From assembly GCF_019649055.1 (NCBI RefSeq), contig NW_026570263.1:558001-622000 (forward strand): 64,000 nucleotides of DNA, given 5' to 3'. Source of the DNA: Paramacrobiotus metropolitanus. Lineage: Eukaryota; Tardigrada; Eutardigrada; Parachela; Macrobiotidae. The notes beneath the pieces were generated by a model. It did not search any database. It was not told the origin of the DNA and saw nothing but the letters and a program-made list of their open reading frames with translations. The stretch's first letter is position 1. The number at the start of each line of letters is the position of its first letter. The translations under genes and the position numbers were made by a program. This document shows, piece after piece, positions 1 to 64,000 of this stretch.

Positions 1-159
1 CACCGTTTTCCGCACTTTTAATCCATTCCGCTCCGTTGAGCAATTTCGCGCATCCGTAATGCGACTTTCATCACAATCCGCTTTGAGAATCGGGTGCGTA
101 TCAAGTACGACTTAGAAATACTGCTTCATCTTTGGAATATGGTGCGTATCAATTGTACG

Positions 160-400
160 ACTTCAAAATGAGATCCAATAAAGGTCATGGAGGGACGTCA
201 ATGAAGACAAGCGTAGTTCGCTTCCTCCCTAGTAAAGGTCATCCTTTGTTGAGATGATCCGTTGAGATGTGCGACTCGTTTTGGGTTAATGGTCCCAAAG
301 GTCATGCGACTTGAATTCCGATACGGTGACTCTATTGGGCAATTGATGATCCCAAAGGTCATCCCACTCGTCAAAACTTCTGTTAAAGGTCATGGAGGAA
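160..400. repeat. AAAGGTCA cluster in 3' UTR of copy 1
   Basis: Five copies of AAAGGTCAT lie on the plus strand at about 183, 234, 297, 354 and 385, antisense to the element. They alternate with phrases such as 'ccctggtaaaggtcat' and 'atggtcccaaaggtcat'. Copy 2 keeps four of them at about 46032-46190. This is the opposite orientation from most copies inside the coding regions. Confidence 0.8.
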
Positions 401-507
401 CTTAGCCGATTTTCTGCGGCTTCAAGCACTTCTTTGCTTGCCCCCCTGGTAAAATTTGCAGTTTGACCTTTCCGTCGCACATCCAACTTCAATATGCCTC
501 GAGCGGC

Positions 508-959
508 CAGAGTGCCGGCAAGTTTACCGTAGCATCTCTGATGGTGCCGGCTAGTTACCGCATTAAATTTACCCCATGAAATTTCCACATTTAATCTTTT
601 ACTCTTGTTCGCCGCCTGTGGCCAATGTTAATACGAGAAATCCGGCTCGATTACCGTAGTTTTTCTCGTTTCACCTTTAACACTGAATCGCTTAAGAAGA
701 GTGCCGGCGCAGTTTACCGTAACAACTCTAATGAGGCCGACTGATTGCCGCATTAAGTTAACCTCATCAATATTCCACCTGTTGTCTTTCTCTTTTTCGC
801 CGCTTGTGGCCCCGTTTCGTATTCAAGAGATCCGGCTTGATTACCGTTGTTTCTCTTGTGCATTTATAACACTGAGTCGCTTAGAGAGGAGAGCCGGCTA
901 ACTGCCGTAACTACTCCCCTTGGGGCCGGCTTTATAGACCGAATCAATTTCAACCCCAA
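508..959 (-). repeat. Tandem covarying hairpin array in 3' UTR (copy 1)
   Basis: Eight stem-loops follow one another. Each has a variable outer stem around a constant core CCGG(C/A/T)-N4/6-(T)(T/G)(A/C)CCG, whose CGG and CCG can pair internally. The outer stems are CAGAG/CTCTG (508-540), ATGG/CCAT (541-577), CGAGAAA/TTTCTCG (634-668), AGAGT/ACTCT (698-729), ATGAGG/CCTCAT (731-767), CAAGAGA/TCTCTTG (824-858), GGAG/CTCC (888-917) and TTGGGG/CCCCAA (920-959). Hairpins come as an adjacent pair plus a single one per roughly 190-bp unit, with a shared spacer containing CGCCGC(C/T)TGTGGCC. Complementary stems with unrelated sequences indicate selection for RNA structure. Function unknown. Confidence 0.85.
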
Positions 960-1145
960 TAGATACTCCACATGATTTCTTTTAGGCAATTCTGTGCTAT
1001 AAACGCTGCAAACAACAAATACACAAATACAGTTTATGTTAACATGTCACGTGTCACGTCCTTTATACAACACCATTTTCATCTTTGTGACGTACCGACA
1101 AATGCCGTAGACGTCCTTTTAATAGTGTGATCCTAAAGGTCAACA

Positions 1146-3887
1146 CTATTCCATTTCATTTGAATCGCCCTCGCCATCTCTCGGCGGGCGTTTCTTAGCG
1201 CTTTCCGGTTGGTTTCGGTCGGAAGTTCGGTCAACTGGTTCCGTCGAGTCAACTTCCATGACCTTTGTCGGGTCAACTTCGCGCTGGCCACGACCTTTCC
1301 CTTGGCGACTGCGCTTAACCGCCTCTAGTCGATGGCGCGCATCATTTTCTTCCAGTCGCAGCCTTCGATTATCAGGGTCATCTGCCAATCGACGCTGCAC
1401 GTCGGCGAGATTATCCCGCAGCTGTTGGTTTCGTATGCCGCGTCGTCCCATCTGGTTAGGCGCACGGTCTGGACGACGGTCACTTTTCTTCACTAAGAAT
1501 TCATCAATGTAAGTTTCGATTCCGTCCACCGGTTCGACGTAGTCGCTTCCCAGAGAATCTTTAATCTTATTAATCCTTTCTTCTACTTGGGATGCGTGGC
1601 GCTGTGTCAAGTTGCCCTTTTCCATCCGTGTCTTACATTTCTTCAGCGCCTTCCGAGCCGTATGCGCTATGCTGATATGTTCCATCGGTTGTCCCAGCTT
1701 GGCGACATGAGCTCGGAAGAACGGTGGAATGTCGTCCTTCATGGTATTAGACACCAATTGATTCTGTGTCTTGTAATGTGCCAGTCTCGCAGCAAAGACC
1801 TTTTGCCCCATCCTTTTTGCGGCATAGTCCTTAGGATCCACCTGTAGTCCTATCGATGCCCTTGCTGCAAGCAACTTGAAAGCTGGATTCACATGTCGCA
1901 AGACAAACTGAGCCACATATTCTTGTCGTTCGGGATAGTCTCTGTAATAGAACTGTGTCATCCCGATTGGGTCAGTTGTATCCAGCGGTACATCCAATAA
2001 ACTCAAATCCACCAGGCTGTGTAGCCCATTCCGTCGGATAGGGAGATAACAATCCCGTACTGAATCGCGGTGGATGAATAACTGACGGAAATGTCCTTGT
2101 TCCACTCCTTGTTTAATCTCTCTCGCATAACCCGAGTCAAGTAGGAATTGGCTCAACTGTCTCAGAATTGTGCCAATTTTGTTGGCTTCAACCGAATCCG
2201 GCTCAAGTCCAAAGTATCGACAAATTTTGACCGTTTGTTCATCAATATCAGTCGTCTTATATTCCATATCGATACTTTCAGGACGTCGGTTGTCAAATCT
2301 GGAGTTCTGTCGCTGATCAGCCCGGCGATGATTATCCGGTTCTCGTTGACCTTCTGGTTCACGTTGTTCTCCTGACTCAGGCTGCAACGGTTCGTTACTC
2401 GCCGGTTGTTCCGGTTGGAGGTCACTATCCAGAATTACATTTCGTCGGTGAGTCACATTCTCTTGAGACGTGGTTTCGACAACTGAGCCAGTGCCTTCCA
2501 TCGCGTCATCTTCTTGTACGGCGCTCACAATTGGATCCACAACGTGAACCACTGACTCCACCCGCTGATACTTTGGAGGTGAATCTTCCCGTTCAGTGCT
2601 TGATGACCTTTTGCTTGCGCCCGAGTCAAAGGTCGCATAAAATGCGGCTCTCTGTTGCCATCTTTTATCCTGTGGGTCAGGCGTTCGATTTCGCGTATGT
2701 TCACGTCTTTTATCCCATGACCTTTCGGGTGTTGACATCCTGACGTTACGATTCCGGAATGCGACTCCCATCGGCACCTGATGCCCTTGCTTTTCAGGCT
2801 CTGTACGGAATGTCTCCGCACGCCGTTTTTCTTCACGTCCTCTCGTCGCCGCCAAAATCTTTGCCGTATCGATTTTCCTTTGAATACTCATTTCTGTAAC
2901 TTCGTCTCCATGGCGCACCCATCCTCTTCCGCCACGGTAATCTCTGTCATGAGAGCGTTCGCGTGACCTTTCGTTGCGGTAGTCACGTGTCCTCTCACGA
3001 GAGTGTTCGCGTGACCTTTCCCTCTGTCGTTCCGAAGTTCGCTCATATTCACGTGAATGTCCGCGTGACCTTTCTTTATGCGGAGGCGATCGTGGCCGTA
3101 TGAAGCCTTCATCCCGTTTGAAGCTTCTGAGTGCTTGCAGTACATCGCTTTCGGTTCGGCGAGATCTACGTAGGTCATCCATACGTCTTTCGACTTCCTT
3201 CTTTATGTAAGGTGCCGGCGCGAACCCGTCTTGAAGTCGTTTCTTCTCCCGCAACAGCATTTTGAATACCTCGTCTGACATAGCAGCTGGATCTTTCGTT
3301 AACGTTTCAATTTGAATGATAAGCGACTGTCGTACGAGTTGCATTTCATCTTCCTTAAGGCTGGCCATGCCCGTGGGTGCAGCTAAACCCGACGTACTGG
3401 GCAACGCCTCTCGTGCGGCCTGTTCACTTGCCCTCTTATTTTCCGCATTAATTTTCGCGCGGAGTTCGTCTTCCATTTGCTGAACTCGCATCTTCTCCTG
3501 GTCCTCTGCGAATTTCTTCCGATACGCGTCTGTATGTGGACACTTCAACGGCTCCAAGGTGTCATCCCAACCCGGTTCGTTGTTCCGGATCGCTTCCCGG
3601 TAGCGATCCTCGAGTAGCATTCGCTCTTCCACTGGGATGCTGCCGTAATTTCTTGCGCTTATCAGATTGCAAACGTCCAAGTTCCCACGTTTGGCTTCCA
3701 TGACCCCAACAAGCGTGACGGTATGTGGGTCTTCCAGCTTGTGAATACAAGTGTAGCAAGGGAATTTCTTGTCAACCTTTTTGTTGTTCCTTAAGCAGTC
3801 CGGACATTTCGGATTGTAGCCCGTAAACTGGTCGATGTCTGCCGCCGTTCCCGTACGTTTAGGAGTGGCTTGACCTTTCTGTGCCAT
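1146..3887 (-). CDS. Retrotransposon ORF3: zinc-ribbon and RS-rich protein, copy 1
   Basis: About 913 residues, using the Met at 3887 (sequence MAQKGQATPK), which matches the start in copy 2; an in-frame Met 10 codons upstream is less likely. Near residues 28-47 there is a C-X2-C-X12-C-X2-C zinc ribbon. Next come a charged helical stretch (about 110-260), an RS/RE-rich segment (about 270-340) full of RERS, HSRE and RTRE repeats, a polar disordered region, and a conserved C-terminal half. No signal peptide or membrane segment is visible, so it is not an envelope protein despite sitting where env would be. The RS segment is partly built from GAAAGGTCAC repeats read as E-R-S. I do not recognise the family. 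The frame is open, in contrast to pol in the same copy, which suggests the ORF is maintained. Confidence 0.8.
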   Translation of the reverse strand: MAQKGQATPKRTGTAADIDQFTGYNPKCPDCLRNNKKVDKKFPCYTCIHKLEDPHTVTLVGVMEAKRGNLDVCNLISARNYGSIPVEERMLLEDRYREAIRNNEPGWDDTLEPLKCPHTDAYRKKFAEDQEKMRVQQMEDELRAKINAENKRASEQAAREALPSTSGLAAPTGMASLKEDEMQLVRQSLIIQIETLTKDPAAMSDEVFKMLLREKKRLQDGFAPAPYIKKEVERRMDDLRRSRRTESDVLQALRSFKRDEGFIRPRSPPHKERSRGHSREYERTSERQRERSREHSRERTRDYRNERSRERSHDRDYRGGRGWVRHGDEVTEMSIQRKIDTAKILAATRGREEKRRAETFRTEPEKQGHQVPMGVAFRNRNVRMSTPERSWDKRREHTRNRTPDPQDKRWQQRAAFYATFDSGASKRSSSTEREDSPPKYQRVESVVHVVDPIVSAVQEDDAMEGTGSVVETTSQENVTHRRNVILDSDLQPEQPASNEPLQPESGEQREPEGQREPDNHRRADQRQNSRFDNRRPESIDMEYKTTDIDEQTVKICRYFGLEPDSVEANKIGTILRQLSQFLLDSGYAREIKQGVEQGHFRQLFIHRDSVRDCYLPIRRNGLHSLVDLSLLDVPLDTTDPIGMTQFYYRDYPERQEYVAQFVLRHVNPAFKLLAARASIGLQVDPKDYAAKRMGQKVFAARLAHYKTQNQLVSNTMKDDIPPFFRAHVAKLGQPMEHISIAHTARKALKKCKTRMEKGNLTQRHASQVEERINKIKDSLGSDYVEPVDGIETYIDEFLVKKSDRRPDRAPNQMGRRGIRNQQLRDNLADVQRRLADDPDNRRLRLEENDARHRLEAVKRSRQGKGRGQREVDPTKVMEVDSTEPVDRTSDRNQPESAKKRPPRDGEGDSNEME

Positions 3888-3917
3888 TTTTCGCTTCAAT
3901 CTGTAATTATAAAACAA

Positions 3918-4225
3918 TCCGTCATATTAACTTTTCCACGTTAATCCTTCCATTTCCTATCCATATCAAGGCTTTTCTATCATTTTTACGCCTATTCCGT
4001 TACTGAGCTGAGACTTTCCTAGCTCCTGCTGCCTTTTCTATCACTGTAACGTGGTGACCTTTCTCACGTTATCAGCACTTTCTGACTACTGTGACCTTTT
4101 CTATTAGTCCTAGTACTGCTTTCAGTTGACCTTTCGTAACACTTTTCGCTTTCGTTTTAAACTGTTTTATGCTTTTTCTGTAATATGCAGGGTTCATTAC
4201 TCGCTGCATATTACACTCGATTAGT
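3918..4225 (-). other. Spacer between pol and ORF3, copy 1
   Basis: 308 bp with no ORF. It holds three plus-strand TGACCTTT motifs (about 4050, 4090 and 4128) and is nearly identical to 49690-50010 in copy 2, more alike than the flanking coding regions. It may carry an ORF3 promoter, splice acceptor or translation signal, but no specific element is recognised. Confidence 0.6.
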
Positions 4226-6441
4226 TCACTCGGATTCTTTCGTCGATGGTTTATACGGCTTGAAATCGATTCGGCCATCTGGCTTAATATGAAGCACTTC
4301 GTCCGCGATCAAGGCTTCAACGGCATTCTTAATCCACTCTTTATCGCTTTCAATATTCAAATCTCCCAATTCGTAATTGACGGCCATGAAGTTTGAAAGG
4401 TCATTCCATGACGCTCCATTTGTACCGCCGATGGCGTCCAAAGCCACGTCTGTGATGGCTATCTTCCAAGCCTCCAATTCCATTTTCAATCTGGGCGTTC
4501 GTTCCTGACCCTGTTTCGGAAGGTAGTAGACGACTTTGTTGTCCTTGTTATATTTACATCCCAACTTTCCTTCTTTATAAGCTCGTTTCAAGACTCGTTC
4601 AGTCATGTTAAGTGACGACCTTCCGTTTGAATTTATTGCCACTTGTCTCTTCAGATCTGTACCAAGCATCTCTTTTTCTCGGATGATCTGGAGCGCGTTC
4701 TGGACTTCGTTCCATGTACGATTATTCACGTCCAATGCCGGCCCTAACATGTAATCTGTAGCCTTTGCCGGTGTACCGCTACTTTTCTGGGAGGATGTCG
4801 AGTCCGTTGGGTCAGCTGTCGCTGTCTCGTCGATCCTCAGCTTTGCCAATGATCCTGATGATGACCCCGCCGATTTTGGTTCGGCTGTCTTCTTCTCCTC
4901 CTGTGGCAAAGTCTCTTGACCTTTAAATCGCCGACCGACTTCGATCGTTCCTTCTCAAAGACGTCCTTTAATGGTATGAACAGTGATTTAGAAACACCTG
5001 GCGCGCCGAATCCGCTTCAGCTTCTGCCGCTGCCTTATCCATCGGGAGCACGACCTTTTCTTTCTCCCGTTTATCTGACGTCTCATGACCTTTCGGTTGA
5101 TCTTCTGCGGTAGTTCCCGATGTTTCTTGACCTTTCGACTGTTCACCTTTTTCTGTCGCAGGTCTAGAAGGAGCCGTTGTTGTAGTATCGTCATCACTTC
5201 CCGATTCCGAGTCCATTGGGCCTTTTGTCTTCGATGAAACTGTGACCTTTTCCATATCCTGACTGTCGGACATATTACAGTGGATCTGTCTTTCCGGTGG
5301 TATTAGACCGACTCTCGTGTATCGGATCGGGTGTCCTTTATTTGCGTTTGTCGTGGCAAGGACGTTCTGTTTAATCAACTTTGGCAATGCGCGTTCGGTT
5401 GCCGTGTCGATCTCCTTTATCATTCCATTTCCGTCGTTCCAAACTGCGTTGATATATTGGCTAATCCGATGGCTTGTCGATCCTAACGGGCTTGTCATCC
5501 CTGCGATTGCCCTTTCTACTCGCATTGGGACCGCTTCATTCGGAGTTGTCAGCGCTTTATCCGAACTGGCTGGTCTGAACAACTTGGCCTCATACGAGAA
5601 GCTGGGGTGCTTCTGTATAAGTTTTCCTGCGTTCCGCGCGAATTCCAATACGACGTCGAATTTTTGTTTGGTGAAGCTACGATGTTGTTTCTTCAAATAC
5701 GTCTTCAGGCCTGCTTTAAATTTGGATGTCACCGATGCTGTTCTTATTCGTGTGAAATTCTTTTCAGCTCCGTTGTACGCTCTGATGACTTCATCGACCG
5801 TGTTCAAATTATCATCATCGGGACCATCAAATTCTTCGTCTGAGGTGAAGTCCAGTTCACTCTCTCCATCTGGCTCAGTGTAATTAACCGTCGCTAATGC
5901 ATCGATTTTCGTGACTGTCTTGCCCTTCCCTTTTGTCTTAACGGGTTCGCTCTTTGCTTTTTCCCCTTTATCCAGAGCTTCCGCTAGGCTTCTTGGTTCA
6001 GTGGTTCTTGATCGTGTCGTTTTCGAGTCCGTATGTGACCTTGCACTGACCGTCGAAGTGCTTGGGAAGGCTCGCTTCCGATGCCTCCGATTCACGCGAC
6101 GTCTCCCGTTTCGCTTTTTCGCGAATCTGTTTATCCTTGCGCTCTTTTGGCGTGGATGCGGAGATGACAATGGGGACAGCTTGTTTCACCGCTATGACCT
6201 TTCCTTTGGGCTTTAACGGTTCTGACGTAGCCGAATTAATAACTTTCTTTGAAGTCGTAGGTGTCGATTTCTTTTTCTTCTGTTTGGCTTTCCGCTCGTT
6301 AATTGCTTTCGCTATATCACGGCCCAATTGTTCAGCTTTTGATTTGACCGCTTCTATCTCCTCTTCTCTCTTTTTTATGAGGTCATTCTCATTACCGGTA
6401 ACAGTGCGTGGTTCGAAAAAATTCGGGTCACGCTCTGACAT
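4226..6441 (-). CDS. Pol C-terminal extension, copy 1 (broken by frameshifts)
   Basis: Three overlapping frames (5998-6441, 4968-6170, 4226-4909) correspond to one continuous segment in copy 2, so this copy has at least two 1-bp indels (about 6000-6170 and near 4990). Order: a Lys/Glu-rich coiled region, an acidic ELDFTSDEEFDGPDDDN patch, a conserved helical domain (FTRIRTASVTSKFKAGL onward), a Ser/Asp-rich linker, and two C-terminal modules. Those modules start TWNEVQNAL and SWNDLSNFM and look like an internal duplication of a winged-helix fold (inference from the W-N-[ED]-[VL] start and the alternating helix pattern before a beta-like KVVYYL end). This lies downstream of integrase and is not a standard Ty3/gypsy domain. 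Function unknown. Confidence 0.7.
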
Positions 6442-6442
6442 C

Positions 6443-6811
6443 TCAGCGTCCGTACGCTGTTTCGAAAGGTCATCCTTATCTTCGGTAGCAGTGCGTGGTT
6501 CGAAAAAAGGATTGTTGCAGGTCCTTTTGGAAGTACGCTCTGGTACTTTAGAGAATCGGTTCGTTGTCTTGTTCCAGTGACCTTTCTGCCAAATTACCAG
6601 CCTCCGCGTTCAACTTGATTGTGACTGCTGTTTCGAAATCCTTATCCTCTTTCTTCTTTCTTCCTCTTTTCTTTGTAGATTTGTTTCTTTCCATTTCAGG
6701 TAGCGGAGGTGGTTCAAAGAAAGGTTCTTTTTGAGGAGGTATATTGCGCCCGGCTTATTCCACTTTTTCTTCCCTTTCAGTCGTAATGGCGGATGCCACG
6801 GCTTTAACCGA
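6443..6811 (-). pseudogene. Degraded pol segment between integrase and C-terminal extension
   Basis: Minus-strand reading gives a proline-rich start (EPFFEPPPLPEMERNK), a basic stretch (KKRGRKKKEDKDFETAVTI), then AEAGNLAERSLEQDNEPI, with stops and frame changes between the parts. A FEPR-containing motif recurs here, near 6420 and near 12400. These repeats are the only notable homology between the two flanks of the deletion carried by copy 2, which lacks this segment. Confidence 0.5.
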
Positions 6812-8981
6812 TCAATAAAGTGATTGGATGACCTCCGCTTCGTTTGTTCGCGGGAAGCTAAGAATTTTCCACACTTTATCGTACTTCGACTTGAACCGAC
6901 TGGTTTTCTTTCTTCCCCTGTTTAGTATCTTTTGGAAGTCGTATAAGTACCAAATCGCCCACTTTGAAATTCGGCTCCGATTTTTTCTTATTATAAATTT
7001 CCGCATTTTTCTCATATGCGTCTTTGATGTTGCATCTCGCCACTTCTTCGGCAAAGGTCAAGTTCTTTTTCATGGTCTCCACCCATTCGTCTGGAGTTCC
7101 GTAATCATCGGGTATATTCGTTTTTGTAACCACATCTTCCGGCATTGTCATTTCTCTGCCGTGTAGCATATAGTATGCTGAATATCCCGTTGTGGCGTGC
7201 ACGACTCTGTTCATCGCCGAAATAACATATGGGAGATACTTGTTAAACTTTCGCTCATTTCCCGCTTTTAGGTATTGCGCCAAGCCGTCAGCAATCGTCT
7301 GCATCTGTCTCTCCACTTGACCTTGACCTTCTGGGTGATACGCCGTTCCAAATGTGTGTTTAATTTTAAACACATTGGTGACCTTTGCCAATACTTCGGC
7401 TGTAAAGTGTCGTCCGCGATCCGTATGCAGGATGTGCGGTGCTCCGTGTACCAATATCACGTGCTTCACGAACACTTTAGCGAATTCTTTAGCCGTTGCT
7501 GTTTTCATCGGTACCGCGATCACGTATTTCGTCAGTTGGTCGATAAATACCGCTATGTACTTGTATCCACGTTTCTTCGTCGGTAACAAAGGTCCTTTCA
7601 AGTCAGCATATACTCGGAAGAACGGATGTCCCACTTTAATCTCTTGCAATTTTCCGGGTGGACATTTCCTCGGTGTTTTACGGAACTGACATCCTTGACA
7701 GGCGAGTATGTAATTCTTCACGTCTGTACTCATTCGATCCCAATAATATCGGAGTCTGATCGCTGATAATGTCTTTTCAAATCCCAAATGGCCTGCTGCT
7801 TTCTCATCATGCAATGCGTGGATTATCGCTCTTCGCATTGACAACGGTACGACATATGACCTTTCAAGTTTTCCATTTTTATCTTTTACTCGGTACAATA
7901 TGCCGTTCCACAACTGGTAATGCACTTCGAATTTCGATCTTGTTTCAGCGTCTGGTAGATGTTCCAGTTCATCTATAATCATTGCCAGGTGAGGATCCTT
8001 CAATTGTTTGTTTCGCAATTGTAGATTGGAGTCATCCTCCTCTTCTTCGTCGCCTTGCAGGTTGACGATACGAACTGTGGCCGTACCTAGTTCGTTCCAG
8101 TCTCTGATGACCTTGCAGCGCGGTAACGGTTTGTACCTCTTTTTCGCCTGTTTTGGGAATCTCAACAGTTTGATTGGGCATTCGTTCAACGCTTGTGCCA
8201 CTTTGTCCGTTTCCCAAAGGTCATCTCTATTCTCCGCTCTATCATCAAGTCCCGTGACCTTTCCATTCTGCATTTGAGAGTCCGCGTCAAGTCCGGTGAC
8301 CTTTAAGTCACTAACGGCGGGCAACCAGCTTCTCACTCGGTTCACTTTTGCTTCGTTTTCAGCCGACTCGTTCGCCGTAGCTGAAGTGACCTTTAATCGT
8401 TTCTCCCTCTGTTCCACCATCTGCAGGAACAGCTGTCCAACTTCAATTGCCGGTTCCTTCGTATCAAACTCCTTCTTGTAATCTTCGAAATTCGGAATCT
8501 CATCAAATTCTTCTTCGTGACACGTCGGGCCTTCAATTGGCGCTCTTGATAACGCGTCCGCGTTGTCACAATATTTTCCCGGTTTGTATTCGATTTTAAA
8601 TTGGTGACCTTGTAATGCCATTGCCCATATTGTCAAGCGTGGATTCATTCCAACTTTATTCGTTTCTGACCTAAACAAATTGGTGAGCGCCTGATGATCC
8701 GTCCTTACGGTGAATTCAGCATAATCAATGTACGGCTTGAATTTTCTGACAGCAAACACGACTGCCAGACATTCCCATTCTGTTACACCGTAATTCTTCT
8801 CCGCTCCATGTAGGACACGACTGGCGTACGCGATCGGATGTCCATCTTGTGACAGTACGGCTCCGATTCCCTCTTTGCTCGCGTCGCATTCAATAACGGT
8901 CGGTTTCGCGGGGTCAAACTTTGCCAGTACTGGACCTTCACACAACAACTTCTTCAAACTATTGAACTCTTCTTCATGCAC
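6812..8981 (-). CDS. Pol: RNase H and integrase, copy 1
   Basis: RNase H opens the segment: CDASKEGIGAVLSQ carries the first Asp, TEWECLAVVFAV the Glu and TDHQAL the next Asp. Integrase follows, with an HHCC zinc-binding start (HDEKAAGHLGF ... CQGC) and a catalytic triad of Asp in YADLKGPL (about residue 460), Asp in HTDRGRHF (about 517) and Glu in GQVERQ (about 554). The C-terminal module has NFKVGDLVLIRLPKDTKQGKK. A 1-bp frameshift near 6910 moves the end to another frame finishing at EAEVIQSLY. The N-terminal junction with RT near 8978 is also frameshifted. Domain order is typical Ty3/gypsy. Confidence 0.9.
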
Positions 8982-9702
8982 TGCAGTCCAGTCCTTTTTT
9001 CACGTGTTTATCTTGTCTCAGCAACTCATACAAGTGGCAAGTCTTCTGTGCGTATCCCATTATGAACTTGCGATAATAATTCGCCAGTCCAAGGAATGAC
9101 CTTAACTGCCTTTCTGTTTGAGGCCGTTTGAACTCTGAGACCGCGGTGACCTTTTCCGGGTCCATACGAATTCCGTCCTCGCTGAGTATATGACCCAGAA
9201 ATCCCATTTGTCTCATTCCAAATTCGCATTTCGTTGGCTTAATCGTGAATCCCGCTTCCACCAGACTCATTAAAACATTTCGCAGATTCTGCATGAAAAT
9301 TTCCCAAGTTTTTCCGGCGAAGATCACGTCGTCGATATACCCGAAAACGCAACCCTTTCTTTTCGCTTTCGAAAGTACTTTATCCATACACAATTGAAAC
9401 GTTGCTGGTCCGTTGCATACGCCAAATGGCATTCTTTTAAATCGGTACATTCCATCTTGTGTTACAAAGGTCGTCTTGTTGATTGACGCTGGATCCATTG
9501 GGATCTGCCAGAATCCACTTTGTAAGTCCATTTTTCCGTAATATTTGTTGCCTGCGCACGCGTCGAGCAACTCATCCGGATTTGGTAACGGGTAATTATT
9601 CTTTCTCGTTAGCTTGTTAAGCATGATGTAATTGACGCAAAATCTTGTTCCCATTGTTCCGTCGCCATTTTTCTTTACTGCCAATACGACTGGAAACTCC
9701 AC
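8974..9702 (-). CDS. Pol: reverse transcriptase core, copy 1
   Basis: Contains RFCVNYIMLNKLT, YPLPNPDELLDA, KMDLQSGFWQIP (first catalytic Asp), FKRMPFGVCNGPATFQ and the YIDDV active-site motif near residue 120, followed by GFLGHILSEDGIRMDP and SFLGLANYYRKFI (thumb/connection). These are the ordered RT motifs of Ty3/gypsy elements. The N-terminal part lies in the neighbouring frame (9675-13733) and the C-terminal junction is frameshifted, so RT is split across three frames here. Confidence 0.92.
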   Translation of the reverse strand: MEFPVVLAVKKNGDGTMGTRFCVNYIMLNKLTRKNNYPLPNPDELLDACAGNKYYGKMDLQSGFWQIPMDPASINKTTFVTQDGMYRFKRMPFGVCNGPATFQLCMDKVLSKAKRKGCVFGYIDDVIFAGKTWEIFMQNLRNVLMSLVEAGFTIKPTKCEFGMRQMGFLGHILSEDGIRMDPEKVTAVSEFKRPQTERQLRSFLGLANYYRKFIMGYAQKTCHLYELLRQDKHVKKGLDCSA

Positions 9703-12700
9703 TCGGCGTCTGACGGTTCAATTACATCTTGTGCCAACATCTCTTCGATATGCTTTGTTATAAACTCGCGGCCTGTCCAACTCGTTCTGGCCGGGTTACA
9801 TTTTACTGGTTTCGCATCTCCCGTATCAATTACGTGGGTGACCCCTTTCACATCTCCATACGGTTTCTTTGATGTGGGTAAGACTTTCCAGAATTCCCAA
9901 AACGCGTTGTACACGTCGTTTTTCTGCTCTTGGGTAAGGTCAGGTCCCAATTTCAGGTTTTCGATTATCTTTTTAAGTTCAGCTTTCGTTGTCTCATCCA
10001 CCTCAGGGTCTTCGAGTACGTTCTTTACTGTCCCTGCGTTGACCTTTACATTCTCCATATGTTCGTACGGCTCAACGTAGCCGAGAAGCTGATTTTTCTT
10101 CACGATTCGGTATTTGCTACTGTGATTTGCGATAACGATTTCGAAGTATTTTCCCCTGTGGTCCGTCACTCCTGCCAACGGTTGCACTTCAGTTTCCACT
10201 TGTGGGACCGGTGTAAACATCAGCTTGTTTTGAGCCGGTGCATATTTTCCCATCTTGACCTTTACACGTGTGCAGTTTGACGGTTTCAATTTGATTCGCT
10301 GATCGCTGTAAACTTTGATCACGTCTTTCGACATTCTAGCTTTTTCCACTTTCAATCTTCTGACTTTAATATCCTTTTCTTTTTCCTCATCTACTTCGTC
10401 ATCCTCATCCAAGTCCATTAAATCCTCTTGCTCCGAAAGGTCACTTACACCTGAATCTTCCGAAGTTGTTGAGTTATCGCTTGAACTCGTCCACTCGGAG
10501 TCGGAGTTACTGCTCTCATATTCTTGTGCAGTGGCTTGACCTTTGTCAGCCTTTTCAAGTGGGCGCTCATCAACTCCTTCGTCTTCCGATGAAAGGTCAC
10601 TTTTGTTTTCTCGCGAATCGCTAAGTTTTTTCGCTTTCGAATTTTTAAGCAGAGGTTTGTCCCCTTCTTTTGCTTTTCGTCCGTTTCGTGCGGCGACTCT
10701 TGGGTGACTCCTTGCTACCCGAATTCTCGTTGGTGACCTTTCTGATTGATCGGAGTTTGACCTTTCTTCGTCCGATTTTGAATTTTCCAGTTCATTTATT
10801 TCTTCGCGGCTCGTTAATGGCTTTTCGGTCAACTCGACCGGCGGATATTCCTCACCGTTATCGAGTGACCTTTCCCCGTTTTTTGCCTCAGTTACTGGGT
10901 TTTGTTGTTCGCTCGATATCCTTTCAACTTCCTCTTTAAACCTTTTCCACATTTCACCTCTGTCTGTTAACATTTGCGCAATATCGAAAGCCGACTTTGA
11001 ACTTTCTTCTGTTTCATTCGATTGTCCTTCGGCTATCTCTTTAACTGGTTCCTCTTTCTCTGCTTCTTTGACAGTCCCTTTATTGGTTTCATCCTGTTGA
11101 ACTGTTTCGTAACCTTTAGGTCGTTTAGGACCAACAAAGATGCAGTTTGCCATCAGCTCTTCGGTGACCCATTCATCATTTGGAATCGTTTCATACATGC
11201 ACCATGTATCACCGCCTCGTTCGGGGTAGTCCACTCCATCTGGATCTGGTGCAAAGGTCACCTTTTTCTTTTGCACTAATCCTGGTGACCTTCTTTTCCG
11301 GGTAACCTGTAGTTCTCGCATCTCTTTTACGTCAAATTTGGGGATTTCTTCCTTGAATTTCTTCCAATATTTCTCGAATGCTTTTTCGTTTCCTTCTTTT
11401 AACGCGTTGTAGTAAACTTCAAGTGATTCGTAGACAGGTGTACCGAGTCCTGCTGGGAAGATGATCGTTCTCCCCTCGCCTTTATACATGTGGTTCACAC
11501 GGAAGTCCCAGAAAAGGTCAACTCTCGCTTCTTCCCACATTTCTCCTTCCTCGGTCATTTCTTCTATCTCTCGTTCAAATCTCCTTTCTGTTGCTACCGG
11601 ATCGAGAGGATCTTGGATTCCTTTCTCGACACGTTGCAACCAATGGTTCAGCCATCTGCCTCTTCCAATTATAAAACTTTCCACACATGACAACCACGTT
11701 CGATATCTATTCCAATGATACCGTTCGATGTGTGGTTTCCACATTTCGTTTGTCCGCATGATGCTTTTCGCTTTCTTTTGGGCATGACCTTTAAGGTCTG
11801 CTGATGCGGCATTACATCTTGGCCATTCTGAAGGGTCATCTTGAGAGGCATTTTCACAACACTCCGCGCATTCCCATTGTGGTTGCACTCTGCACGGATC
11901 CTCAAAGTAACCGTGGTGACAACTCCCGGCTCGTTCTTCTGGAGTTAATGTCCTTTGACTCGCTTCAGGTTTAACCTGTTCCTGTACTGTGGTATCTTCC
12001 TCACATTCGATTGGAGTCACGCTTTTATCCTCAGAGGATATTTCAATGACCTCTGGTTCTTTTTCTGTTCGGTGACCTTTCAATTGTTCGAGTGCCTTGT
12101 CGCGGATTTCGCCTGTAAACATCTGTTCCTCTTCAACTATTCGTTTCAAAACTCGTAACCTTTCACTCTTTTTATCCTTCCCCACTTTAGCCGTCTTTAT
12201 TTCCAGTGCCTCTGGTACTGGGATAGGCTTTGCCCACTCCATGTCTGGCACAAGAGATTGTTTCGCTGCAACTGCCGCTTCTTTCTGTGTTGCAATTATC
12301 TCTTCAATCGTTGGTGACCTTTCAATCGTTGGTGACCTTTGAGAGTCACGTTCTGTTATTTCCTCTTTGGCTTTATCTGGTAGCCTTTCATTTTGGGTAG
12401 CAGATCGTGGTTCGAAAAGGTTCGAATTACGCTCTCGTTCCAAGTTCTCAGTTGCTGGTGACCTTTTGTCTTCCTTTCCCAGTGCCTCTGGTACTGGGAT
12501 AACTTTTCCGACTTTTCCATTTTCATTTTTCGTTTCCAGTGCCTCTGGTACTGGGATAATTTCTTCCTGCTGCACTTTTGTCATTCCCGGTGCCTCTGGT
12601 ACTGGGATGACTTTTTCTCTTCCCTTCTGTGCCAGCAAGGTCCGATTTAATGTCTTTTCGATCTCCTGCTGAATCATTTGCAACTGCTCAAATGGTGACA

Positions 12701-13733
12701 ATTCTTTTCGCGTCATCTTTTTCTTTTCGTTTCCCGGTGCCTCTGGTACTGGGATTAGCGTTTTATTAACCATTTGAGCATTTCCCGTCTGTTTTACAAG
12801 TTCGGTGACCTTTCCGACTTGAACTTTGGCGACTGGTTTTGGGTCGTCTTCTTTCTCTTCTTCACCTTCGTTATCCATTAGTACGAATTTCTTTTCCAAG
12901 AAGTCAAATCCCAATAACACTTGTACGTCGTCACACTTCGGTCGGACGTAGAATGAATGTTCGCTAGTCTTTTTCCTTAAGGTCACTGGCGCTACACAGT
13001 AGTGCGTCACCAGGAATCCTGACGTTCCGCTAATTCCATTTATTTTCACCAATCTGTCAGGTGGCAATGGGAGCATGTGGAGTCCATTCTTCTCGCAAAA
13101 CGGTTTGCTGATCAGCGACGTCTCAGCGCCGGTGTCCAACATTGCGTTGACCTTTATGTCTCCCACTTTCACTTCGTGTGTGTACGCTTCAATTCTCTTG
13201 GGCAGTTTTCCATTTTGAATCTTCAAAGTATGAATCTTACATTTCACAGGAATAAGCGATACTGGTCCCGGGTCCATATCGGGAAGCACTTGTCCTTTTG
13301 CTGGAGTGCTATGACCTTTCAATATCTCGCTCAACTTATCAATCCTATGTGGAACGTTAGTCCGAACATCGTAATATTTTCGCGGCTTTTCTTTATTTGT
13401 TCGCTTCTCTGTAGCCATTTTAACACCGGTGACCTTTTCCACATTCTGCACTTGCTCATTTGCTTTTGTGCTATCCATGTGACCTTTAGTCACTTCATTT
13501 ATCGTCTGATGGATCAATTCCTCTTTACGATTTTCATTTCGTTTATCTCTCAGCTTCTCAATGACTTCACTTGTTATTTGGTCAGCTCGCTTCAATTCGT
13601 CTTCTTCACCATCTCTCATCTCCTCTGGTGACCTTTCATATGTGACCATATTATATCCCTTTTCGGTCATCCATTCGATCACTTTCGCGGACACTTCATT
13701 GTTCGTTTTCGTCGGATCGATTTGTGAAGACAT
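9675..13733 (-). CDS. Pol: retropepsin-like protease, acidic linker and RT N-terminus, copy 1
   Basis: An aspartic protease lies near residues 160-300: the active site is MLDTGAETSLIS (about residue 198), with the flap-side VLLGFDFLEKK motif later on. A linker of more than 700 residues follows, rich in Glu, Ser and Lys, with five IPVPEA(P/L) repeats and many ERSP, KVT and KGH triplets encoded by AAAGGTCA. It includes a Cys-rich stretch (CHHGYFEDPC ... CAECCENA) of unknown meaning. The segment ends with GKYFEIVIANHSSKYRIVKK and the start of RT (THVIDTGDAKPVKCNPART), then frameshifts at about 9700. Its own N-terminus follows a 1-bp deletion near 13771 that separates it from the upstream pol frame; copy 2 has one more T there. 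Confidence 0.85.
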   Translation of the reverse strand: MSSQIDPTKTNNEVSAKVIEWMTEKGYNMVTYERSPEEMRDGEEDELKRADQITSEVIEKLRDKRNENRKEELIHQTINEVTKGHMDSTKANEQVQNVEKVTGVKMATEKRTNKEKPRKYYDVRTNVPHRIDKLSEILKGHSTPAKGQVLPDMDPGPVSLIPVKCKIHTLKIQNGKLPKRIEAYTHEVKVGDIKVNAMLDTGAETSLISKPFCEKNGLHMLPLPPDRLVKINGISGTSGFLVTHYCVAPVTLRKKTSEHSFYVRPKCDDVQVLLGFDFLEKKFVLMDNEGEEEKEDDPKPVAKVQVGKVTELVKQTGNAQMVNKTLIPVPEAPGNEKKKMTRKELSPFEQLQMIQQEIEKTLNRTLLAQKGREKVIPVPEAPGMTKVQQEEIIPVPEALETKNENGKVGKVIPVPEALGKEDKRSPATENLERERNSNLFEPRSATQNERLPDKAKEEITERDSQRSPTIERSPTIEEIIATQKEAAVAAKQSLVPDMEWAKPIPVPEALEIKTAKVGKDKKSERLRVLKRIVEEEQMFTGEIRDKALEQLKGHRTEKEPEVIEISSEDKSVTPIECEEDTTVQEQVKPEASQRTLTPEERAGSCHHGYFEDPCRVQPQWECAECCENASQDDPSEWPRCNAASADLKGHAQKKAKSIMRTNEMWKPHIERYHWNRYRTWLSCVESFIIGRGRWLNHWLQRVEKGIQDPLDPVATERRFEREIEEMTEEGEMWEEARVDLFWDFRVNHMYKGEGRTIIFPAGLGTPVYESLEVYYNALKEGNEKAFEKYWKKFKEEIPKFDVKEMRELQVTRKRRSPGLVQKKKVTFAPDPDGVDYPERGGDTWCMYETIPNDEWVTEELMANCIFVGPKRPKGYETVQQDETNKGTVKEAEKEEPVKEIAEGQSNETEESSKSAFDIAQMLTDRGEMWKRFKEEVERISSEQQNPVTEAKNGERSLDNGEEYPPVELTEKPLTSREEINELENSKSDEERSNSDQSERSPTRIRVARSHPRVAARNGRKAKEGDKPLLKNSKAKKLSDSRENKSDLSSEDEGVDERPLEKADKGQATAQEYESSNSDSEWTSSSDNSTTSEDSGVSDLSEQEDLMDLDEDDEVDEEKEKDIKVRRLKVEKARMSKDVIKVYSDQRIKLKPSNCTRVKVKMGKYAPAQNKLMFTPVPQVETEVQPLAGVTDHRGKYFEIVIANHSSKYRIVKKNQLLGYVEPYEHMENVKVNAGTVKNVLEDPEVDETTKAELKKIIENLKLGPDLTQEQKNDVYNAFWEFWKVLPTSKKPYGDVKGVTHVIDTGDAKPVKCNPARTSWTGREFITKHIEEMLAQDVIEPSDAEWSFQSYWQ

Positions 13734-15271
13734 TCCGTCTGTTCGGGCTGGTGACTTGTCATTGGCATCCTTTGCAGTGCCTCCGATAAGTCCCGTGACC
13801 TTTCAACTGCGCTACTCTGTTGCGTTTGCGCCATTTCATTTGACCTTCCTTTCTGTTCATTTTGCGCTAAGTCCTGTGACCTTTCGTTGCGCTTCATGAC
13901 AAATCCGCCACCTGTCAGCTTTTGTATGGGGACTTTTTCTCCATAATTCGGCGGTTTATCCTGTGGTGGAGCATTACGTGAATGATTCCAGTCAGCGAAT
14001 GTCTCCTTATATTCCTCTGGATTGAATACTGGGACTGGGTTCGATGACCTTTGCGCTGGTTTCCCGGTAACCAACTCTTCCAGTCGCTTTCTTTCACATT
14101 GCGTTCGCAACTGTTGCATGTCCCAGTAGTCCTCTTGTGACATTCTCGCTTTCTGCTTTGCTTTCGGCGTCACAGGTATCCACATCCCGTGATTGCCATT
14201 CGGTCTGTAGGCCACTTTTTGCCACTTTTCCTTCTGTTGCAGCGTTATTGCATCTACAAGTGAGTCATCGGAGTTCTGTTGTGCCAATTCGCCATTCTTT
14301 TGCTGCGCTGTTCGCAGTGTCAAGTCTGTTTCTTGACCTTTTAACACGACGCTATCGCCGTGACCTTTCACATTCACACTCGCTCCTTGACCTTTAACTT
14401 GGACTTTTCCAACAGAAGGTGACCTTTCATCTTTACTAATGACAGTGATATTCTGCTTAATCCATTCTTGCCTTATTCGCTTCTCTTCTTCGTCTTCTGA
14501 ACGATTCCAAAACTTTGGCTTTGGTTCCCCGTAACAATCGCAACTTGGCTCCTTCGCCTTATCGTTTTCTGCCAAAAATTTCCGGAATTTCGCGTGTTGC
14601 TCATTTTCCTCTTGCGCAGTATCGTTCTGCGGTGGTGAATTTTGGTCTTTCGACTTGCCATTTATCTGTTTCCGGAACCATTCGTGGTGCATTTCCACTT
14701 CTTCTGCTGTATCGGTTTGCGGTTTCTTTTGATTTAACAGCGCTTGTCGAATCTTGGCATTACGTAATGCACGACGTTCAGCTAACACTTTCTCGCTGCA
14801 GTACGGTGACCTTTCATTTTGCTGCACTTTTTGCAGTGTCGCGCTACCGTCACGACAATTCCCACTCGCAGTACCATTCTGCGGTGACCTTTGGTCCCGT
14901 TGCGCGTTTCCACTCGCAGTACCATTCTGCGGTGACCTTTTATCCACTTGGATGTTTCCACTCACAGTGCCATTCTGCGGTGACCTTTCACTTTGTGACG
15001 GTATCCCTATAACCGTTCCATTTCCTCTTTGCGATGACGGCATCCATATAGCCGTTTCTCTTTGCTGTGGCGGCATCCATCTAGCCGTTTCTTGTGGTTG
15101 CGGCATCCATATAGCCGGTCCACTTTGCTTTTTCGCTGACGGCATCCATATAGCCGTTGCAGTGGTCACGTTCACTGCAGTACCATTCTGCAGTGGTGAC
15201 CTTTCCCTTTTATCCGGTGGTTTAGGGTCGGGTCGATCAGTAGGCTCACCGGTGCCTACTGATCTTGCCCG
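13679..15271 (-). CDS. Pol N-terminal region reached by -1 frameshift, copy 1
   Basis: The frame is open from the slippery site at 15271-15277 and is -1 relative to the end of gag. The first Met (15175) is some 30 codons inside, so an independent start is not needed. The N-terminus has four to five W-M-P repeats (AIWMPSAKK, AIWMPQPQE, ARWMPPQQRE, AIWMPSSQRG) and then repeats of RSPQNGTASGN. The rest is polar and probably disordered, with a conserved GNHGMWIPVTPKAKQKARMS block. A 1-bp deletion near 13771 ends the frame early (KCPRK stop). The frame is uninterrupted in copy 2. Confidence 0.8.
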   Translation of the reverse strand, partial: RARSVGTGEPTDRPDPKPPDKRERSPLQNGTAVNVTTATAIWMPSAKKQSGPAIWMPQPQETARWMPPQQRETAIWMPSSQRGNGTVIGIPSQSERSPQNGTVSGNIQVDKRSPQNGTASGNAQRDQRSPQNGTASGNCRDGSATLQKVQQNERSPYCSEKVLAERRALRNAKIRQALLNQKKPQTDTAEEVEMHHEWFRKQINGKSKDQNSPPQNDTAQEENEQHAKFRKFLAENDKAKEPSCDCYGEPKPKFWNRSEDEEEKRIRQEWIKQNITVISKDERSPSVGKVQVKGQGASVNVKGHGDSVVLKGQETDLTLRTAQQKNGELAQQNSDDSLVDAITLQQKEKWQKVAYRPNGNHGMWIPVTPKAKQKARMSQEDYWDMQQLRTQCERKRLEELVTGKPAQRSSNPVPVFNPEEYKETFADWNHSRNAPPQDKPPNYGEKVPIQKLTGGGFVMKRNERSQDLAQNEQKGRSNEMAQTQQSSAVERSRDLSEALQRMPMTSHQPEQTECLHKSIRRKRTMKCPRK

Positions 15272-15277
15272 TTTCCC
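15235..15277 (-). promoter_or_regulatory. -1 ribosomal frameshift signal between gag and pol, copy 1
   Basis: In element sense the gag frame reads CA-G-GGA-AAC, giving the heptamer G GGA AAC (plus strand 15271-15277), a canonical X XXY YYZ slippery site. A 6-nt spacer (15265-15270) follows, then a perfect 11-bp stem GATCAGTAGGC / GCCTACTGATC with an 8-nt loop (15235-15264). The gag stop codon TAG lies inside the stem. The -1 frame is open from here into pol. Sequence and spacing are the same in copy 2. Confidence 0.9.
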
Positions 15278-18200
15278 TGAACCGGCGCTCCACCTTGTTG
15301 CGCGCCCTGCACATGTCCTTGTGTTTGCTCGTTCACCGGGCCACCTCCGTTTGGCTGGCCACCACCCTGTTGGTAGTTTCCTTGGCCGCCGCCATTGTTC
15401 TGGCCTCCTCTGAAGTTTCCGCGGCCAAAGCCTCTGTTTCTTCCTCTGAAGCCGCCGCGACCGAAGCCACCGCCGCGATAGCCGCCGCCTTGGCCGCCCC
15501 CATTTCCATTTCCATAGTTTCCGTTACCTTGCTGATTCTGGAAGTTCGCTTTCGCCTGGTACCATTGCGTAATCAGGTCATATCCATTTGCGACCGCTTG
15601 GCGCCAACCACCGAGCCCGCGCAGTCGTTGCCACTCGTTGAAGGCAAACAGGTTTGGGTTCTGTTCCGGTGGTGTGTTGGCGAATTTGCATCCCTGGGTC
15701 TGGTGGTTGCCGTACATACAGTATTGGCACATCTGAACGTTGTTCGCCACCCATCCGTCAATCATTTGGAACTTGAATTCTGTCCGTGACCCTTGATTCT
15801 GCTGGTAGTTCTGGTTTCCTCTATTTGGCTGAAAGTTGCCTTGACCTTGACCTTGATTCTGAAAGTTTCCTTGGCCTCCATTCCAGTTTCCATTCCCATA
15901 TCCATTTCCGCCAAAGTTACCGTTACCCCTCCTTGTTGTGGTAACCCGACATTCATGGGGACCATATTCTGTGGTGCAGGTGGGGCCACATTCTGTGGAG
16001 CCACATTCTGGGCTACTGGTCTCACTTGAGCTGCTGCCTGTATCGCCGCCACCATCGCGTATGTTATCGGTTGCCCCGTCTGACTGTCGATAAAGGTCAC
16101 CTTTTCGGTGACCTCTCTAACCGGAGTCTCCACGCGGTACTCAACCGGCTGCTGGGCTGGCGCAGCTGCCATTCTCTGTTGCGGCACGTTTTCAACTTGA
16201 CCTTGGCGGATCGTCACGTAATCCTGGGTGCGTTGACCTTTTGGCGCCTTGTATTTCTCTTCGCCAGTGGCCCAATGTCGGAAGAAGTCTTTCACGTCTG
16301 TTGGCGTCTTGCACTTCTGTATGCGCAATGCCTTGTAGAGTTCGTTATCCCCTCTACATCCTTCAATTAGGAAACCCACAGCTTGTTTCTCTGTGATGAT
16401 CCGTTTTGCTTTAAATCGCATCATCGCCTGGTAATACTGATCAAGCGATTCTTTCCCGAGTTCGAATTTCCTTGCATAGGCCTCACGTAAGCCTAAGACT
16501 TCTTCGTCTCTATCGCCATATTCATCTTTGAATTTCTCCATCCATTCAGTTATTGAATATTCAATTCCGTCTTCTGCTGCGATGTCTTTTTCGCCTTCGA
16601 ACCAAGTTTTAGCAGGACCTTTCACCGCACTAGCAATCTCAATCATAATTTGGTCGTCCGTCAGCTGGTACGTCCTTTGGGTTTCTTTTACCAACCGTGT
16701 CCATCCACTCACAGTGTCGCGGCTGCCGTCAAAGGTCATGAGGGGTGTTTTCCGAGCCATCGAATTGAGTGCCTTTGTTAATTGTACCGCTGTGTTGGCT
16801 GCTCTCTGGTCCTCGTCTTCTTCGCTACTCTCATCATCATTGTGAGTTCGTTGCGCCTTCCCATAACGAGACTTCCTTGGACGTTCCTGCCGGCTGGGGG
16901 GTCTGTCTCGTCGTCCTTCGTCGATAAACACATTCGTTTCAATGTGCGGGGGAAATTGTGAAGGATCACCTCGACTCATATGCGGGTAACTTTCCGAAGG
17001 TGGCTCTTTGTCGTCTTTGACCTTTTCGCCATCTCTTTCATTTTTAACACTCCCCTTACCGGTGCCGGTTCGTAGCGGCATCTCAAAGTGGAAGCTTTTG
17101 CCCGTGCCCGTTTCATGCGCCTTGCTGTAACTGGGCGGAGGGGACTCCACTGTTGCCGTTTTAACTCCGTATTGTAGGAGTTGTTCATCTTTGTGCTTGT
17201 TAGACGTCTGGAGCGCCTTGTTCTCATCTTCCAATCGTTTAGTTCTCAGTTGAAGTTCTTCTCTTTCCCTCTTTAGATCAGAATTTTCCAGGTTGACCTT
17301 TCGTAAGTGTTCCTGCAGTTTAAAAGACTCCTGCTGGGTGACCTTTTCATTTTCCCGTTCCATTTTTTTGATGTGCTCGACCAGCTCACTCGTTTCTTTT
17401 TCGAGTTGCTGATACTGCCCAGCGGCTGATCTCAGCTGATCCTTGATTGCGATCAACTCATCATCTTTTGCCAATGCTGTGGTGGTCATCTCGACGAGGT
17501 CAGTGTTCAACTTTGCAATTTCCTGACTCTTTTGAGCGACCTGTTGTTGCCACTCTTTGTCCTTCAACTCCAATGTTGTGACCATCGTGTCCAGTCGCCG
17601 TGCTTCCTTCTGCCATTTGAGTCCTTCCTTAGTGACCTTTTCAATGTCTTCTGTGACCTTTTCGTTCTCTTGGTTGACCTTTTTGATTTCTTCTTTCAGG
17701 CGTTCTCCTTCAGTAGCTGTGATGTCTCTTGCCTCTCGCATCGCTTTGATTGCATCATTGCGCAACTTCTCAGCTTCGTCCGCCCGTTCCTGATGACCTT
17801 TCGATTCTAGTTGCAGAGTACTGACAGCCTCCTCCCGTAGCTTCAGGTCATTCCTTAGTTTGAACGTCTCCGTTGCCAATGTCGTTAACCGTTGTGTGAC
17901 CTCTGCGAATTTGGTCGCGTATTCGTCCCGTTTAGTTTCAGCTTCAGTGACCTTTTGACGCAACTGGTCACACTCGTCCTTCAATTCGGCTAAGTGTCGT
18001 GACCTTTCAGCTGATTCTTCTGACATACTCTCGTTCAACTCGCTAACCGCAAGATGACCTTCCATTTCTCTGTCATCTACCATTTTGAGGTACTCTTCAG
18101 CGAGTTCTTTTTGACGCTCGTATTTAATCTTCCATTCATCCGCTGCGCTTTCCAAGTCGGCCTGTTGTTGCTCCAGTTCATAGATACGAGCATCCAGAGT

Positions 18201-19055
18201 TCCTATCCGATTTTGATATTCCTGTTTCCTTTTCGTCACCAGGCCTTCCTTGGCTTCGAGTTCCTCTTCCAGCTCCTTCACGCGTCTCTTCAGAGTTGAC
18301 GTGGGACTGTTCGGTGATGACGGTCTAACATTGATGACCTTCCCAGACTGTGTCCTTTCAATAAGGTGCTCGGGTATGTCCTTAAACGGTGTCATCCCTT
18401 CGGCATGGTCAGCTTCTTTCATCGCGGTCTGGAAGGACATATTCATTGTCGCTTCATCATCCGTGAAGTATGACTCGTTCGATTCGTCTGAGACCATCGG
18501 AGTTGCCCAAAGGTCATCACCGACAGTCTTATCGTGCAGTGAAAGGTCATCCAATCCCAGTTCAGCCAATTCCATTTCTGTGACCTTTGTCCTGTCAGCT
18601 TCCGACTGAACCAGGTTTACATTTTTATCCTGTTCAGTAGTTCCGATAGTGGTAGCATCCGACTGTGATGCTCCGACTAGTTCCACTCCTTTCCCTGTGG
18701 GTATTTCCTCCCCGGTGACCTTTTTCTGGTTCATCGGATTGCCTCTCGCCGTAGACGCGGGAGTTTCCTTTCCGTCACCGCTGGAGCTCTCTTCGTTCTG
18801 TATAGCTCCAAGCGCCACTTGGTATGTGTTATCACTGCCTTTGCTGTCCTTTCTTGCAAAGGTCACAGCCGCTCGGGTCTGTCTATCATGTCCGACTGGA
18901 CGCGCGAGCGACTTGTATTCCTTCTTATAAGGATCAACTGTGCCTTGTTGTGATCCCCGGGAGCTCCTGCTTCCCTGACTGCTAGTGGATGTCGGTTCCT
19001 CTTTGTCCATGTTGATCGTATAACTTGGACGCTCCTGCCAATTGTTCTCACACAA
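15256..19055 (-). CDS. Gag polyprotein, copy 1 (one frameshift near 15935)
   Basis: About 1,260 residues if the frameshift is ignored. The N-terminal 230 residues are polar and acidic (SDESNESYFTDDEATMNMSF). Residues about 240-650 form a long heptad-rich coiled coil. After a Ser/Pro linker comes a retrotransposon gag domain (about 770-960: MTFDGSRDTVSGWTRLV, KTWFEGEKD, FKDEYGDRDEEVLGLREAY, SLDQYYQAM). Then follow a Gln/Asn/Gly-rich segment, a CCHC knuckle C-X2-C-X4-H-X4-C (CQYCMYGNHQTQGC) and an RGG/FGRG-rich C-terminus. A 1-bp indel near 15935 throws the first frame into a spurious end at 15762; the knuckle region continues in the frame 15256-15765. The start at 19055 (MCENNWQERPSY) is shared with copy 2. 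A coiled coil this long is unusual for a gag. Confidence 0.85.
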
Positions 19056-19079
19056 ACGTTATCGTATGGTTTATTCGAT

Positions 19080-19700
19080 TGTCCTAAAGGTCACTTTGTG
19101 CCTCGAAATTTTTCTAAGTCCTTATTAAAGGTCACTTTTCGACTGAGAAATTTTGACTAAGTCCCGTTCTAAAGGTCACTTTTTCGTTAAAAAGTTCGAG
19201 AGATTTGCCCTAAGGATCACTTTCGGACAAAACTTCGAAACGGCTTTTACGGTTCCAAACACGTTAGTGAATGAAATCCTACAGCTGCTGATATCGCTGT
19301 ACCACTATTCAGTTCAATTTCGCTTCGATAAAGGTCACCGTTCGTCAATTCCGGATCTTAAAGGTCACTCGAAAGATCATTTTGATCAGTTAGAACTTTT
19401 CGGTAAAGGTCACTTTCCGATGTCAAAGGTCAACTTCTGATCTCAAAGGTCACTTTCCTGCTCGTCTCAACTCAAAAGGTTACTTCTCAACTCGATTCAA
19501 GTTAAAAGGTCACTTTCCAGCTCAATTTTAATCAAAGGTCACTTTTCCTTTGTCTCAACTCAAAAGGTCACTTCTCAACTCGATTTAAGCTAAAAGGTCA
19601 CTTTCTAGCTCAATTAACTCAAAGGTCACTTTTCCTTTGTTTCAACTCAAAAGGTCACTTCTCAACTCAATTCAAGTTAAAAGGTCACTTTCCCGCTCAA
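19080..19700. repeat. AAAGGTCAC minisatellite array in leader, copy 1
   Basis: About twenty AAAGGTCAC sites on the plus strand, antisense to the element, are spaced roughly 20-60 bp apart within AT-rich phrases such as CTCAATTCAAGTTAAAAGG. Around 19480-19690 an approximately 117-bp block containing three sites is tandemly repeated, so this array is longer than in copy 2. It directly precedes the gag start. AGGTCA is the nuclear-receptor half-site, and AAAGGTCA matches the extended monomer/DR1 half-site form. Confidence 0.85.
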
Positions 19701-19754
19701 TTATCTCATCTCAAATCAAATTTCCCATTACGACTCGAGTTCAACGGAAAATCC

Positions 19755-19995
19755 CCATTCGGGTTGTTTACTTCATTCCTATTGGTCAGCTAGCGCAAAT
19801 CATTCAGTTCAAATTTCAACCAATCACAGCTCAGATAACTGACCAATCACGTTGCTCCTCTAAAAATTTATATCTGCCTGACGTCACGGTCAACGGCCAG
19901 ACATGCGCGCCGTGTGCAAAACTCCGCCTATTTTTACGCTCAGCTCAGAACGGACCAATAAAAATTGACAATTTTACCGTCTAACCAATCTCGTA
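19755..19995. promoter_or_regulatory. Promoter-like block in leader: CCAAT boxes, TATA-like, CRE, copy 1
   Basis: Contains ATTGGTCAG (19780), CCAATCAC twice (about 19818 and 19842), a TATA-like AAATTTATATC (19865), a palindromic CRE TGACGTCA (19880), CCAATAAA and CCAATCTC (19955-19985). The order relative to the AAAGGTCA array would suit an internal enhancer/promoter. Nearly identical in copy 2 (58960-59180). Direction of any transcription is not determined by the sequence. Confidence 0.45.
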
Positions 19996-20077
19996 ATTAA
20001 TAACGGTTTTCTACCTGTTAACCGTCCGTTCCACGGGGAAAACGATCCAGATGATCCAATTTCTTCTCCACTGTCCG

Positions 20078-20420
20078 TTCCCGCGCTGCCGCCGGTTTTA
20101 CCGTAACGGTGGTGCCGCACGCTTTTGATAGGTTACTGTGCCGGCTGACTGCCGTAGCAACAGTAGTGGTACGCTCTACACCAGTTTGGTGGAGTCTGAT
20201 CTGTCTTTTCCGTACGCCCCTTTCGGCGTTTCGGCGCTTCTGCCCCACGGCTTAGGATTCGCTGAATCCTTGCCGAGTACCAGTGACACCAGTGTAGGTC
20301 TTCGCTGAAGACTCTACACCGAGGAACACTGGCGACTGCTCTCTTGAACTCTTGCACAGTCCCTGCAACAGTACAGGTCTTCGCTGAAGACGCTGCACCG
20401 AAAACAAGGCTGGAAATCCA
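20078..20420 (-). repeat. Leader hairpins of copy 1
   Basis: Two units near 20085-20165 have the same CCGG...ACCG/TGCCG core as the 3' UTR array; the clearest has stem TACTGT/ACAGTA at 20134-20165. Further on are three hairpins with a TTCGCTGAA apex: AGGATTC/GAATCCT at about 20248-20265, GTGTAGGTCTTC/GAAGAC-CTACAC at about 20291-20320, and GTACAGGTCTTC/GAAGAC-CTGCAC at about 20371-20398. In copy 2 the last stem has changed on both sides (GTACGG/CCGTAC). They lie in the RNA leader between primer site and gag, where packaging and dimerisation signals are found in retroelements. Confidence 0.7.
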
Positions 20421-20560
20421 CGTCCGATGAGGAACTTGCACCGCTTGTGGTGTTGCGCTTTGCTGTGGTACAGACCTGTGCCTTACTGGTCGGGTTTCAC
20501 ATCAGATGACAGGCCAACTTTGCCTGACACAAATCAAATCAAATTCAGAGAACCGCTGTC

Positions 20561-20573
20561 GGCTCTGCTACCA
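20561..20573 (-). other. Primer binding site (initiator tRNA-Met), copy 1
   Basis: In element sense TGGTAGCAGAGCC starts directly after the 5' LTR. TGGTAGCAGAG is complementary to the 3' end of eukaryotic initiator tRNA-Met including CCA; the next base differs from the common sequence. This fixes both the LTR boundary and the element's orientation. Confidence 0.85.
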
Positions 20574-20927
20574 TCTAATGCTAGATCCAGCAGTGATCCA
20601 GATACGGAGACCTAAACGGAATAGATCCCGTGGAGTGAGCTATGCGATAAGTATAGCGAACTACGCGGAATCGCGAAACGTCGCACCGCTAATAGCTGAC
20701 TTTTAATAATATTGAAAATTCCGACAACAGAAAATCAACACTGATCGGCGCAGCTCGATCGTAAAGCGTGGAGCCCATTCAACAGCGTGCAACGCTGTGC
20801 AGCACGTGCTATGCCGCGCCCACTAACAAAACACAAGCCAATCAGAAGCGAGACACAACACAGGCCATAATCCAAAGGCGTAGCGCCTAGCGCCACTGAC
20901 GTGAACGCTAGTGATCCCGGTCTCACA
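20574..20927 (-). repeat. 5' LTR of copy 1
   Basis: 354 bp, beginning TGTGAGACC and ending CATTAGA in element sense, directly followed by the primer site. It contains an E-box CACGTG (GCACGTGC) flanked by tandem GTGCAACGCTGTGC-like repeats, a CCAAT-type ATTGGCTTG and a TTCAATATTATTAAAAG region. It is only about 80% similar to the copy 2 LTRs by eye, although the adjacent leader at 19690-20120 is nearly identical between copies. Confidence 0.85.
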
Positions 20928-20970
20928 GCGGTTTTCTCAGTTAAGTTAGTTTCCAAAATTTCAACGTCGT

Positions 20971-22155
20971 CTACCGGTTTTTTGGAACGTTTTGGTTGTA
21001 AAAATACCGCGAATTTTTGAAAACAGTACAGTATGGGCGATCGTATGCTGAATGGTAGTTGGCCGGCATGTAAACATTGCTGTCACTGCAAAGCGGGCAC
21101 ACAAATACAAAATCATCATTTTCCGTACAGTCTGTAGACAAATGGCCTTTAGCGCAGTAAGCACAGCGGGGTGATTTGTCACACTTCGTCGAAGTGTGGC
21201 CATAAACGCAACACGTGGAACACTGTGGGATGTATACATGATCCTCTACGGGACAACGTGACCACTGAATCATTAAAAAGCGGTGGTCAGTCAACATATT
21301 GCGAACAGCCTGACTGACTTCCAAAACAACTGCACATGTGGAAACTTCTTCGCGCCGACTGGTTAAACGGATGACAATTTTAATTTCTGAGTTGGGTGGA
21401 AGGATGTTTTTGGCCTTTATTTCATTTAGAAGGTCATTATTTGACAGTGTTTTCGGGACTCGGCGAACAATAACCCTTGACATTTTAGGCTTAATAGGGA
21501 CGACTTCGTAGCCTAATGTTTCTGCATGGTTTTGTAAAACTGACTTACCATTTTCGGCACTGTCGGCATTTTTGAACTGAAGTAGGACACGCTTACCACC
21601 GATGGGACGGATGTCAGTCACGTTGAGATTCGCAGCGCCAGCAGGGATGGCTGTGTTAAGGGCGTTTGATAGTTTGGACAATTCATTCGGTGTTGTACGG
21701 GATTGGTGGGGTGGCAGGGACGCTTTATTTTTCGGCTGGAGTATTACTGCAGGCAGGGGTTCTTTGGCGATTGCAGCATAGGATTTTTGTGGCACGGGAT
21801 TGTTGGTGGGCAGCCATTTCTCTTTGTCGCAATGGCCGATGATCAGGGTGCCGGTATCTTCGTGATTCCTGCGAGTTAGCTGTATCACACGTTCTTTTTC
21901 ATGGCCGAGCTCGGTTTCCGTCTTCAGGGCATTTTCGTAGAGGCGGATGTGGTGATCTTTTAATAAGAAAGGGATTTGCTCCAGTGCGTCCTTGTGTTTG
22001 GTGAGAACAGCATGGAGTTTGGTTTTCTTGGATGGTGGGTTGGCATACACTTCCTGAACAATTTCCGATAATTTGTTAACCAAATCAACAAACTGTAGGC
22101 CAGATAGGTCATCCTCAAAATCGTCGCCATCATCCGATTCGGGCATTTTCGACAT
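20971..22155 (-). CDS. ORF1 (gag-like) of a non-LTR retrotransposon
   Basis: 394 residues. The acidic N-terminus has a helical region, followed by SYAAIAKEPLPAVIL, an RRM-like middle (VTDIRPIGGKRVLLQFKNADSAENG and SRVIVRRVPKTLSNNDLLNEI) and C-terminal zinc knuckles: CSTCCVYGHTSTKC (C-X2-C-X4-H-X4-C), CAYCAKGHLSTDC (C-X2-C-X3-H-X4-C) and a third CPLC...H. This is the layout of ORF1 proteins in jockey/I/R1-like LINEs, which bind RNA. The stop is 43 bp from the 5' LTR of copy 1. No ORF2 is seen, so the LINE was either cut by the LTR element, with ORF2 beyond the left edge of the window, or truncated. Frame intact. Confidence 0.8.
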   Translation of the reverse strand: MSKMPESDDGDDFEDDLSGLQFVDLVNKLSEIVQEVYANPPSKKTKLHAVLTKHKDALEQIPFLLKDHHIRLYENALKTETELGHEKERVIQLTRRNHEDTGTLIIGHCDKEKWLPTNNPVPQKSYAAIAKEPLPAVILQPKNKASLPPHQSRTTPNELSKLSNALNTAIPAGAANLNVTDIRPIGGKRVLLQFKNADSAENGKSVLQNHAETLGYEVVPIKPKMSRVIVRRVPKTLSNNDLLNEIKAKNILPPNSEIKIVIRLTSRREEVSTCAVVLEVSQAVRNMLTDHRFLMIQWSRCPVEDHVYIPQCSTCCVYGHTSTKCDKSPRCAYCAKGHLSTDCTENDDFVFVCPLCSDSNVYMPANYHSAYDRPYCTVFKNSRYFYNQNVPKNR

Positions 22156-22400
22156 GCAAAGAGCGACCGAGTGTAAAGGTCACTGCTGTGTATATGGAGT
22201 ATTCTATGCCAGATGTACGGCTAGAGTGCACAATCGAGTAGGCTAAAGGCTGCAGAGAGCAAGTTCTAGATTTATTGAGCAGTCTGCAAGCTGTCCAAGC
22301 GAGAATGCAAGCTGTCCAAGCGAGAAGCTGTCCAAACAAACATCAACGGAAACAACTGACACCTAACGTGATTTTTCAAGTTTTTCTATGGACATTTAAA
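22156..22400 (-). other. 5' region of the non-LTR element
   Basis: Upstream of ORF1, with a tandem GCAAGCTGTCCAAGCGAGA repeat (22287-22330; about 2.5 units) and one plus-strand AAAGGTCAC at 22173. Probably the LINE 5' UTR; its exact start is not visible. From 22400 to 22715 there is AT-rich DNA without recognisable content, likely 3' flank of the next gene. Confidence 0.45.
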
Positions 22401-22715
22401 GACGTACAGATGGTGAGATAGTCATACACATTACCTATGCCTTTGAATGTCATACATGTTGCCTGTACAGTTCGCACTGGCTGCAAAGCACAGTCATTTA
22501 AGGATGTTTAAAGGCAATAGCCAGTAGCCACCAACAGTCATTTTGGTTTTACTGTCAAATGTCAATGAATTAAAAGAATTTATTTTCCCAGCAAGCATAA
22601 TTTGCTGGAGGCATTTCCATGGGTAATGTGACAATGTCACAGCATTGCGAGTAAAAACAACCATGATATATGGTACCTAACTTGCATAAAAATACTGCCT
22701 TGGTGAGAACAATTT

Positions 22716-24000
22716 TTAACTTTCATCAACTCGACAGTGCAGGGTATATTGAGCCACTTTGGAAAGCCTGAACACATCCAAACGGGCCAGAGTCTCCATC
22801 GTCCATTCTTGATCACCACTTTGCTGCGCCATCCGTGGATCCGCACCAATATACTCGTTTAAAACCTAAAGGCAAAGAAATACAGCGGCCCTGTTTGTTT
22901 GGTTGCTCGTACAACACGGTTTCCGTCTGCATACCCATAATATGCCGGCGCATGCATCACTCTGTGTGCTGACACAACGCGTCACCCACTCGGCGAGTCT
23001 CGGCAAATCAACCGCTTCTCCCTCCACGAGTGACCTTTCATTAGACCTCCCACAACTGCGTCAGACGGTGTGCGGGGTCGTCACGCAGACCGAATTTCGC
23101 AACGGCCACTTTGGCGCGAGTCTGCGTCAGCGTCAACTCACACTCGCGCCACACCAGCACGTTGCACGTCGCGGCAAACCGCGTCAGATGTTCATTGATC
23201 CAGTCCAGGTAATCATTCAGATCGATTCGCAGTCGTGATCGTCGAAATCACACCGGGACAAGATCAGTAGCTTGATGTGCCGCTGCTGCAACAGGGTCGC
23301 TATTAATCCGTACACGTTGCGCGACATGTACGATAACTCGGAAGAATGCTCCAGTATGATCGTGTTCGTGGCGGAAGTGGCGTATTTGAGTAGGCAGGAA
23401 GCCAGCAGAAATTGCTCTGGCGTCTTATTGCGTGCTCCGTGGGCGAAACGCCCGCAGGAGATCCACAGGGGTTTGCCAAGGCCTAAGGTCGAAATTTAAG
23501 CATTTTGGAAAAATAATTGATAAGAAATTTTAAAATATATCAATTGTCGTAAACAAATGAATTATGTAAAATGTAAAAGTAATAATTATAGTTATACTGA
23601 GATATCCTTATTTCCAACCGTTATATACTTGTTTTATGTTACACCGGTAATTAATTCGCTCAACTTCTCTACGAGTACCAAACAATTATTTGAACAATAC
23701 TTTCAAATTAAGAAATTATTCGTTTAAAACTGATTAATACGCTCGAAACCCGGTGCGATTGTGAGATGCTTTGATTCGAAGCTTGAAATTGGGATTCCAA
23801 CCCTACCCGCATCCAGCATAGCATCCCACAGACGGCAAACGCGCCGCTTTCGCACTCTCTCGATGGTATCCAGGGACTGGAAGATTTCCGTCAATATTTC
23901 GCGTGGTACGGGAATGCCGCGGCCCAGTGGATGATCTTCGCTGGGCGGAGCTTTGACTCTTTTCGAGGAAGGAACGATGGCTCTTTTAATCTGCCCAATA
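22716..24000 (-). pseudogene. F-box family pseudogene 1 (no head exon)
   Basis: Exons by homology: F-box exon about 24000-23807 (GRGIPVPREILTEIFQSL, ERVRKRRVCRLWDAM), then an intron to about 23485, a middle exon about 23485-22975, and a last exon 22865-22716 (VLNEYIGADPRMAQQSG ... TLHCRVDES stop). The middle exon has a 1-bp indel near 23228 (after DDHDCE) and an extra base near 23036 (within YERSLV). There is no head exon: the next upstream sequence is the oppositely oriented head exon at 24322. Loss of exon 1 plus two frameshifts make this a pseudogene. An AAAGGTCAC encodes the conserved ERSLV. Confidence 0.8.
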
Positions 24001-24321
24001 CTAATACGAAAAGCTAATTAAAAGGTGCCAAGTTCACTGTTGACTCGACAAGACACTGAAGTTTGAACTCACTACTCGCCGTACTCAGAAAAGGCTGTTA
24101 CGGTCTTGAAATTATCGATGCTGTCTACCGCTTGCGAGTGGGGTTGTGCTATCAATCGTCGAGAAAGCTGTGGTTTTGCGATCCAGTGTCACCACATGAT
24201 CATATTTTTGCTGTGACAGCACTGTAAGTCTGGGACTTTTGCTCTTGGACAAGTTCACCGTTATTTCGATGTGCCACTTGTTAGCTTCCGAAGATTAAGT
24301 CTATCTGTCCGTTCTTGAAAC

Positions 24322-26200
24322 ATGCATATTTTTGCTGGCAGTGGTAACAGCGCCGTTGTGTATGACGTATACCAGTGGAACAGTGTGGATGCGCTGATCA
24401 GCGGGACGCTGCAGCGCGGCGTCGTCATCGGTCTGGCCACTGCGGGTGACGGGACGCCGGGCGTACTGATTGACCTGGACTGTCCGCAGCGGCATTGCGA
24501 GTTCGTCGAGTACGGCAGCATCTTCCGCTGCCCGTGCCCGGTCCCGGGGTCCTGGAAGCGCTGGAAGGAGCCTGCGTTGGCCGAGAGCCATCCTCTGCAG
24601 GCGTTGCTGCGTGTCGGTGGAGACCGTGCCTGGACGTGGTGGCCGGCCAAACTAGCACTACTAGCGGACGCCCAGCTGCGTAAAGCGTCGTGCAGCCATA
24701 TCGAGTGTGGTCTGGTGGAGGTGCAGTGGGGCGATGCGGTAACGGTAACGAAGGAATTAATTCCGCTGAATCAGATCCGTGGTGCGCCTGACGATCTGAA
24801 GGGGCGCCGCGTGGGACAAGATTACTTTGCCAGCTCCGAATGCCGTCTGCCCAGCGGATACTGGTCCGCGCCCGCGGGGGCAACGCGACTGCTGTGGCAG
24901 AAGATTAGCCATAACTTTAGCGCCTGCTGCATTACCATACGCAGTGAGACTTTCACGTATTTCCAGCGCAATGAAGAACTGCCTATTTCACCTGTATCAT
25001 TGGTAAATGCAGGTTATTGGCTTTTTTTCATATACTTTTCTTGTACTGTATTTTCACAAGTTTAAGGAATACGAAAATGCCCTAGGTCTGCTCGCAGCCA
25101 CCGGGGGTCGTCTAATTTCAGTACGAGTAATTAAGTTCCTTTTAGTCCGCGAAGCGAGTCCTACATAGCCGCTGTGTTATCTTTAGGATAGCACTTTTGA
25201 CTATATTGTACGGCACCAGTCTGCGCTGTACACCGACCGCAGCGATAACGGAGAACGCCAAGAAAGCAAATGGGACCGCTCCGTTCTCCCTTTAAGGAAA
25301 GTCAAAGCTCCGCCCACCGAAGAGCACCGAACGAGTCGCGGCATCCCCTTACCACGCGAAATATTGGCGGAAATCTTTCAGTCCCTGGACAGCATCGAGC
25401 GGGTCCGCAAGCGGCGCGTCTGCCGTCTCTGGGAGGCCATGCTGGATGCGAATGCGACCGGCAAGCATCTGTGGATCGCCTGCCGGCATCCCTTCCTTCA
25501 GAACCGTTGGTTGGAGGGGGAGCAGTTTGTACTGGCTGTCTGCATGCTCAGGGGCGCCACATCTACCACGGACACGATCGTATTGGAGGATTCGAAGGAG
25601 TTAGCCTACTTTTCGCGGGACGTGTTTGGATTGCTAACCGATCTCTTGCAGCAGCAGCGCATTACGACGCTGGTCCTGTCCCGGTGCGTTTTCAGCGATC
25701 ACGATTTTGAATATGAGGACTACATGGAGAAGGATTACCTGGACTGGATCAATGATCTCCTGTCCGCGATGGCCGCGACGTGCCGTGTGGTGGTGTGGCG
25801 CAACTGTCCGCTGACGATGCTGACGAACAGCGTGCAGGTGACCTATGTTAAGCTCCGTCTGCTGGATGCGCCCGCACACCGATTGACGCAGTTGTGGGAT
25901 GTCTATGAAAGGTCACTGGTGTCCCATGGAGTGGTCGGTCACCGTCGGTGTGCCGCGGCTTGCCGCGTGACGGGCGCGTTGTCATCCTTCGGGTAGGCAG
26001 CCTTTAGCCGCGTTTCGTCAACAGATATTACATGGCATCTGTGTCAGCCTTTTTTTCGTGTGATTTAGGTGTTGGCACGAATGTGCAGGCGCTGATCCAC
26101 GCACCGCGCGTGGAGTGACTACTGTGGACGATGGATAATCAGGATTTATTCAGTCGGTCGAAAGTGACGCAGTTGACCTTGTGCTGGTGCCTGTCTAGCT
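24322..26200 (+). CDS. F-box family gene 2 (3' end decayed)
   Basis: Exon 1 is 24322-25002 (227 codons, MHIFAGSGNSAVVYDVYQWN...), donor TTG|GTAAAT. Exon 2 starts at 25187 after TATCTTTAG in phase 0 and contains the F-box (SRGIPLPREILAEIFQSL, ERVRKRRVCRLWEAM). It runs to a stop at 25996 after a frameshifted C-terminus; paralogues read GVPRLAEWV where this one diverges. The expected donor is at about 25993. A decayed last exon is visible at about 26066-26200 (TMDNQDLFSRSKVTQLTLCW). F-box proteins recruit substrates to SCF ubiquitin ligases through Skp1. The head domain (GVVIGL...GVLIDLDCPQRHCEFVEYG; VEVQWGDAV) may be Tudor/SH3-barrel-like, but this is a guess. The main body could still be translated. 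Confidence 0.7.
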
Positions 26201-27039
26201 GATGCCGTTTCAGCGATCGCGCAGTCTACACATACTCGGTGTTTTTTATACTTTCTGTATTTGCGACGCTTCCAGACTTTCACGTTAACTGATTCTCTTT
26301 GCAATTACTGTTGTTAAATTTGTTTGGCGTTTCTGATTATTGCTGCGACCTCTTTAGATTCAAGATATTTGCGATGATTACTAATCATTTTTCATTAAAC
26401 TGTATTTTTTCCTAATAACTACTGCAGCCGGCTGCGCTTGTAACATCGGAATACAACGAAAAATGTTGCAGTATTGTTCCATTCATCAAACTCGCAGCCT
26501 CGCGCTGTTTGTCATTTAATCGGTTGATCATAGAAGGTAATCGTTGGCTCGGTTTGAAACGAAAAACAGAAGTCAGGCGACTCAGTCATACACTGTATCA
26601 GCTCCGCTAACCGAGCTAAAATCCAAAAACTAACTGACATTCAACATTGTAAATGGCACGAAAATTACGAGACAATTGGTCTGAGCAAAATGCTGTAGCG
26701 TGAATGCGATGCCGGTTATTAATTGTCTGGTACAGATCTGTACCTGATTCAATTGACTTCATTAGTCCGTCCTCGTTTGAATCGTTTCCCTTTGCTCCGA
26801 AAACTGTTGATTCGTTTTCGGTAGCAATCTCTTTTTATTATCATTAATTTTTTCCAAATATTAAGCATCGAAATCACCTCTGACCGGTTTATATATAATA
26901 TGGTTTCTGATTGCTTGTGTTTTCTGTACTTCTTCTGCACTCTCGTGATTGTTCTGCTTCTCTCCTAATACTCTTCTCATCGTTCGTATATTGTAACAGT
27001 AGCCGATCTGGCTGCTGTTCTAGTGGGTTGGCGTGTTGA
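26201..27039. other. Intergenic DNA without recognised features
   Basis: AT-rich sequence with no open frame of note and no similarity to the neighbouring paralogues that I can see. Confidence 0.5.
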
Positions 27040-27111
27040 CCGGTCGTGGTACGATCAACATCAACAGCCCATGTTGTGTGGGCTGTTGGGATGAAAGGTT
27101 GGCACGACCGG
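27040..27111. other. Nested inverted repeats
   Basis: Outer arms CCGGTCGTG (27040-27048) and CACGACCGG (27103-27111) enclose a 10-bp perfect hairpin CAACAGCCCA/TGGGCTGTTG with a 7-nt loop (27062-27088). Both stems are perfect. Could be a transcribed structured RNA, a small transposon fold-back or a cruciform; nothing identifies which. Confidence 0.6.
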
Positions 27112-27124
27112 CAACGGTGCGGTC

Positions 27125-27424
27125 GTGGCCGCTCTTACTGACGTAACGCAATTACTGAACGTAACAACGGAAGTTCACGGCATGTTTAAAGACAAGAACA
27201 ATTCAACACAGGCAGCAAGGTTTAGACGAGAGTTTAACAAGCGGAACAAGCTGATGCAAGCTGAGACAAGAATGAATTGTAGAAATTGTAAAGAAGAACA
27301 GCTAGCCGATAAAATAAAAAGACTTCATAACGTCATGATGAATCATAACTGGGTGGTCTTATGGCTGTACAACTTCTATCGCTACAATATATCCAGTGAC
27401 TTACTCCTGATCGCGCAACAATAA
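27125..27424 (+). CDS. Hypothetical protein, 99 residues
   Basis: An open frame just downstream of the nested hairpin. It contains FKDKNNSTQAARFRREFNKR, a CRNC pair and helical C-terminal segments. Not recognised. Composition is lysine/asparagine-rich like surrounding AT-rich DNA and the frame starts with an alternative GTG. No splice or promoter evidence; may be chance or a transposon remnant. Confidence 0.2.
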   Translation: MAALTDVTQLLNVTTEVHGMFKDKNNSTQAARFRREFNKRNKLMQAETRMNCRNCKEEQLADKIKRLHNVMMNHNWVVLWLYNFYRYNISSDLLLIAQQ

Positions 27425-27834
27425 GCCTGGGACAAGGTCGCGTACACTACAAACGCGTTGCCTGCTCTGGAGTCTGGAATCCTGGATACATGAAAGACGA
27501 ACTGGCGCTATATATAGAACAATTTAATCGCTGCAGCGCATAAACAACAGAGACAACTGCGAAACACATCGATTATTATGTGAACGACACGATTGATAAA
27601 ATTCTCAAGAGGAAATCCTGAACACCAGTTTCATACGATACTTTAAATTTCATACGATACTTTTTACTTTCATACGATACTTTTCACTTTAAATCCCAAC
27701 ATGGAACAATTACGAAAATAGTCCACAAAAATCAAGTGATAAATTAATTAGTAGAAAAATAGTAATGAGGAATAATAATAATTAATTAGTAATTAGTCCA
27801 ATAATACTTAGTAGTCTGTAGGCATTGACAATCT
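27425..27834. other. Intergenic DNA with a short tandem repeat
   Basis: Three near-perfect copies of TCATACGATACTTT lie at about 27637-27687. Otherwise nothing recognised. Confidence 0.6.
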
Positions 27835-30532
27835 TCAACTATGGTTGATTCGACATTGCAGCATAAAGTGTGTCACCTTCGGCAGCCGGTACACATCCAA
27901 ATTGGCCAAACTCTCCATTGTCCATTCTTGCTAAGCGCCCTGCTGCGACGTGCATTGATCCGTGCCAATAAATTCGTTCACAACCTACACAAACGCAGAG
28001 AAAACGGCGTTACTGAAAATCATTTACTTGCAGAATACAGCTGCAACCTAGATAAGTGCATACCCATAATATGCCCGCGCTCTTGATTCCATGTACTGGC
28101 ACAACGCGCCATCTACTCCGCCAGCCCCGGCAGATCGTCCACCTGCTTCTCGACGAGTGACTTTTCGCAGACCTCCCACAACTGCGCCAGGCGGGCGGAC
28201 GGGGCCTCACGCAGACAGAATTTGGCATAAGCCACCTTTCCGCTGACCTGCACCAGCGACAGCCGGCACTCGCGCCACACGACGACCTGGCAGGTGGCGG
28301 CAAACCGCGTCAGCTGTTGATTCATCCAGTCCAGGTACACGTGCAGATGGCAGTCATGATGGCCGAAATCATGCCGGGACAGGATCAGCCGCTTAATGCA
28401 CCGCTGCTGCAACAGGGTGGCTACCATTCCGTACACGCCCCGCGACGTGTACGATGCCTCTGCAGAATCCTCTAAGATGATGGTGTCCGTGGTGGTGGAT
28501 TTGAGGAGGCAGGAAGCCAGCAGAAACTGCCCTGCCGCCCAACTGAAGGTCTTATGGGGGCGATGGCGGCAGGAAATCCACAGTTGTTGGCCTGTCGCAC
28601 CCGCATCTACGGTTGAAACTGAAACATTTTTGGGCCGCTTTCAAATGAAATAAAGTTAGAGGTTTCAGGAAATGCGTATTTTAAAAACCATAGAGTAGTT
28701 TTCCAGCGAGATTTCTGTCATAAAAAAAGAATTAAAAAAATAAGCCCCTCGCAGATTTACACTGATTAAAATGATTACATTTTACAGGTTGAAACAACAC
28801 CAAAATCGTTAGTATCATTACGTGCACCGGCGGTGCACGTAGTCGTAGTGTCCTTAAAGCTTAAAACAGTAGCTGCATTTCCTCTAACTACCTGCGAGGT
28901 TAAACGTTATCGTTAATTCGCGATGCTTATTCCATTGCATTTTATAAATATTAGAGCGGCATTCTGTTTTATCAGTTCTGCTCCTAATCGAAAGTATTTA
29001 AAGCTGGCATACCTTTAATAAGTATCATATTCCGGATACAAACTAAGTACCAATAATAAAATTTATAATAGATACACTTCCTCTATGCTATCCTGGTCAG
29101 GGATTGTTCCCATTACACATAATGTATTTCCACGTTGTATCTGGATAGATAGTCGCTGCTTAAAAACTCGTTCGCCCGTTTCTGGCCGGTGGAAGCTGCA
29201 ATGCCGTTTCCAACCTTATCCACTAGCTTTTCAGCTCCGCTCCGTTTTTACTCTTTAAATAATCTCTTGAAAACATGACATTTTCGTTTTAAACTGTTGC
29301 AAATGCCTGAGCTGTAGTTAAGGTGTGAAATGGTTTGACTCGAAGACTGAAATGTGAAGCATTTCAAATTATACGAGTAATATCAACCCTACCCGCATCC
29401 AACACAAGATCCCACAGACGGCAAACGCGCCGCATGCCGACCCGCTCGAAGGTGTCCAGTGACTGGAGAACTTCCGCCATGATTTCGCGCGGTACGGGGA
29501 TGCCGCGTCCCGTTTGATCCGGATGCTCGTCGGTCGGCTGGGCTTTACTTCTTCCCGAGGGGGGACGAAGCGCCGCCCATCCCACTCCCCTTCCGGGCTT
29601 CCGTCGCCCTGGCTGCCGTGGGAATGTTGAACAAATCCCGATTTTATAACGTCACTGAAAGCGCTTTCCTGTAAGTCAAATAGCTGTTATTAAGCAGGCG
29701 CTTACTTGTCGCTCGAGACACCAAAATAATAATTAAAAATTAACTGCTTCACCCCCAGAATTATAAGCAGGTACACTAGTTAAACATATTGCTTAGGGAT
29801 ATTAATTTTTATAACTACCAAGTCCATCTATATACTAACCACTCCGTCGAGTGAAAGTTTCGGTATTTCTCGACTATTGCGCTGAAAATACGTGAAGCTG
29901 TCAGTGCGAACGGCAACGCAGCAGGCACGACGCCCGCGGCTAAGGTCCTGCCACAACCGTCGCGTCGCCCCCGGAGGCGCCGACCAGTATCCCTTAGGCA
30001 GACGGCATTCGCGGCTGACAAAATAATCCGGTCCCACACGGCGCTGCTGGAGATCTTGCGGTGAGGGCACACAGCGGACCTGCCGCAGCGGAATCAGCTC
30101 CTTCGTTACCGCATCGCCCCACTGCACCTCCACCAGTTCGCAATCGATTTCGTTGCAACACGCTCGGCGCAGCGTACCCTCCAGCACCACCTGTTTGACC
30201 GGCCACCACGTCCACGCCCGATCGGCACCGACGCGTATTAAAGCCTGCAGGGGATGGGTCTCCGCCCACTTCGCAACCTGCGTCCATCGCTCGCAGGGAT
30301 TCGCGATAGTGTCGGGGCAGCTGAAGATGTTGCCGTACTCGGCAAACTCCGAATGACGCTGTGGACAGTTGAAGTCGATCAGCAGACCGTGTTTCTGGCC
30401 GTCGGCCGATACGGCAGATATTCCAACGACGATGCCGTGCTGCAGCGTCCCGTTGATCACCACATCCACGCCGTTCCACTGGTTCACCTTAAACGCTTCT
30501 CCAGTATCACGGCTTTCCCCGTACAAATGCAT
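27835..30532 (-). pseudogene. F-box family pseudogene 3
   Basis: All four exons are present: head 30532-29840 (MHLYGESRDTG..., 231 codons, donor GTG|GTTAGT), F-box 29668-29393, middle 28606-28064 and last 27984-27835. Defects: a net +2 frameshift near 29553 upstream of the F-box; TAG at 28113-28115 replacing a conserved Trp (LAE-stop where paralogues have LAEW); and a TAG within the last exon at about 27936. The head exon is open and well conserved, including AWTWWPV and VEVQWGDAVTKELIP. The 770-bp intron contains a decayed retroelement nuclease-domain fragment (about 29090-29240), shared in position with the 32-34.7 kb gene. Could still make a head-only product; full-length function is unlikely. 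Confidence 0.75.
29090..29240 (-). pseudogene. Decayed retroelement nuclease-domain fragment in intron
   Basis: On the minus strand pieces such as AEKLVDKVGN, TGQKRANEF and MGTIPDQDSIEE can be read across frames. They match the better preserved fragment at 33082-33440, which occupies the equivalent intron of a paralogue. Inserted before the genes duplicated, or spread by gene conversion. Confidence 0.55.
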
Positions 30533-30699
30533 GCTGGAGAAAATAAATAAGCCGATTATAAGCACATCCAAAAAAAAGGAAAACTCCACTGACAAGTGTC
30601 TGATCGAACGATGACGACTCCTTGAAAGATGGAATGCAATAAGATGCAATAAGAAACTCCGTGTCTTGTCACCACAGAGAACTACACTACTGACGAATA

Positions 30700-30790
30700 A
30701 AATAAAAATCGAATCGAACCCCGGCCACGTCGTATGATCGTCGTAGGCAGAGCCACTGCACCAAGGTGCGCGACGCACGATGCAATTGCA
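30700..30790 (-). repeat. tRNA-derived SINE-like repeat
   Basis: On the minus strand there is a pol III A box TGGTGCAGTGG, about 30 nt of spacer and a B box GGTTCGATTC, then an AT-rich tail. The body (CTGCCTACG ... GCCGGGGTTCGATTC) resembles the plus-strand repeat at 39126-39198. The tRNA cloverleaf is not intact, so this is a SINE or tRNA pseudogene rather than a functional tRNA. Confidence 0.55.
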
Positions 30791-31329
30791 CACTACTAGG
30801 GCAGTAATAAAATTAATAATAGATAACTGTAAAGACGTTGGTGATGTTGTAACCGCGTATGTTGACTGTTTACGCGTATTGTGAGTATGAACGAATGTGC
30901 TTTGCAACACTCTATTTGGCTGCGTGCCGCCTGGGATTCGCCGATTCGCCTGACTTCTAATTCATTTCGAACCGAGCCAACGAAAGCTTTGCATAATCCA
31001 GCGATCAGCTGACAGACAGCGCGAGACTGTGAGTTGGATGCATGAGGAAAAAAATCGCGACAACACATTGGAACAAGTGTTTTTTTCTGTATATATTCCG
31101 ATGTCAAAAGCGCAGCCTGCTGCAGCAGTTATTCGGAAACATATGGAGAAATTGTTAGTAATCATCGCAAATATCGTGCAGATACTGTAAACAGTCGCAG
31201 CAATAGTCAGAAATTCCCAGTAAATTCTGCAATATTAATTGCAAAATAAGCAGTTAACGTGAAAGTCTGGGAGCGCCGCAGGTACAAAAATGATAGAAAA
31301 CACGGGAGAGGCGCAAACTCTGCAATCGT

Positions 31330-31803
31330 TAAAAAGCAGCAGTACAAAGGTCAACTGCATTTTCGACAGGCAGTACACATCCAAATTAACGAGATTATCC
31401 ATCGTCCACTCGCGGCACGTGAATCAACGCTGCACATTCGTGCAACACCCAAATCAAACAAGAAAAGGCTGACACAGATGCCCTGTAATATCTGTTGACG
31501 AAACGCGGCTGAGGGCTGCATACCCAAAAGGTGCCAACGCGCGCGTCAGTGTCCGACGTGCTGACGCAACCCGGCCCCTCATTCGGCCAGCCGCGGCACA
31601 CTAACAACTCCCTGGGACACCAGTGACCTTTCATACACATCCCACAATTGTCGTCAATCGGTGTGCGGGGACATCCAGCAGACGGAGCTTGACAAAGGTA
31701 ACCTGCACGCTGTTCGACACGTCGCGGCCATCACGGACAGGCGATCACTCATCCAGTCCAAATAATCCTTCTCCATGTAATCCGGCTCATCAAGTGACAA
31801 AGT
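31330..31803 (-). pseudogene. F-box family fragment 4
   Basis: Minus-strand remains of a last exon (about 31440-31340: EWTMDNLVNLDVY) and of the end of a middle exon (about 31803-31500: YMEKDYLDWM, RSLVSQGVV). The middle-exon part is closest to the gene at 41391-42197. Upstream exons are missing and there are several indels. The flanks (30850-31250) match 40490-41300, so this is one arm of a segmental duplication. Confidence 0.65.
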
Positions 31804-32070
31804 TCTAGTTCTCGCACTTACATACACTACAACCGCGTTGTCTGCTCTAACAAATTGCAAGTGTTCCTGATGTACGAAGGAGGGAACTGCCGCTAGAACA
31901 ATTTATTCCAAATAGAAGTAAATACAGTACACACAACGCAGTACTGACAGCCAGGTCGAAGCGCACCAATACGATGGATAAAATTCTAATGTCGAAATCT
32001 TAATCCAGTTATTTTCAACAACAACCAGCGACAAATTGGTCAAAAATACTGCACTGTAGTCTGCTGACAA

Positions 32071-34730
32071 CTAACTATCGTCAACTCGGCAATGCAGCAC
32101 AAACTGGGCCACCTTCGGCAGCTGATACACATCCAAACGGGCCAGACTCTCCACCGTCCACTCTCGGTAAGCACCCTGCTGTGGAGTCCGTGGATCCGCG
32201 CCAATAAACTCATTTAGAACCTACACGCAACGCAAAACAGCGGCGGTAGTGAAAATCACTTCCTTGCAGAACACAATTCCTGCCTGCATAAGCGCATACC
32301 CATAGTATGCCCGCACATTCTCGATTCCGTGTGCTAACACAACGTGCAATCCACTCGGTGAGCTTTGACAGATCGACCACCTCCTTCTCCACCAGTGACC
32401 TTTCCAGTACATCCCACAACTGCGTCAGCCGTTGCGCGGATGCATCCCGCAGAGAGAATTTGGCATAAGCCACTTTTCCGCTGACCTGCACCAGCGACAG
32501 CCGGCACTCGCGCCACACGACGACTTGGCAGGTGGCGGCAAACCGCGTCAGCTGATCATTGATACAGTCCAGGTAGTCATGCAGGTCGCAGTCGTGATCG
32601 TCGAAATCATGGCGGGACAAGAGCAGTAGCTTAATGCACCGCTGCTGCAGTAGGGTCGCCACCAGTCCGTACACGTCGTGCGACATGTAGGATAACTCGG
32701 ACGAATCCTCCAAAATGATGGTGTCCGTGGCGGAAGTGGCGTATTTGAGTAGGCAGCAAGCCAGCAGAAACTGCTCTGGCGTCTTACTGCGTGTTTTATG
32801 GGCGAAACGCCGGCAGGGGATCCACAGCTGCTTGGCAGCATCTACGGTTGAAATTCAAGCACTTATGCGCCGTTCTGGCAAAATATTTTAGCAGAAATTA
32901 AAAAAATATCAAATTCTGAAACCAGTTTTCCCAGTATTGGTCCTGTCGTAAAGAAAGGAATTACAAGAAACTATTTGCAGTTACCGGTTGACCAAAGTCC
33001 ACCAAATGAACAATGTATACAATTTATTTAGCTTTACAACGGAAAACAATGAAACAATCATCCGCGGCAGATACACCCCAATCACAACAAGAAAAATTCT
33101 TCTATACTGTCCTGCTCGGGAATCGTGCCCATAACGCATATCGCATTCCCGCGCTGTATCTGTATAGACAAACGCTGCCGAAAAAACTCTTTGGTGCGTT
33201 TCTGGCCAGTGGCAGATATTAGGCAGCTTCCAACCTTGTCCACAAGTTTCCTAGTGCCACCGCTCCACGGTCCGTGAATCTCGAACGCCGCCGCAACGAA
33301 ATCGTATCGTGGCATCAGCCAGCTGTGCTTCGATAACTTTCCCCTTTCGGCTTGCTCCGCTGCAGCTCCAGCATTCACGGAGGTGCGATCAATATAGGAG
33401 GCCGCGAGTGTGTCAACGCAGGTCCGCATTTGCAGTTACTAAGATAACCTTATTTGCCAATTTCCACCATTATTCCATTGTTTTTTAACAGATCGGTATT
33501 TAATTTGATCAACTTCTCCACCAAAGAATTATTCGAATGATGATATGATGATGGAATGATGATACTAATTCTGAATGAAGATATTATTCGTTTGAAAATG
33601 TTTGATACGCTCTAACTCCGGTTCGATTGTGACATTATTTAATTCGAAGGTTGAATTGTAAACGCAATTGAATAAAAGTAAAACGCTGGATTCTGATTTC
33701 AGCCCTACCCGCAGCTAACAGAAGATCCCACAGGCGGCAGACGCGCCGCTTCCGCACTCGCTCGACGGTGTCCAGCGCCTGGAAGATCTCCGCCAAAAGT
33801 TCCCTGGCTAGGGGAATCCCGCGTCCCGCTGCATGCTCGTCGAAGGGCGGAGCATTGACTCTTCTCAAAGCGGGAGCGTAGCGACGTCCATCCCACTCCC
33901 CTTCTTGGCTGCCTGCGCCCTGACCACGGTCGGTGTTGTATCGAGTAGACTCGTCCCTCATAATTGAATTAAAAGTGCTTTCCTTCAAATCGAAAAGCTG
34001 TCAACACAGGCCTAAAACTGTACATCACAGACACCATTTACCAGTCTGTTGAATAGAATTGGATCCCCATCGTGGCGCTGAAAGTACGTGAAACTGTCAT
34101 TGCGAACGGCAGTGCAGCAGGCACGAACTCGCGACTGAGCTTCTGCCACAACCGTTTCGTGGCCCCCGGAGGCGCCGACCAGTATTTGCGGGGCAGACGG
34201 CATTCGCGGCTGACAAAACACTCCGGTCCCACGCGGCGCACTTGTAGATCTTTCAGTGAAGGAACACACCGAATCTGGCGAAGAGGAATCAGCTCCTTCG
34301 TCAACGCATCGCCCCACTGCACCTCCACCAGGCCACATTCGATTTCGTTGCAACACGCTCGGCGCATGTTGTCGTCCTGGGGCACGGCTAGCTGGACGGG
34401 CCACCAGGTCCACGCGCGATCTCGACCGACACGCAGCAGTGCTTGCAGCGCACGGGTCTCCGCCCACGCAGTCACCTGCTTTACGCGATCCCAGCGGCTT
34501 TCCGCAACATCCAGACAGCGGATGATGTTGCCGTATTCGACAAACTGCGAACGGCCCTGCGGACTGTGGAAGCCGATCATCAAGCCCTTCTTCTGCCCGT
34601 CCGCAGACGCTGCAGATATTCCAACGACGACGCCGTGCTGCAGCGTCCCGTTGATCAGCACATCCACGCTGTTCCACTGCCACATGTCGTACGCTTCGCC
34701 ACTCTCGCAGCTGTCCGCAAACAAATGCAT
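32071..34730 (-). CDS. F-box family gene 5 (frameshift in head exon)
   Basis: Exons: head 34730-34042 (689 nt, donor CTG|GTAAAT), F-box 33982-33709 (274 nt, acceptor TTGAAG), middle 32841-32300 (542 nt, acceptor AACCGTAG, donor TGG|GTATGC) and last 32220-32071 (50 codons, VLNEFIGADPRTPQQ to VDDS stop). F-box plus middle total 816 nt, exactly the single-exon length of the 37.5-40 kb paralogue, so the splice sites are well supported. The head exon is 1 nt short: a deletion near 34110 after LWQKLSR shifts the frame. The F-box has GRGIPLARELLAEIFQAL and ERVRKRRVCRLWDLL. If the deletion is an assembly error this is a complete gene; if not, translation stops at the end of exon 1. The extra intron holds a retroelement fragment. 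Confidence 0.75.
33082..33440 (-). pseudogene. Retroelement C-terminal nuclease-like domain fragment (intronic)
   Basis: About 115 residues: CVDTLAASYIDRTSVNAGAA, AEQAERGKL, FVAAAFEIHGPWS, VDKVGSCLISATGQKR, EFFRQRLSIQIQRGNAICV. This pattern (D-T-L-A, AE.A...K, ETxGPxG, LxxRxSxxIQRGNAxxVLGT) is a C-terminal domain often fused to reverse transcriptases in invertebrate mobile elements; a PD-(D/E)XK fold is plausible but inferred. It lies wholly in the intron of F-box gene 5, on the same strand. Confidence 0.6.
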
Positions 34731-34885
34731 GGTTCAGAAAAGGACCAGTACATTCAGAGAGAAAAAATTCCACTATCAAGTATCAAGTGACTTAATTATC
34801 GTATAACGAAGGCTGATCAAAGAAAGGAGATGCAAAACACTGCAAAATAAAATATTTTGAAAATAAAATCAAGAATCGTGGACAA

Positions 34886-35437
34886 GTGCTTTGCGAGCTC
34901 TGCTCTTGCTACTGCTGGCAGTGGCTGCCGCCTGGGTGCGGATGGACAAAATACAGAAGAAAGTCCTTACAGTACACTGTACAAGTACTTAAACGAGCAT
35001 TCGCCTCAGCCACCATTGAGACAGAACTCGAGCCCCTGGGAATATCGCGAATCAACGGCATACGCCCGGACGGAGTCACCTTAGTGCCATGGGAACGAGG
35101 CAAAATGTTAACATGGGATGTAACTTGTGTGTGTACGATGGCCCTTTCACATGTTGCAGCAACATCCACCCAAGCTGGCGCAGCAGCTGCACAGGCCGAA
35201 CGGAAAAAAGCCGTGAAGTACCAGAACATCGCCCAAGACTACCTGTTCCGTGCGGTGGGTGTGGAGACAGTGGGACCACTCGGACCGGAAGCCTCCCGGC
35301 TGCTCAGCGAAGTAGGCAGGATGATATGGCAGGAAACGGGCGAGATACGCGCAACGGAGTATCTGCGCCAGAGGTTCAGCATCGAAATTCAACGTGGAAA
35401 TGCTGGTGAAATGATAACTTTTGCCGAATTATCGTAG
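34886..35437 (+). pseudogene. Retroelement C-terminal nuclease-like domain fragment
   Basis: The most complete copy of this domain in the window: RPDGVTLVPWERGKMLTWDV, ALSHVAATSTQAGAAAAQAE, KKAVKYQN, VGVETVGPLGPEASRLL, EYLRQRFSIEIQRGNAGEM. The D...D-V-T spacing and following A-E..KK..KY suit a PD-(D/E)XK nuclease, but Cys replaces the usual Asp in CVCTMAL. No reverse transcriptase precedes it, so it is a truncated remnant lying between F-box gene 5 and unannotated DNA. Confidence 0.6.
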
Positions 35438-35514
35438 TACAGTGTCTCACGCTGATCCTAGCAAGAACAATCTAATAATGAGAATGCACTGCGTTAAAAA
35501 CTTCGGAATCTGCA

Positions 35515-35763
35515 CTAATTAGTTTTCTTTTCTACTTTTTCCCATCCTGGATATCTTTGGACGCGTCCTGCCTTCCTCCATGCCACTTCCCCGTGGATTC
35601 CGGATGGCCAGTCGAGCGCCAAGGATTCAACAAAGTCATAATCAGAGACTGGCGGAAAGTTACGACTACTGGGCACCGGATCCCGGAGGATAGTGCCGTA
35701 TGGGGTGTCGCAATATGGATGGAACGGTTTGGCTGTGCCAAATTTCTTTGTGGCCGGGTCCAC
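35515..35763 (-). CDS. Hypothetical protein, 82 residues
   Basis: Sequence includes KKFGTAKPFHPYCDTPYG, VSDYDFVESLALDWPSGIHG and GRVQRYPGWEKVEKK. Aromatic, proline-containing and without low complexity, so it reads more like a real protein end than a chance frame. It could be the last exon of a host gene with upstream exons near 35.8-36.2 kb, but no convincing splice partner was found. Not recognised. Confidence 0.3.
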   Translation of the reverse strand: MDPATKKFGTAKPFHPYCDTPYGTILRDPVPSSRNFPPVSDYDFVESLALDWPSGIHGEVAWRKAGRVQRYPGWEKVEKKTN

Positions 35764-35899
35764 ATTTTCTGTTTACGGGAACTAAGCGGTGTGACGTGGG
35801 GTTCGTGGGGTGACGTGTACCGGGGAGGTACGAACGTACTATCCCTGTAATTGCCGCTACACCCCCACCGGCCCCACGAACGCCGCCGCCTTGTACACA

Positions 35900-36959
35900 T
35901 CTTAGGGAGTACTTTTGTGGCTTTTTCATATAAAATGTATATACAAATAAAACATGTTTATACTGGTCTGGCTTATTGAGTTGCGGTTGATGCCTTACTT
36001 TACGTTTGACCAATGTTGCTGTGTCTCGGCTGTTGTAACCAATGGCCAGCTTGTATGTCTTTGGTTTTACGGATAATCGATGCCTACACGCATCCCGAAG
36101 TCTGTATAAGGCCAGCGGAATGTGTCAGTCGAAAGACCTTCGAGATCTGGCAAATCAATTCGGTTTTCTCACAAATTTTTCTGTAAACCACCGTTATTTA
36201 TTCGCACTTGTTCTCGGACTGCTGTAAAGTGGTTTACAGGTACCTGCGGTTCACTCTAAATACTTGTGATCAAAGGTCATATTGTTTGGAGCAGTGCTCT
36301 CATTAAATCTTGCTATTTGCCTCTACTTCCACCTCCGGAGACACGCTATGGGATTTCGGATTCTTCTCTTCTACGTCGATCGGGTACACCACAGCGGACT
36401 CTTCAGAGTTACAGACGGGGAAGGGAGGTGGGGGCGGGATGTTCCAGTACTTCCAGGTAGACATCTTTCCACAGTTTCCATTCTACAGTTCCCACAAGTT
36501 TCATTGTAACAGATTGAGATATAGAGTAGCTCTTCCGATGTTATAGTGTTCGGTAACGGTTTAAAAAGGTCAGTGTGGCAGAACCTTGCTTACTTACTGT
36601 ACTTATGTGATAGCTAAAGGATGAGGATTTTCTTACGCTTTCCGCTATACACGGTAGTACCGAAGTGATTAACTGCGTGATGCCAATGTACTTTTTACGG
36701 TGTACATTGTTGCGTTTACTGAAACATTATTATTGGGGTAATCCACGGTAATCCACTAATACTGTGTTAACGATAAGGACAGTAAGTACTTTTTTTTAAT
36801 TACGGGGAATAATTTTTAATTGTTTTTCACTTTGCTGAGCCAGTTTAAACATCCAGAGCACACACAAACGTCACACAGCATCAAAAGACAGCGGAAACAT
36901 GCGGCCGAATCACAGAGAACATTTGATCTAAATTAGCCGAGGCTGGTGTCGTTCCCAGG
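35900..36959. other. Intergenic DNA without recognised features
   Basis: Mixed-composition sequence with short open frames only, and one isolated AAAGGTCAT at 36273. Nothing that supports a gene. Confidence 0.4.
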
Positions 36960-37259
36960 ATGGATGCCGTTGTAAAGAAAGTTTCTCATTACTCATGCAG
37001 CACTCAACAATTTACGACATCTTTTGTTCATTCTTGCAACACATTAAATCCCGACAACAGATTACACATTAAGTTGTTACAAATTGATAAATCTTTGTTA
37101 ACAGCATTTGTACGTAATATTAATGTTAGTTTGTTAAACATTACGACACATACTGGACAGTGGATATTTCCCAGCATAATTACAGAATTTTACTCGCAAA
37201 TGCTGCAAAATAACACAAACGGTTGGATCCTGAGCCATCTTAAACTGGCAATACAATGA
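36960..37259 (+). CDS. Hypothetical protein, 99 residues
   Basis: ATG-initiated open frame with FTTSFVHSCNTLNPDNRLH, QIDKSLLTAFVRNINVSL and TQMLQNNTNGWILSH-like polar helical sequence. AT-rich like its surroundings. No family recognised and no splice or promoter support; may be chance. Confidence 0.15.
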   Translation: MDAVVKKVSHYSCSTQQFTTSFVHSCNTLNPDNRLHIKLLQIDKSLLTAFVRNINVSLLNITTHTGQWIFPSIITEFYSQMLQNNTNGWILSHLKLAIQ

Positions 37260-37485
37260 ATACGTTCTCGAAACTCATGACTAAAAAGACAACAACACAG
37301 CCGTATTTTGCGAATGCTTTGTTCGGCTAGTTGTTTCAAAAACTAGCCGAAGCAAAAACTATTTTCGTTTGGTAGCACGAGTGTAGATACAGTAACACTA
37401 CAGAATAACCTTTTTCAGTTCCAATTTTTGAATTTTCATAATACAACCTAAATGTGCATATTAATAAAATAATAAAACTAAGCAT

Positions 37486-40065
37486 CTAGTGCCAGAGGAG
37501 TCGGTTTACAAAACCGCTGCCTGTTCCCCTTAAATTAGCACAGTCGAAATCGTGGGACCAATGGCAGCGACTCATACATAAAACAGCGCGGAATATTTGA
37601 TAAACCAAACTGCATACGCGATGCGCTAGAATCATTACTGCAGTACCGTTGTTGTGTGCAGTCATCTCGCAATCAGCACCAGTCGCATGCGTAGCACTTG
37701 TATATAATCGCAAACACTGTAAGATCTTCCAGTATCCTTTAGTCCCATAGAAAATATAACCCCCTTGGTTATCTTTCTCCATGGTATCGCCAATTCGGCC
37801 GAACAAAGCGTACTGTTCCAGCTTCGTCAGCTTGAGCACATCCAAATCGATCAGGTTAGCCATCGTCCACTCTTGGTCAGCTGTGCGCAGCGCCGTCCGT
37901 GGATCAGCACCAATATACTCATTTAAAACCTAAAAAACACCAAAAACAACAAAGTCTACGCATAATCATTTTGTTGCAGAATGCTTACACACCCATAATA
38001 TTCCCTCGCACTTGTCGATCTTCTGCGTGCTGACACAACGCTCCACCCACGCGGCGAGCTTCGCCAAATCCACATTCTCCCACGACACGAGTGACCTTTC
38101 ATAGGCATCCCACAACTGCGTCAAGCGCTGTGCGGCGGTATCACGCAGACATAATTTAGCGTTCATTTGAGCGCTGGTCTGCGTGAACGACATCTCACAA
38201 TCTCGAAACACCACCACACTGCACGTCGCTTCCAGGCTGGACAGTTTGCCATTCAGATAACCCAGATAATCGCACAGATGTACATCACAATCACTGAACT
38301 CACAACGGGTGAAGACCAGCGTCCGAATGCGCCGCTGCTGCGACAAGATAGCTAACAATCCAAACCCATCTCGCTTCCATTGAGACAACGCCAACGGCTC
38401 CTCCAGTATGACGGTGTCCGTGGCGGAAGTGGCGTACTTGAGCAGGCACGCAGCCAGCAAGAACCGCTCCGAACGCTCTTCGTGACGGTTATTCAAGGGC
38501 TGTCGGCAGGAGATCCACAGATGCTTGCCGATCGCATTCGGATCCAGCATCGCCTCCCACAGGCGGCAGACGCGACGCTTGCGGACCCGCTCGATGGTGT
38601 CTAACGACTGGAAGATTTCCGTCAGGATTTCGCGCGGTAAGGGGATGCCGCGGCCCCGTTGATGGTGATCGGCGGCCGGCACTTTCACCTTTCTTAAACG
38701 GGGAACGAAGCGACCGCAAATCAATTCATCCTCGGGGCTCCCGTCACGCTGGCCACGGTTGTTATTCTCGTACTGCATCATCTGAGTGATGTTCTCCAAC
38801 CTCTGCTCCTTCAAATCAAAAGCCATGCGTGACACGTATGATCGTTCTATTACGTACCATTGGCTACATATCAAGAAATCAAGAATTACTGTAAGCATTC
38901 GAAACTGTCAGAATAAGTACTACACTGGCTGTAGCTCCCAACCCGTGCCCGTTTACGGGCTGGGGTATTCACAATTCCCGAATAACTCAATCAAATCGAA
39001 CCAACCCCACAGCGTAAAAAACTGCGGGTACAAAAAATTTTCGGAGACTCGGAACAACTAGCACCTTGTGAGGAGAGAAGCGGGTCACGTACAGCGATAC
39101 AGTCTTTCAAAAGATTTCAGCGTATTGCGCCGTGGTGCAAGCGGTACTGCCTACGCGGATCTACCGACGCAGCCGGGGTTCGATTCCCCATCGGTGCCGT
39201 TTTCAGCCGTATCTCGGTTTCCAGTGGATAGCGCCCTGGTTTTACCTCTCCCTTAGTGCCCATCATACTGTATTAATAATTGTTAAAAAAATTTCTCCGG
39301 TAGAAAAACCTTACATATCGGCGAACGGACATTACTGCAGTAGAGCCCAGAGGCGAGGACGCCGTAAAGACGTACCAGATTGCTCAGTACGATAGGACGT
39401 CCATCGCTTCGCTGGAAATACGTGAAACTATCACTGCGAACCGCGATGCAGCAGGCACTTAATTCATAACTGAGCCTCTGCCAAAGCAGTCGCGTCGCCT
39501 CCTGTGGCACTGCCCAGTATCCTCGGGGCAGGCGGCATTCACGGCTGACAAAACACTCCGGTCCCACGCGACGCCCCTGCAGATCTTCAGGCGAGGGTAC
39601 CCCGCGGATCTGATGGAACGGAATTAATTCCTTCGTTAACGCACCGCCCCATTCCACCTCCACCAATCCACAATCGATTTCGCTGCAATAAGCCCTGCGC
39701 ATCTCGGCATCTTCGGGCAAGGCTAGTCTGACTGGGCACCACGTCCACGCACGATCACCAACAGCACGCAGCAAAGCTTGCAGCGGATGGGTCTCCGCCC
39801 ATGTAGGGTCCTTCCACGCATCCCACGGCGGCTCGGCGGCGAAGTACAGGCAGCTGAAGATGCTACCGTACTCGACAAATTCAGAGTGGCGCTGCGGATA
39901 GTTGAAGTCGATCAGCAGGCCCTGCTTCTGCCCGTCCGCAGATACGGCAGATATTCCAACGACGACGCCGTGCTGCAGCGTCCCGTTGATCAGTACATCC
40001 ACGTTGTTCCACTGGTACATGCAGCACACTTCGCCACTCTTACAGCGGCCCGCGAACAAGTGCAT
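37486..40065 (-). CDS. F-box family gene 6 (intact reference member)
   Basis: Three exons: 40065-39376 (690 nt, MHLFAGRCKSGEV..., donor CTG|GTACGT), 38808-37993 (816 nt, acceptor TTTGAAG, donor TGG|GTGTGT) and 37929-37486 (444 nt, acceptor TTTTTAG, VLNEYIGADPRTALRT ... LLWH stop). All junctions are phase 0, giving about 649 residues without a stop. Residues 1-230 are the family head (NGTLQHGVVVGIS, EFVEYGSIF, AWTWCPV, VEVEWGGALTKELIP, ECRLPRGYW, SDSFTYFQR). The F-box is near residues 285-325 (GRGIPLPREILTEIFQSL, ERVRKRRVCRLWEAM), followed by a leucine-rich middle (LVFTRCEFSDCD). Last-exon residues GYIFYGTKGYWKIL extend beyond the short tails of paralogues. Predicted role: SCF substrate adaptor, by F-box homology only. 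Confidence 0.8.
39126..39198 (+). repeat. tRNA-derived SINE-like repeat or tRNA pseudogene
   Basis: 73 nt with U8, A14, GG18-19, A21 and TTCGA54-58 in tRNA positions, A box TGGTGCAAGCGG and B box GGTTCGATTCC. The acceptor ends pair 6 of 7 (TGCGCCG/CGGTGCC), but the anticodon stem does not pair and position 33 is not T, so it is not a working tRNA. Related to the minus-strand copy at 30700-30790. Confidence 0.6.
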
Positions 40066-40230
40066 GTTTTATTGTTAGAAACAGACACAGCTGACAAGGG
40101 GCTGATCGAACGAGGAACACGAATTTCATAATAAAATTTAAATTATTGTAAAAAACTCGGAGTTGTCACCGACTGTCCTGTACGCCATGCGCGTATTTGA
40201 GTGTGATTCTGTGTGTATAACTGGCCTAGA

Positions 40231-40468
40231 CTCCAACTCTGACTCTGACTCTGATTCTGACCACTCAAACTCTGACTCTGACTACTCAAAGTCTGACTCT
40301 GACCGCTCAAAGTCTGACTCTGACTCTGAAGGTTTCTTAGGTTTCTTAGGTTTCTTAAGTTATTCTTAAGTTATTCAGTCAGAGTCAGAGTCAGAGTTTG
40401 GACAGTCAGAGTCAGACTTTGAGTAGTCAGAGTCAGAGTTTGAGCGGTCAGAGTCTGAGTCAGAGCTT
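40231..40468. repeat. Large imperfect palindrome of GACTCT repeats
   Basis: The left arm (about 40235-40330) is a degenerate (CTCTGA)n array with CACTCAAA interruptions. The right arm (about 40375-40468) is its reverse complement (TCAGAG)n with TTTGAG interruptions in matching order. The 45-bp centre contains three GGTTTCTTA units and two TTAAGTTATTC units. It could extrude a long hairpin or cruciform. The related segment near 30900 lacks it. Confidence 0.85.
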
Positions 40469-40699
40469 GAGCGCGGGCCTGTATAACTGACTGCCTGCCG
40501 CCTGGGAGCAGCCTGACTTCTATTTCGGCATAATCCTGCGATTAAATGACAAACAGCGGGATAATGCGAGTTGGATACGTACAGTCGGTACAGAAAATCG
40601 TAGCTACTAAGCTACACAGTGGAACAATTTTTTGCTGTATTCCGATGTCACAAGCGAAGCCTGCTGCAGTTGTTAGAAAAATATTATAAGGAAATAATT

Positions 40700-41212
40700 A
40701 TGATTAGCAATGTCACGAGTACGACTGGTAGAAGTACATTCTGTATGGACAGTCATACTGTGATATAGTTTGCAACGGAAGGAAGTGGCCAGAAACTATC
40801 AGCCAATTAGTAATACAAAATATGTGAACTGTGTACTTTGATCTCTCATAAACAATCAATAAAATGTTGACTCATGGTTTGTCTATGAGTCCTTTTGAGT
40901 TGAAGGCGTGTTCTCTCATCTTTCCTATTTCTGCATCAGAAATCACTGCTGAGCGCTAGAGGGAGAAGAACTCCTTGAGAACAAATTAATGCCATCTTGA
41001 ATGGCTAGCAGCTCTGGAATCTCTGGTCTTAGAAAGCGTTCTCTAGAATGTCTTCTTAGCCTTGATGTTGTTGCAGTGTTAGCTTGAATGAGTTTACATA
41101 AAGTTCAACGTTAGCAGAGCGACTGGGTTGGCGTCGTGTCTGAGTTAGCTATTCAGTAAAGGTCATTCACCACCATAAACCATTAGTAGCCTAACGCTAT
41201 CTGGTGACTGAC
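40700..41212. other. Segment inserted in one arm of a duplication
   Basis: Sequences either side (40500-40695 and 41215-41340) are contiguous in the sister segment (30960-31300), so about 510 bp has been gained here or lost there. The insert has no ORF. It carries one AAAGGTCAT at 41159, is bounded by GTCAC/GTGAC and is flanked by similar AGCAAT/AGTAAT. It could be a small non-autonomous transposon. Confidence 0.4.
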
Positions 41213-41390
41213 AGTAATCACCGCAAATATCGTGAACCCGAAACAGTTCGCAGCAGTAATCAGAAATGCCAAACAAATTCTATAATTTCAACTGGCAAGT
41301 GAAGCAGTTGACGTGATAGTCTGGAAGCGTGGCACATACAGAAATTATTAAAAAAAAACACCAAATTGCCGAGATAATCCATCGTATTAC

Positions 41391-43126
41391 CCAAAGGATG
41401 CCAACGGGCGCCTCAGTGATGCAGCCGAGCATTCACTCGGCAAGCCGCGGCACACCAACCCACTCCCTGGACACCAGTGACCTTTCATAGGCATCCCACA
41501 ACTGCGTCAATCGCTGTGCGGGGGCATCCAGCAGACGGAACTTCACAAAGGTCACCTGCACGCTGTCTGTCAGCATCGTCAGCGGACAGTCGCGCCACAC
41601 CACCACACTGCAGCTTGCGGCCATCGCGGACAGGCGATCATTGATCCAGTCCAAGTAATCCTTCTCCATGTAATCCTCATATTCAAAATCATTATCGCTG
41701 AAAACACACCGCGACAGGACCAGCGTCGTAATGCGCTGATCTTGCAAGAGATCGCTTAATAATCCAAACACGTCCCGCGAAAAGTAGGCTAACTCCTTGG
41801 AATCCTCCAGTATGATCGTGTCCGTGGCGGGAATGGCGCACTTGAGCATGCAGACAGCCAGGACAAACTGCTCCGCCTCCAACCGACGGTGCTGATGGAA
41901 AGGATGCCGACAGGAGATCCACAGGTGCTTGCCGATTGCATTCGGCTCCAGCATCGCATCCCAAAGGCCGCAGACGCGCCGCTTGCGAACGCGCTCGATG
42001 CTGTCCAGTGACTGGAAGATCTCCGCTAATACTTCGCGTGGTAGCGGGATGCCGAGACTCGTTCGATGCTCGTCGGTGGGCGGAGCTCTGACTTTTCTCA
42101 CAGGGGGAACGAAGCGGTCCCATGAGCTTTCTCGGCGTTCTTCGTTATCACTGCGGTCGCCAGACTGGTGCCGTACAATATAGTCTAAAGTCCAGTCCTA
42201 AGAATAAACAGCTGTTAATGTAGGCACTGACTCCACGGATCAAAAAGGAAGTACTCGTATTGAAATTATACGAAGTACTGAACAGGTGTTGCGGCTTGTA
42301 TATTGTCACGTGCGAAATTAATTCAGTAATTATTTTTCTGTGGATATTGGTATCACAATTAGTTTTGCCAAGAATAACGGAGTCCAAGAACGAGATTAAG
42401 CTATCTATAATCTGCTGTGATATTCTGCATTATTGTTACCAAGTCGACGGGTGGAATAGGCTGTCGGTCGCTCCGTTGAAAGTACGCGAAGCACTCAGTG
42501 CGCACGGCGATGCAGCAGGCACTGCATTGGCCGCTGAGCTTCTGCCACAGCAGCCGCGTTGCCCCCGAGGACGCCCACCAGTATCCCTTCGGCAGACGAC
42601 ATTCGCGGCTGACAAAATGATCTGGTCCCACGCGCCGCCCCTGCAGATCTTGAGGCGAAGGCACCCCACGGATCTGACGGAACGGGATTAGTTCCTTCGT
42701 TACCGCATCGCCCCACTGCACCTCCACCAGTCCACACTCGGCATCGCCGCACGACGGTTGCCCCAACTGGGGGTCCTCGGGGAATGCTAATTTGACAGGC
42801 CACCACGTCCACGCCCGATCCCGTCCGATACGCAGCAGAGCCTGCAGAGGATGGCTCTCCACCCACGCCGGATTCTTCCAGTGCTTCCAGGACTCGGGCG
42901 ACCCGTTCGAGCCGCTGAAGATGTTCCCGTATTCGACAAACTCACAATGACGCTGCGGACAGTCGAAGTCGACCAGCACGCCCTGCGAGCCGTTGCCCAT
43001 AGTGGCCAGACCGATGACGACGCCGTGTTGCAGCGCTCCGTTGATCAGCACATCCATACCATTTCACTGGTACATGTCGTACACCACGTTAGCGGCGCTG
43101 TGATCCCTGCCAGCAAAAATATGCAT
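41391..43126 (-). pseudogene. F-box family pseudogene 7
   Basis: Head exon 43126-42440 (229 codons, MHIFAGRDHS..., donor TTG|GTAACA) and exon 2 42197-41391 (acceptor TATTCTTAG, F-box LGIPLPREVLAEIFQSL, ERVRKRRVCGLWDAM). Both keep frame length, but TGA replaces conserved Trp codons at 43064-43066 (YQW in paralogues) and 41433-41435 (LAEW). The last exon is reduced to a remnant (about 41380-41360) fused to the donor. This is the closest relative of F-box gene 2 at 24.3 kb, in inverted orientation; upstream flanks near 43.2-43.3 and 24.1-24.2 kb are also alike. Translation could start at the internal Met at 43057. Confidence 0.75.
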
Positions 43127-43723
43127 GTTGCAGGAAAATATAAGCACACTCAGTCCTCAGACTAAATCTCCAGCAGCTAACAACTGGACCGAATTATCGA
43201 TGAACTTGTCCAAGCAAAAGTCAGAGCGAATGCTCAATGCAGATCATTTTGTGGCGCTGCATCGCAAAGCACAGCGTTCTCGATAAATCATAATCACAAC
43301 ACCGCTCGCAGGCGGTAGACAGCATCGACAGACTGCGAAATAACATACCAAAATTGACAAACATCTTCCGGCACTTCTGTCTTCAAGACGCCAATTATTG
43401 CATAATGACCAAAACAGCAAGCAACATTTCCCCTGACAAGCAAAACTAAAGTCTTCAGAATTATTGCTTCAGAAGTGCAACAAAGCGAGGTTCCCTGCTA
43501 CGTCGCGAATCTTTCTGCCAACGAAACGAATAAGCTTCCCGAAAGCCGAACCAAGTAAATCAGTTGTCTTGACTGCCCGGAGATGAAACGGGCAGCCCAT
43601 TGCTTAAGCAAAGGCATGTTTGCGGTGCTTACTATCTCTGGCCAAAGGTGCAACACTACGGAATCAGCCGAACATAGCTGCGACTGCATTTATCGTTTTC
43701 GTAGCACAAGCCTGTAAGTTGGC

Positions 43724-44107
43724 ATGTCTGGACCAACTACAAATATAATCTGCTGCTGGAACAAGATAAACCCTGCTGACCATTCATTTCCCCATGGCTT
43801 TCGCAGTTCACACGATCGGGTTGGAAGGTTGGAAGACCGAACCGAAGTGCAGCGCCGATTCGCACTTTTTAATCCCACCAGAAAGTACGCAAATTTTGTG
43901 CAGGCGAAGTGCTTAGCCATGCGCCCGAATGACGATGTAGCACCATTCATAGTTCGTATTCGCGATGCAGTCAGGTGCTGGTTTGTTAAATTTGGAGTAG
44001 CAACCGTCTACGTAGACCACAAGAAAGCGATGCCGCTGGTTACTCTTCATTTTTTTCCCGCTATCATAACAACAGAAGCGGCAAGCCGTATCTTATACTG
44101 CACATAA
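43724..44107 (+). CDS. Hypothetical protein, 127 residues
   Basis: ATG-initiated open frame with RRFALFNPTRKYANFVQAK, RPNDDVAPFIVRIRDAVRCW and VTLHFFPAIITTEAASRIL. The GEAASR-like end resembles sequence near 63360 (ACAAGCGGCAAGTCGTGTCT), hinting at a dispersed repeat. No family recognised; may be a transposon remnant. Confidence 0.25.
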   Translation: MSGPTTNIICCWNKINPADHSFPHGFRSSHDRVGRLEDRTEVQRRFALFNPTRKYANFVQAKCLAMRPNDDVAPFIVRIRDAVRCWFVKFGVATVYVDHKKAMPLVTLHFFPAIITTEAASRILYCT

Positions 44108-44361
44108 ATCTATACGAAAGCGTTGACACGTAGGTAATTATCAGAACTGAAAAAAACTCAAATGGTTACACCCAATACGGGCCTTACTTAGTAAACTAAA
44201 GTGCTGCCTGCTCACGTGCAAATCGTCCAGAATAAACACTGCAATGCAGGCCAGATATTATACAATTAGTGCGATGTTGCAGTTTGCTGTCAAACTCCAG
44301 TACTGATTAGAATCCACCAAACAAAACATCTTTAAAAGGTCGTAACAGGAGACTATAATCT

Positions 44362-44526
44362 TCAGCTGTCGTCTGCGGGCCAGGGATAGACATAGTGGTA
44401 AAAGGCAAACTGCGCCACTTTTGACAGTGTAAACACATCCAAATTGACCAGAGTATCCAGCGTCCATTTGTTAAATGCACCGTGCTGCACCGTACGAGGA
44501 TCAGCACCAATATACTCGTTCAAAGC
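44362..44526 (-). CDS. F-box gene 8, last exon (gene interrupted by copy 2)
   Basis: Exon of 55 codons after acceptor TATTCTTAG: ALNEYIGADPRTVQHG, DTLVNLDVFTLSKVAQFAF, ending YPWPADDS stop. It follows the middle-exon donor at 44873 by a 346-bp intron. Belongs to the gene whose 5' part is at 60106-61329. Confidence 0.75.
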   Translation of the reverse strand, partial: ALNEYIGADPRTVQHGAFNKWTLDTLVNLDVFTLSKVAQFAFYHYVYPWPADDS

Positions 44527-44872
44527 CTAAGAATAACAATAAAGCACTTTATGTCGAAACGTTACTTTTTAACTTGAGATTGTAATCGTTTTTAGCAATA
44601 TCACGTAAACGCATTTCTCCTTCTAGTCACCAGTTTAACATAAAACCGTACGCTCACGTCACGGTACGATTACGGAAAATACTCGATAATCGCATGATTA
44701 TAAATGCCGCCAAGTGATTTAAACACCAGCCTCACACTGGCACAAGATCACTGTAAGTGTAGTACAAGCACAGCACGCCAAGTCAAACCTCTTAATAGCA
44801 CTTCTCTTAATTACTACCTCCTGGCGCAATGCGGCTGTATCTTGCATACACTTACAACTTACATGTACTCAC

Positions 44873-45212
44873 CCATAAGATGCCGCTGCAGGCTGCAATG
44901 CTTTGCGTGTTAACACCATTGGTCACCCATTCAGCCAGCTTCGCCACATCTACTTTCGCACGCGACACCAGTGACATTTCATAGACATCCCACAACTGCG
45001 TCAACCGCTGCGCGGGCGCATCCCGCAAACAGAATTTCGCATAGGCGACGTGTGCGCTGGTCTGCGAGAGTGACATGTCACAATCTCGCCACACCACCGC
45101 ACTGCACGTCGCGGCCAGCGCCGACAATTCCGCATTCATGCAGTCCAAGTGCGCGTGCAGATAGCAGTCGAAATCGCTGAAATCACACCGCGACAATACC
45201 AGTGTTTTCAGG
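44873..45212 (-). pseudogene. F-box gene 8, 3' part of exon 2 (split by copy 2 insertion)
   Basis: Begins mid-exon at the LTR boundary and reads LSRCDFSDFDCYLHAHLD, SAVVWRDCDMSLSQ, LRDAPAQRLTQLWDVYEMSL, AACSGILW, then donor TGG|GTGAGT. With one 4-bp target copy removed, it continues the frame of 60554-60106 exactly (LLANRC|LKTLVLSRC), giving a 789-nt exon without stop. The gene was therefore intact here when the element landed. Confidence 0.9.
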
Positions 45213-45216
45213 CACC
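45213..45216. other. Target site duplication, left copy (CACC)
   Basis: CACC directly abuts the left LTR; the same CACC follows the right LTR at 60106-60109. A 4-bp duplication fits Ty3/gypsy-type integrases. Confidence 0.85.
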
Positions 45217-45569
45217 TCTAATGGTAGATCCAGAATAGATCCACAGACGGAGACAGAAACGGAATCTATCCCGTAGAAGCGAGCGATACGATATGGATCG
45301 CGAGCTATGCGGAAACACAAACGTCGCACCGTAAATCGCTGACTTTTTAATATTGAAAAGTCTGGAGAACAGAAAAATCAATAATGATCGGCGCAGCTCG
45401 ATCGTAAAGCGTGGAGCCCATTCAACAGTGTGTAACACTGTGCAGCACGTGCTATGCCGCGCCCACTAACACAACTCAAGCCAATCAAAGCGAGACACGT
45501 CACAGACCGTAATCCGAAGGCGTAGCGCCTAGCGCCACGGGCGTGAACGCTAGTGAGCCTCGTCTCACA
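45217..45569 (-). repeat. 3' LTR of copy 2
   Basis: 353 bp, TGTGAGAC...CATTAGA in element sense. It contains CCAAT-type TGATTGGCTTG, E-box GCACGTGC and an ATTAAA poly(A)-like hexamer. The sequence just upstream in element sense (CATCCCCCCAGAGGCA) is not the usual purine-rich tract, so the plus-strand primer is unclear. Confidence 0.92.
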
Positions 45570-46300
45570 TGCCTCTGGGGGGATGCCGAGCTCCGTTGAG
45601 GCTGGACACACTCCCGAATCCACGAAAAGACGGTTGCCGGTGTCTGTGCGTGCTCAAAAACATCAAATTCTCTTATTCCATTTATCACATCAATTCCAAA
45701 TGCACTATGTGAAAATAAAGAGATCTGTATCAAAATACTATTCCATATCAATTTTAATACAAAAACAGATCAACAGTAACAGATCAACAAAAGTATTAAT
45801 CAAATTGTAGACTAGGATCCTCCATTTCTGACTCGCAAAGGTCACAGGTCCTGTCCACCGTTTTCCGCACTTTAATCCATTCCGCTCCGTTGAGCAACTT
45901 CGCGCATCCATAATGCGACTTCCATCACAATCCGCTTTGAGAATCGGGTGCGTATCAAGTACGACTTAGGAATACTGCTTCATCTTTGGAATATAGTGCG
46001 TATCGATTGTACGACTTCAAAATGAGATCCATAAAGGTCATGGAGGGACGTCTTTAAGACAAGCATGATTTGCTTCCTCCCTGGTAAAGGTCATCCTTTG
46101 TTAAGATGATCCGTTGAGATGTGCGACTCAATTTGGGTTAATGGTCCCAAAGGTCATCCCACTCTGCAAATTTCCTTTAAAGGTCATGGAGGAACTTAGC
46201 CGATTTTCTGCGGCTCCAAGCACTTCTTTGCTTGCCTCCCTGGTAAAGACTTGATTTGACCTTTGCGTCGCACATCCAACTTCAACATGCCTCGAGCGGC
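45570..46300 (-). other. 3' UTR of copy 2, outer part
   Basis: No ORF. 45570-45855 is AT-rich and unique to copy 2 within the window. From 45858 it matches copy 1 from position 1, with four AAAGGTCAT sites antisense to the element (46032-46190) and one AAAGGTCAC at 45838. Confidence 0.7.
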
Positions 46301-46752
46301 CAGAGTGCCGGCAAGTTTACCGTAGCATCTCTGATGGGGCCGGCTAGTTACCGCATTGAGTTTACCCCATGAAATTTCCACCTTAAGTCTTTTACTCTTG
46401 TTCGCCGCTTGTGGCTAACATTACTACGAGAAATCCGGCTTGGTTACCGTAGTTTTTCTCGTTTTAATTCTAACACTGAATCGCCTGAAAAGAGTGCCGG
46501 CGCAGTTTACCGTAACAACTCTAATGAGGCCGGCTGGTTGCCGCATTAAGTTAACCTCATCAATATTCCACCTGTTGTCTTTCTCTTTTTCGCCGCTTGT
46601 GGCCCCGTTTCGTATTCAAGAGATCCGGCTTGATTACCGTTGTTTCTCTTGTGCATTTATAACACTGAGTCGCTTAGAGAGGAGAGCCGGCTAACTGCCG
46701 TAACTACTCCCTTGGGGCCGGCTTTATAGACCGAATCAATTTCAACCCCAAT
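46301..46752 (-). repeat. Tandem covarying hairpin array in 3' UTR (copy 2)
   Basis: Same eight hairpins as 508-959. Hairpin 2 here has a perfect 6-bp stem ATGGGG/CCCCAT (46334-46370), where copy 1 has a mismatch. Hairpin 1 is 46301-46333 and hairpin 3 is 46427-46461. The fifth reads CCGGC where copy 1 has CCGAC. Conserved arrangement despite substitutions in spacers. Confidence 0.85.
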
Positions 46753-46937
46753 AGATACTCCACATGATTTCTTTTAGGCAATTCTGTGCTATAAACGCTG
46801 CAAACAACAAATACACAAATACAGTTTATGTTAACATGTCACGTGTCACGTCCTTTATACAACACCATTTTCATCTTTGTGACGTACCGACAAATGCCGT
46901 AGACGTCCTTTTAATAGTGTGATCATAAAGGTCAACA

Positions 46938-49679
46938 CTATTCCATTTCATTTGAATCGCCCTCGTCATCTCTCGGCGGGCGTTTCTTAGCGCTTTCCGG
47001 TTGGTTTCGGTCGGAAGTTCGGTCAACTGGTTCCGTCGAGTCAACTCCCATGACCTTTGTCGGGTCAACTTCGCGCTGGCCACGACCTTTACCTTGGCGA
47101 CTTCGCTTAACCGCCTCAAGTCGATGGCGTGCGTCATTCTCTTCGAGTCGCAGTCTGCGGTTATCAGGGTCTTCCGCCAATCGACGCTGCACGTCGGCAA
47201 GATTATCCCGCAGCTGTTGGTTTCGGATGCCGCGTCGTCCCATCTGGTTAGGCGCGCGTTCCGGGCGTCGGTCGCTTTTCTTCACCAGGAAATCGTCGAT
47301 GTACGTTTCAACTCCGTCTACTGGTTCGACGTAGTCACTTCCCAGGGAATCTTTGATCTTGTTGACCCTTTCTTCAACTTGGGAGGCATGGCGCTGTATC
47401 AAGTTGCCCTTTTCCATTCGTGTCTTGCACTTTTTCAGCGCCTTGCGAGCCGTATGCGCTATGCTGATATGTTCCATCGGTTGTCCCAATTTAGCGACAT
47501 GAGCTCGGAAGAACGGTGGAATGTCGTCTTTCATGGTATTAGACACCAATTGATTTTGTGTCTTATAATGTGCCAGTCTCGCAGCAAAGACCTTTTGCCC
47601 CATCCTTTTTGCGGCATAGTCCTTAGGATCCACCTGTAGTCCTATCGACGCCCTTGCTGCAAGCAACTTGAAAGCTGGGTTCACATGTCGTAGAACAAAC
47701 TGAGCCACGTATTCTTGGCGTTCGGGATAATCTGTGTAATAAAATTGTGTCATCCCGATTGGGTCAGTTGTGTCCAGCGGTACATCCAACAAACTCAAAT
47801 CCACCAAACTATGTAGTCCATTCCGTCGAATAGGGAGATAACAGTCCCGTACCGAGTCGCGGTGGATGAATAACCGGCGGAAAGTTCCTTGTTCCACTCC
47901 CTGTTTGATTTCTCTCGCATATCCTGAATCAAGTAAGAATTGGCTCAGCTGTCTCAAAATTGTGCCAATTTTGTTGGCTTCAACCGAATCCGGCTCAAGT
48001 CCAAAGTATCGACAAATTTCGACCGTTTGTTCATCAATATCAGTCGTATTATATTCCATGTCGATGGTATCCGGTTGTCGGTTATCGAATCTGGAGTTCT
48101 GTCGCTGATCAGCCCGGCGATGATTATCCGGTTCTCGTTGACCTTCTGGTTCCCGTCGCTCTCCTGACTCAGGCTGCGACGGTTCGTTACTCGCCGGTTG
48201 TTCCGGTTGAAGGTCACTATCCAGAATTACATTTCGTCGATGGGTCACGTTCTCTTGAGACGTTTCCGCAATCGAGCTAGTCCCTTCCATCGCATCGTCT
48301 TCTTGTACGACGCTCACAATTGGATCCACTACATGAACCATTGACTCTACCCGCTGATACTTTGGGGGTGAATCTTCCCGTTCAGTGCTTGATGACCTTT
48401 TATTTGCGCCCGAGTCAAAGGTCGCGTAGAATGCAGCTCTCTGTTGCCATCTTTTATCCTGTGGGTCGGGTGTTCGGTTCCGCGTTTGTTCGCGTCTTTT
48501 GTCCCATGACCTTTCAGGTGTTGACATTCTGACATTGCGATTCCGGAATGCGACTCCCATCGGCACCTGATGCCCTTCCTTTTCAGGTTCTGTACGGAAT
48601 GTCTCCGCACGCCGTTTTTCTTCTCGTTCCCTTGTCGCTGCCAGAATCTTGGCTGTATCAATCTTCCGCTGTATGGTCATTTCAGTTATTTCATCTCCGT
48701 GGCGCACCCATCCTCTTCCGCCACGGTAATCTCGGTCGCGGGAGCGTTCGCGTGACCTTTCAGTACGGTACTCACGTGTCCTTTCACGAGAGTGTTCACG
48801 TGACCTTTCACTCCGTCTTTCAGAAGTCCGTTCATGTTCACGTGAATGTCCGCGTGACCTTTCTCTATGCGGAGGCGACCGTGGTCGTATGAAGCCTTCA
48901 TCCCGTTTGAAGCTTCTGAGTGCTTGCAGCACATCGCTTTCGGTTCGGCGAGATTTACGTAGGTCATCCATACGTCTTTCGACTTCCTTCTTTATGTATG
49001 GTGCCGGCGCGAACCCGTCTTGCAATCGTTTCTTCTCCCGCAACAGCATTTTGAATATCTCGTCTGACATAGCAGCTGGATCCTTCGTTAACGTTTCAAT
49101 TTGAATGATGAGCGACTGCCGTACGAGTTGCATTTCGTCTTCATTAAGGCTGGCCATGCCCGTGGGTGCAGCTAAACCCGACGTACTGGACAGCGCCTCT
49201 CGTGCGGCCTGTTCGCTTGCCCTCTTATTTTCCGCATTAATTTTCGCGCGGAGTTCGTCTTCCATTTGCTGAACTCGCATCTTCTCCTGGTCCTCTTCGA
49301 ATTTCTTCCGATACGCGTCTGTATGTGGACACTTCAACGGCTCCAAGGTGTCATCCCAGCCAGGTTCGTTGTTCCGGATCGCTTCCCGGTAGCGATCCTC
49401 GAGTAGCATTCGCTCTTCCACTGGGATGCTGCCGTAATTCCTTGCGCTTATCAGATTGCGGAAGACATCCAGGTTCCCGCGTTTGGCTTCCGAGACTCCA
49501 ACAAGTGAGACAATATGTGGGTCATCCAGCTTGTGAATGCATGCGTAGCACGGAAATTTCTTATCAACCTTTTTGTTATTACGTAGACAGTCCGGACACT
49601 TTGGATTGTAGCCCGTAAACCGATCGATGTCTGCCGCCGTTCCCGTACGTTTAGGAGTGGCTTGACCTTTCTGTGCCAT
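46938..49679 (-). CDS. Retrotransposon ORF3: zinc-ribbon and RS-rich protein, copy 2
   Basis: 913 codons, open throughout, starting MAQKGQATPKRTG. Same architecture as 1146-3887: C-X2-C-X12-C-X2-C ribbon (CPDC...CYAC) near residues 28-47, charged helices, RS-rich segment near 270-330 (RERSRGHSREHERT), polar linker and conserved C-terminal half (CRYFGLEPDSVEANKIGTIL; VRDCYLPIRRNGLHSLVDLS). Most differences from copy 1 are conservative or silent, and indels are in frame, suggesting purifying selection. Retained in an element that has lost RT, so the protein may be needed in cis, or it marks recent origin. No membrane segment; not env-like. Confidence 0.82.
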   Translation of the reverse strand: MAQKGQATPKRTGTAADIDRFTGYNPKCPDCLRNNKKVDKKFPCYACIHKLDDPHIVSLVGVSEAKRGNLDVFRNLISARNYGSIPVEERMLLEDRYREAIRNNEPGWDDTLEPLKCPHTDAYRKKFEEDQEKMRVQQMEDELRAKINAENKRASEQAAREALSSTSGLAAPTGMASLNEDEMQLVRQSLIIQIETLTKDPAAMSDEIFKMLLREKKRLQDGFAPAPYIKKEVERRMDDLRKSRRTESDVLQALRSFKRDEGFIRPRSPPHRERSRGHSREHERTSERRSERSREHSRERTREYRTERSRERSRDRDYRGGRGWVRHGDEITEMTIQRKIDTAKILAATREREEKRRAETFRTEPEKEGHQVPMGVAFRNRNVRMSTPERSWDKRREQTRNRTPDPQDKRWQQRAAFYATFDSGANKRSSSTEREDSPPKYQRVESMVHVVDPIVSVVQEDDAMEGTSSIAETSQENVTHRRNVILDSDLQPEQPASNEPSQPESGERREPEGQREPDNHRRADQRQNSRFDNRQPDTIDMEYNTTDIDEQTVEICRYFGLEPDSVEANKIGTILRQLSQFLLDSGYAREIKQGVEQGTFRRLFIHRDSVRDCYLPIRRNGLHSLVDLSLLDVPLDTTDPIGMTQFYYTDYPERQEYVAQFVLRHVNPAFKLLAARASIGLQVDPKDYAAKRMGQKVFAARLAHYKTQNQLVSNTMKDDIPPFFRAHVAKLGQPMEHISIAHTARKALKKCKTRMEKGNLIQRHASQVEERVNKIKDSLGSDYVEPVDGVETYIDDFLVKKSDRRPERAPNQMGRRGIRNQQLRDNLADVQRRLAEDPDNRRLRLEENDARHRLEAVKRSRQGKGRGQREVDPTKVMGVDSTEPVDRTSDRNQPESAKKRPPRDDEGDSNEME

Positions 49680-49689
49680 TTTTCCGCTT

Positions 49690-50018
49690 CAATCTGTAAT
49701 TATAAAACAATCCGTCATATTAACTTTTCCACGTTAATCCTTCCATTTCCTATCCATATCAAGGCTTTTCTATCATTTTTACGCCTATTCCGTTACTGAA
49801 CTGAGACTTTCCTAGCTCCTGCTGCCTTTTCTATCACTGTAACGTGGTGACCTTTCTCACGTTATCAGCACTTTCTGACTACTGTGACCTTTTCTATTAG
49901 TCCTAGTACTGCTTTCAGTTGACCTTTCGTAACACTTTTCGCTTTCGTTTTAAACTGTTTTATGCTTTTTCTGTAATATGCAGGGTTCATTACTCGCTGC
50001 ATATTACACTATATTAAT
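49690..50018 (-). other. Spacer between pol and ORF3, copy 2
   Basis: About 330 bp, no ORF, with three plus-strand TGACCTTT sites near 49848, 49886 and 49920. Nearly identical to 3918-4225 in copy 1. Confidence 0.6.
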
Positions 50019-53000
50019 TCACTCGGATTCTTTCATCGATGGTTTATACGGCTTGAAGTCGATTCGGCCATCTGGCTTAATATGAAGCACTTCGTCCGCG
50101 ATCAAGGCTTCGACGGCATTCTTAATCCACTCTTTATCGCTTTCAATATTCAAATCTCCTAATTCGTAATTGACGGCCATGAAGTTTGAAAGGTCATTCC
50201 ATGACGCTCCATTGGTACCGCCAATGGCGTCCAGAGCTACATCTGTGATGGCTATCTTCCAGGCCTCCAGTTCCATTTTCAGTCTGGGCGTTCGTTCCGT
50301 GCCCTGTTTCGGAAGGTAGTAGACGACTTTGTTGTCCTTGTTATATTTACATCCCAACTTTCCTTCCTTATAAGCTCGTTTCAAGACTCGTTCAGTCATG
50401 TTAAGTGACGACCTTCCGTTCGTATTTATCGCCACTTGTCTTTTCAGGTCTGTCCCAAGCATTTCTTTTTCCCGAATAATCTGGAGTGCAGCTTGGACTT
50501 CGTTCCATGTACGATTATTCACGTCCAATGCCGGCCCTAACATGTAATCTGTAGCCTCCTTTGCCGGTGTACCGCTACTTTTCTGGGAGGATGTCGAGTC
50601 CGTTGGGTCAGCCGTCGCTGTCTCGTCGATCCTCAGCTTTGACAGTGATCCTGATGATGACCCCGCCGATTTCGGTTCAACTGTTTTCCTTTCCTCTTGT
50701 GGCGTAGTCTCTTGACCTTTTAGATCGCCGACCGACTTCGATCGTTCCTTCTCAAAGACGTCCTTTAATGGTATGAACAGTGATTTGTGAAACACCTGGC
50801 GCGCCGAATCCGCTTCAGCTTCTGCCGCTGCCTTATCCATCGGGAGCATGACCTTTTCTTTCTCCCGTTTGTCTGAAGCTTCATGACCTTTCGGTTGAAC
50901 TTCTGCGGTAGTTTCAGATGTCTTCGGACCTTTCGACTGTTCATCTTTTTCTGTCGTAAGTCCAGAAGGAGCCGTTATAGTAGCGTCGTCGTCGCTTTCC
51001 GATTCCGAATCCATTGGGCCTTTTGTCTTCGATGAAACTGTGACCTTTTCCATGTCCTGACTGTCGGACATATTACAGTGGATCTGTCTTTCCGGTGGTA
51101 TTAGACCGACTCTCGTGTATCGGATCGGGTGTCCTTTATGTGCATTAGTCGTGGCAAGGACGTTCTGTTTAATCAACCTTGGCAATACGCGTTCGGTTGC
51201 CGTGTCGATCTCCTTTATCATTCCATTTCCGTCATTCCAAACTGCGTTGATGTATTGGCTAATCCGGTGACTCGTTGACCCTAATGGGCTTGTCATTCCC
51301 GCGATTGCCCTTTCTACTCGCATTGGGACCGCTTCATTCGGGGTTGTCAGCGCCTTATCCGAACTGGCTGGTCTGAACAGCTTGGCCTCATACGAGAAAC
51401 TCGGGTGCTTCTGTATAAGTTTTCCTGCGTTCCGCGCGAATTCCAATACGACGTCGAACTTTTGTTTAGTGAAGCTACGATGTTGTTTCTTCAAATACGT
51501 CTTCAGGCCTGATTTAAATTTGGATGTCACCGATGCTGTTCTTATTCGTGTGAAATTCTTCTCCGCTCCGTTATACGCTTTGATTATTTCGTCGACCGTG
51601 TTCAAATTATCATCATCTGGACCATCAAATTCTTCGTCTGAGGTGAAGTCCAATTCACTCTCTCCATCTGGTTCGGCGTAATTGATCATTGCCATTGCAT
51701 CAACTTTCATGGCTGTTTTGACCTTTCCTTTCGTCTTAACGGGCTCGCTCTTTGCTTTTTGCCTTTCATTTTGGGTAGCAGATCGTGGTTCGAAAAGGTT
51801 CGAATTACGCTCTCGGTCCAAGTTCTCAGTTGCTGGTGACCTTTCGTCTTCCTTTCCCGGTGCCTCTGGTACTGGGATAACTTTTCCGACTTTTCCATTT
51901 TCATTTTTCGTTTCCAGTGCCTCTGGTACTGGGATAATTTCTTCCTGCTGCACTTTTGTCATTCCTGGTGCCTCTGGTGGGATGACCTTTTCTCTTCCCT
52001 TCTGTGCCAGCAAGGTTCGATTTAATGTCTTTTCGATCTCCTGCTGAATCATTTGCAACTGCTCAAATGGTGACAATTCCTTTCGCGTCATCTTTTCCTT
52101 TTCGTTTCCCGGTGCCTCTGGTACTGGGATTAGCGCTTTATTAACAGTTTGAGCCTTTTCCTGTTTTGCAAGTTCGGTGACCTTTCCGACTTGTACTTTG
52201 GCAACTGGTTTCGGGTCATCTTCCTTTTCTTCTTCACCTTCATTGTCCATTAATACGAATTTCTTTTCCAAGAAGTCAAATCCCAATAACACTTGTACGT
52301 CGTCACACTTCGGTCGGACGTAAAATGAATGTTCGCTTGTCTTCTTCCTTAAGGTCACTGGCGCTACACAGTAGTGCGTCACCAGGAATCCTGACGTTCC
52401 GCTAATTCCGTTTATTTTCACCAATCTGTCAGGTGACAATGGGAGCATGTGAAGTCCATTCTTCTCGCAAAACGGTTTGCTGATCAGCGACGTCTCAGCG
52501 CCGGTGTCCAACATTGCGTTGACCTTTATGTCTCCCACTTTCACTTCGTGTGTGTACGCTTCAATTCTCTTGGGCAGTTTTCCGTTTTGAATCTTCAGTG
52601 TATGAATCTTACATTTCACAGGAATGAGCGATACTGGTCCCGGATCCATATCGGAAAGCACTTGTCCTTTTGCTGGAGTGCTATGACCTTTCAATATCTC
52701 GCTCAACTTATCAATCCTATGTGGAACGTTAGTCCGAACATCGTAATATTTCCGCGGCTTTTCTTTATTTGTTCGCTTCTCTGTAGCCATTTTAACACCG
52801 GTGACCTTTTCCACATTCTGCACTTGCTCATTTGCTTTTGTGCTATCCATGTGACCTTTAGTCACTTCATTTATCGTCTGATGGATCAATTCCTCTTTAC
52901 GATTTTCATTTCGTTTATCTCTCAGCTTCTCAATGACTTCACTTGTTATTTGGTCAGCTCGCTTCAATTCGTCTTCTTCACCATCTCTCATCTCCTCTGG

Positions 53001-54509
53001 TGACCTTTCATATGTGACCATATTAAATCCCTTTTCGGTCATCCATTCGATCACCTTTGCAGATACTTCATTGTTCGTTTTCGTCGGATCGATTTGTGAA
53101 GACATTCCGTCTGTTCGGGCTGGTGACTTGTCATTGGCATCCTTTTGCAGTGCCTCCGATAAGTCCCGTGACCTTTCAACTGCGCTACTCTGTTGCGTTT
53201 GCGCTATCTCATTTGACCGTCCTTTTTGTTCATTTTGCGCTAAGTCCTGTGACCTTTCGTTGCGCTTCATGACAAATCCGCCACCTGTCAGCTTTTGTAT
53301 GGGGACTTTTTCTCCATAATTCGGCGGTTTATCCTGTGGTGGAGCATTACGTGAATGATTCCAGTCAGCGAATGTCTTCTTATATTCCTCTGGATTGAAT
53401 ACTGGGACTGGGTTCGATGACCTTTGCGCTGGTTTCCCGGTAACCAACTCTTCCAGTCGCTTTCTTTCACATTGCGTTCGCAACTGTTGCATGTCCCAGT
53501 AGTCCTCTTGTGACATTCTCGCTTTCTGCTTTGCTTTCGGCGTCACAGGTATCCACATCCCGTGATTGCCATTCGGTCTGTAGGCCACTTTTTGCCACTT
53601 CTCCTTCTGTTGTAATGTTACTGCGTCCACAAGTGAGTCGTCGGAGTTTTGTGCCGTTTCATTATTCTTTTGCTGCGCTGTTCGCAGTGTCAAGTTTGTT
53701 TCTTGACCTTTTATCACGACGCTATCGCCGTGACCTTTGGCGTTCACATTCGCTCCTTGACCTTTCACTTGAACTTTTCCAACGGAAGGTGACCTTTCGT
53801 CTTTACTACTAACGGTGATATTCTGCTTAATCCATTCTTGCCTTGCCAGCTTCTCTTCTTCGTCTTCTGAACAATTCCAAAACTTTGGCTTTGGCTCCCC
53901 GTAACAATCGCAACTTGGCTCATTCGCCTTATCGTTTTCTGCCAAAAATTTTCGGAATTTCGCATGCTGCTCGTTTTCTTCTTGCGCAGTATCGTTCTGC
54001 GGTTTCTTCTGATTAAGCAGCGCCTGTTTAATCTTTGCGTTCCGTTGTGCGCGTCGTTGCGCTAACACTTCTTCGCTGCAATACGGTGACCTTTCATTTT
54101 GCTGCACTTTTTGCAGTGTCGCGCTACCGTCACGACAATTCCCACTCGCAGTACCATTCTGCGGTGACCTTTGGTCCCGTTGCGCGTTTCCACTCGCAGT
54201 GCCATTCTGCGGTGACCTTTCACTTTGTGACGGTATCCCTATAACCGTTCCATTTCCTCTTTGCGATGACGGCATCCATATAGCCGTTTCTCTTTGCTGT
54301 GGCGGCATCCATCTAGCCGTTTCTTGTGGTTGCGGCATCCATATAGCCGGTCCACTTTCTTTTTGCGCTGACGGCATCCTTATAGCCGTTGCAGTGGTCA
54401 CGTTCACTACAGTACCATTCTGCAGTGGTGACCTTTCCCTCTTATCCGGTGGTTTAGGGTCGGGACGATCAGTAGGCTCACCGGTGCCTACTGATCTTGC
54501 CCGTTTCCC
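50019..54509 (-). CDS. Pol of copy 2: protease fused to C-terminal extension, RT/RNase H/integrase deleted
   Basis: A single open frame from the slippery site (54503-54509) to 50019; the first Met is at 54407 (1,462 codons). Order: WMP repeats and RSPQNGTASGN repeats, polar region, retropepsin (MLDTGAETSLIS), IPVPEA repeats, FEPRSATQNER, then at about 51763 an immediate switch to KAKSEPVKTKGK and the acidic/helical domain, ending in the two winged-helix-like modules (TWNEVQAAL; SWNDLSNFM). No YxDD, RNase H or DDE motif is present anywhere in copy 2. The join keeps the frame. The continuous ORF shows what the broken copy 1 segments looked like. Expression would need -1 frameshifting from gag. 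Confidence 0.88.
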   Translation of the reverse strand, partial: GKRARSVGTGEPTDRPDPKPPDKRERSPLQNGTVVNVTTATAIRMPSAQKESGPAIWMPQPQETARWMPPQQRETAIWMPSSQRGNGTVIGIPSQSERSPQNGTASGNAQRDQRSPQNGTASGNCRDGSATLQKVQQNERSPYCSEEVLAQRRAQRNAKIKQALLNQKKPQNDTAQEENEQHAKFRKFLAENDKANEPSCDCYGEPKPKFWNCSEDEEEKLARQEWIKQNITVSSKDERSPSVGKVQVKGQGANVNAKGHGDSVVIKGQETNLTLRTAQQKNNETAQNSDDSLVDAVTLQQKEKWQKVAYRPNGNHGMWIPVTPKAKQKARMSQEDYWDMQQLRTQCERKRLEELVTGKPAQRSSNPVPVFNPEEYKKTFADWNHSRNAPPQDKPPNYGEKVPIQKLTGGGFVMKRNERSQDLAQNEQKGRSNEIAQTQQSSAVERSRDLSEALQKDANDKSPARTDGMSSQIDPTKTNNEVSAKVIEWMTEKGFNMVTYERSPEEMRDGEEDELKRADQITSEVIEKLRDKRNENRKEELIHQTINEVTKGHMDSTKANEQVQNVEKVTGVKMATEKRTNKEKPRKYYDVRTNVPHRIDKLSEILKGHSTPAKGQVLSDMDPGPVSLIPVKCKIHTLKIQNGKLPKRIEAYTHEVKVGDIKVNAMLDTGAETSLISKPFCEKNGLHMLPLSPDRLVKINGISGTSGFLVTHYCVAPVTLRKKTSEHSFYVRPKCDDVQVLLGFDFLEKKFVLMDNEGEEEKEDDPKPVAKVQVGKVTELAKQEKAQTVNKALIPVPEAPGNEKEKMTRKELSPFEQLQMIQQEIEKTLNRTLLAQKGREKVIPPEAPGMTKVQQEEIIPVPEALETKNENGKVGKVIPVPEAPGKEDERSPATENLDRERNSNLFEPRSATQNERQKAKSEPVKTKGKVKTAMKVDAMAMINYAEPDGESELDFTSDEEFDGPDDDNLNTVDEIIKAYNGAEKNFTRIRTASVTSKFKSGLKTYLKKQHRSFTKQKFDVVLEFARNAGKLIQKHPSFSYEAKLFRPASSDKALTTPNEAVPMRVERAIAGMTSPLGSTSHRISQYINAVWNDGNGMIKEIDTATERVLPRLIKQNVLATTNAHKGHPIRYTRVGLIPPERQIHCNMSDSQDMEKVTVSSKTKGPMDSESESDDDATITAPSGLTTEKDEQSKGPKTSETTAEVQPKGHEASDKREKEKVMLPMDKAAAEAEADSARQVFHKSLFIPLKDVFEKERSKSVGDLKGQETTPQEERKTVEPKSAGSSSGSLSKLRIDETATADPTDSTSSQKSSGTPAKEATDYMLGPALDVNNRTWNEVQAALQIIREKEMLGTDLKRQVAINTNGRSSLNMTERVLKRAYKEGKLGCKYNKDNKVVYYLPKQGTERTPRLKMELEAWKIAITDVALDAIGGTNGASWNDLSNFMAVNYELGDLNIESDKEWIKNAVEALIADEVLHIKPDGRIDFKPYKPSMKESE
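54467..54509 (-). promoter_or_regulatory. -1 ribosomal frameshift signal between gag and pol, copy 2
   Basis: Slippery G GGA AAC (54503-54509), 6-nt spacer (54497-54502) and perfect 11-bp stem GATCAGTAGGC/GCCTACTGATC with an 8-nt loop (54467-54496). Gag stop at 54488-54490 lies in the stem. Gag and pol codon phases differ by exactly -1. Confidence 0.9.
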
Positions 54510-57500
54510 TGAACCGGCGCCCCACCTTGTTGCGCGCCCTGCACATTTCCTTGCACATTTCCTTGTCCGTCGTTATTTACCGGGACATAGTTTTGTCCGC
54601 CTCCATTATTCCGGCCACCACCATTATTTTGGCCACCACCCTGTTGGTAGTTTCCGCCTCCATTTGCACCGCCTCGGTTGCCGCCATTCCAATTTCCGCG
54701 GCCGAAGCCTCTGTTTCTTCCTCTGAAGCCGCCGCGACCGAAGCCACCACGGCCGTAGCCACTATTCTGGCCACCGCCATTTCCATTATTCCCGTTTCCT
54801 TGTTGATTTGGGAAGTTTGCCCGAGCCTGATACCATTGCGCAATCAGGTCATATCCATTTGCCACTGCCTGTCGCCAACCGCCCATGCCGCGCAATCGTT
54901 GCCACTCATTAAAGGCGAACAGGTTCGGGTTCTGTTCCGGTGGTGTGTTGGCGAATTTGCATCCCTGGGTTTGGTGGTTGCCGTACATACAATACTGGCA
55001 CATCTGCACACCATTTGCAACCCATCCATCGATCATCTGAAACTTGAATTCCGTCCGTGACCCCTGGTTCTGCTGGAAGTTATTCTGGTTTCCTCTATTT
55101 GGCTGAAAGTTGCCTTGACCTTGACCTTGTCCCTGATTCTGGAAGTTCCTTTGACCTCCATTCCAATTTCCGTTTCCATATCCATTTCCGCCAAAGTTTC
55201 CATTTGGCATTCCCTGTTGTGGTGTCGCTACGTTCGGTGGTGCCACATTCTGGGGTGCTGGCCTCACTTGGGCCGCCGCTTGTATCGCCGCCACCATCGC
55301 GTATGTTATTGGCTGCCCCGTCTGGCCATCGATAAAGGTCACTCTTTCCGTGACCTCTCTTACAGGGGTTTCTGCACGGAATTCCATTTGCTGCTGAATC
55401 GGTGCAGCTGCCATTCTCTGTTGCGGTACGTTCTCCACCTGGCCTTGGCGGATAGTCACGTATTCCTGATTACGTTGACCTTTTGGCGCCTTGTACTTTT
55501 CATCTCCTGTTGCCCAGTGTCGGAAAAAGTCCTTTACATCAGTCGGCGTCTTACACTTTTGTATGCGCAATGCCTTATAGAGTTCATTGTCTCCTTTGCA
55601 TCCCTCGATTAAGAAGCCAACTGCCTGCTTCTCAGTGATGATTCTCTTTGCTTTGAATCGCATCATCGCTTGGTAGTACTGGTCAAGTGATTCCTTTCCG
55701 AGTTCGAACTTCCTTGCATAGGCCTCTCGTAAGCCTAAGACTTCTTCGTCTCGGTCACCGTACTCGTCTTTGAATTTCTCCATCCATTCTTTGACTGTGT
55801 ACTCAATTCCGTCTTCTGATGCTATGTCCTTTTCTCCTTCGAACCAACCTTTGGCCGGCCCTTTTACTGCGGTGGCTATTTCAATCATTATTTGCTTATC
55901 AGTAAGCTGGTAGGTATCCTGGGTTTCTTTCACCAATCTTGTCCAACCATTGACGGTGTCACGGCTGCCATCAAAGGTCATCAAAGGCGTTTTCCGGGCC
56001 ATGGAATCAAGCGCTTTCGCTAAAGCGAACCCCCCTCTCAAGTTGTCTTCTTCTTCGCTGCTCTCATCATCGTTTTGGTTTCGCCTCTGCTTTGCGTAGC
56101 GGGATTTCCTCGGACGCTCCTGTCGACTAGGGGGTCTGTCCCGTCGCCCTTCGTCGATGAACGCGTTGACTTCGATATGTGGGGGAAATTGTGAAGGTTC
56201 ACCTCGGCTCGAGTGTGAATAACCTGATGGTGGTTCCTTATCCTTATCGTCTTTGACCTTTTCACCGTCTTGTTCTGCTTTGACATTTCCTCTGCCAGTG
56301 CCAGTCCGTAAGGGCATTTCAAAATGGAAGCTTTTGCCCGTGCCCGTTTCACGCGCCTTGCTGTAACTGGGCGGGGGAGACTCCACTGTTGCCGTCTTCA
56401 CTCCATATTGCAGGAGTTGTTCGTCCTTATGTTTGACTGACGTTTGGAGTGCCTTGTTCTCATCTTCCAATCGTTTAGTTCTCAGTTGAAGTTCTTCTCT
56501 TTCTCTCTTTAGATCAGAATTTTCCAGGTTGACCTTTCGTAAGTGTTCGTGCAATTTAAAAGACTCCTGCTGGGTGACCTTTTCATTTTCCTGTTCCATC
56601 TTTTTTGATGTGCTCGACCAGCTCACTCGTTTCATTTTCGAGTTGCTGATACTGCCCAGCGGCTGATCTCAGCTGATCCTTGATTGCGATCAACTCATCA
56701 TCTTTTGCCAATGCTGTGGTGGTCATCTCGACGAGGTCAGTGTTCAGCTTTGCAATCTCCTGACTCTTTTGAGCGACCTGTTGTTGCCACTCTTTGTCCT
56801 TCAGCTCCAATGTTGTGACCATTGTGTCCAGTCGCCGTGCTTCCTTCTGCCATTTGAGTCCTTCCTTAGTGACCTTTTCAATGTCTTCTGTGACCTTTTC
56901 GTTCTCCTGGTTGACCTTTTGATTTCTTCTTTCAGGCGTGCTCCTTCAGTGGCTGTAATGTCTCTTGCCTCTCGCATCGCCTTGATTGCCTCATTGCGCG
57001 ACTTTTCAGCTTCGTCAGCCCGTTCCTGATGACCTTTCGATTCGAGTTGCAGAGTACTGACAGCCTCCTCCCGTAGCTTCAAGTCATTCCTTAGTTTGAA
57101 CGTCTCCGTTGCCAGTGTTGTCAACCGTTGTGTGACCTCTGCGAATTTGGTCGCGTACTCGTCCCGTTTAGTTTCAGCTTCAGTGACCTTTTGACGCAAC
57201 TGGTCACACTCGTCCTTCAATTCGGCTAAGTGTCGTGACCTTTCTGCTGATTCTTCTGACATGCTTTCATTAAGGTCGCTGACAGCGAGATGACCTTCCA
57301 TTTCTCTGTCATCTGCCATCTTTAGGTACTCTTCTGCAATTTCCTTTTGTCGCTCATATTTGACTTTCCAACCGTCTGCGGAGCTCTGGAGGTCACCCTG
57401 TTGCTGTTCCAATTCGAATAAGCGAGTTTCGAGTGTCGATAATCTGTCTCGATACTCCTGTTTCCGCTTGTCCGCATGACGTTCAGTGGCATCAAGTTCA

Positions 57501-58297
57501 TTTTCCAGCTCCCTTACGCGTCTCCTAAGAGTTAACGTAGGACTGTTTGGTGACTGTGGTCGTACATTGATAACCTTTCCATTCTGTGTCCGGTCAATTA
57601 AATGTTCGGGGATATCCTTAAACGGGGTCACTTCTTCTGCTCGGTCAGCCTCTTTCATTGCAGTTTGAAAGGACATATTCATCGTTGCGTCATCATCTGT
57701 GAAGTATGACTCGTTGGATTCATCTGAGACCATTGGAGTTGCAAAAAGGTCATCGTCCGCGGTCTTATCGTTCAGTGAAAGGTCATCCAATCCCAGTTCG
57801 GCTAGTTCCTCTTCGGTGACCTTTGTCTTTTCCATTTTCGATTGAGTCAGGTTCGCATTTTTATCCTGCTCATCCGTTCCGCTAATGGTGGCATCCAACT
57901 GTGATGCCCCCGTTGCTTCCACTCCTGTTTCTGTGGACTTCTCCTCCCCGGTGACCTTTATCTGGTTCATCGGATGACTTCCCGCCGCAGATGCGGGGGT
58001 TTCCTTTCCGTCACCGCTGGAGCTCTCTTCGTTCTGTATTGCTCCGAGCGCCACTTGGTATGTGTTGTCGCTGCCTTTGCTGTCTTTTCTTGCAAAGGTC
58101 ACAGCCGCTCGGGTCTGTCTGTCATGTCCGACTGGACGCGCGAGCGACTTATATTCCTTCTTATAAGGATCAACTGTGCCTTGTTGTGATCCTCGGGAGC
58201 TCCTGCTTCCCTGACTGCTGGTAGATGTCGGTTCCTCTTTGTCTTTATCCATGTTGATCGGATAACTCGGACGCTCCTGCCAATTGTTCTCACACAC
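54488..58297 (-). CDS. Gag polyprotein, copy 2 (two compensating frameshifts)
   Basis: The first frame is 58297-56801, a middle piece 56822-56583 lies in another frame, and the last frame 56635-54488 is back in the first phase. Relative to copy 1 there is a 1-bp loss in a T run near 56925 (GACCTTTTG against GACCTTTTTG) and a 1-bp gain near 56608 (ATCTTTTTT against ATTTTTTT). Domains as in copy 1: acidic N-terminus, long coiled coil, gag domain (MTFDGSRDTVNGWTRLV ... SLDQYYQAM), Gln/Asn-rich stretch, CCHC knuckle CQYCMYGNHQTQGC, and a Gly/Arg/Asn-rich C-terminus richer in GGGQN repeats. Either inactivated after insertion or two homopolymer errors in assembly. Confidence 0.82.
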
Positions 58298-58324
58298 GCG
58301 TTATTGTATGGTTTATTCAATAAT

Positions 58325-58880
58325 CCTAAAGGTCACTCTGTACCTCCGAAATTTTTCTAAGTCCTTATTAAAGGTCACTTTTCGACTGAAAAATTTCGAC
58401 TAAGTCCTTTGTAAAGGTCACTTTTTCGGTAAAAGTTCGAGAGATTTGCCCTAAAAGGTCACTTTCGGACAAAACTTCAAAACCGCTTTTACAGCTCAGA
58501 ATACGTTAGCGAATGAAATCCTACAGCTACTGATATCGCTGTACTATTAATCAACTCAATTCCAACTTCGTTAAAGGTCACCGTTGATCACTTTCAGATC
58601 ATAAAGGTCACTAAAATTAGGTCAATTTGATCAATTCCGACTTTTTGGTAAAGGTCACTTTTCAAAGTCAAAAGTCAACTTCTGGTCTCAAAGGTCACTT
58701 CCCGACTCAACTCAACTCAAAGGGTCACTTTCCAGTTCAATTTCTGTTAAAAGGTCACTTTCCGCTCAATTCCAGTTAAAGGTCACTTTTAAGCTCAATT
58801 CGATCAAAGGTCACTTTTCCTTTGTCTCAACTCAAAAGGTCACTTCTCAACTCAATTCAAGTTAAAAGGTCACTTTCCCG
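58325..58880. repeat. AAAGGTCAC array in leader, copy 2
   Basis: About fifteen plus-strand AAAGGTCAC sites between 58328 and 58872 plus near misses (AAGGGTCAC, AAAAGTCAA). Shorter than in copy 1, with different spacing in the right half, so unit number changes between copies. Confidence 0.85.
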
Positions 58881-58944
58881 CTCAATTATCTCATCTCAAA
58901 TCAAATTTCCCATTACGACTCGAGTTCAACGGAAAATCCCCATT

Positions 58945-59180
58945 CGGGTTGTTTACTTCATTCCTATTGGTCAGCTAGCGCAAATCATTCAGTTCAAATT
59001 TCAACCAATCACAGCTCAGATAACTGACCAATCACGTTGCTCCTCTAAAAATTTATATCTGCCTGACGTCACGGTCAACGGCCAGACATGCGCGCCGTGT
59101 GCAAAACTCCGCCTATTTTTACGCTCAGCTCAGAACGGACCAATAAAAATTGACAATTTTACCGTCTAACCAATCTCGTA
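58945..59180. promoter_or_regulatory. Promoter-like block in leader: CCAAT boxes, TATA-like, CRE, copy 2
   Basis: Same as 19755-19995: ATTGGTCAG, two CCAATCAC, AAATTTATATC, TGACGTCA and downstream CCAATAAA/CCAATCTC, almost unchanged between copies. Confidence 0.45.
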
Positions 59181-59259
59181 ATTAATAACGGTTTTCTACC
59201 TGTTAACCGTCCGTTCCACGGGGAAAACGATCCAGATGATCCAATTTCTTCTCCACTGT

Positions 59260-59600
59260 CCGTTCCCGCGCTGCCGCCGGTTTTACCGTAACGGTGGTGC
59301 CGCACGCTTTTAATAGGTTACTGTGCCGGCTGACTGCCGTAGCAACAGTGATGGCGCTCTACTCCAGTTTGGAGGAGTCTGATCGGTCTTTTCCGTACGC
59401 CCCTTTCGGCGTTTCGGCGCTTCTGCCCCACGGCTTAGGATTCGCTGAATCCTTGCCGAGTACCAATGACACCAGTGTAGGTCTTCGCTGAAGACTCTAC
59501 ACCGAGGAACACTGGCGACTGCTCTCTTGAACTCTTGCACAGCTAAGGAAACAGTACGGTTCTTCGCTGAAGATCCCGTACCGAAAACCGAAGCTGGAAA
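59260..59600 (-). repeat. Leader hairpins of copy 2
   Basis: CCGG-core hairpin near 59318-59350 (ACTGT/ACAGT), then TTCGCTGAA-apex hairpins near 59432-59450, 59477-59505 and 59550-59580. The last has stem GTACGG/CCGTAC where copy 1 has GTACAG/CTGCAC, so both strands changed. Confidence 0.65.
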
Positions 59601-59739
59601 ATCCACGTCAGATGGAGGAATTGCACCGCTTGTGGTGTTGCGCTTTGCTGTGAGTACAGACCTGTGCCTTACTGGTCGGGTTCCACGTCAATGACAGGCC
59701 AACTTTGCCTGACACAAATCAAATCAGAGAACCGCTGTC

Positions 59740-59752
59740 GGCTCTGCTACCA
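59740..59752 (-). other. Primer binding site (initiator tRNA-Met), copy 2
   Basis: TGGTAGCAGAGCC in element sense, directly after the 5' LTR; 11 nt complementary to the 3' end of eukaryotic initiator tRNA-Met. Confidence 0.85.
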
Positions 59753-60105
59753 TCTAATGGTAGATCCAGAATAGATCCACAGACGGAGACAGAAACGGAA
59801 TCTATCCCGTAGAAGCGAGCGATACGATATGGATCGCGAGCTATGCGGAAACACAAACGTCGCACCGTAAATCGCTGACTTTTTAATATTGAAAAGTCTG
59901 GAGAACAGAAAAATCAATAATGATCGGCGCAGCTCGATCGTAAAGCGTGGAGCCCATTCAACAGTGTGTAACACTGTGCAGCACGTGCTATGCCGCGCCC
60001 ACTAACACAACTCAAGCCAATCAAAGCGAGACACGTCACAGACCGTAATCCGAAGGCGTAGCGCCTAGCGCCACGGGCGTGAACGCTAGTGAGCCTCGTC
60101 TCACA
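59753..60105 (-). repeat. 5' LTR of copy 2
   Basis: 353 bp, apparently identical to 45217-45569. Same E-box and CCAAT-type box. Read in the minus direction it lies inside the interrupted F-box exon on the same strand, so LTR transcription would run toward the 3' part of that gene. Confidence 0.92.
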
Positions 60106-60109
60106 CACC
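60106..60109. other. Target site duplication, right copy (CACC)
   Basis: Matches CACC at 45213-45216 across the complete element. Confidence 0.85.
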
Positions 60110-61329
60110 GATTAGCCAACAGTCCGCGCACATTCGCCCAGGATGCCGAAACAAGTTCTTTGGCATCCTCGATAACTAACGTCGAAGTGGTCGGCGTGGC
60201 GCACTTTATCAAGCATCCAGCCAGCAGAAACTGCTCGGAACGGTAGATGTGTCGCTTACGGCAGGAGATCCACAGATGCCGACCGCCAGTGGCATCCCCG
60301 CTGACAACTATATCCCACAGGCGGCAGACGTGTCGCTTCTGTGCCCGCTCGATGGTATCCAGCGACTGGAAGATTTCAGCCAATATTTCACGTGGTAAGG
60401 GGATGCCCCGCCCAGCTTGTCCCGGTTCTGCGGGCGGAGCGTTAACGGTCTTCGCCGGAGTGGCAAAGCGCCGGCCAATCCACTCGCCTGCTAGATCGGT
60501 GCCTTCTAGAGTTAAAAAGTACGCACACTCTCCAGCAACGTTCAAATTGGTTTCCTTCAAAATCAAAAGCCATTGTCGTCAAGAAGATAGTTGGAGGTTT
60601 ACACAAAGTCATCCTCTTTAACATAAACTGTAAGAACTTACGTACCAAGGCAACACGTGTTATAGGACGTCCATCGATCCGTTGGAAATACGTGAAAGTG
60701 TCACTACGCACGGCGATGCAGCAAGCACTAGAGTCCCGGCTGAGCTTCTGCCACAACAGCCGCGTCGCCCCACTGGAGGCCGCCCAGTAACGTCCGGGCA
60801 GACGGCATTCACGGATGGTAAAATAGTCAGGACCCAAACGGCGTTGCGCCAGATCTTGAGGTGATGGCACACAACGGATCTGATTGCAGGGCAGCAGCTC
60901 GGTGATCAGCACACCTCCCAGCTGCACCTCAACCAGTACACAATCGATATCGATGCAGTCCGTGCCCCCATTGCTAGCGCCCTCTGGCGGAATGATTCTG
61001 ACAGGCCACCACGTCCACGCACGTTGTGGACCTACGCGCAGCAAGCCCTGCAGCGGATGGCTCTCGGCCCATGTGGGGTCCGTCCATTGATCCCAGGGGT
61101 CGGTGGTCGGAGAAGGACAGCTGAAGACGTTGCCGTACTCAACGAGCTCGCAGTGACGCTGCGCACAATCGAAGTCGACCAGCACGCCGTGCTTCCCGCT
61201 GCCCGCAGACGCCAGACCGATGACGACGCCGTGCTGCAGCGTCCCGTTGATCAACACGTCCACAGCGTTCCACTGGCGCATATCGTATACGTTTCCATTC
61301 TGGTAATATCTGCTCTGGAAGAGGTGCAT
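60106..61329 (-). pseudogene. F-box gene 8, head exon and 5' part of exon 2 (interrupted by copy 2)
   Basis: Head exon 61329-60646 (228 codons, MHLFQSRYYQNGNV..., donor TTG|GTACGTAAGT) and exon 2 from 60554 (acceptor TTTTGAAG, phase 0) with F-box GRGIPLPREILAEIFQSL and ERAQKRHVCRLWDIV, running open to the insertion at 60106 (VRGLLANRC). No stop or frameshift is seen in any part of this gene, so before the insertion it was probably functional. As it stands, translation enters the LTR and ends at about 60036 after SLAFTPVALGATPSDYGL. Confidence 0.88.
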
Positions 61330-61506
61330 GGCTCCGGAAGAAATGAATTTATCGGTTGACAATTACCCAGCACGTGGCAGATGGTGGATCGATCGAAGAA
61401 TTGAGGATGAAATTACATTTAAATGCTACCTAACTCACGACAACTCGGCAAGCATTTCCTGTTAATAAATTTTTAATTTCCAATAGAGCGATAACAATAT
61501 CAAGAT

Positions 61507-61860
61507 TCAGTTACACTTAAACAAAACAACATTTTCCACGGTACCAATAACAGAAGCGGCATTTCCTCTTTGAATAGCTAAAGAAATGTTCTGCTTTAAA
61601 AACTCATGGCTGCGAATCTCGCCTGTTTGTAATTCAACCCTCTTTCCGACTTCTTTAACCAGTTTCTTGGCTGATGAACCAAAACTACCAAAAGTTTCGA
61701 ATCCAACAGCAGCGAACTCATATCGTCCTGACAGGAAGCTGTATTTTTGCACTTTTTCAGCTTCTGCCTGGTCGGCTGCCGCTCCGGCCCTTAAGCTGGT
61801 GTGATCCAGATAAGAGCGCGCGACGGTGTCCACACAGGTTACATCCCAGCATTTCCTTGT
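61507..61860 (-). pseudogene. Retroelement C-terminal nuclease-like domain fragment
   Basis: Reads CWDVTCVDTVARSYLDHTSL, AGAAADQAEAEKVQKYSF, AVGFETFGSFGSSAKKL, VELQTGEIRSHEFLKQNISL, AIQRGNAASVIGT. Here D-V-T...D and the K-V-x-K-Y spacing are kept. Same family as the fragments at 33082, 34886 and 62850; lies upstream of F-box gene 8. Confidence 0.6.
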
Positions 61861-61989
61861 TTGAAAACTGACGAGTCAGGAGCTTGCTAACAAGTAAGTT
61901 TAATCAAAGTACTGGAGTGTCGGAGTCACGGTTGTTACAGAGTCAGCCCTAAGTCGGCTGTCCGTGGGGATCTCAGCGAAGAGGGCGGT

Positions 61990-62070
61990 TCCGTGAGGCA
62001 TTCGCAAAAATGGCGATGGAGCGGAATCGAACCGCTGGCTACCGAGTGAGATCCACGTAGCACAGGGCGG
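61990..62070 (-). repeat. Possible tRNA-derived SINE fragment
   Basis: On the minus strand CTACGTGGATCTCACTCGGTAG is followed by a perfect B box within GCGGTTCGATTCCGC. The A box is not clear. Body phrases (CTACGnGGATCT, GCCnGnGGTTCGATTCC) match the 39126 repeat. Confidence 0.4.
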
Positions 62071-62079
62071 CTGTCGTGG

Positions 62080-62849
62080 GCACAGAGTAGTCTACTCTAA
62101 TACGGTGCAGCTTAACTGCACCACTGAACACCTTCAGCTATTGCTAGCCGCCTGGGTGCGGCAGCTCAGTGCCCACTGCTTTCGGCACTCAGAGGAACTG
62201 GCCACACAATCGGCATAGAGATCAAAGGGTCGGTTGCAACTTGTAACGCGTCAGTCAACGTCGTGCTAGCCGCCATAAGTTCGTCCTCGGTAAAGTTGCG
62301 GACAACCGACAGGTTCTCGCCCTCCCGCGTCCAGCTCCATTAAATGAGCGTCGCGGTAAAACAGCGCCCGTCAGAACAGATTTTGTTCGACCTCTGGAAG
62401 GAATCTTACTTTGAGTCCGATAATTATATATTAGTTAATTAAGTATAAAAACTGTGCTCTTAAAACGAATTCGAATTCGAATTGCTTATACAGCCCTATC
62501 GAGGGAGCTCTACGACTGTTCAGGTTGGAAAAGGATGCGTGGTCACCAATCAGCTACGATTATCAGAGCGAAAAAAACCAGTTCACTGTGCTGTCTGTGT
62601 GGACAAATAAATCACAGGCCTAATTTGCTAGAACGTCACAAAAGAAAACGGATCAGGTTTAGAAATAGAAAAGCAGCTTTTGATAAATTCATTATCTTTC
62701 AAGCGAAGCGGTTCAGGAGAGAAAGTCACCACATGGTGAACCGTTTAACCGGTATTCAACCGCTTTAGTAATAAGTGTTTCTTTTTTTTTATTTTCAATA
62801 ATAACAAAATCACAGCCGAGCTGAGAAGAAAAACAACATCGGGCACTAA
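62080..62849. other. Intergenic DNA without recognised genes
   Basis: Short open frames only; the longest on the plus strand (62454-62768) is arginine-rich and not recognised. Nothing supports a gene. Confidence 0.4.
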
Positions 62850-63180
62850 TCATTCCCGATCAGCCAATCTAAAAGCTAAAAAAACGTCCTCGTTGTCTCG
62901 CATCTCATTAAATGTTCCGAGGACAGACACCGCACTTCCGCGTTGTATCTCGGTGCTGATTCTCTGACGCAAAAACTCTCCCGACCGAGGGTTACCACTA
63001 CATTCGCAAATCTTTCTTGACAGGTCTTTGAAAAACTTCTTGATTAGCGGTCCAAAGGTTCCCGTAGTTTCAAAAGCCAGAGGTTGTACTACGTATCGAT
63101 CCGCGAGTCCATCGTACTTCCGTAACTTCTGATTCTCTCTCACTTCCGCTGCGCTTCCAGGAACACGTGATGTATGGCCT
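62850..63180 (-). pseudogene. Retroelement C-terminal nuclease-like domain fragment
   Basis: Reads GSAAEVRENQKLRKYDGL, VVQPLAFETTGTFGPLIKKF, CECSGNPRSGEFLRQRISTE, IQRGSAVSVLGTF. Truncated at the N-terminal side; the Asp motifs are missing. A fifth member of this fragment family in the window. Confidence 0.6.
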
Positions 63181-63764
63181 ATGTAGGTCTATGTAGTGTT
63201 TCTTTTATCTAGATTCTAGAGTAGATGATGCCTTAGCAGACGCAATCATTTGTGTACTTACTGGAAAAATTCAATCACAGTATTATGAAGTCCAGTAGAC
63301 AGCACTGCTCAGATTAGCCAGTAACCATGTTCCCCTTCAATTTATTTCTGTCGTAACAACACAAGCGGCAAGTCGTGTCTTATTTACTAGAGAATGCAAT
63401 AGAAAATATCCATCAGAATAAGGCAAGGTGCACGCGCGTGCACACTGTACCGTACAACAGAAACTAAACGAAAAACAACCAACCTCTCTATCCTTCCGTT
63501 GGTTAAAAGGTAGCGCAGCTTATAAAAAAGCGTAAAGCGTAAACACATTATTATTAAGTATCCTAAATTCATAGACCAACTAAAGTAGTACACATTACAC
63601 TATAACTGTACGTCGATAACTATTTCACCGTCGATCGAAAGTCCGGGACCTATTACACAATTAACGCGATGCCGGTGCTGGCTGCCACACAATATAGGGC
63701 TAAATTGGCTAATTACCATCAATTTCAACAAAGCGCTTTGACAACAACCGCAGAATCTGAATCC
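63181..63764. other. Intergenic DNA without recognised features
   Basis: AT-rich. One stretch near 63355 (ACAAGCGGCAAGTCGTGTC) resembles 44080-44095, suggesting a dispersed repeat. Probably 3' flank of the gene entering from the right. Confidence 0.4.
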
Positions 63765-63923
63765 TTAGTGGCCACTGTAAGGCAGGCGCTTCTCGAGGTA
63801 GCAATCCAGGGCAAGTTGCGCCACTTTTGACAGTTTGTACACATCCACATTATCGCGCGTCCATTTCTCCGGTACGCCATTCTGCGCCGCACGTGGATCA
63901 GCACCGATCGACTCGTTTAAAAC
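63765..63923 (-). CDS. F-box family gene 9, last exon (rest beyond window)
   Basis: 53 codons after acceptor TTTCTAG: VLNESIGADPRAAQNG, EKWTRDNVDVYKLSKVAQ, ending KRLPYSGH stop. Length and start match the last exons of the other family members. The upstream exons should lie to the right of 64000. Confidence 0.75.
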   Translation of the reverse strand, partial: VLNESIGADPRAAQNGVPEKWTRDNVDVYKLSKVAQLALDCYLEKRLPYSGH

Positions 63924-64000
63924 CTAGAAATACAGTAAAGAAATTACAGCACGGTACATACCGTAGGAGTACACTCGGATGGCTCCGTTTATCGCATTTA

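Follow-up and report, generated by a model that had tools for sequence, protein, structure and literature searches.

A nine-base site of nuclear-receptor type, conserved throughout the body of a tardigrade LTR retrotransposon, may attract a host regulatory protein

Results

Two copies of a Gypsy-type element lie in the window

We analysed a window of 64,000 nucleotides from Paramacrobiotus metropolitanus that holds two copies of a Gypsy-type LTR retrotransposon, both on the minus strand, with duplicated F-box and other host genes between them. Copy 1 is cut at its 3′ end by the start of the window, so that its 3′ LTR lies outside, and copy 2 has lost the part corresponding to window positions 5970-12382 of copy 1. 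The features are listed below, where motif denotes the octamer AAAGGTCA, or TGACCTTT when read in the opposite orientation.

1..20927, minus strand: copy 1 of the retrotransposon, recognised by alignment to copy 2 and by Pfam RT, RNase H, integrase and protease matches
180..1142, minus strand: 3′ UTR motif group of copy 1, seven motifs (six TGACCTTT and one AAAGGTCA on the sense strand)
1146..3917, minus strand: ORF3, 923 aa, RS-rich, with an N-terminal CX2CX12CX2C; seven sense motifs
4226..6170, minus strand: two linker-histone-like ORFs (4968-6170 and 4226-4909), together with three sense motifs and one antisense motif
6876..8981, minus strand: RNase H and integrase ORF; five sense and two antisense motifs
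8974..9702, minus strand: reverse transcriptase ORF piece (RVT_1, 5.5e-27); one sense motif, the matched RT core being motif-free
9675..13733, minus strand: protease-containing ORF (Pfam aspartyl protease); 17 sense and four antisense motifs
13679..15175, minus strand: linker ORF; 11 sense motifs
15762..19055, minus strand: gag-like ORF, 1097 aa; 12 sense and five antisense motifs
19080..19690, minus strand: leader motif array of copy 1; 15 motifs, all TGACCTTT on the element sense strand
20571..20927, minus strand: 5′ LTR of copy 1, 86% identical to the copy 2 LTR; no motif
45214..60105, minus strand: copy 2 of this family, lacking RT, RNase H and integrase; 72 motifs in its body
45214..45569, minus strand: 3′ LTR of copy 2; no motif
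59749..60105, minus strand: 5′ LTR of copy 2; no motif

The element has the hallmarks of Ty3/Gypsy retrotransposons, namely the LTR pair, primer site and target-site duplication of copy 2, and the Pfam domain order protease, RT, RNase H, integrase in copy 1. The LTRs of copy 2 are 99.7% identical, its flanks have GGTG in common (the target-site duplication), and TGGTAGCAGAGC, directly after the 5′ LTR, reads as a tRNA-type primer site. Several of the 120 relatives listed for the integrase ORF carry Ty3-I or Tf2 polyprotein names, and the closest named relatives of ORF3 (96% identity) and of the integrase ORF (95%) both belong to P. metropolitanus, in whose 169.8 Mb assembly the window is found on contig C43. 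The ORF at 15762..19055 is probably gag, judging by its position; it has no Pfam gag match. The Linker_histone matches of the ORFs at 4968-6170 and 4226-4909 are weak and fall below the curated cut-off (E 0.11 and 0.084), as does that of the fused region in copy 2 (E 5.9e-4).

An octamer saturates the body of the element

The whole window contains 182 exact occurrences of AAAGGTCA/TGACCTTT, compared with a mean of 2.82 and a maximum of 13 in 100 dinucleotide shuffles of the window. Most lie in the element: 98 on either strand of the copy 1 body (1-20570; mean 0.98, maximum 4 in 200 dinucleotide shuffles) and 72 in the copy 2 body (45570-59748; mean 0.76, maximum 3 in 200). The earlier note, made by eye, had claimed that this octamer saturates the element, and the two counts bear this out against the roughly one copy expected in each body. 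Its estimates of 60-70 copies in the ORFs, about 20 in the leader and several in the 3′ UTR of copy 1 come close to the exact split: eight ORFs account for 68 motifs (56 sense, 12 antisense), the leader for 15 and the 3′ UTR for seven, and the other eight lie between ORFs.

Saturation had been ascribed to the whole of 1..20927. This is right for the body, whereas the LTR of copy 1 and the next ~880 bp hold no motif. No LTR in the window has a motif, and for the motif-free stretch formed by the LTR of copy 1 and ~880 bp of adjoining leader 6.2 motifs would be expected at average density (P = 0.002). The catalytic domain cores are poor in motifs too: their 1572 bp hold two, where 8.0 would be expected (P = 0.013). 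The sites occupy tolerated places: the UTRs and mostly the tolerant linker parts of the ORFs. Their mean spacing of ~201 bp in copy 1 and ~183 bp in copy 2 would correspond to about one site per nucleosome.

The earlier note had named two outcomes that would undermine its claim, an equal density of the octamer in host genes and similar counts after codon-preserving shuffling, and neither was observed (for the shuffles, see below). Motif density is ~5 per kb in the element and about ten-fold lower in the host DNA of the window, against a whole-genome average of 0.25 per kb (42,562 AAAGGTCA in 169.8 Mb, compared with 15,522 of the reversed word). Thirty nuclear-receptor loci were at this average (24 motifs in 94.6 kb, overlaps not removed), and 36 kb of arbitrarily chosen genomic DNA held four motifs (0.11 per kb). 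The host DNA between the copies (20928-45213) contains 12, more than in its shuffles (mean 0.87, maximum 4); six of these represent one repeated, conserved F-box coding context of the YERSL type, and the remaining six still exceed the shuffle mean. No motif occurs in 60106-64000.

Nine bases are nearly frozen between the two copies

In both copies together the octamer is followed by C in 99 cases, T in 38 and A in 33, and never by G (n = 170); in copy 1, G is absent after the octamer in every ORF phase and in either orientation. This ban is not absolute across loci, as G follows 1 of 25 octamers in the same-family locus L128, 2 of 27 in L166, 2 of 26 in L168 and 1 of 17 in L188. In host DNA it follows 8 of 24 octamers in the 30 receptor loci and two of four in the arbitrary 36 kb. 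Genome-wide, AAAGGTCAG makes up 4042 of the 42,562 octamers, compared with 2427 of 15,522 for the reversed words.

Alignment of the copies revealed that the octamer and the base after it hardly change. With copy 1 as reference, there were 2 changes in 551 comparisons at columns 0-7 of the motif and 1 in 69 at column 8, and the flanks, binned up to 40 bp on both sides, were changed in 8-13%; with copy 2 as reference the values were 6 of 567, 0 of 71 and 7-12%. The nine bases, AAAGGTCA and its next base, are therefore nearly frozen, with 0.4-1.1% changed against ~9% around them. When a motif in one copy sufficed for its columns to be counted, 8 of 584 differed, compared with 1181 of 13,258 elsewhere. 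Copy 2 has an intact counterpart for 65 of the 73 copy 1 motifs that lie in aligned blocks; region-matched 8-mers would give 39.4, and 65 was not reached in any of 20,000 resamplings. Of the 14 unmatched entries (eight in copy 1, six in copy 2), true substitutions account for six. Two motifs displaced by an alignment gap (4917, 17675) make up another four, and the last four face an insertion or deletion (354, 14933, 19563, 19593).

The constraint extends to positions that are silent in the protein. Four-fold degenerate third positions were changed in 1 of 54 cases inside motifs and 250 of 1269 outside, and other synonymous third positions in 1 of 76 and 248 of 1752, respectively. We compared other words with at least eight aligned occurrences (654 6-mers, 48 7-mers and two 8-mers, motif-overlapping words left out) and none was conserved to a comparable degree; AAAGGTCA alone stands out, with 65 of 67 ungapped occurrences kept. 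A neutral process, such as motif-directed conversion, slippage or oligonucleotide bias, could in principle spread or protect a word in this way, and the leader (in part ~29-30 bp tandem units in copy 1) and part of the 3′ UTR do carry tandem duplications. However, sequence only a few bases away diverges normally, conservation has a 9-bp edge, the flanks of different motifs have little sequence in common and no other tested word behaves alike, which makes such a process very improbable.

The sites ignore reading frame and strand

The 56 sense motifs in the ORFs of copy 1 are spread over phases 0, 1 and 2 as 13, 22 and 21, and the three phases encode KGH/KGQ, [EKQ]RSx and xKVx (mostly T), respectively. 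In 1000 synonymous-codon shuffles, made within each ORF with the protein kept, we obtained a mean of 5.55 sense motifs (maximum 12) against the 56 observed, and 0.40 antisense motifs (maximum 4) against 12; whole-codon shuffles gave 0.79 and 0.09. Selection on the repeated peptides would account for the abundance of ERSP, KGH and KVT in the ORFs, but one nucleotide word yields three unrelated peptides, recurs in the UTRs and is about ten-fold rarer after shuffles that leave the protein intact. A contrast is provided by six viral-contig loci with a repeated octamer (among 120), five of which keep essentially one frame and one strand, the sixth, L076, having its octamer in two frames. Peptide-level selection is refuted by the frame distribution and the frozen four-fold sites, and we give it practically no credence.

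A role in RNA is suggested by the way strands are partitioned in copy 1, where 21 of 22 UTR motifs are antisense and 56 of 68 ORF motifs are sense. The coding form AAAGGUCA and the form in the leader and 3′ UTR, UGACCUUU, might pair with each other, or bind Gag or another protein, in folding, packaging or stability. However, codon composition alone favours the sense orientation by ~9:1, so that the ORF bias of 56:12 is below this prediction and needs no RNA explanation, and antisense motifs within ORFs are far more frequent than in the shuffles. The exclusion of G and acceptance of A as next base in both orientations is not predicted by pairing, and conservation ends sharply at nine bases. The RNA platform and the packaging mark that the earlier note had offered beside a DNA enhancer or binding platform are disfavoured, since both orientations are enriched under the same flanking-base rule, and we regard an RNA function as unlikely. 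Together, the use of all three frames and both strands and the frozen columns argue for selection on a 9-bp site of double-stranded-DNA type and not on peptides or composition.

The octamer resembles a monomeric NR4A site

A census of single mismatches in copy 1 indicates which bases matter. The first A is tolerant (C 7, G 6 and T 3, against ~1.9 expected in all), with 16 of 114 AAGGTCA carrying another base there. At the second and third A together, six single changes were counted against ~3.8 expected, beside 98 exact octamers, and the excess at positions 5-7 is small (at most 5 against 0.7). Paired half-sites are scarce: no inverted or everted pairs were found within 8-10 bp, no AGGTCA pairs at spacings of 1-8 in copy 1, and only two direct pairs in copy 1, both directly adjacent (spacing 0). 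In copy 1 motifs come no closer to each other than 18 bp and in copy 2 no closer than 21 bp (each P ~0.007 under uniform placement), though L184 has a spacing of 15 bp. This lack of pairs, the two adjacent direct ones apart, and the spacing minimum point to a monomer site.

The earlier note had recognised a site of nuclear-receptor type across the element and not in the LTR alone; the distribution supports this, the LTR in fact having none. The receptor groups it named, HNF4, COUP/RXR and ERR/FTZ-F1, fit less well. DR1 pairs are absent, and CAAGGTCA, which we take to be the ERR/FTZ-F1 form of the site, occurs seven times in copy 1 against 98 AAAGGTCA. The octamer has both A's directly before AGGTCA, the arrangement of the NBRE, and its preference for C as the next base fits NR4A binding profiles. 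NR4A was not among the groups named. As a monomer site, AAAGGTCA is the NBRE bound by NR4A receptors (PMC4777543).

The genome encodes an NR4A receptor on contig C45 (loci L153 and L144), where the recovered gene stretches comprise a 26-residue piece as well as RTVQKGSKYVC...QFCRYQKCLAVGMVK, followed by RTDSLKGRRGRLPTKPK. The closest solved relatives of its DNA-binding domain (DBD) are NR4A1/NGFI-B (133.5 bits), the best outside NR4A being RXR (108.7), and an A-box, RTDSLKGRRGRLP, lies downstream of the DBD at the same locus. As judged from sequence, the most likely binder would be this host NR4A (HR38-type) nuclear receptor. The genome has other nuclear receptors (its 63 zf-C4 matches include many single exons), which makes the assignment likely, not proven.

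Alternatively, the DNA sites could serve a VANC-like protein encoded by the element itself, for example by ORF3, through its N-terminal CX2CX12CX2C, or by the linker-histone-like ORFs, with the match to the NBRE a coincidence. The clade does have extra ORFs beyond gag-pol and weak linker-histone-like matches, and there is a precedent in Arabidopsis, where the element-encoded VANC21 is reported to bind arrays of a 9-base motif within the element that encodes it (PMC5735166). Against this, the site equals the NBRE at all eight positions, and the scanned ORFs contain no sequence-specific DNA-binding domain above the Pfam cut-off; the structure models are weak (pLDDT 48 for ORF3) and the ORF3 fold search returned only short helical matches, so the lack of such a domain is not a strong argument. 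We consider an element-encoded binder doubtful.

Further copies and related families keep the sites

The earlier note had proposed searching the genome for other carriers, and this search uncovered further copies, and families ~25% diverged, that hold most of the aligned sites. The integrase ORF gave 68 listed matches in its own genome, 85-100% identical, of which eight were taken as loci. In the seven besides the window, 89 of 92 motifs are kept and 3 of 736 motif columns are changed, compared with 3-8% elsewhere. Three more loci of the same family, found by their array pattern, keep 14 of 17 (L174), 19 of 19 (L176) and 21 of 26 motifs (L177), and L181, ~20% diverged, keeps 12 of 14, with 3 of 112 motif columns changed. 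In the ~25% diverged pieces L159, L184, L186, L187 and L188 (aligned parts 226-1790 bp, L186 and L187 overlapping; L168 has no motif in its aligned part), 22 of 27 motifs persist and 4 of 214 motif columns are changed, against 22-26% elsewhere. The open frames of the divergent pieces, too, have motifs in more than one phase; the density of 5-8 motifs per kb in these is biased upwards because they were picked by array pattern.

At the protein level, ten ORF3 proteins of other copies, which are not independent, differ at 5 of 174 motif-encoded residues and at 909 of 6995 others. Motif-type peptides are present to some extent in P0011, a 40% identical ORF3 relative, and show no excess in P0013, a distant integrase relative (49% identical). 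Triple same-strand arrays number 1520 genome-wide, compared with none for the reversed pattern. On contigs C1 and C2, eight of nine listed rve integrase matches have no listed array within 50 kb and the ninth is ~14 kb from one, positions having been compared by eye and the rve search having scored 150 of 1154 candidates. Arrays outside elements were seen in a histidine-rich KGH-repeat ORF in L182 and in L172, which appears minisatellite-like by eye. Since related families in this genome are rich in the word as well, it is no peculiarity of one element, and the array looks like a trait of an element clade, not of all Gypsy elements.

Discussion

Comparison with known systems

VANDAL elements are plant DNA transposons, host genes with known NBREs carry one or a few of them, and the Su(Hw) insulator of Drosophila gypsy comprises a dozen or so sites confined to a single leader segment downstream of the 5′ LTR. 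Like gypsy, the tardigrade element is an LTR retrotransposon with repeated sites for what would be a host zinc-finger protein, but its sites spread through the coding sequence. The likeness to the NBRE of NR4A (Nur77/NGFI-B, Nurr1, HR38) lies in AAAGGTCA being read as a monomer site (PMC4777543) and in the presence of an NR4A gene; the difference is the ~100 candidate sites per element predicted from sequence.

The closest parallel is VANDAL21 with VANC21, for which PMC5735166 and PMC10398659 describe a mobile element with a dense 9-base motif in one-orientation, partly tandemly repeated arrays, a density thought to matter, and related families. The VANDAL21 motif is reported to be mainly noncoding, its binder to be element-encoded and its target repeats to diverge fast (PMC5735166, PMC10398659). 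In contrast, the tardigrade element is an animal LTR retrotransposon with sites in all three ORF frames, their positions are kept across ~25% divergence where alignable, and the motif equals a host receptor site. The short motif at high density is common to both, given the octamer counts of the two copies and the genome-wide arrays, and we infer by analogy that the tardigrade element may work like the plant VANC/VANDAL anti-silencing arrays. The earlier statement that such an element is undescribed agrees with the literature searched as far as sites throughout an LTR element are concerned, but VANDAL/VANC is a precedent for transposable elements accumulating arrays of a short motif.

A proposed distributed platform for a host factor

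We propose that the element body forms a distributed platform of ~100 monomeric candidate sites, (A)AAGGTCA and then C, T or A. They would be bound by a factor that recognises a specific sequence in double-stranded DNA, most likely the host NR4A receptor of HR38 type, and maintained by purifying selection at the DNA level. With the factor recruited along its whole length, an integrated copy could remain open or available for transcription. The effect, whether anti-silencing or that of an internal enhancer, would act in cis on every copy, with transcription possibly driven from inside. Retention of the sites in the pol-deleted copy 2 agrees with action in cis on their own DNA. The NR4A assignment predicts DBD binding to AAAGGTCAC and weaker binding to AAAGGTCAG. 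This platform, with host NR4A keeping the provirus open, is the best explanation of the sequence data, and we rate its chance of being correct slightly above even. The DNA enhancer or binding platform is also the best reading among those in the earlier note.

A bolder version holds that the clade overwrote its own coding sequence, in three frames, with a host receptor site, and that the provirus, covered by the host factor between leader and 3′ UTR, escapes silencing. We put this forward tentatively, at somewhat under even chances, and the same holds for its component that the anti-silencing binder is a captured host factor and not one encoded by the element. Conversely, the sites could benefit the host by marking elements for silencing or pairing, or in a chromosome-structural role. 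Strong conservation would also follow if copies lacking the sites were not tolerated, which is inference only, but selection through the element's own spread explains it more simply, and a host benefit appears highly unlikely.

Several observations fit a DNA platform poorly. The one-orientation bias of the UTR motifs is not predicted by it, and tandem duplication explains part of this bias. The LTR and the ~880 bp after it are free of motifs. Selection is also stronger than a simple dosage model suggests, given that it acts on each of ~100 sites that look redundant. Further points against it are the occasional G after the octamer in other loci, the small excess of mismatched forms at positions 5-7 and the motifs of the host stretch between the copies.

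Implications

The element is an example of unusual clarity, in which a site of transcription-factor type is selected in coding sequence regardless of frame, with near-absolute constraint on a 9-bp footprint at ~100 places in one element, and makes testable the question of why a retrotransposon needs so many sites in its body while its LTR has none. The sequence evidence suggests that the element may lure a host regulatory protein along its whole length. If NR4A binds, an animal retrotransposon would have co-opted a ligand-independent host receptor along its entire body, as an animal counterpart of the plant anti-silencing arrays. For tardigrade biology the element would then be a built-in reporter of NR4A activity, present in many copies per genome.

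Motif orientation and octamer occurrences

Within copy 1 of the Gypsy-type LTR retrotransposon, 21 of the 22 motif octamers in the leader (19080-19690) and the 3' UTR (180-1142) are antisense, whereas only 12/68 are antisense in the ORFs, so that the prevailing orientation of the untranslated regions is the reverse of that in the coding frames.

A second octamer, AAATGGAA, occurs 15 times in copy 1, 13 times in copy 2 and not at all in the host stretch, and its conservation between the two copies shows no significant gain over background. Host F-box paralogues have a sequence in common, within a conserved YERSL-type coding context:

23031, 25908, 31624, 32396, 38092 and 41478: AAAGGTCAC in F-box paralogues

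Elsewhere in the genome, locus L182 (contig C1, about 2.086-2.089 Mb), picked up by its motif-array pattern, carries a 660-aa histidine-rich open frame with KGHHGH repeats. These repeats are a source of AAAGGTCA at the peptide level and are unrelated to the elements.

Coding content of the elements

The following frames were annotated in the elements:

1146-3917: ORF3 of copy 1, with CX2CX12CX2C at the N-terminus and an RS-rich stretch
4226-6170 and 50019-51584: linker-histone-like (winged-helix) ORFs 3' of integrase in the element, weak similarity

All 11 ORF3 homologues among the matches listed bear the name of the same species, Paramacrobiotus metropolitanus. The linker-histone match of the fused copy 2 region (E 5.9e-4) falls below the curated cut-off. 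Adjoining the 5' LTR of copy 1, an ORF (20971-22155) with zinc-knuckle-like cysteines is possibly ORF1 of another retroelement.

Copy 2 (45214-60105) is missing the RT/RNase H/integrase region, yet retains long open frames and a 99.7% identical LTR pair, a combination that fits a recently mobilised non-autonomous derivative and matches what is expected of one.
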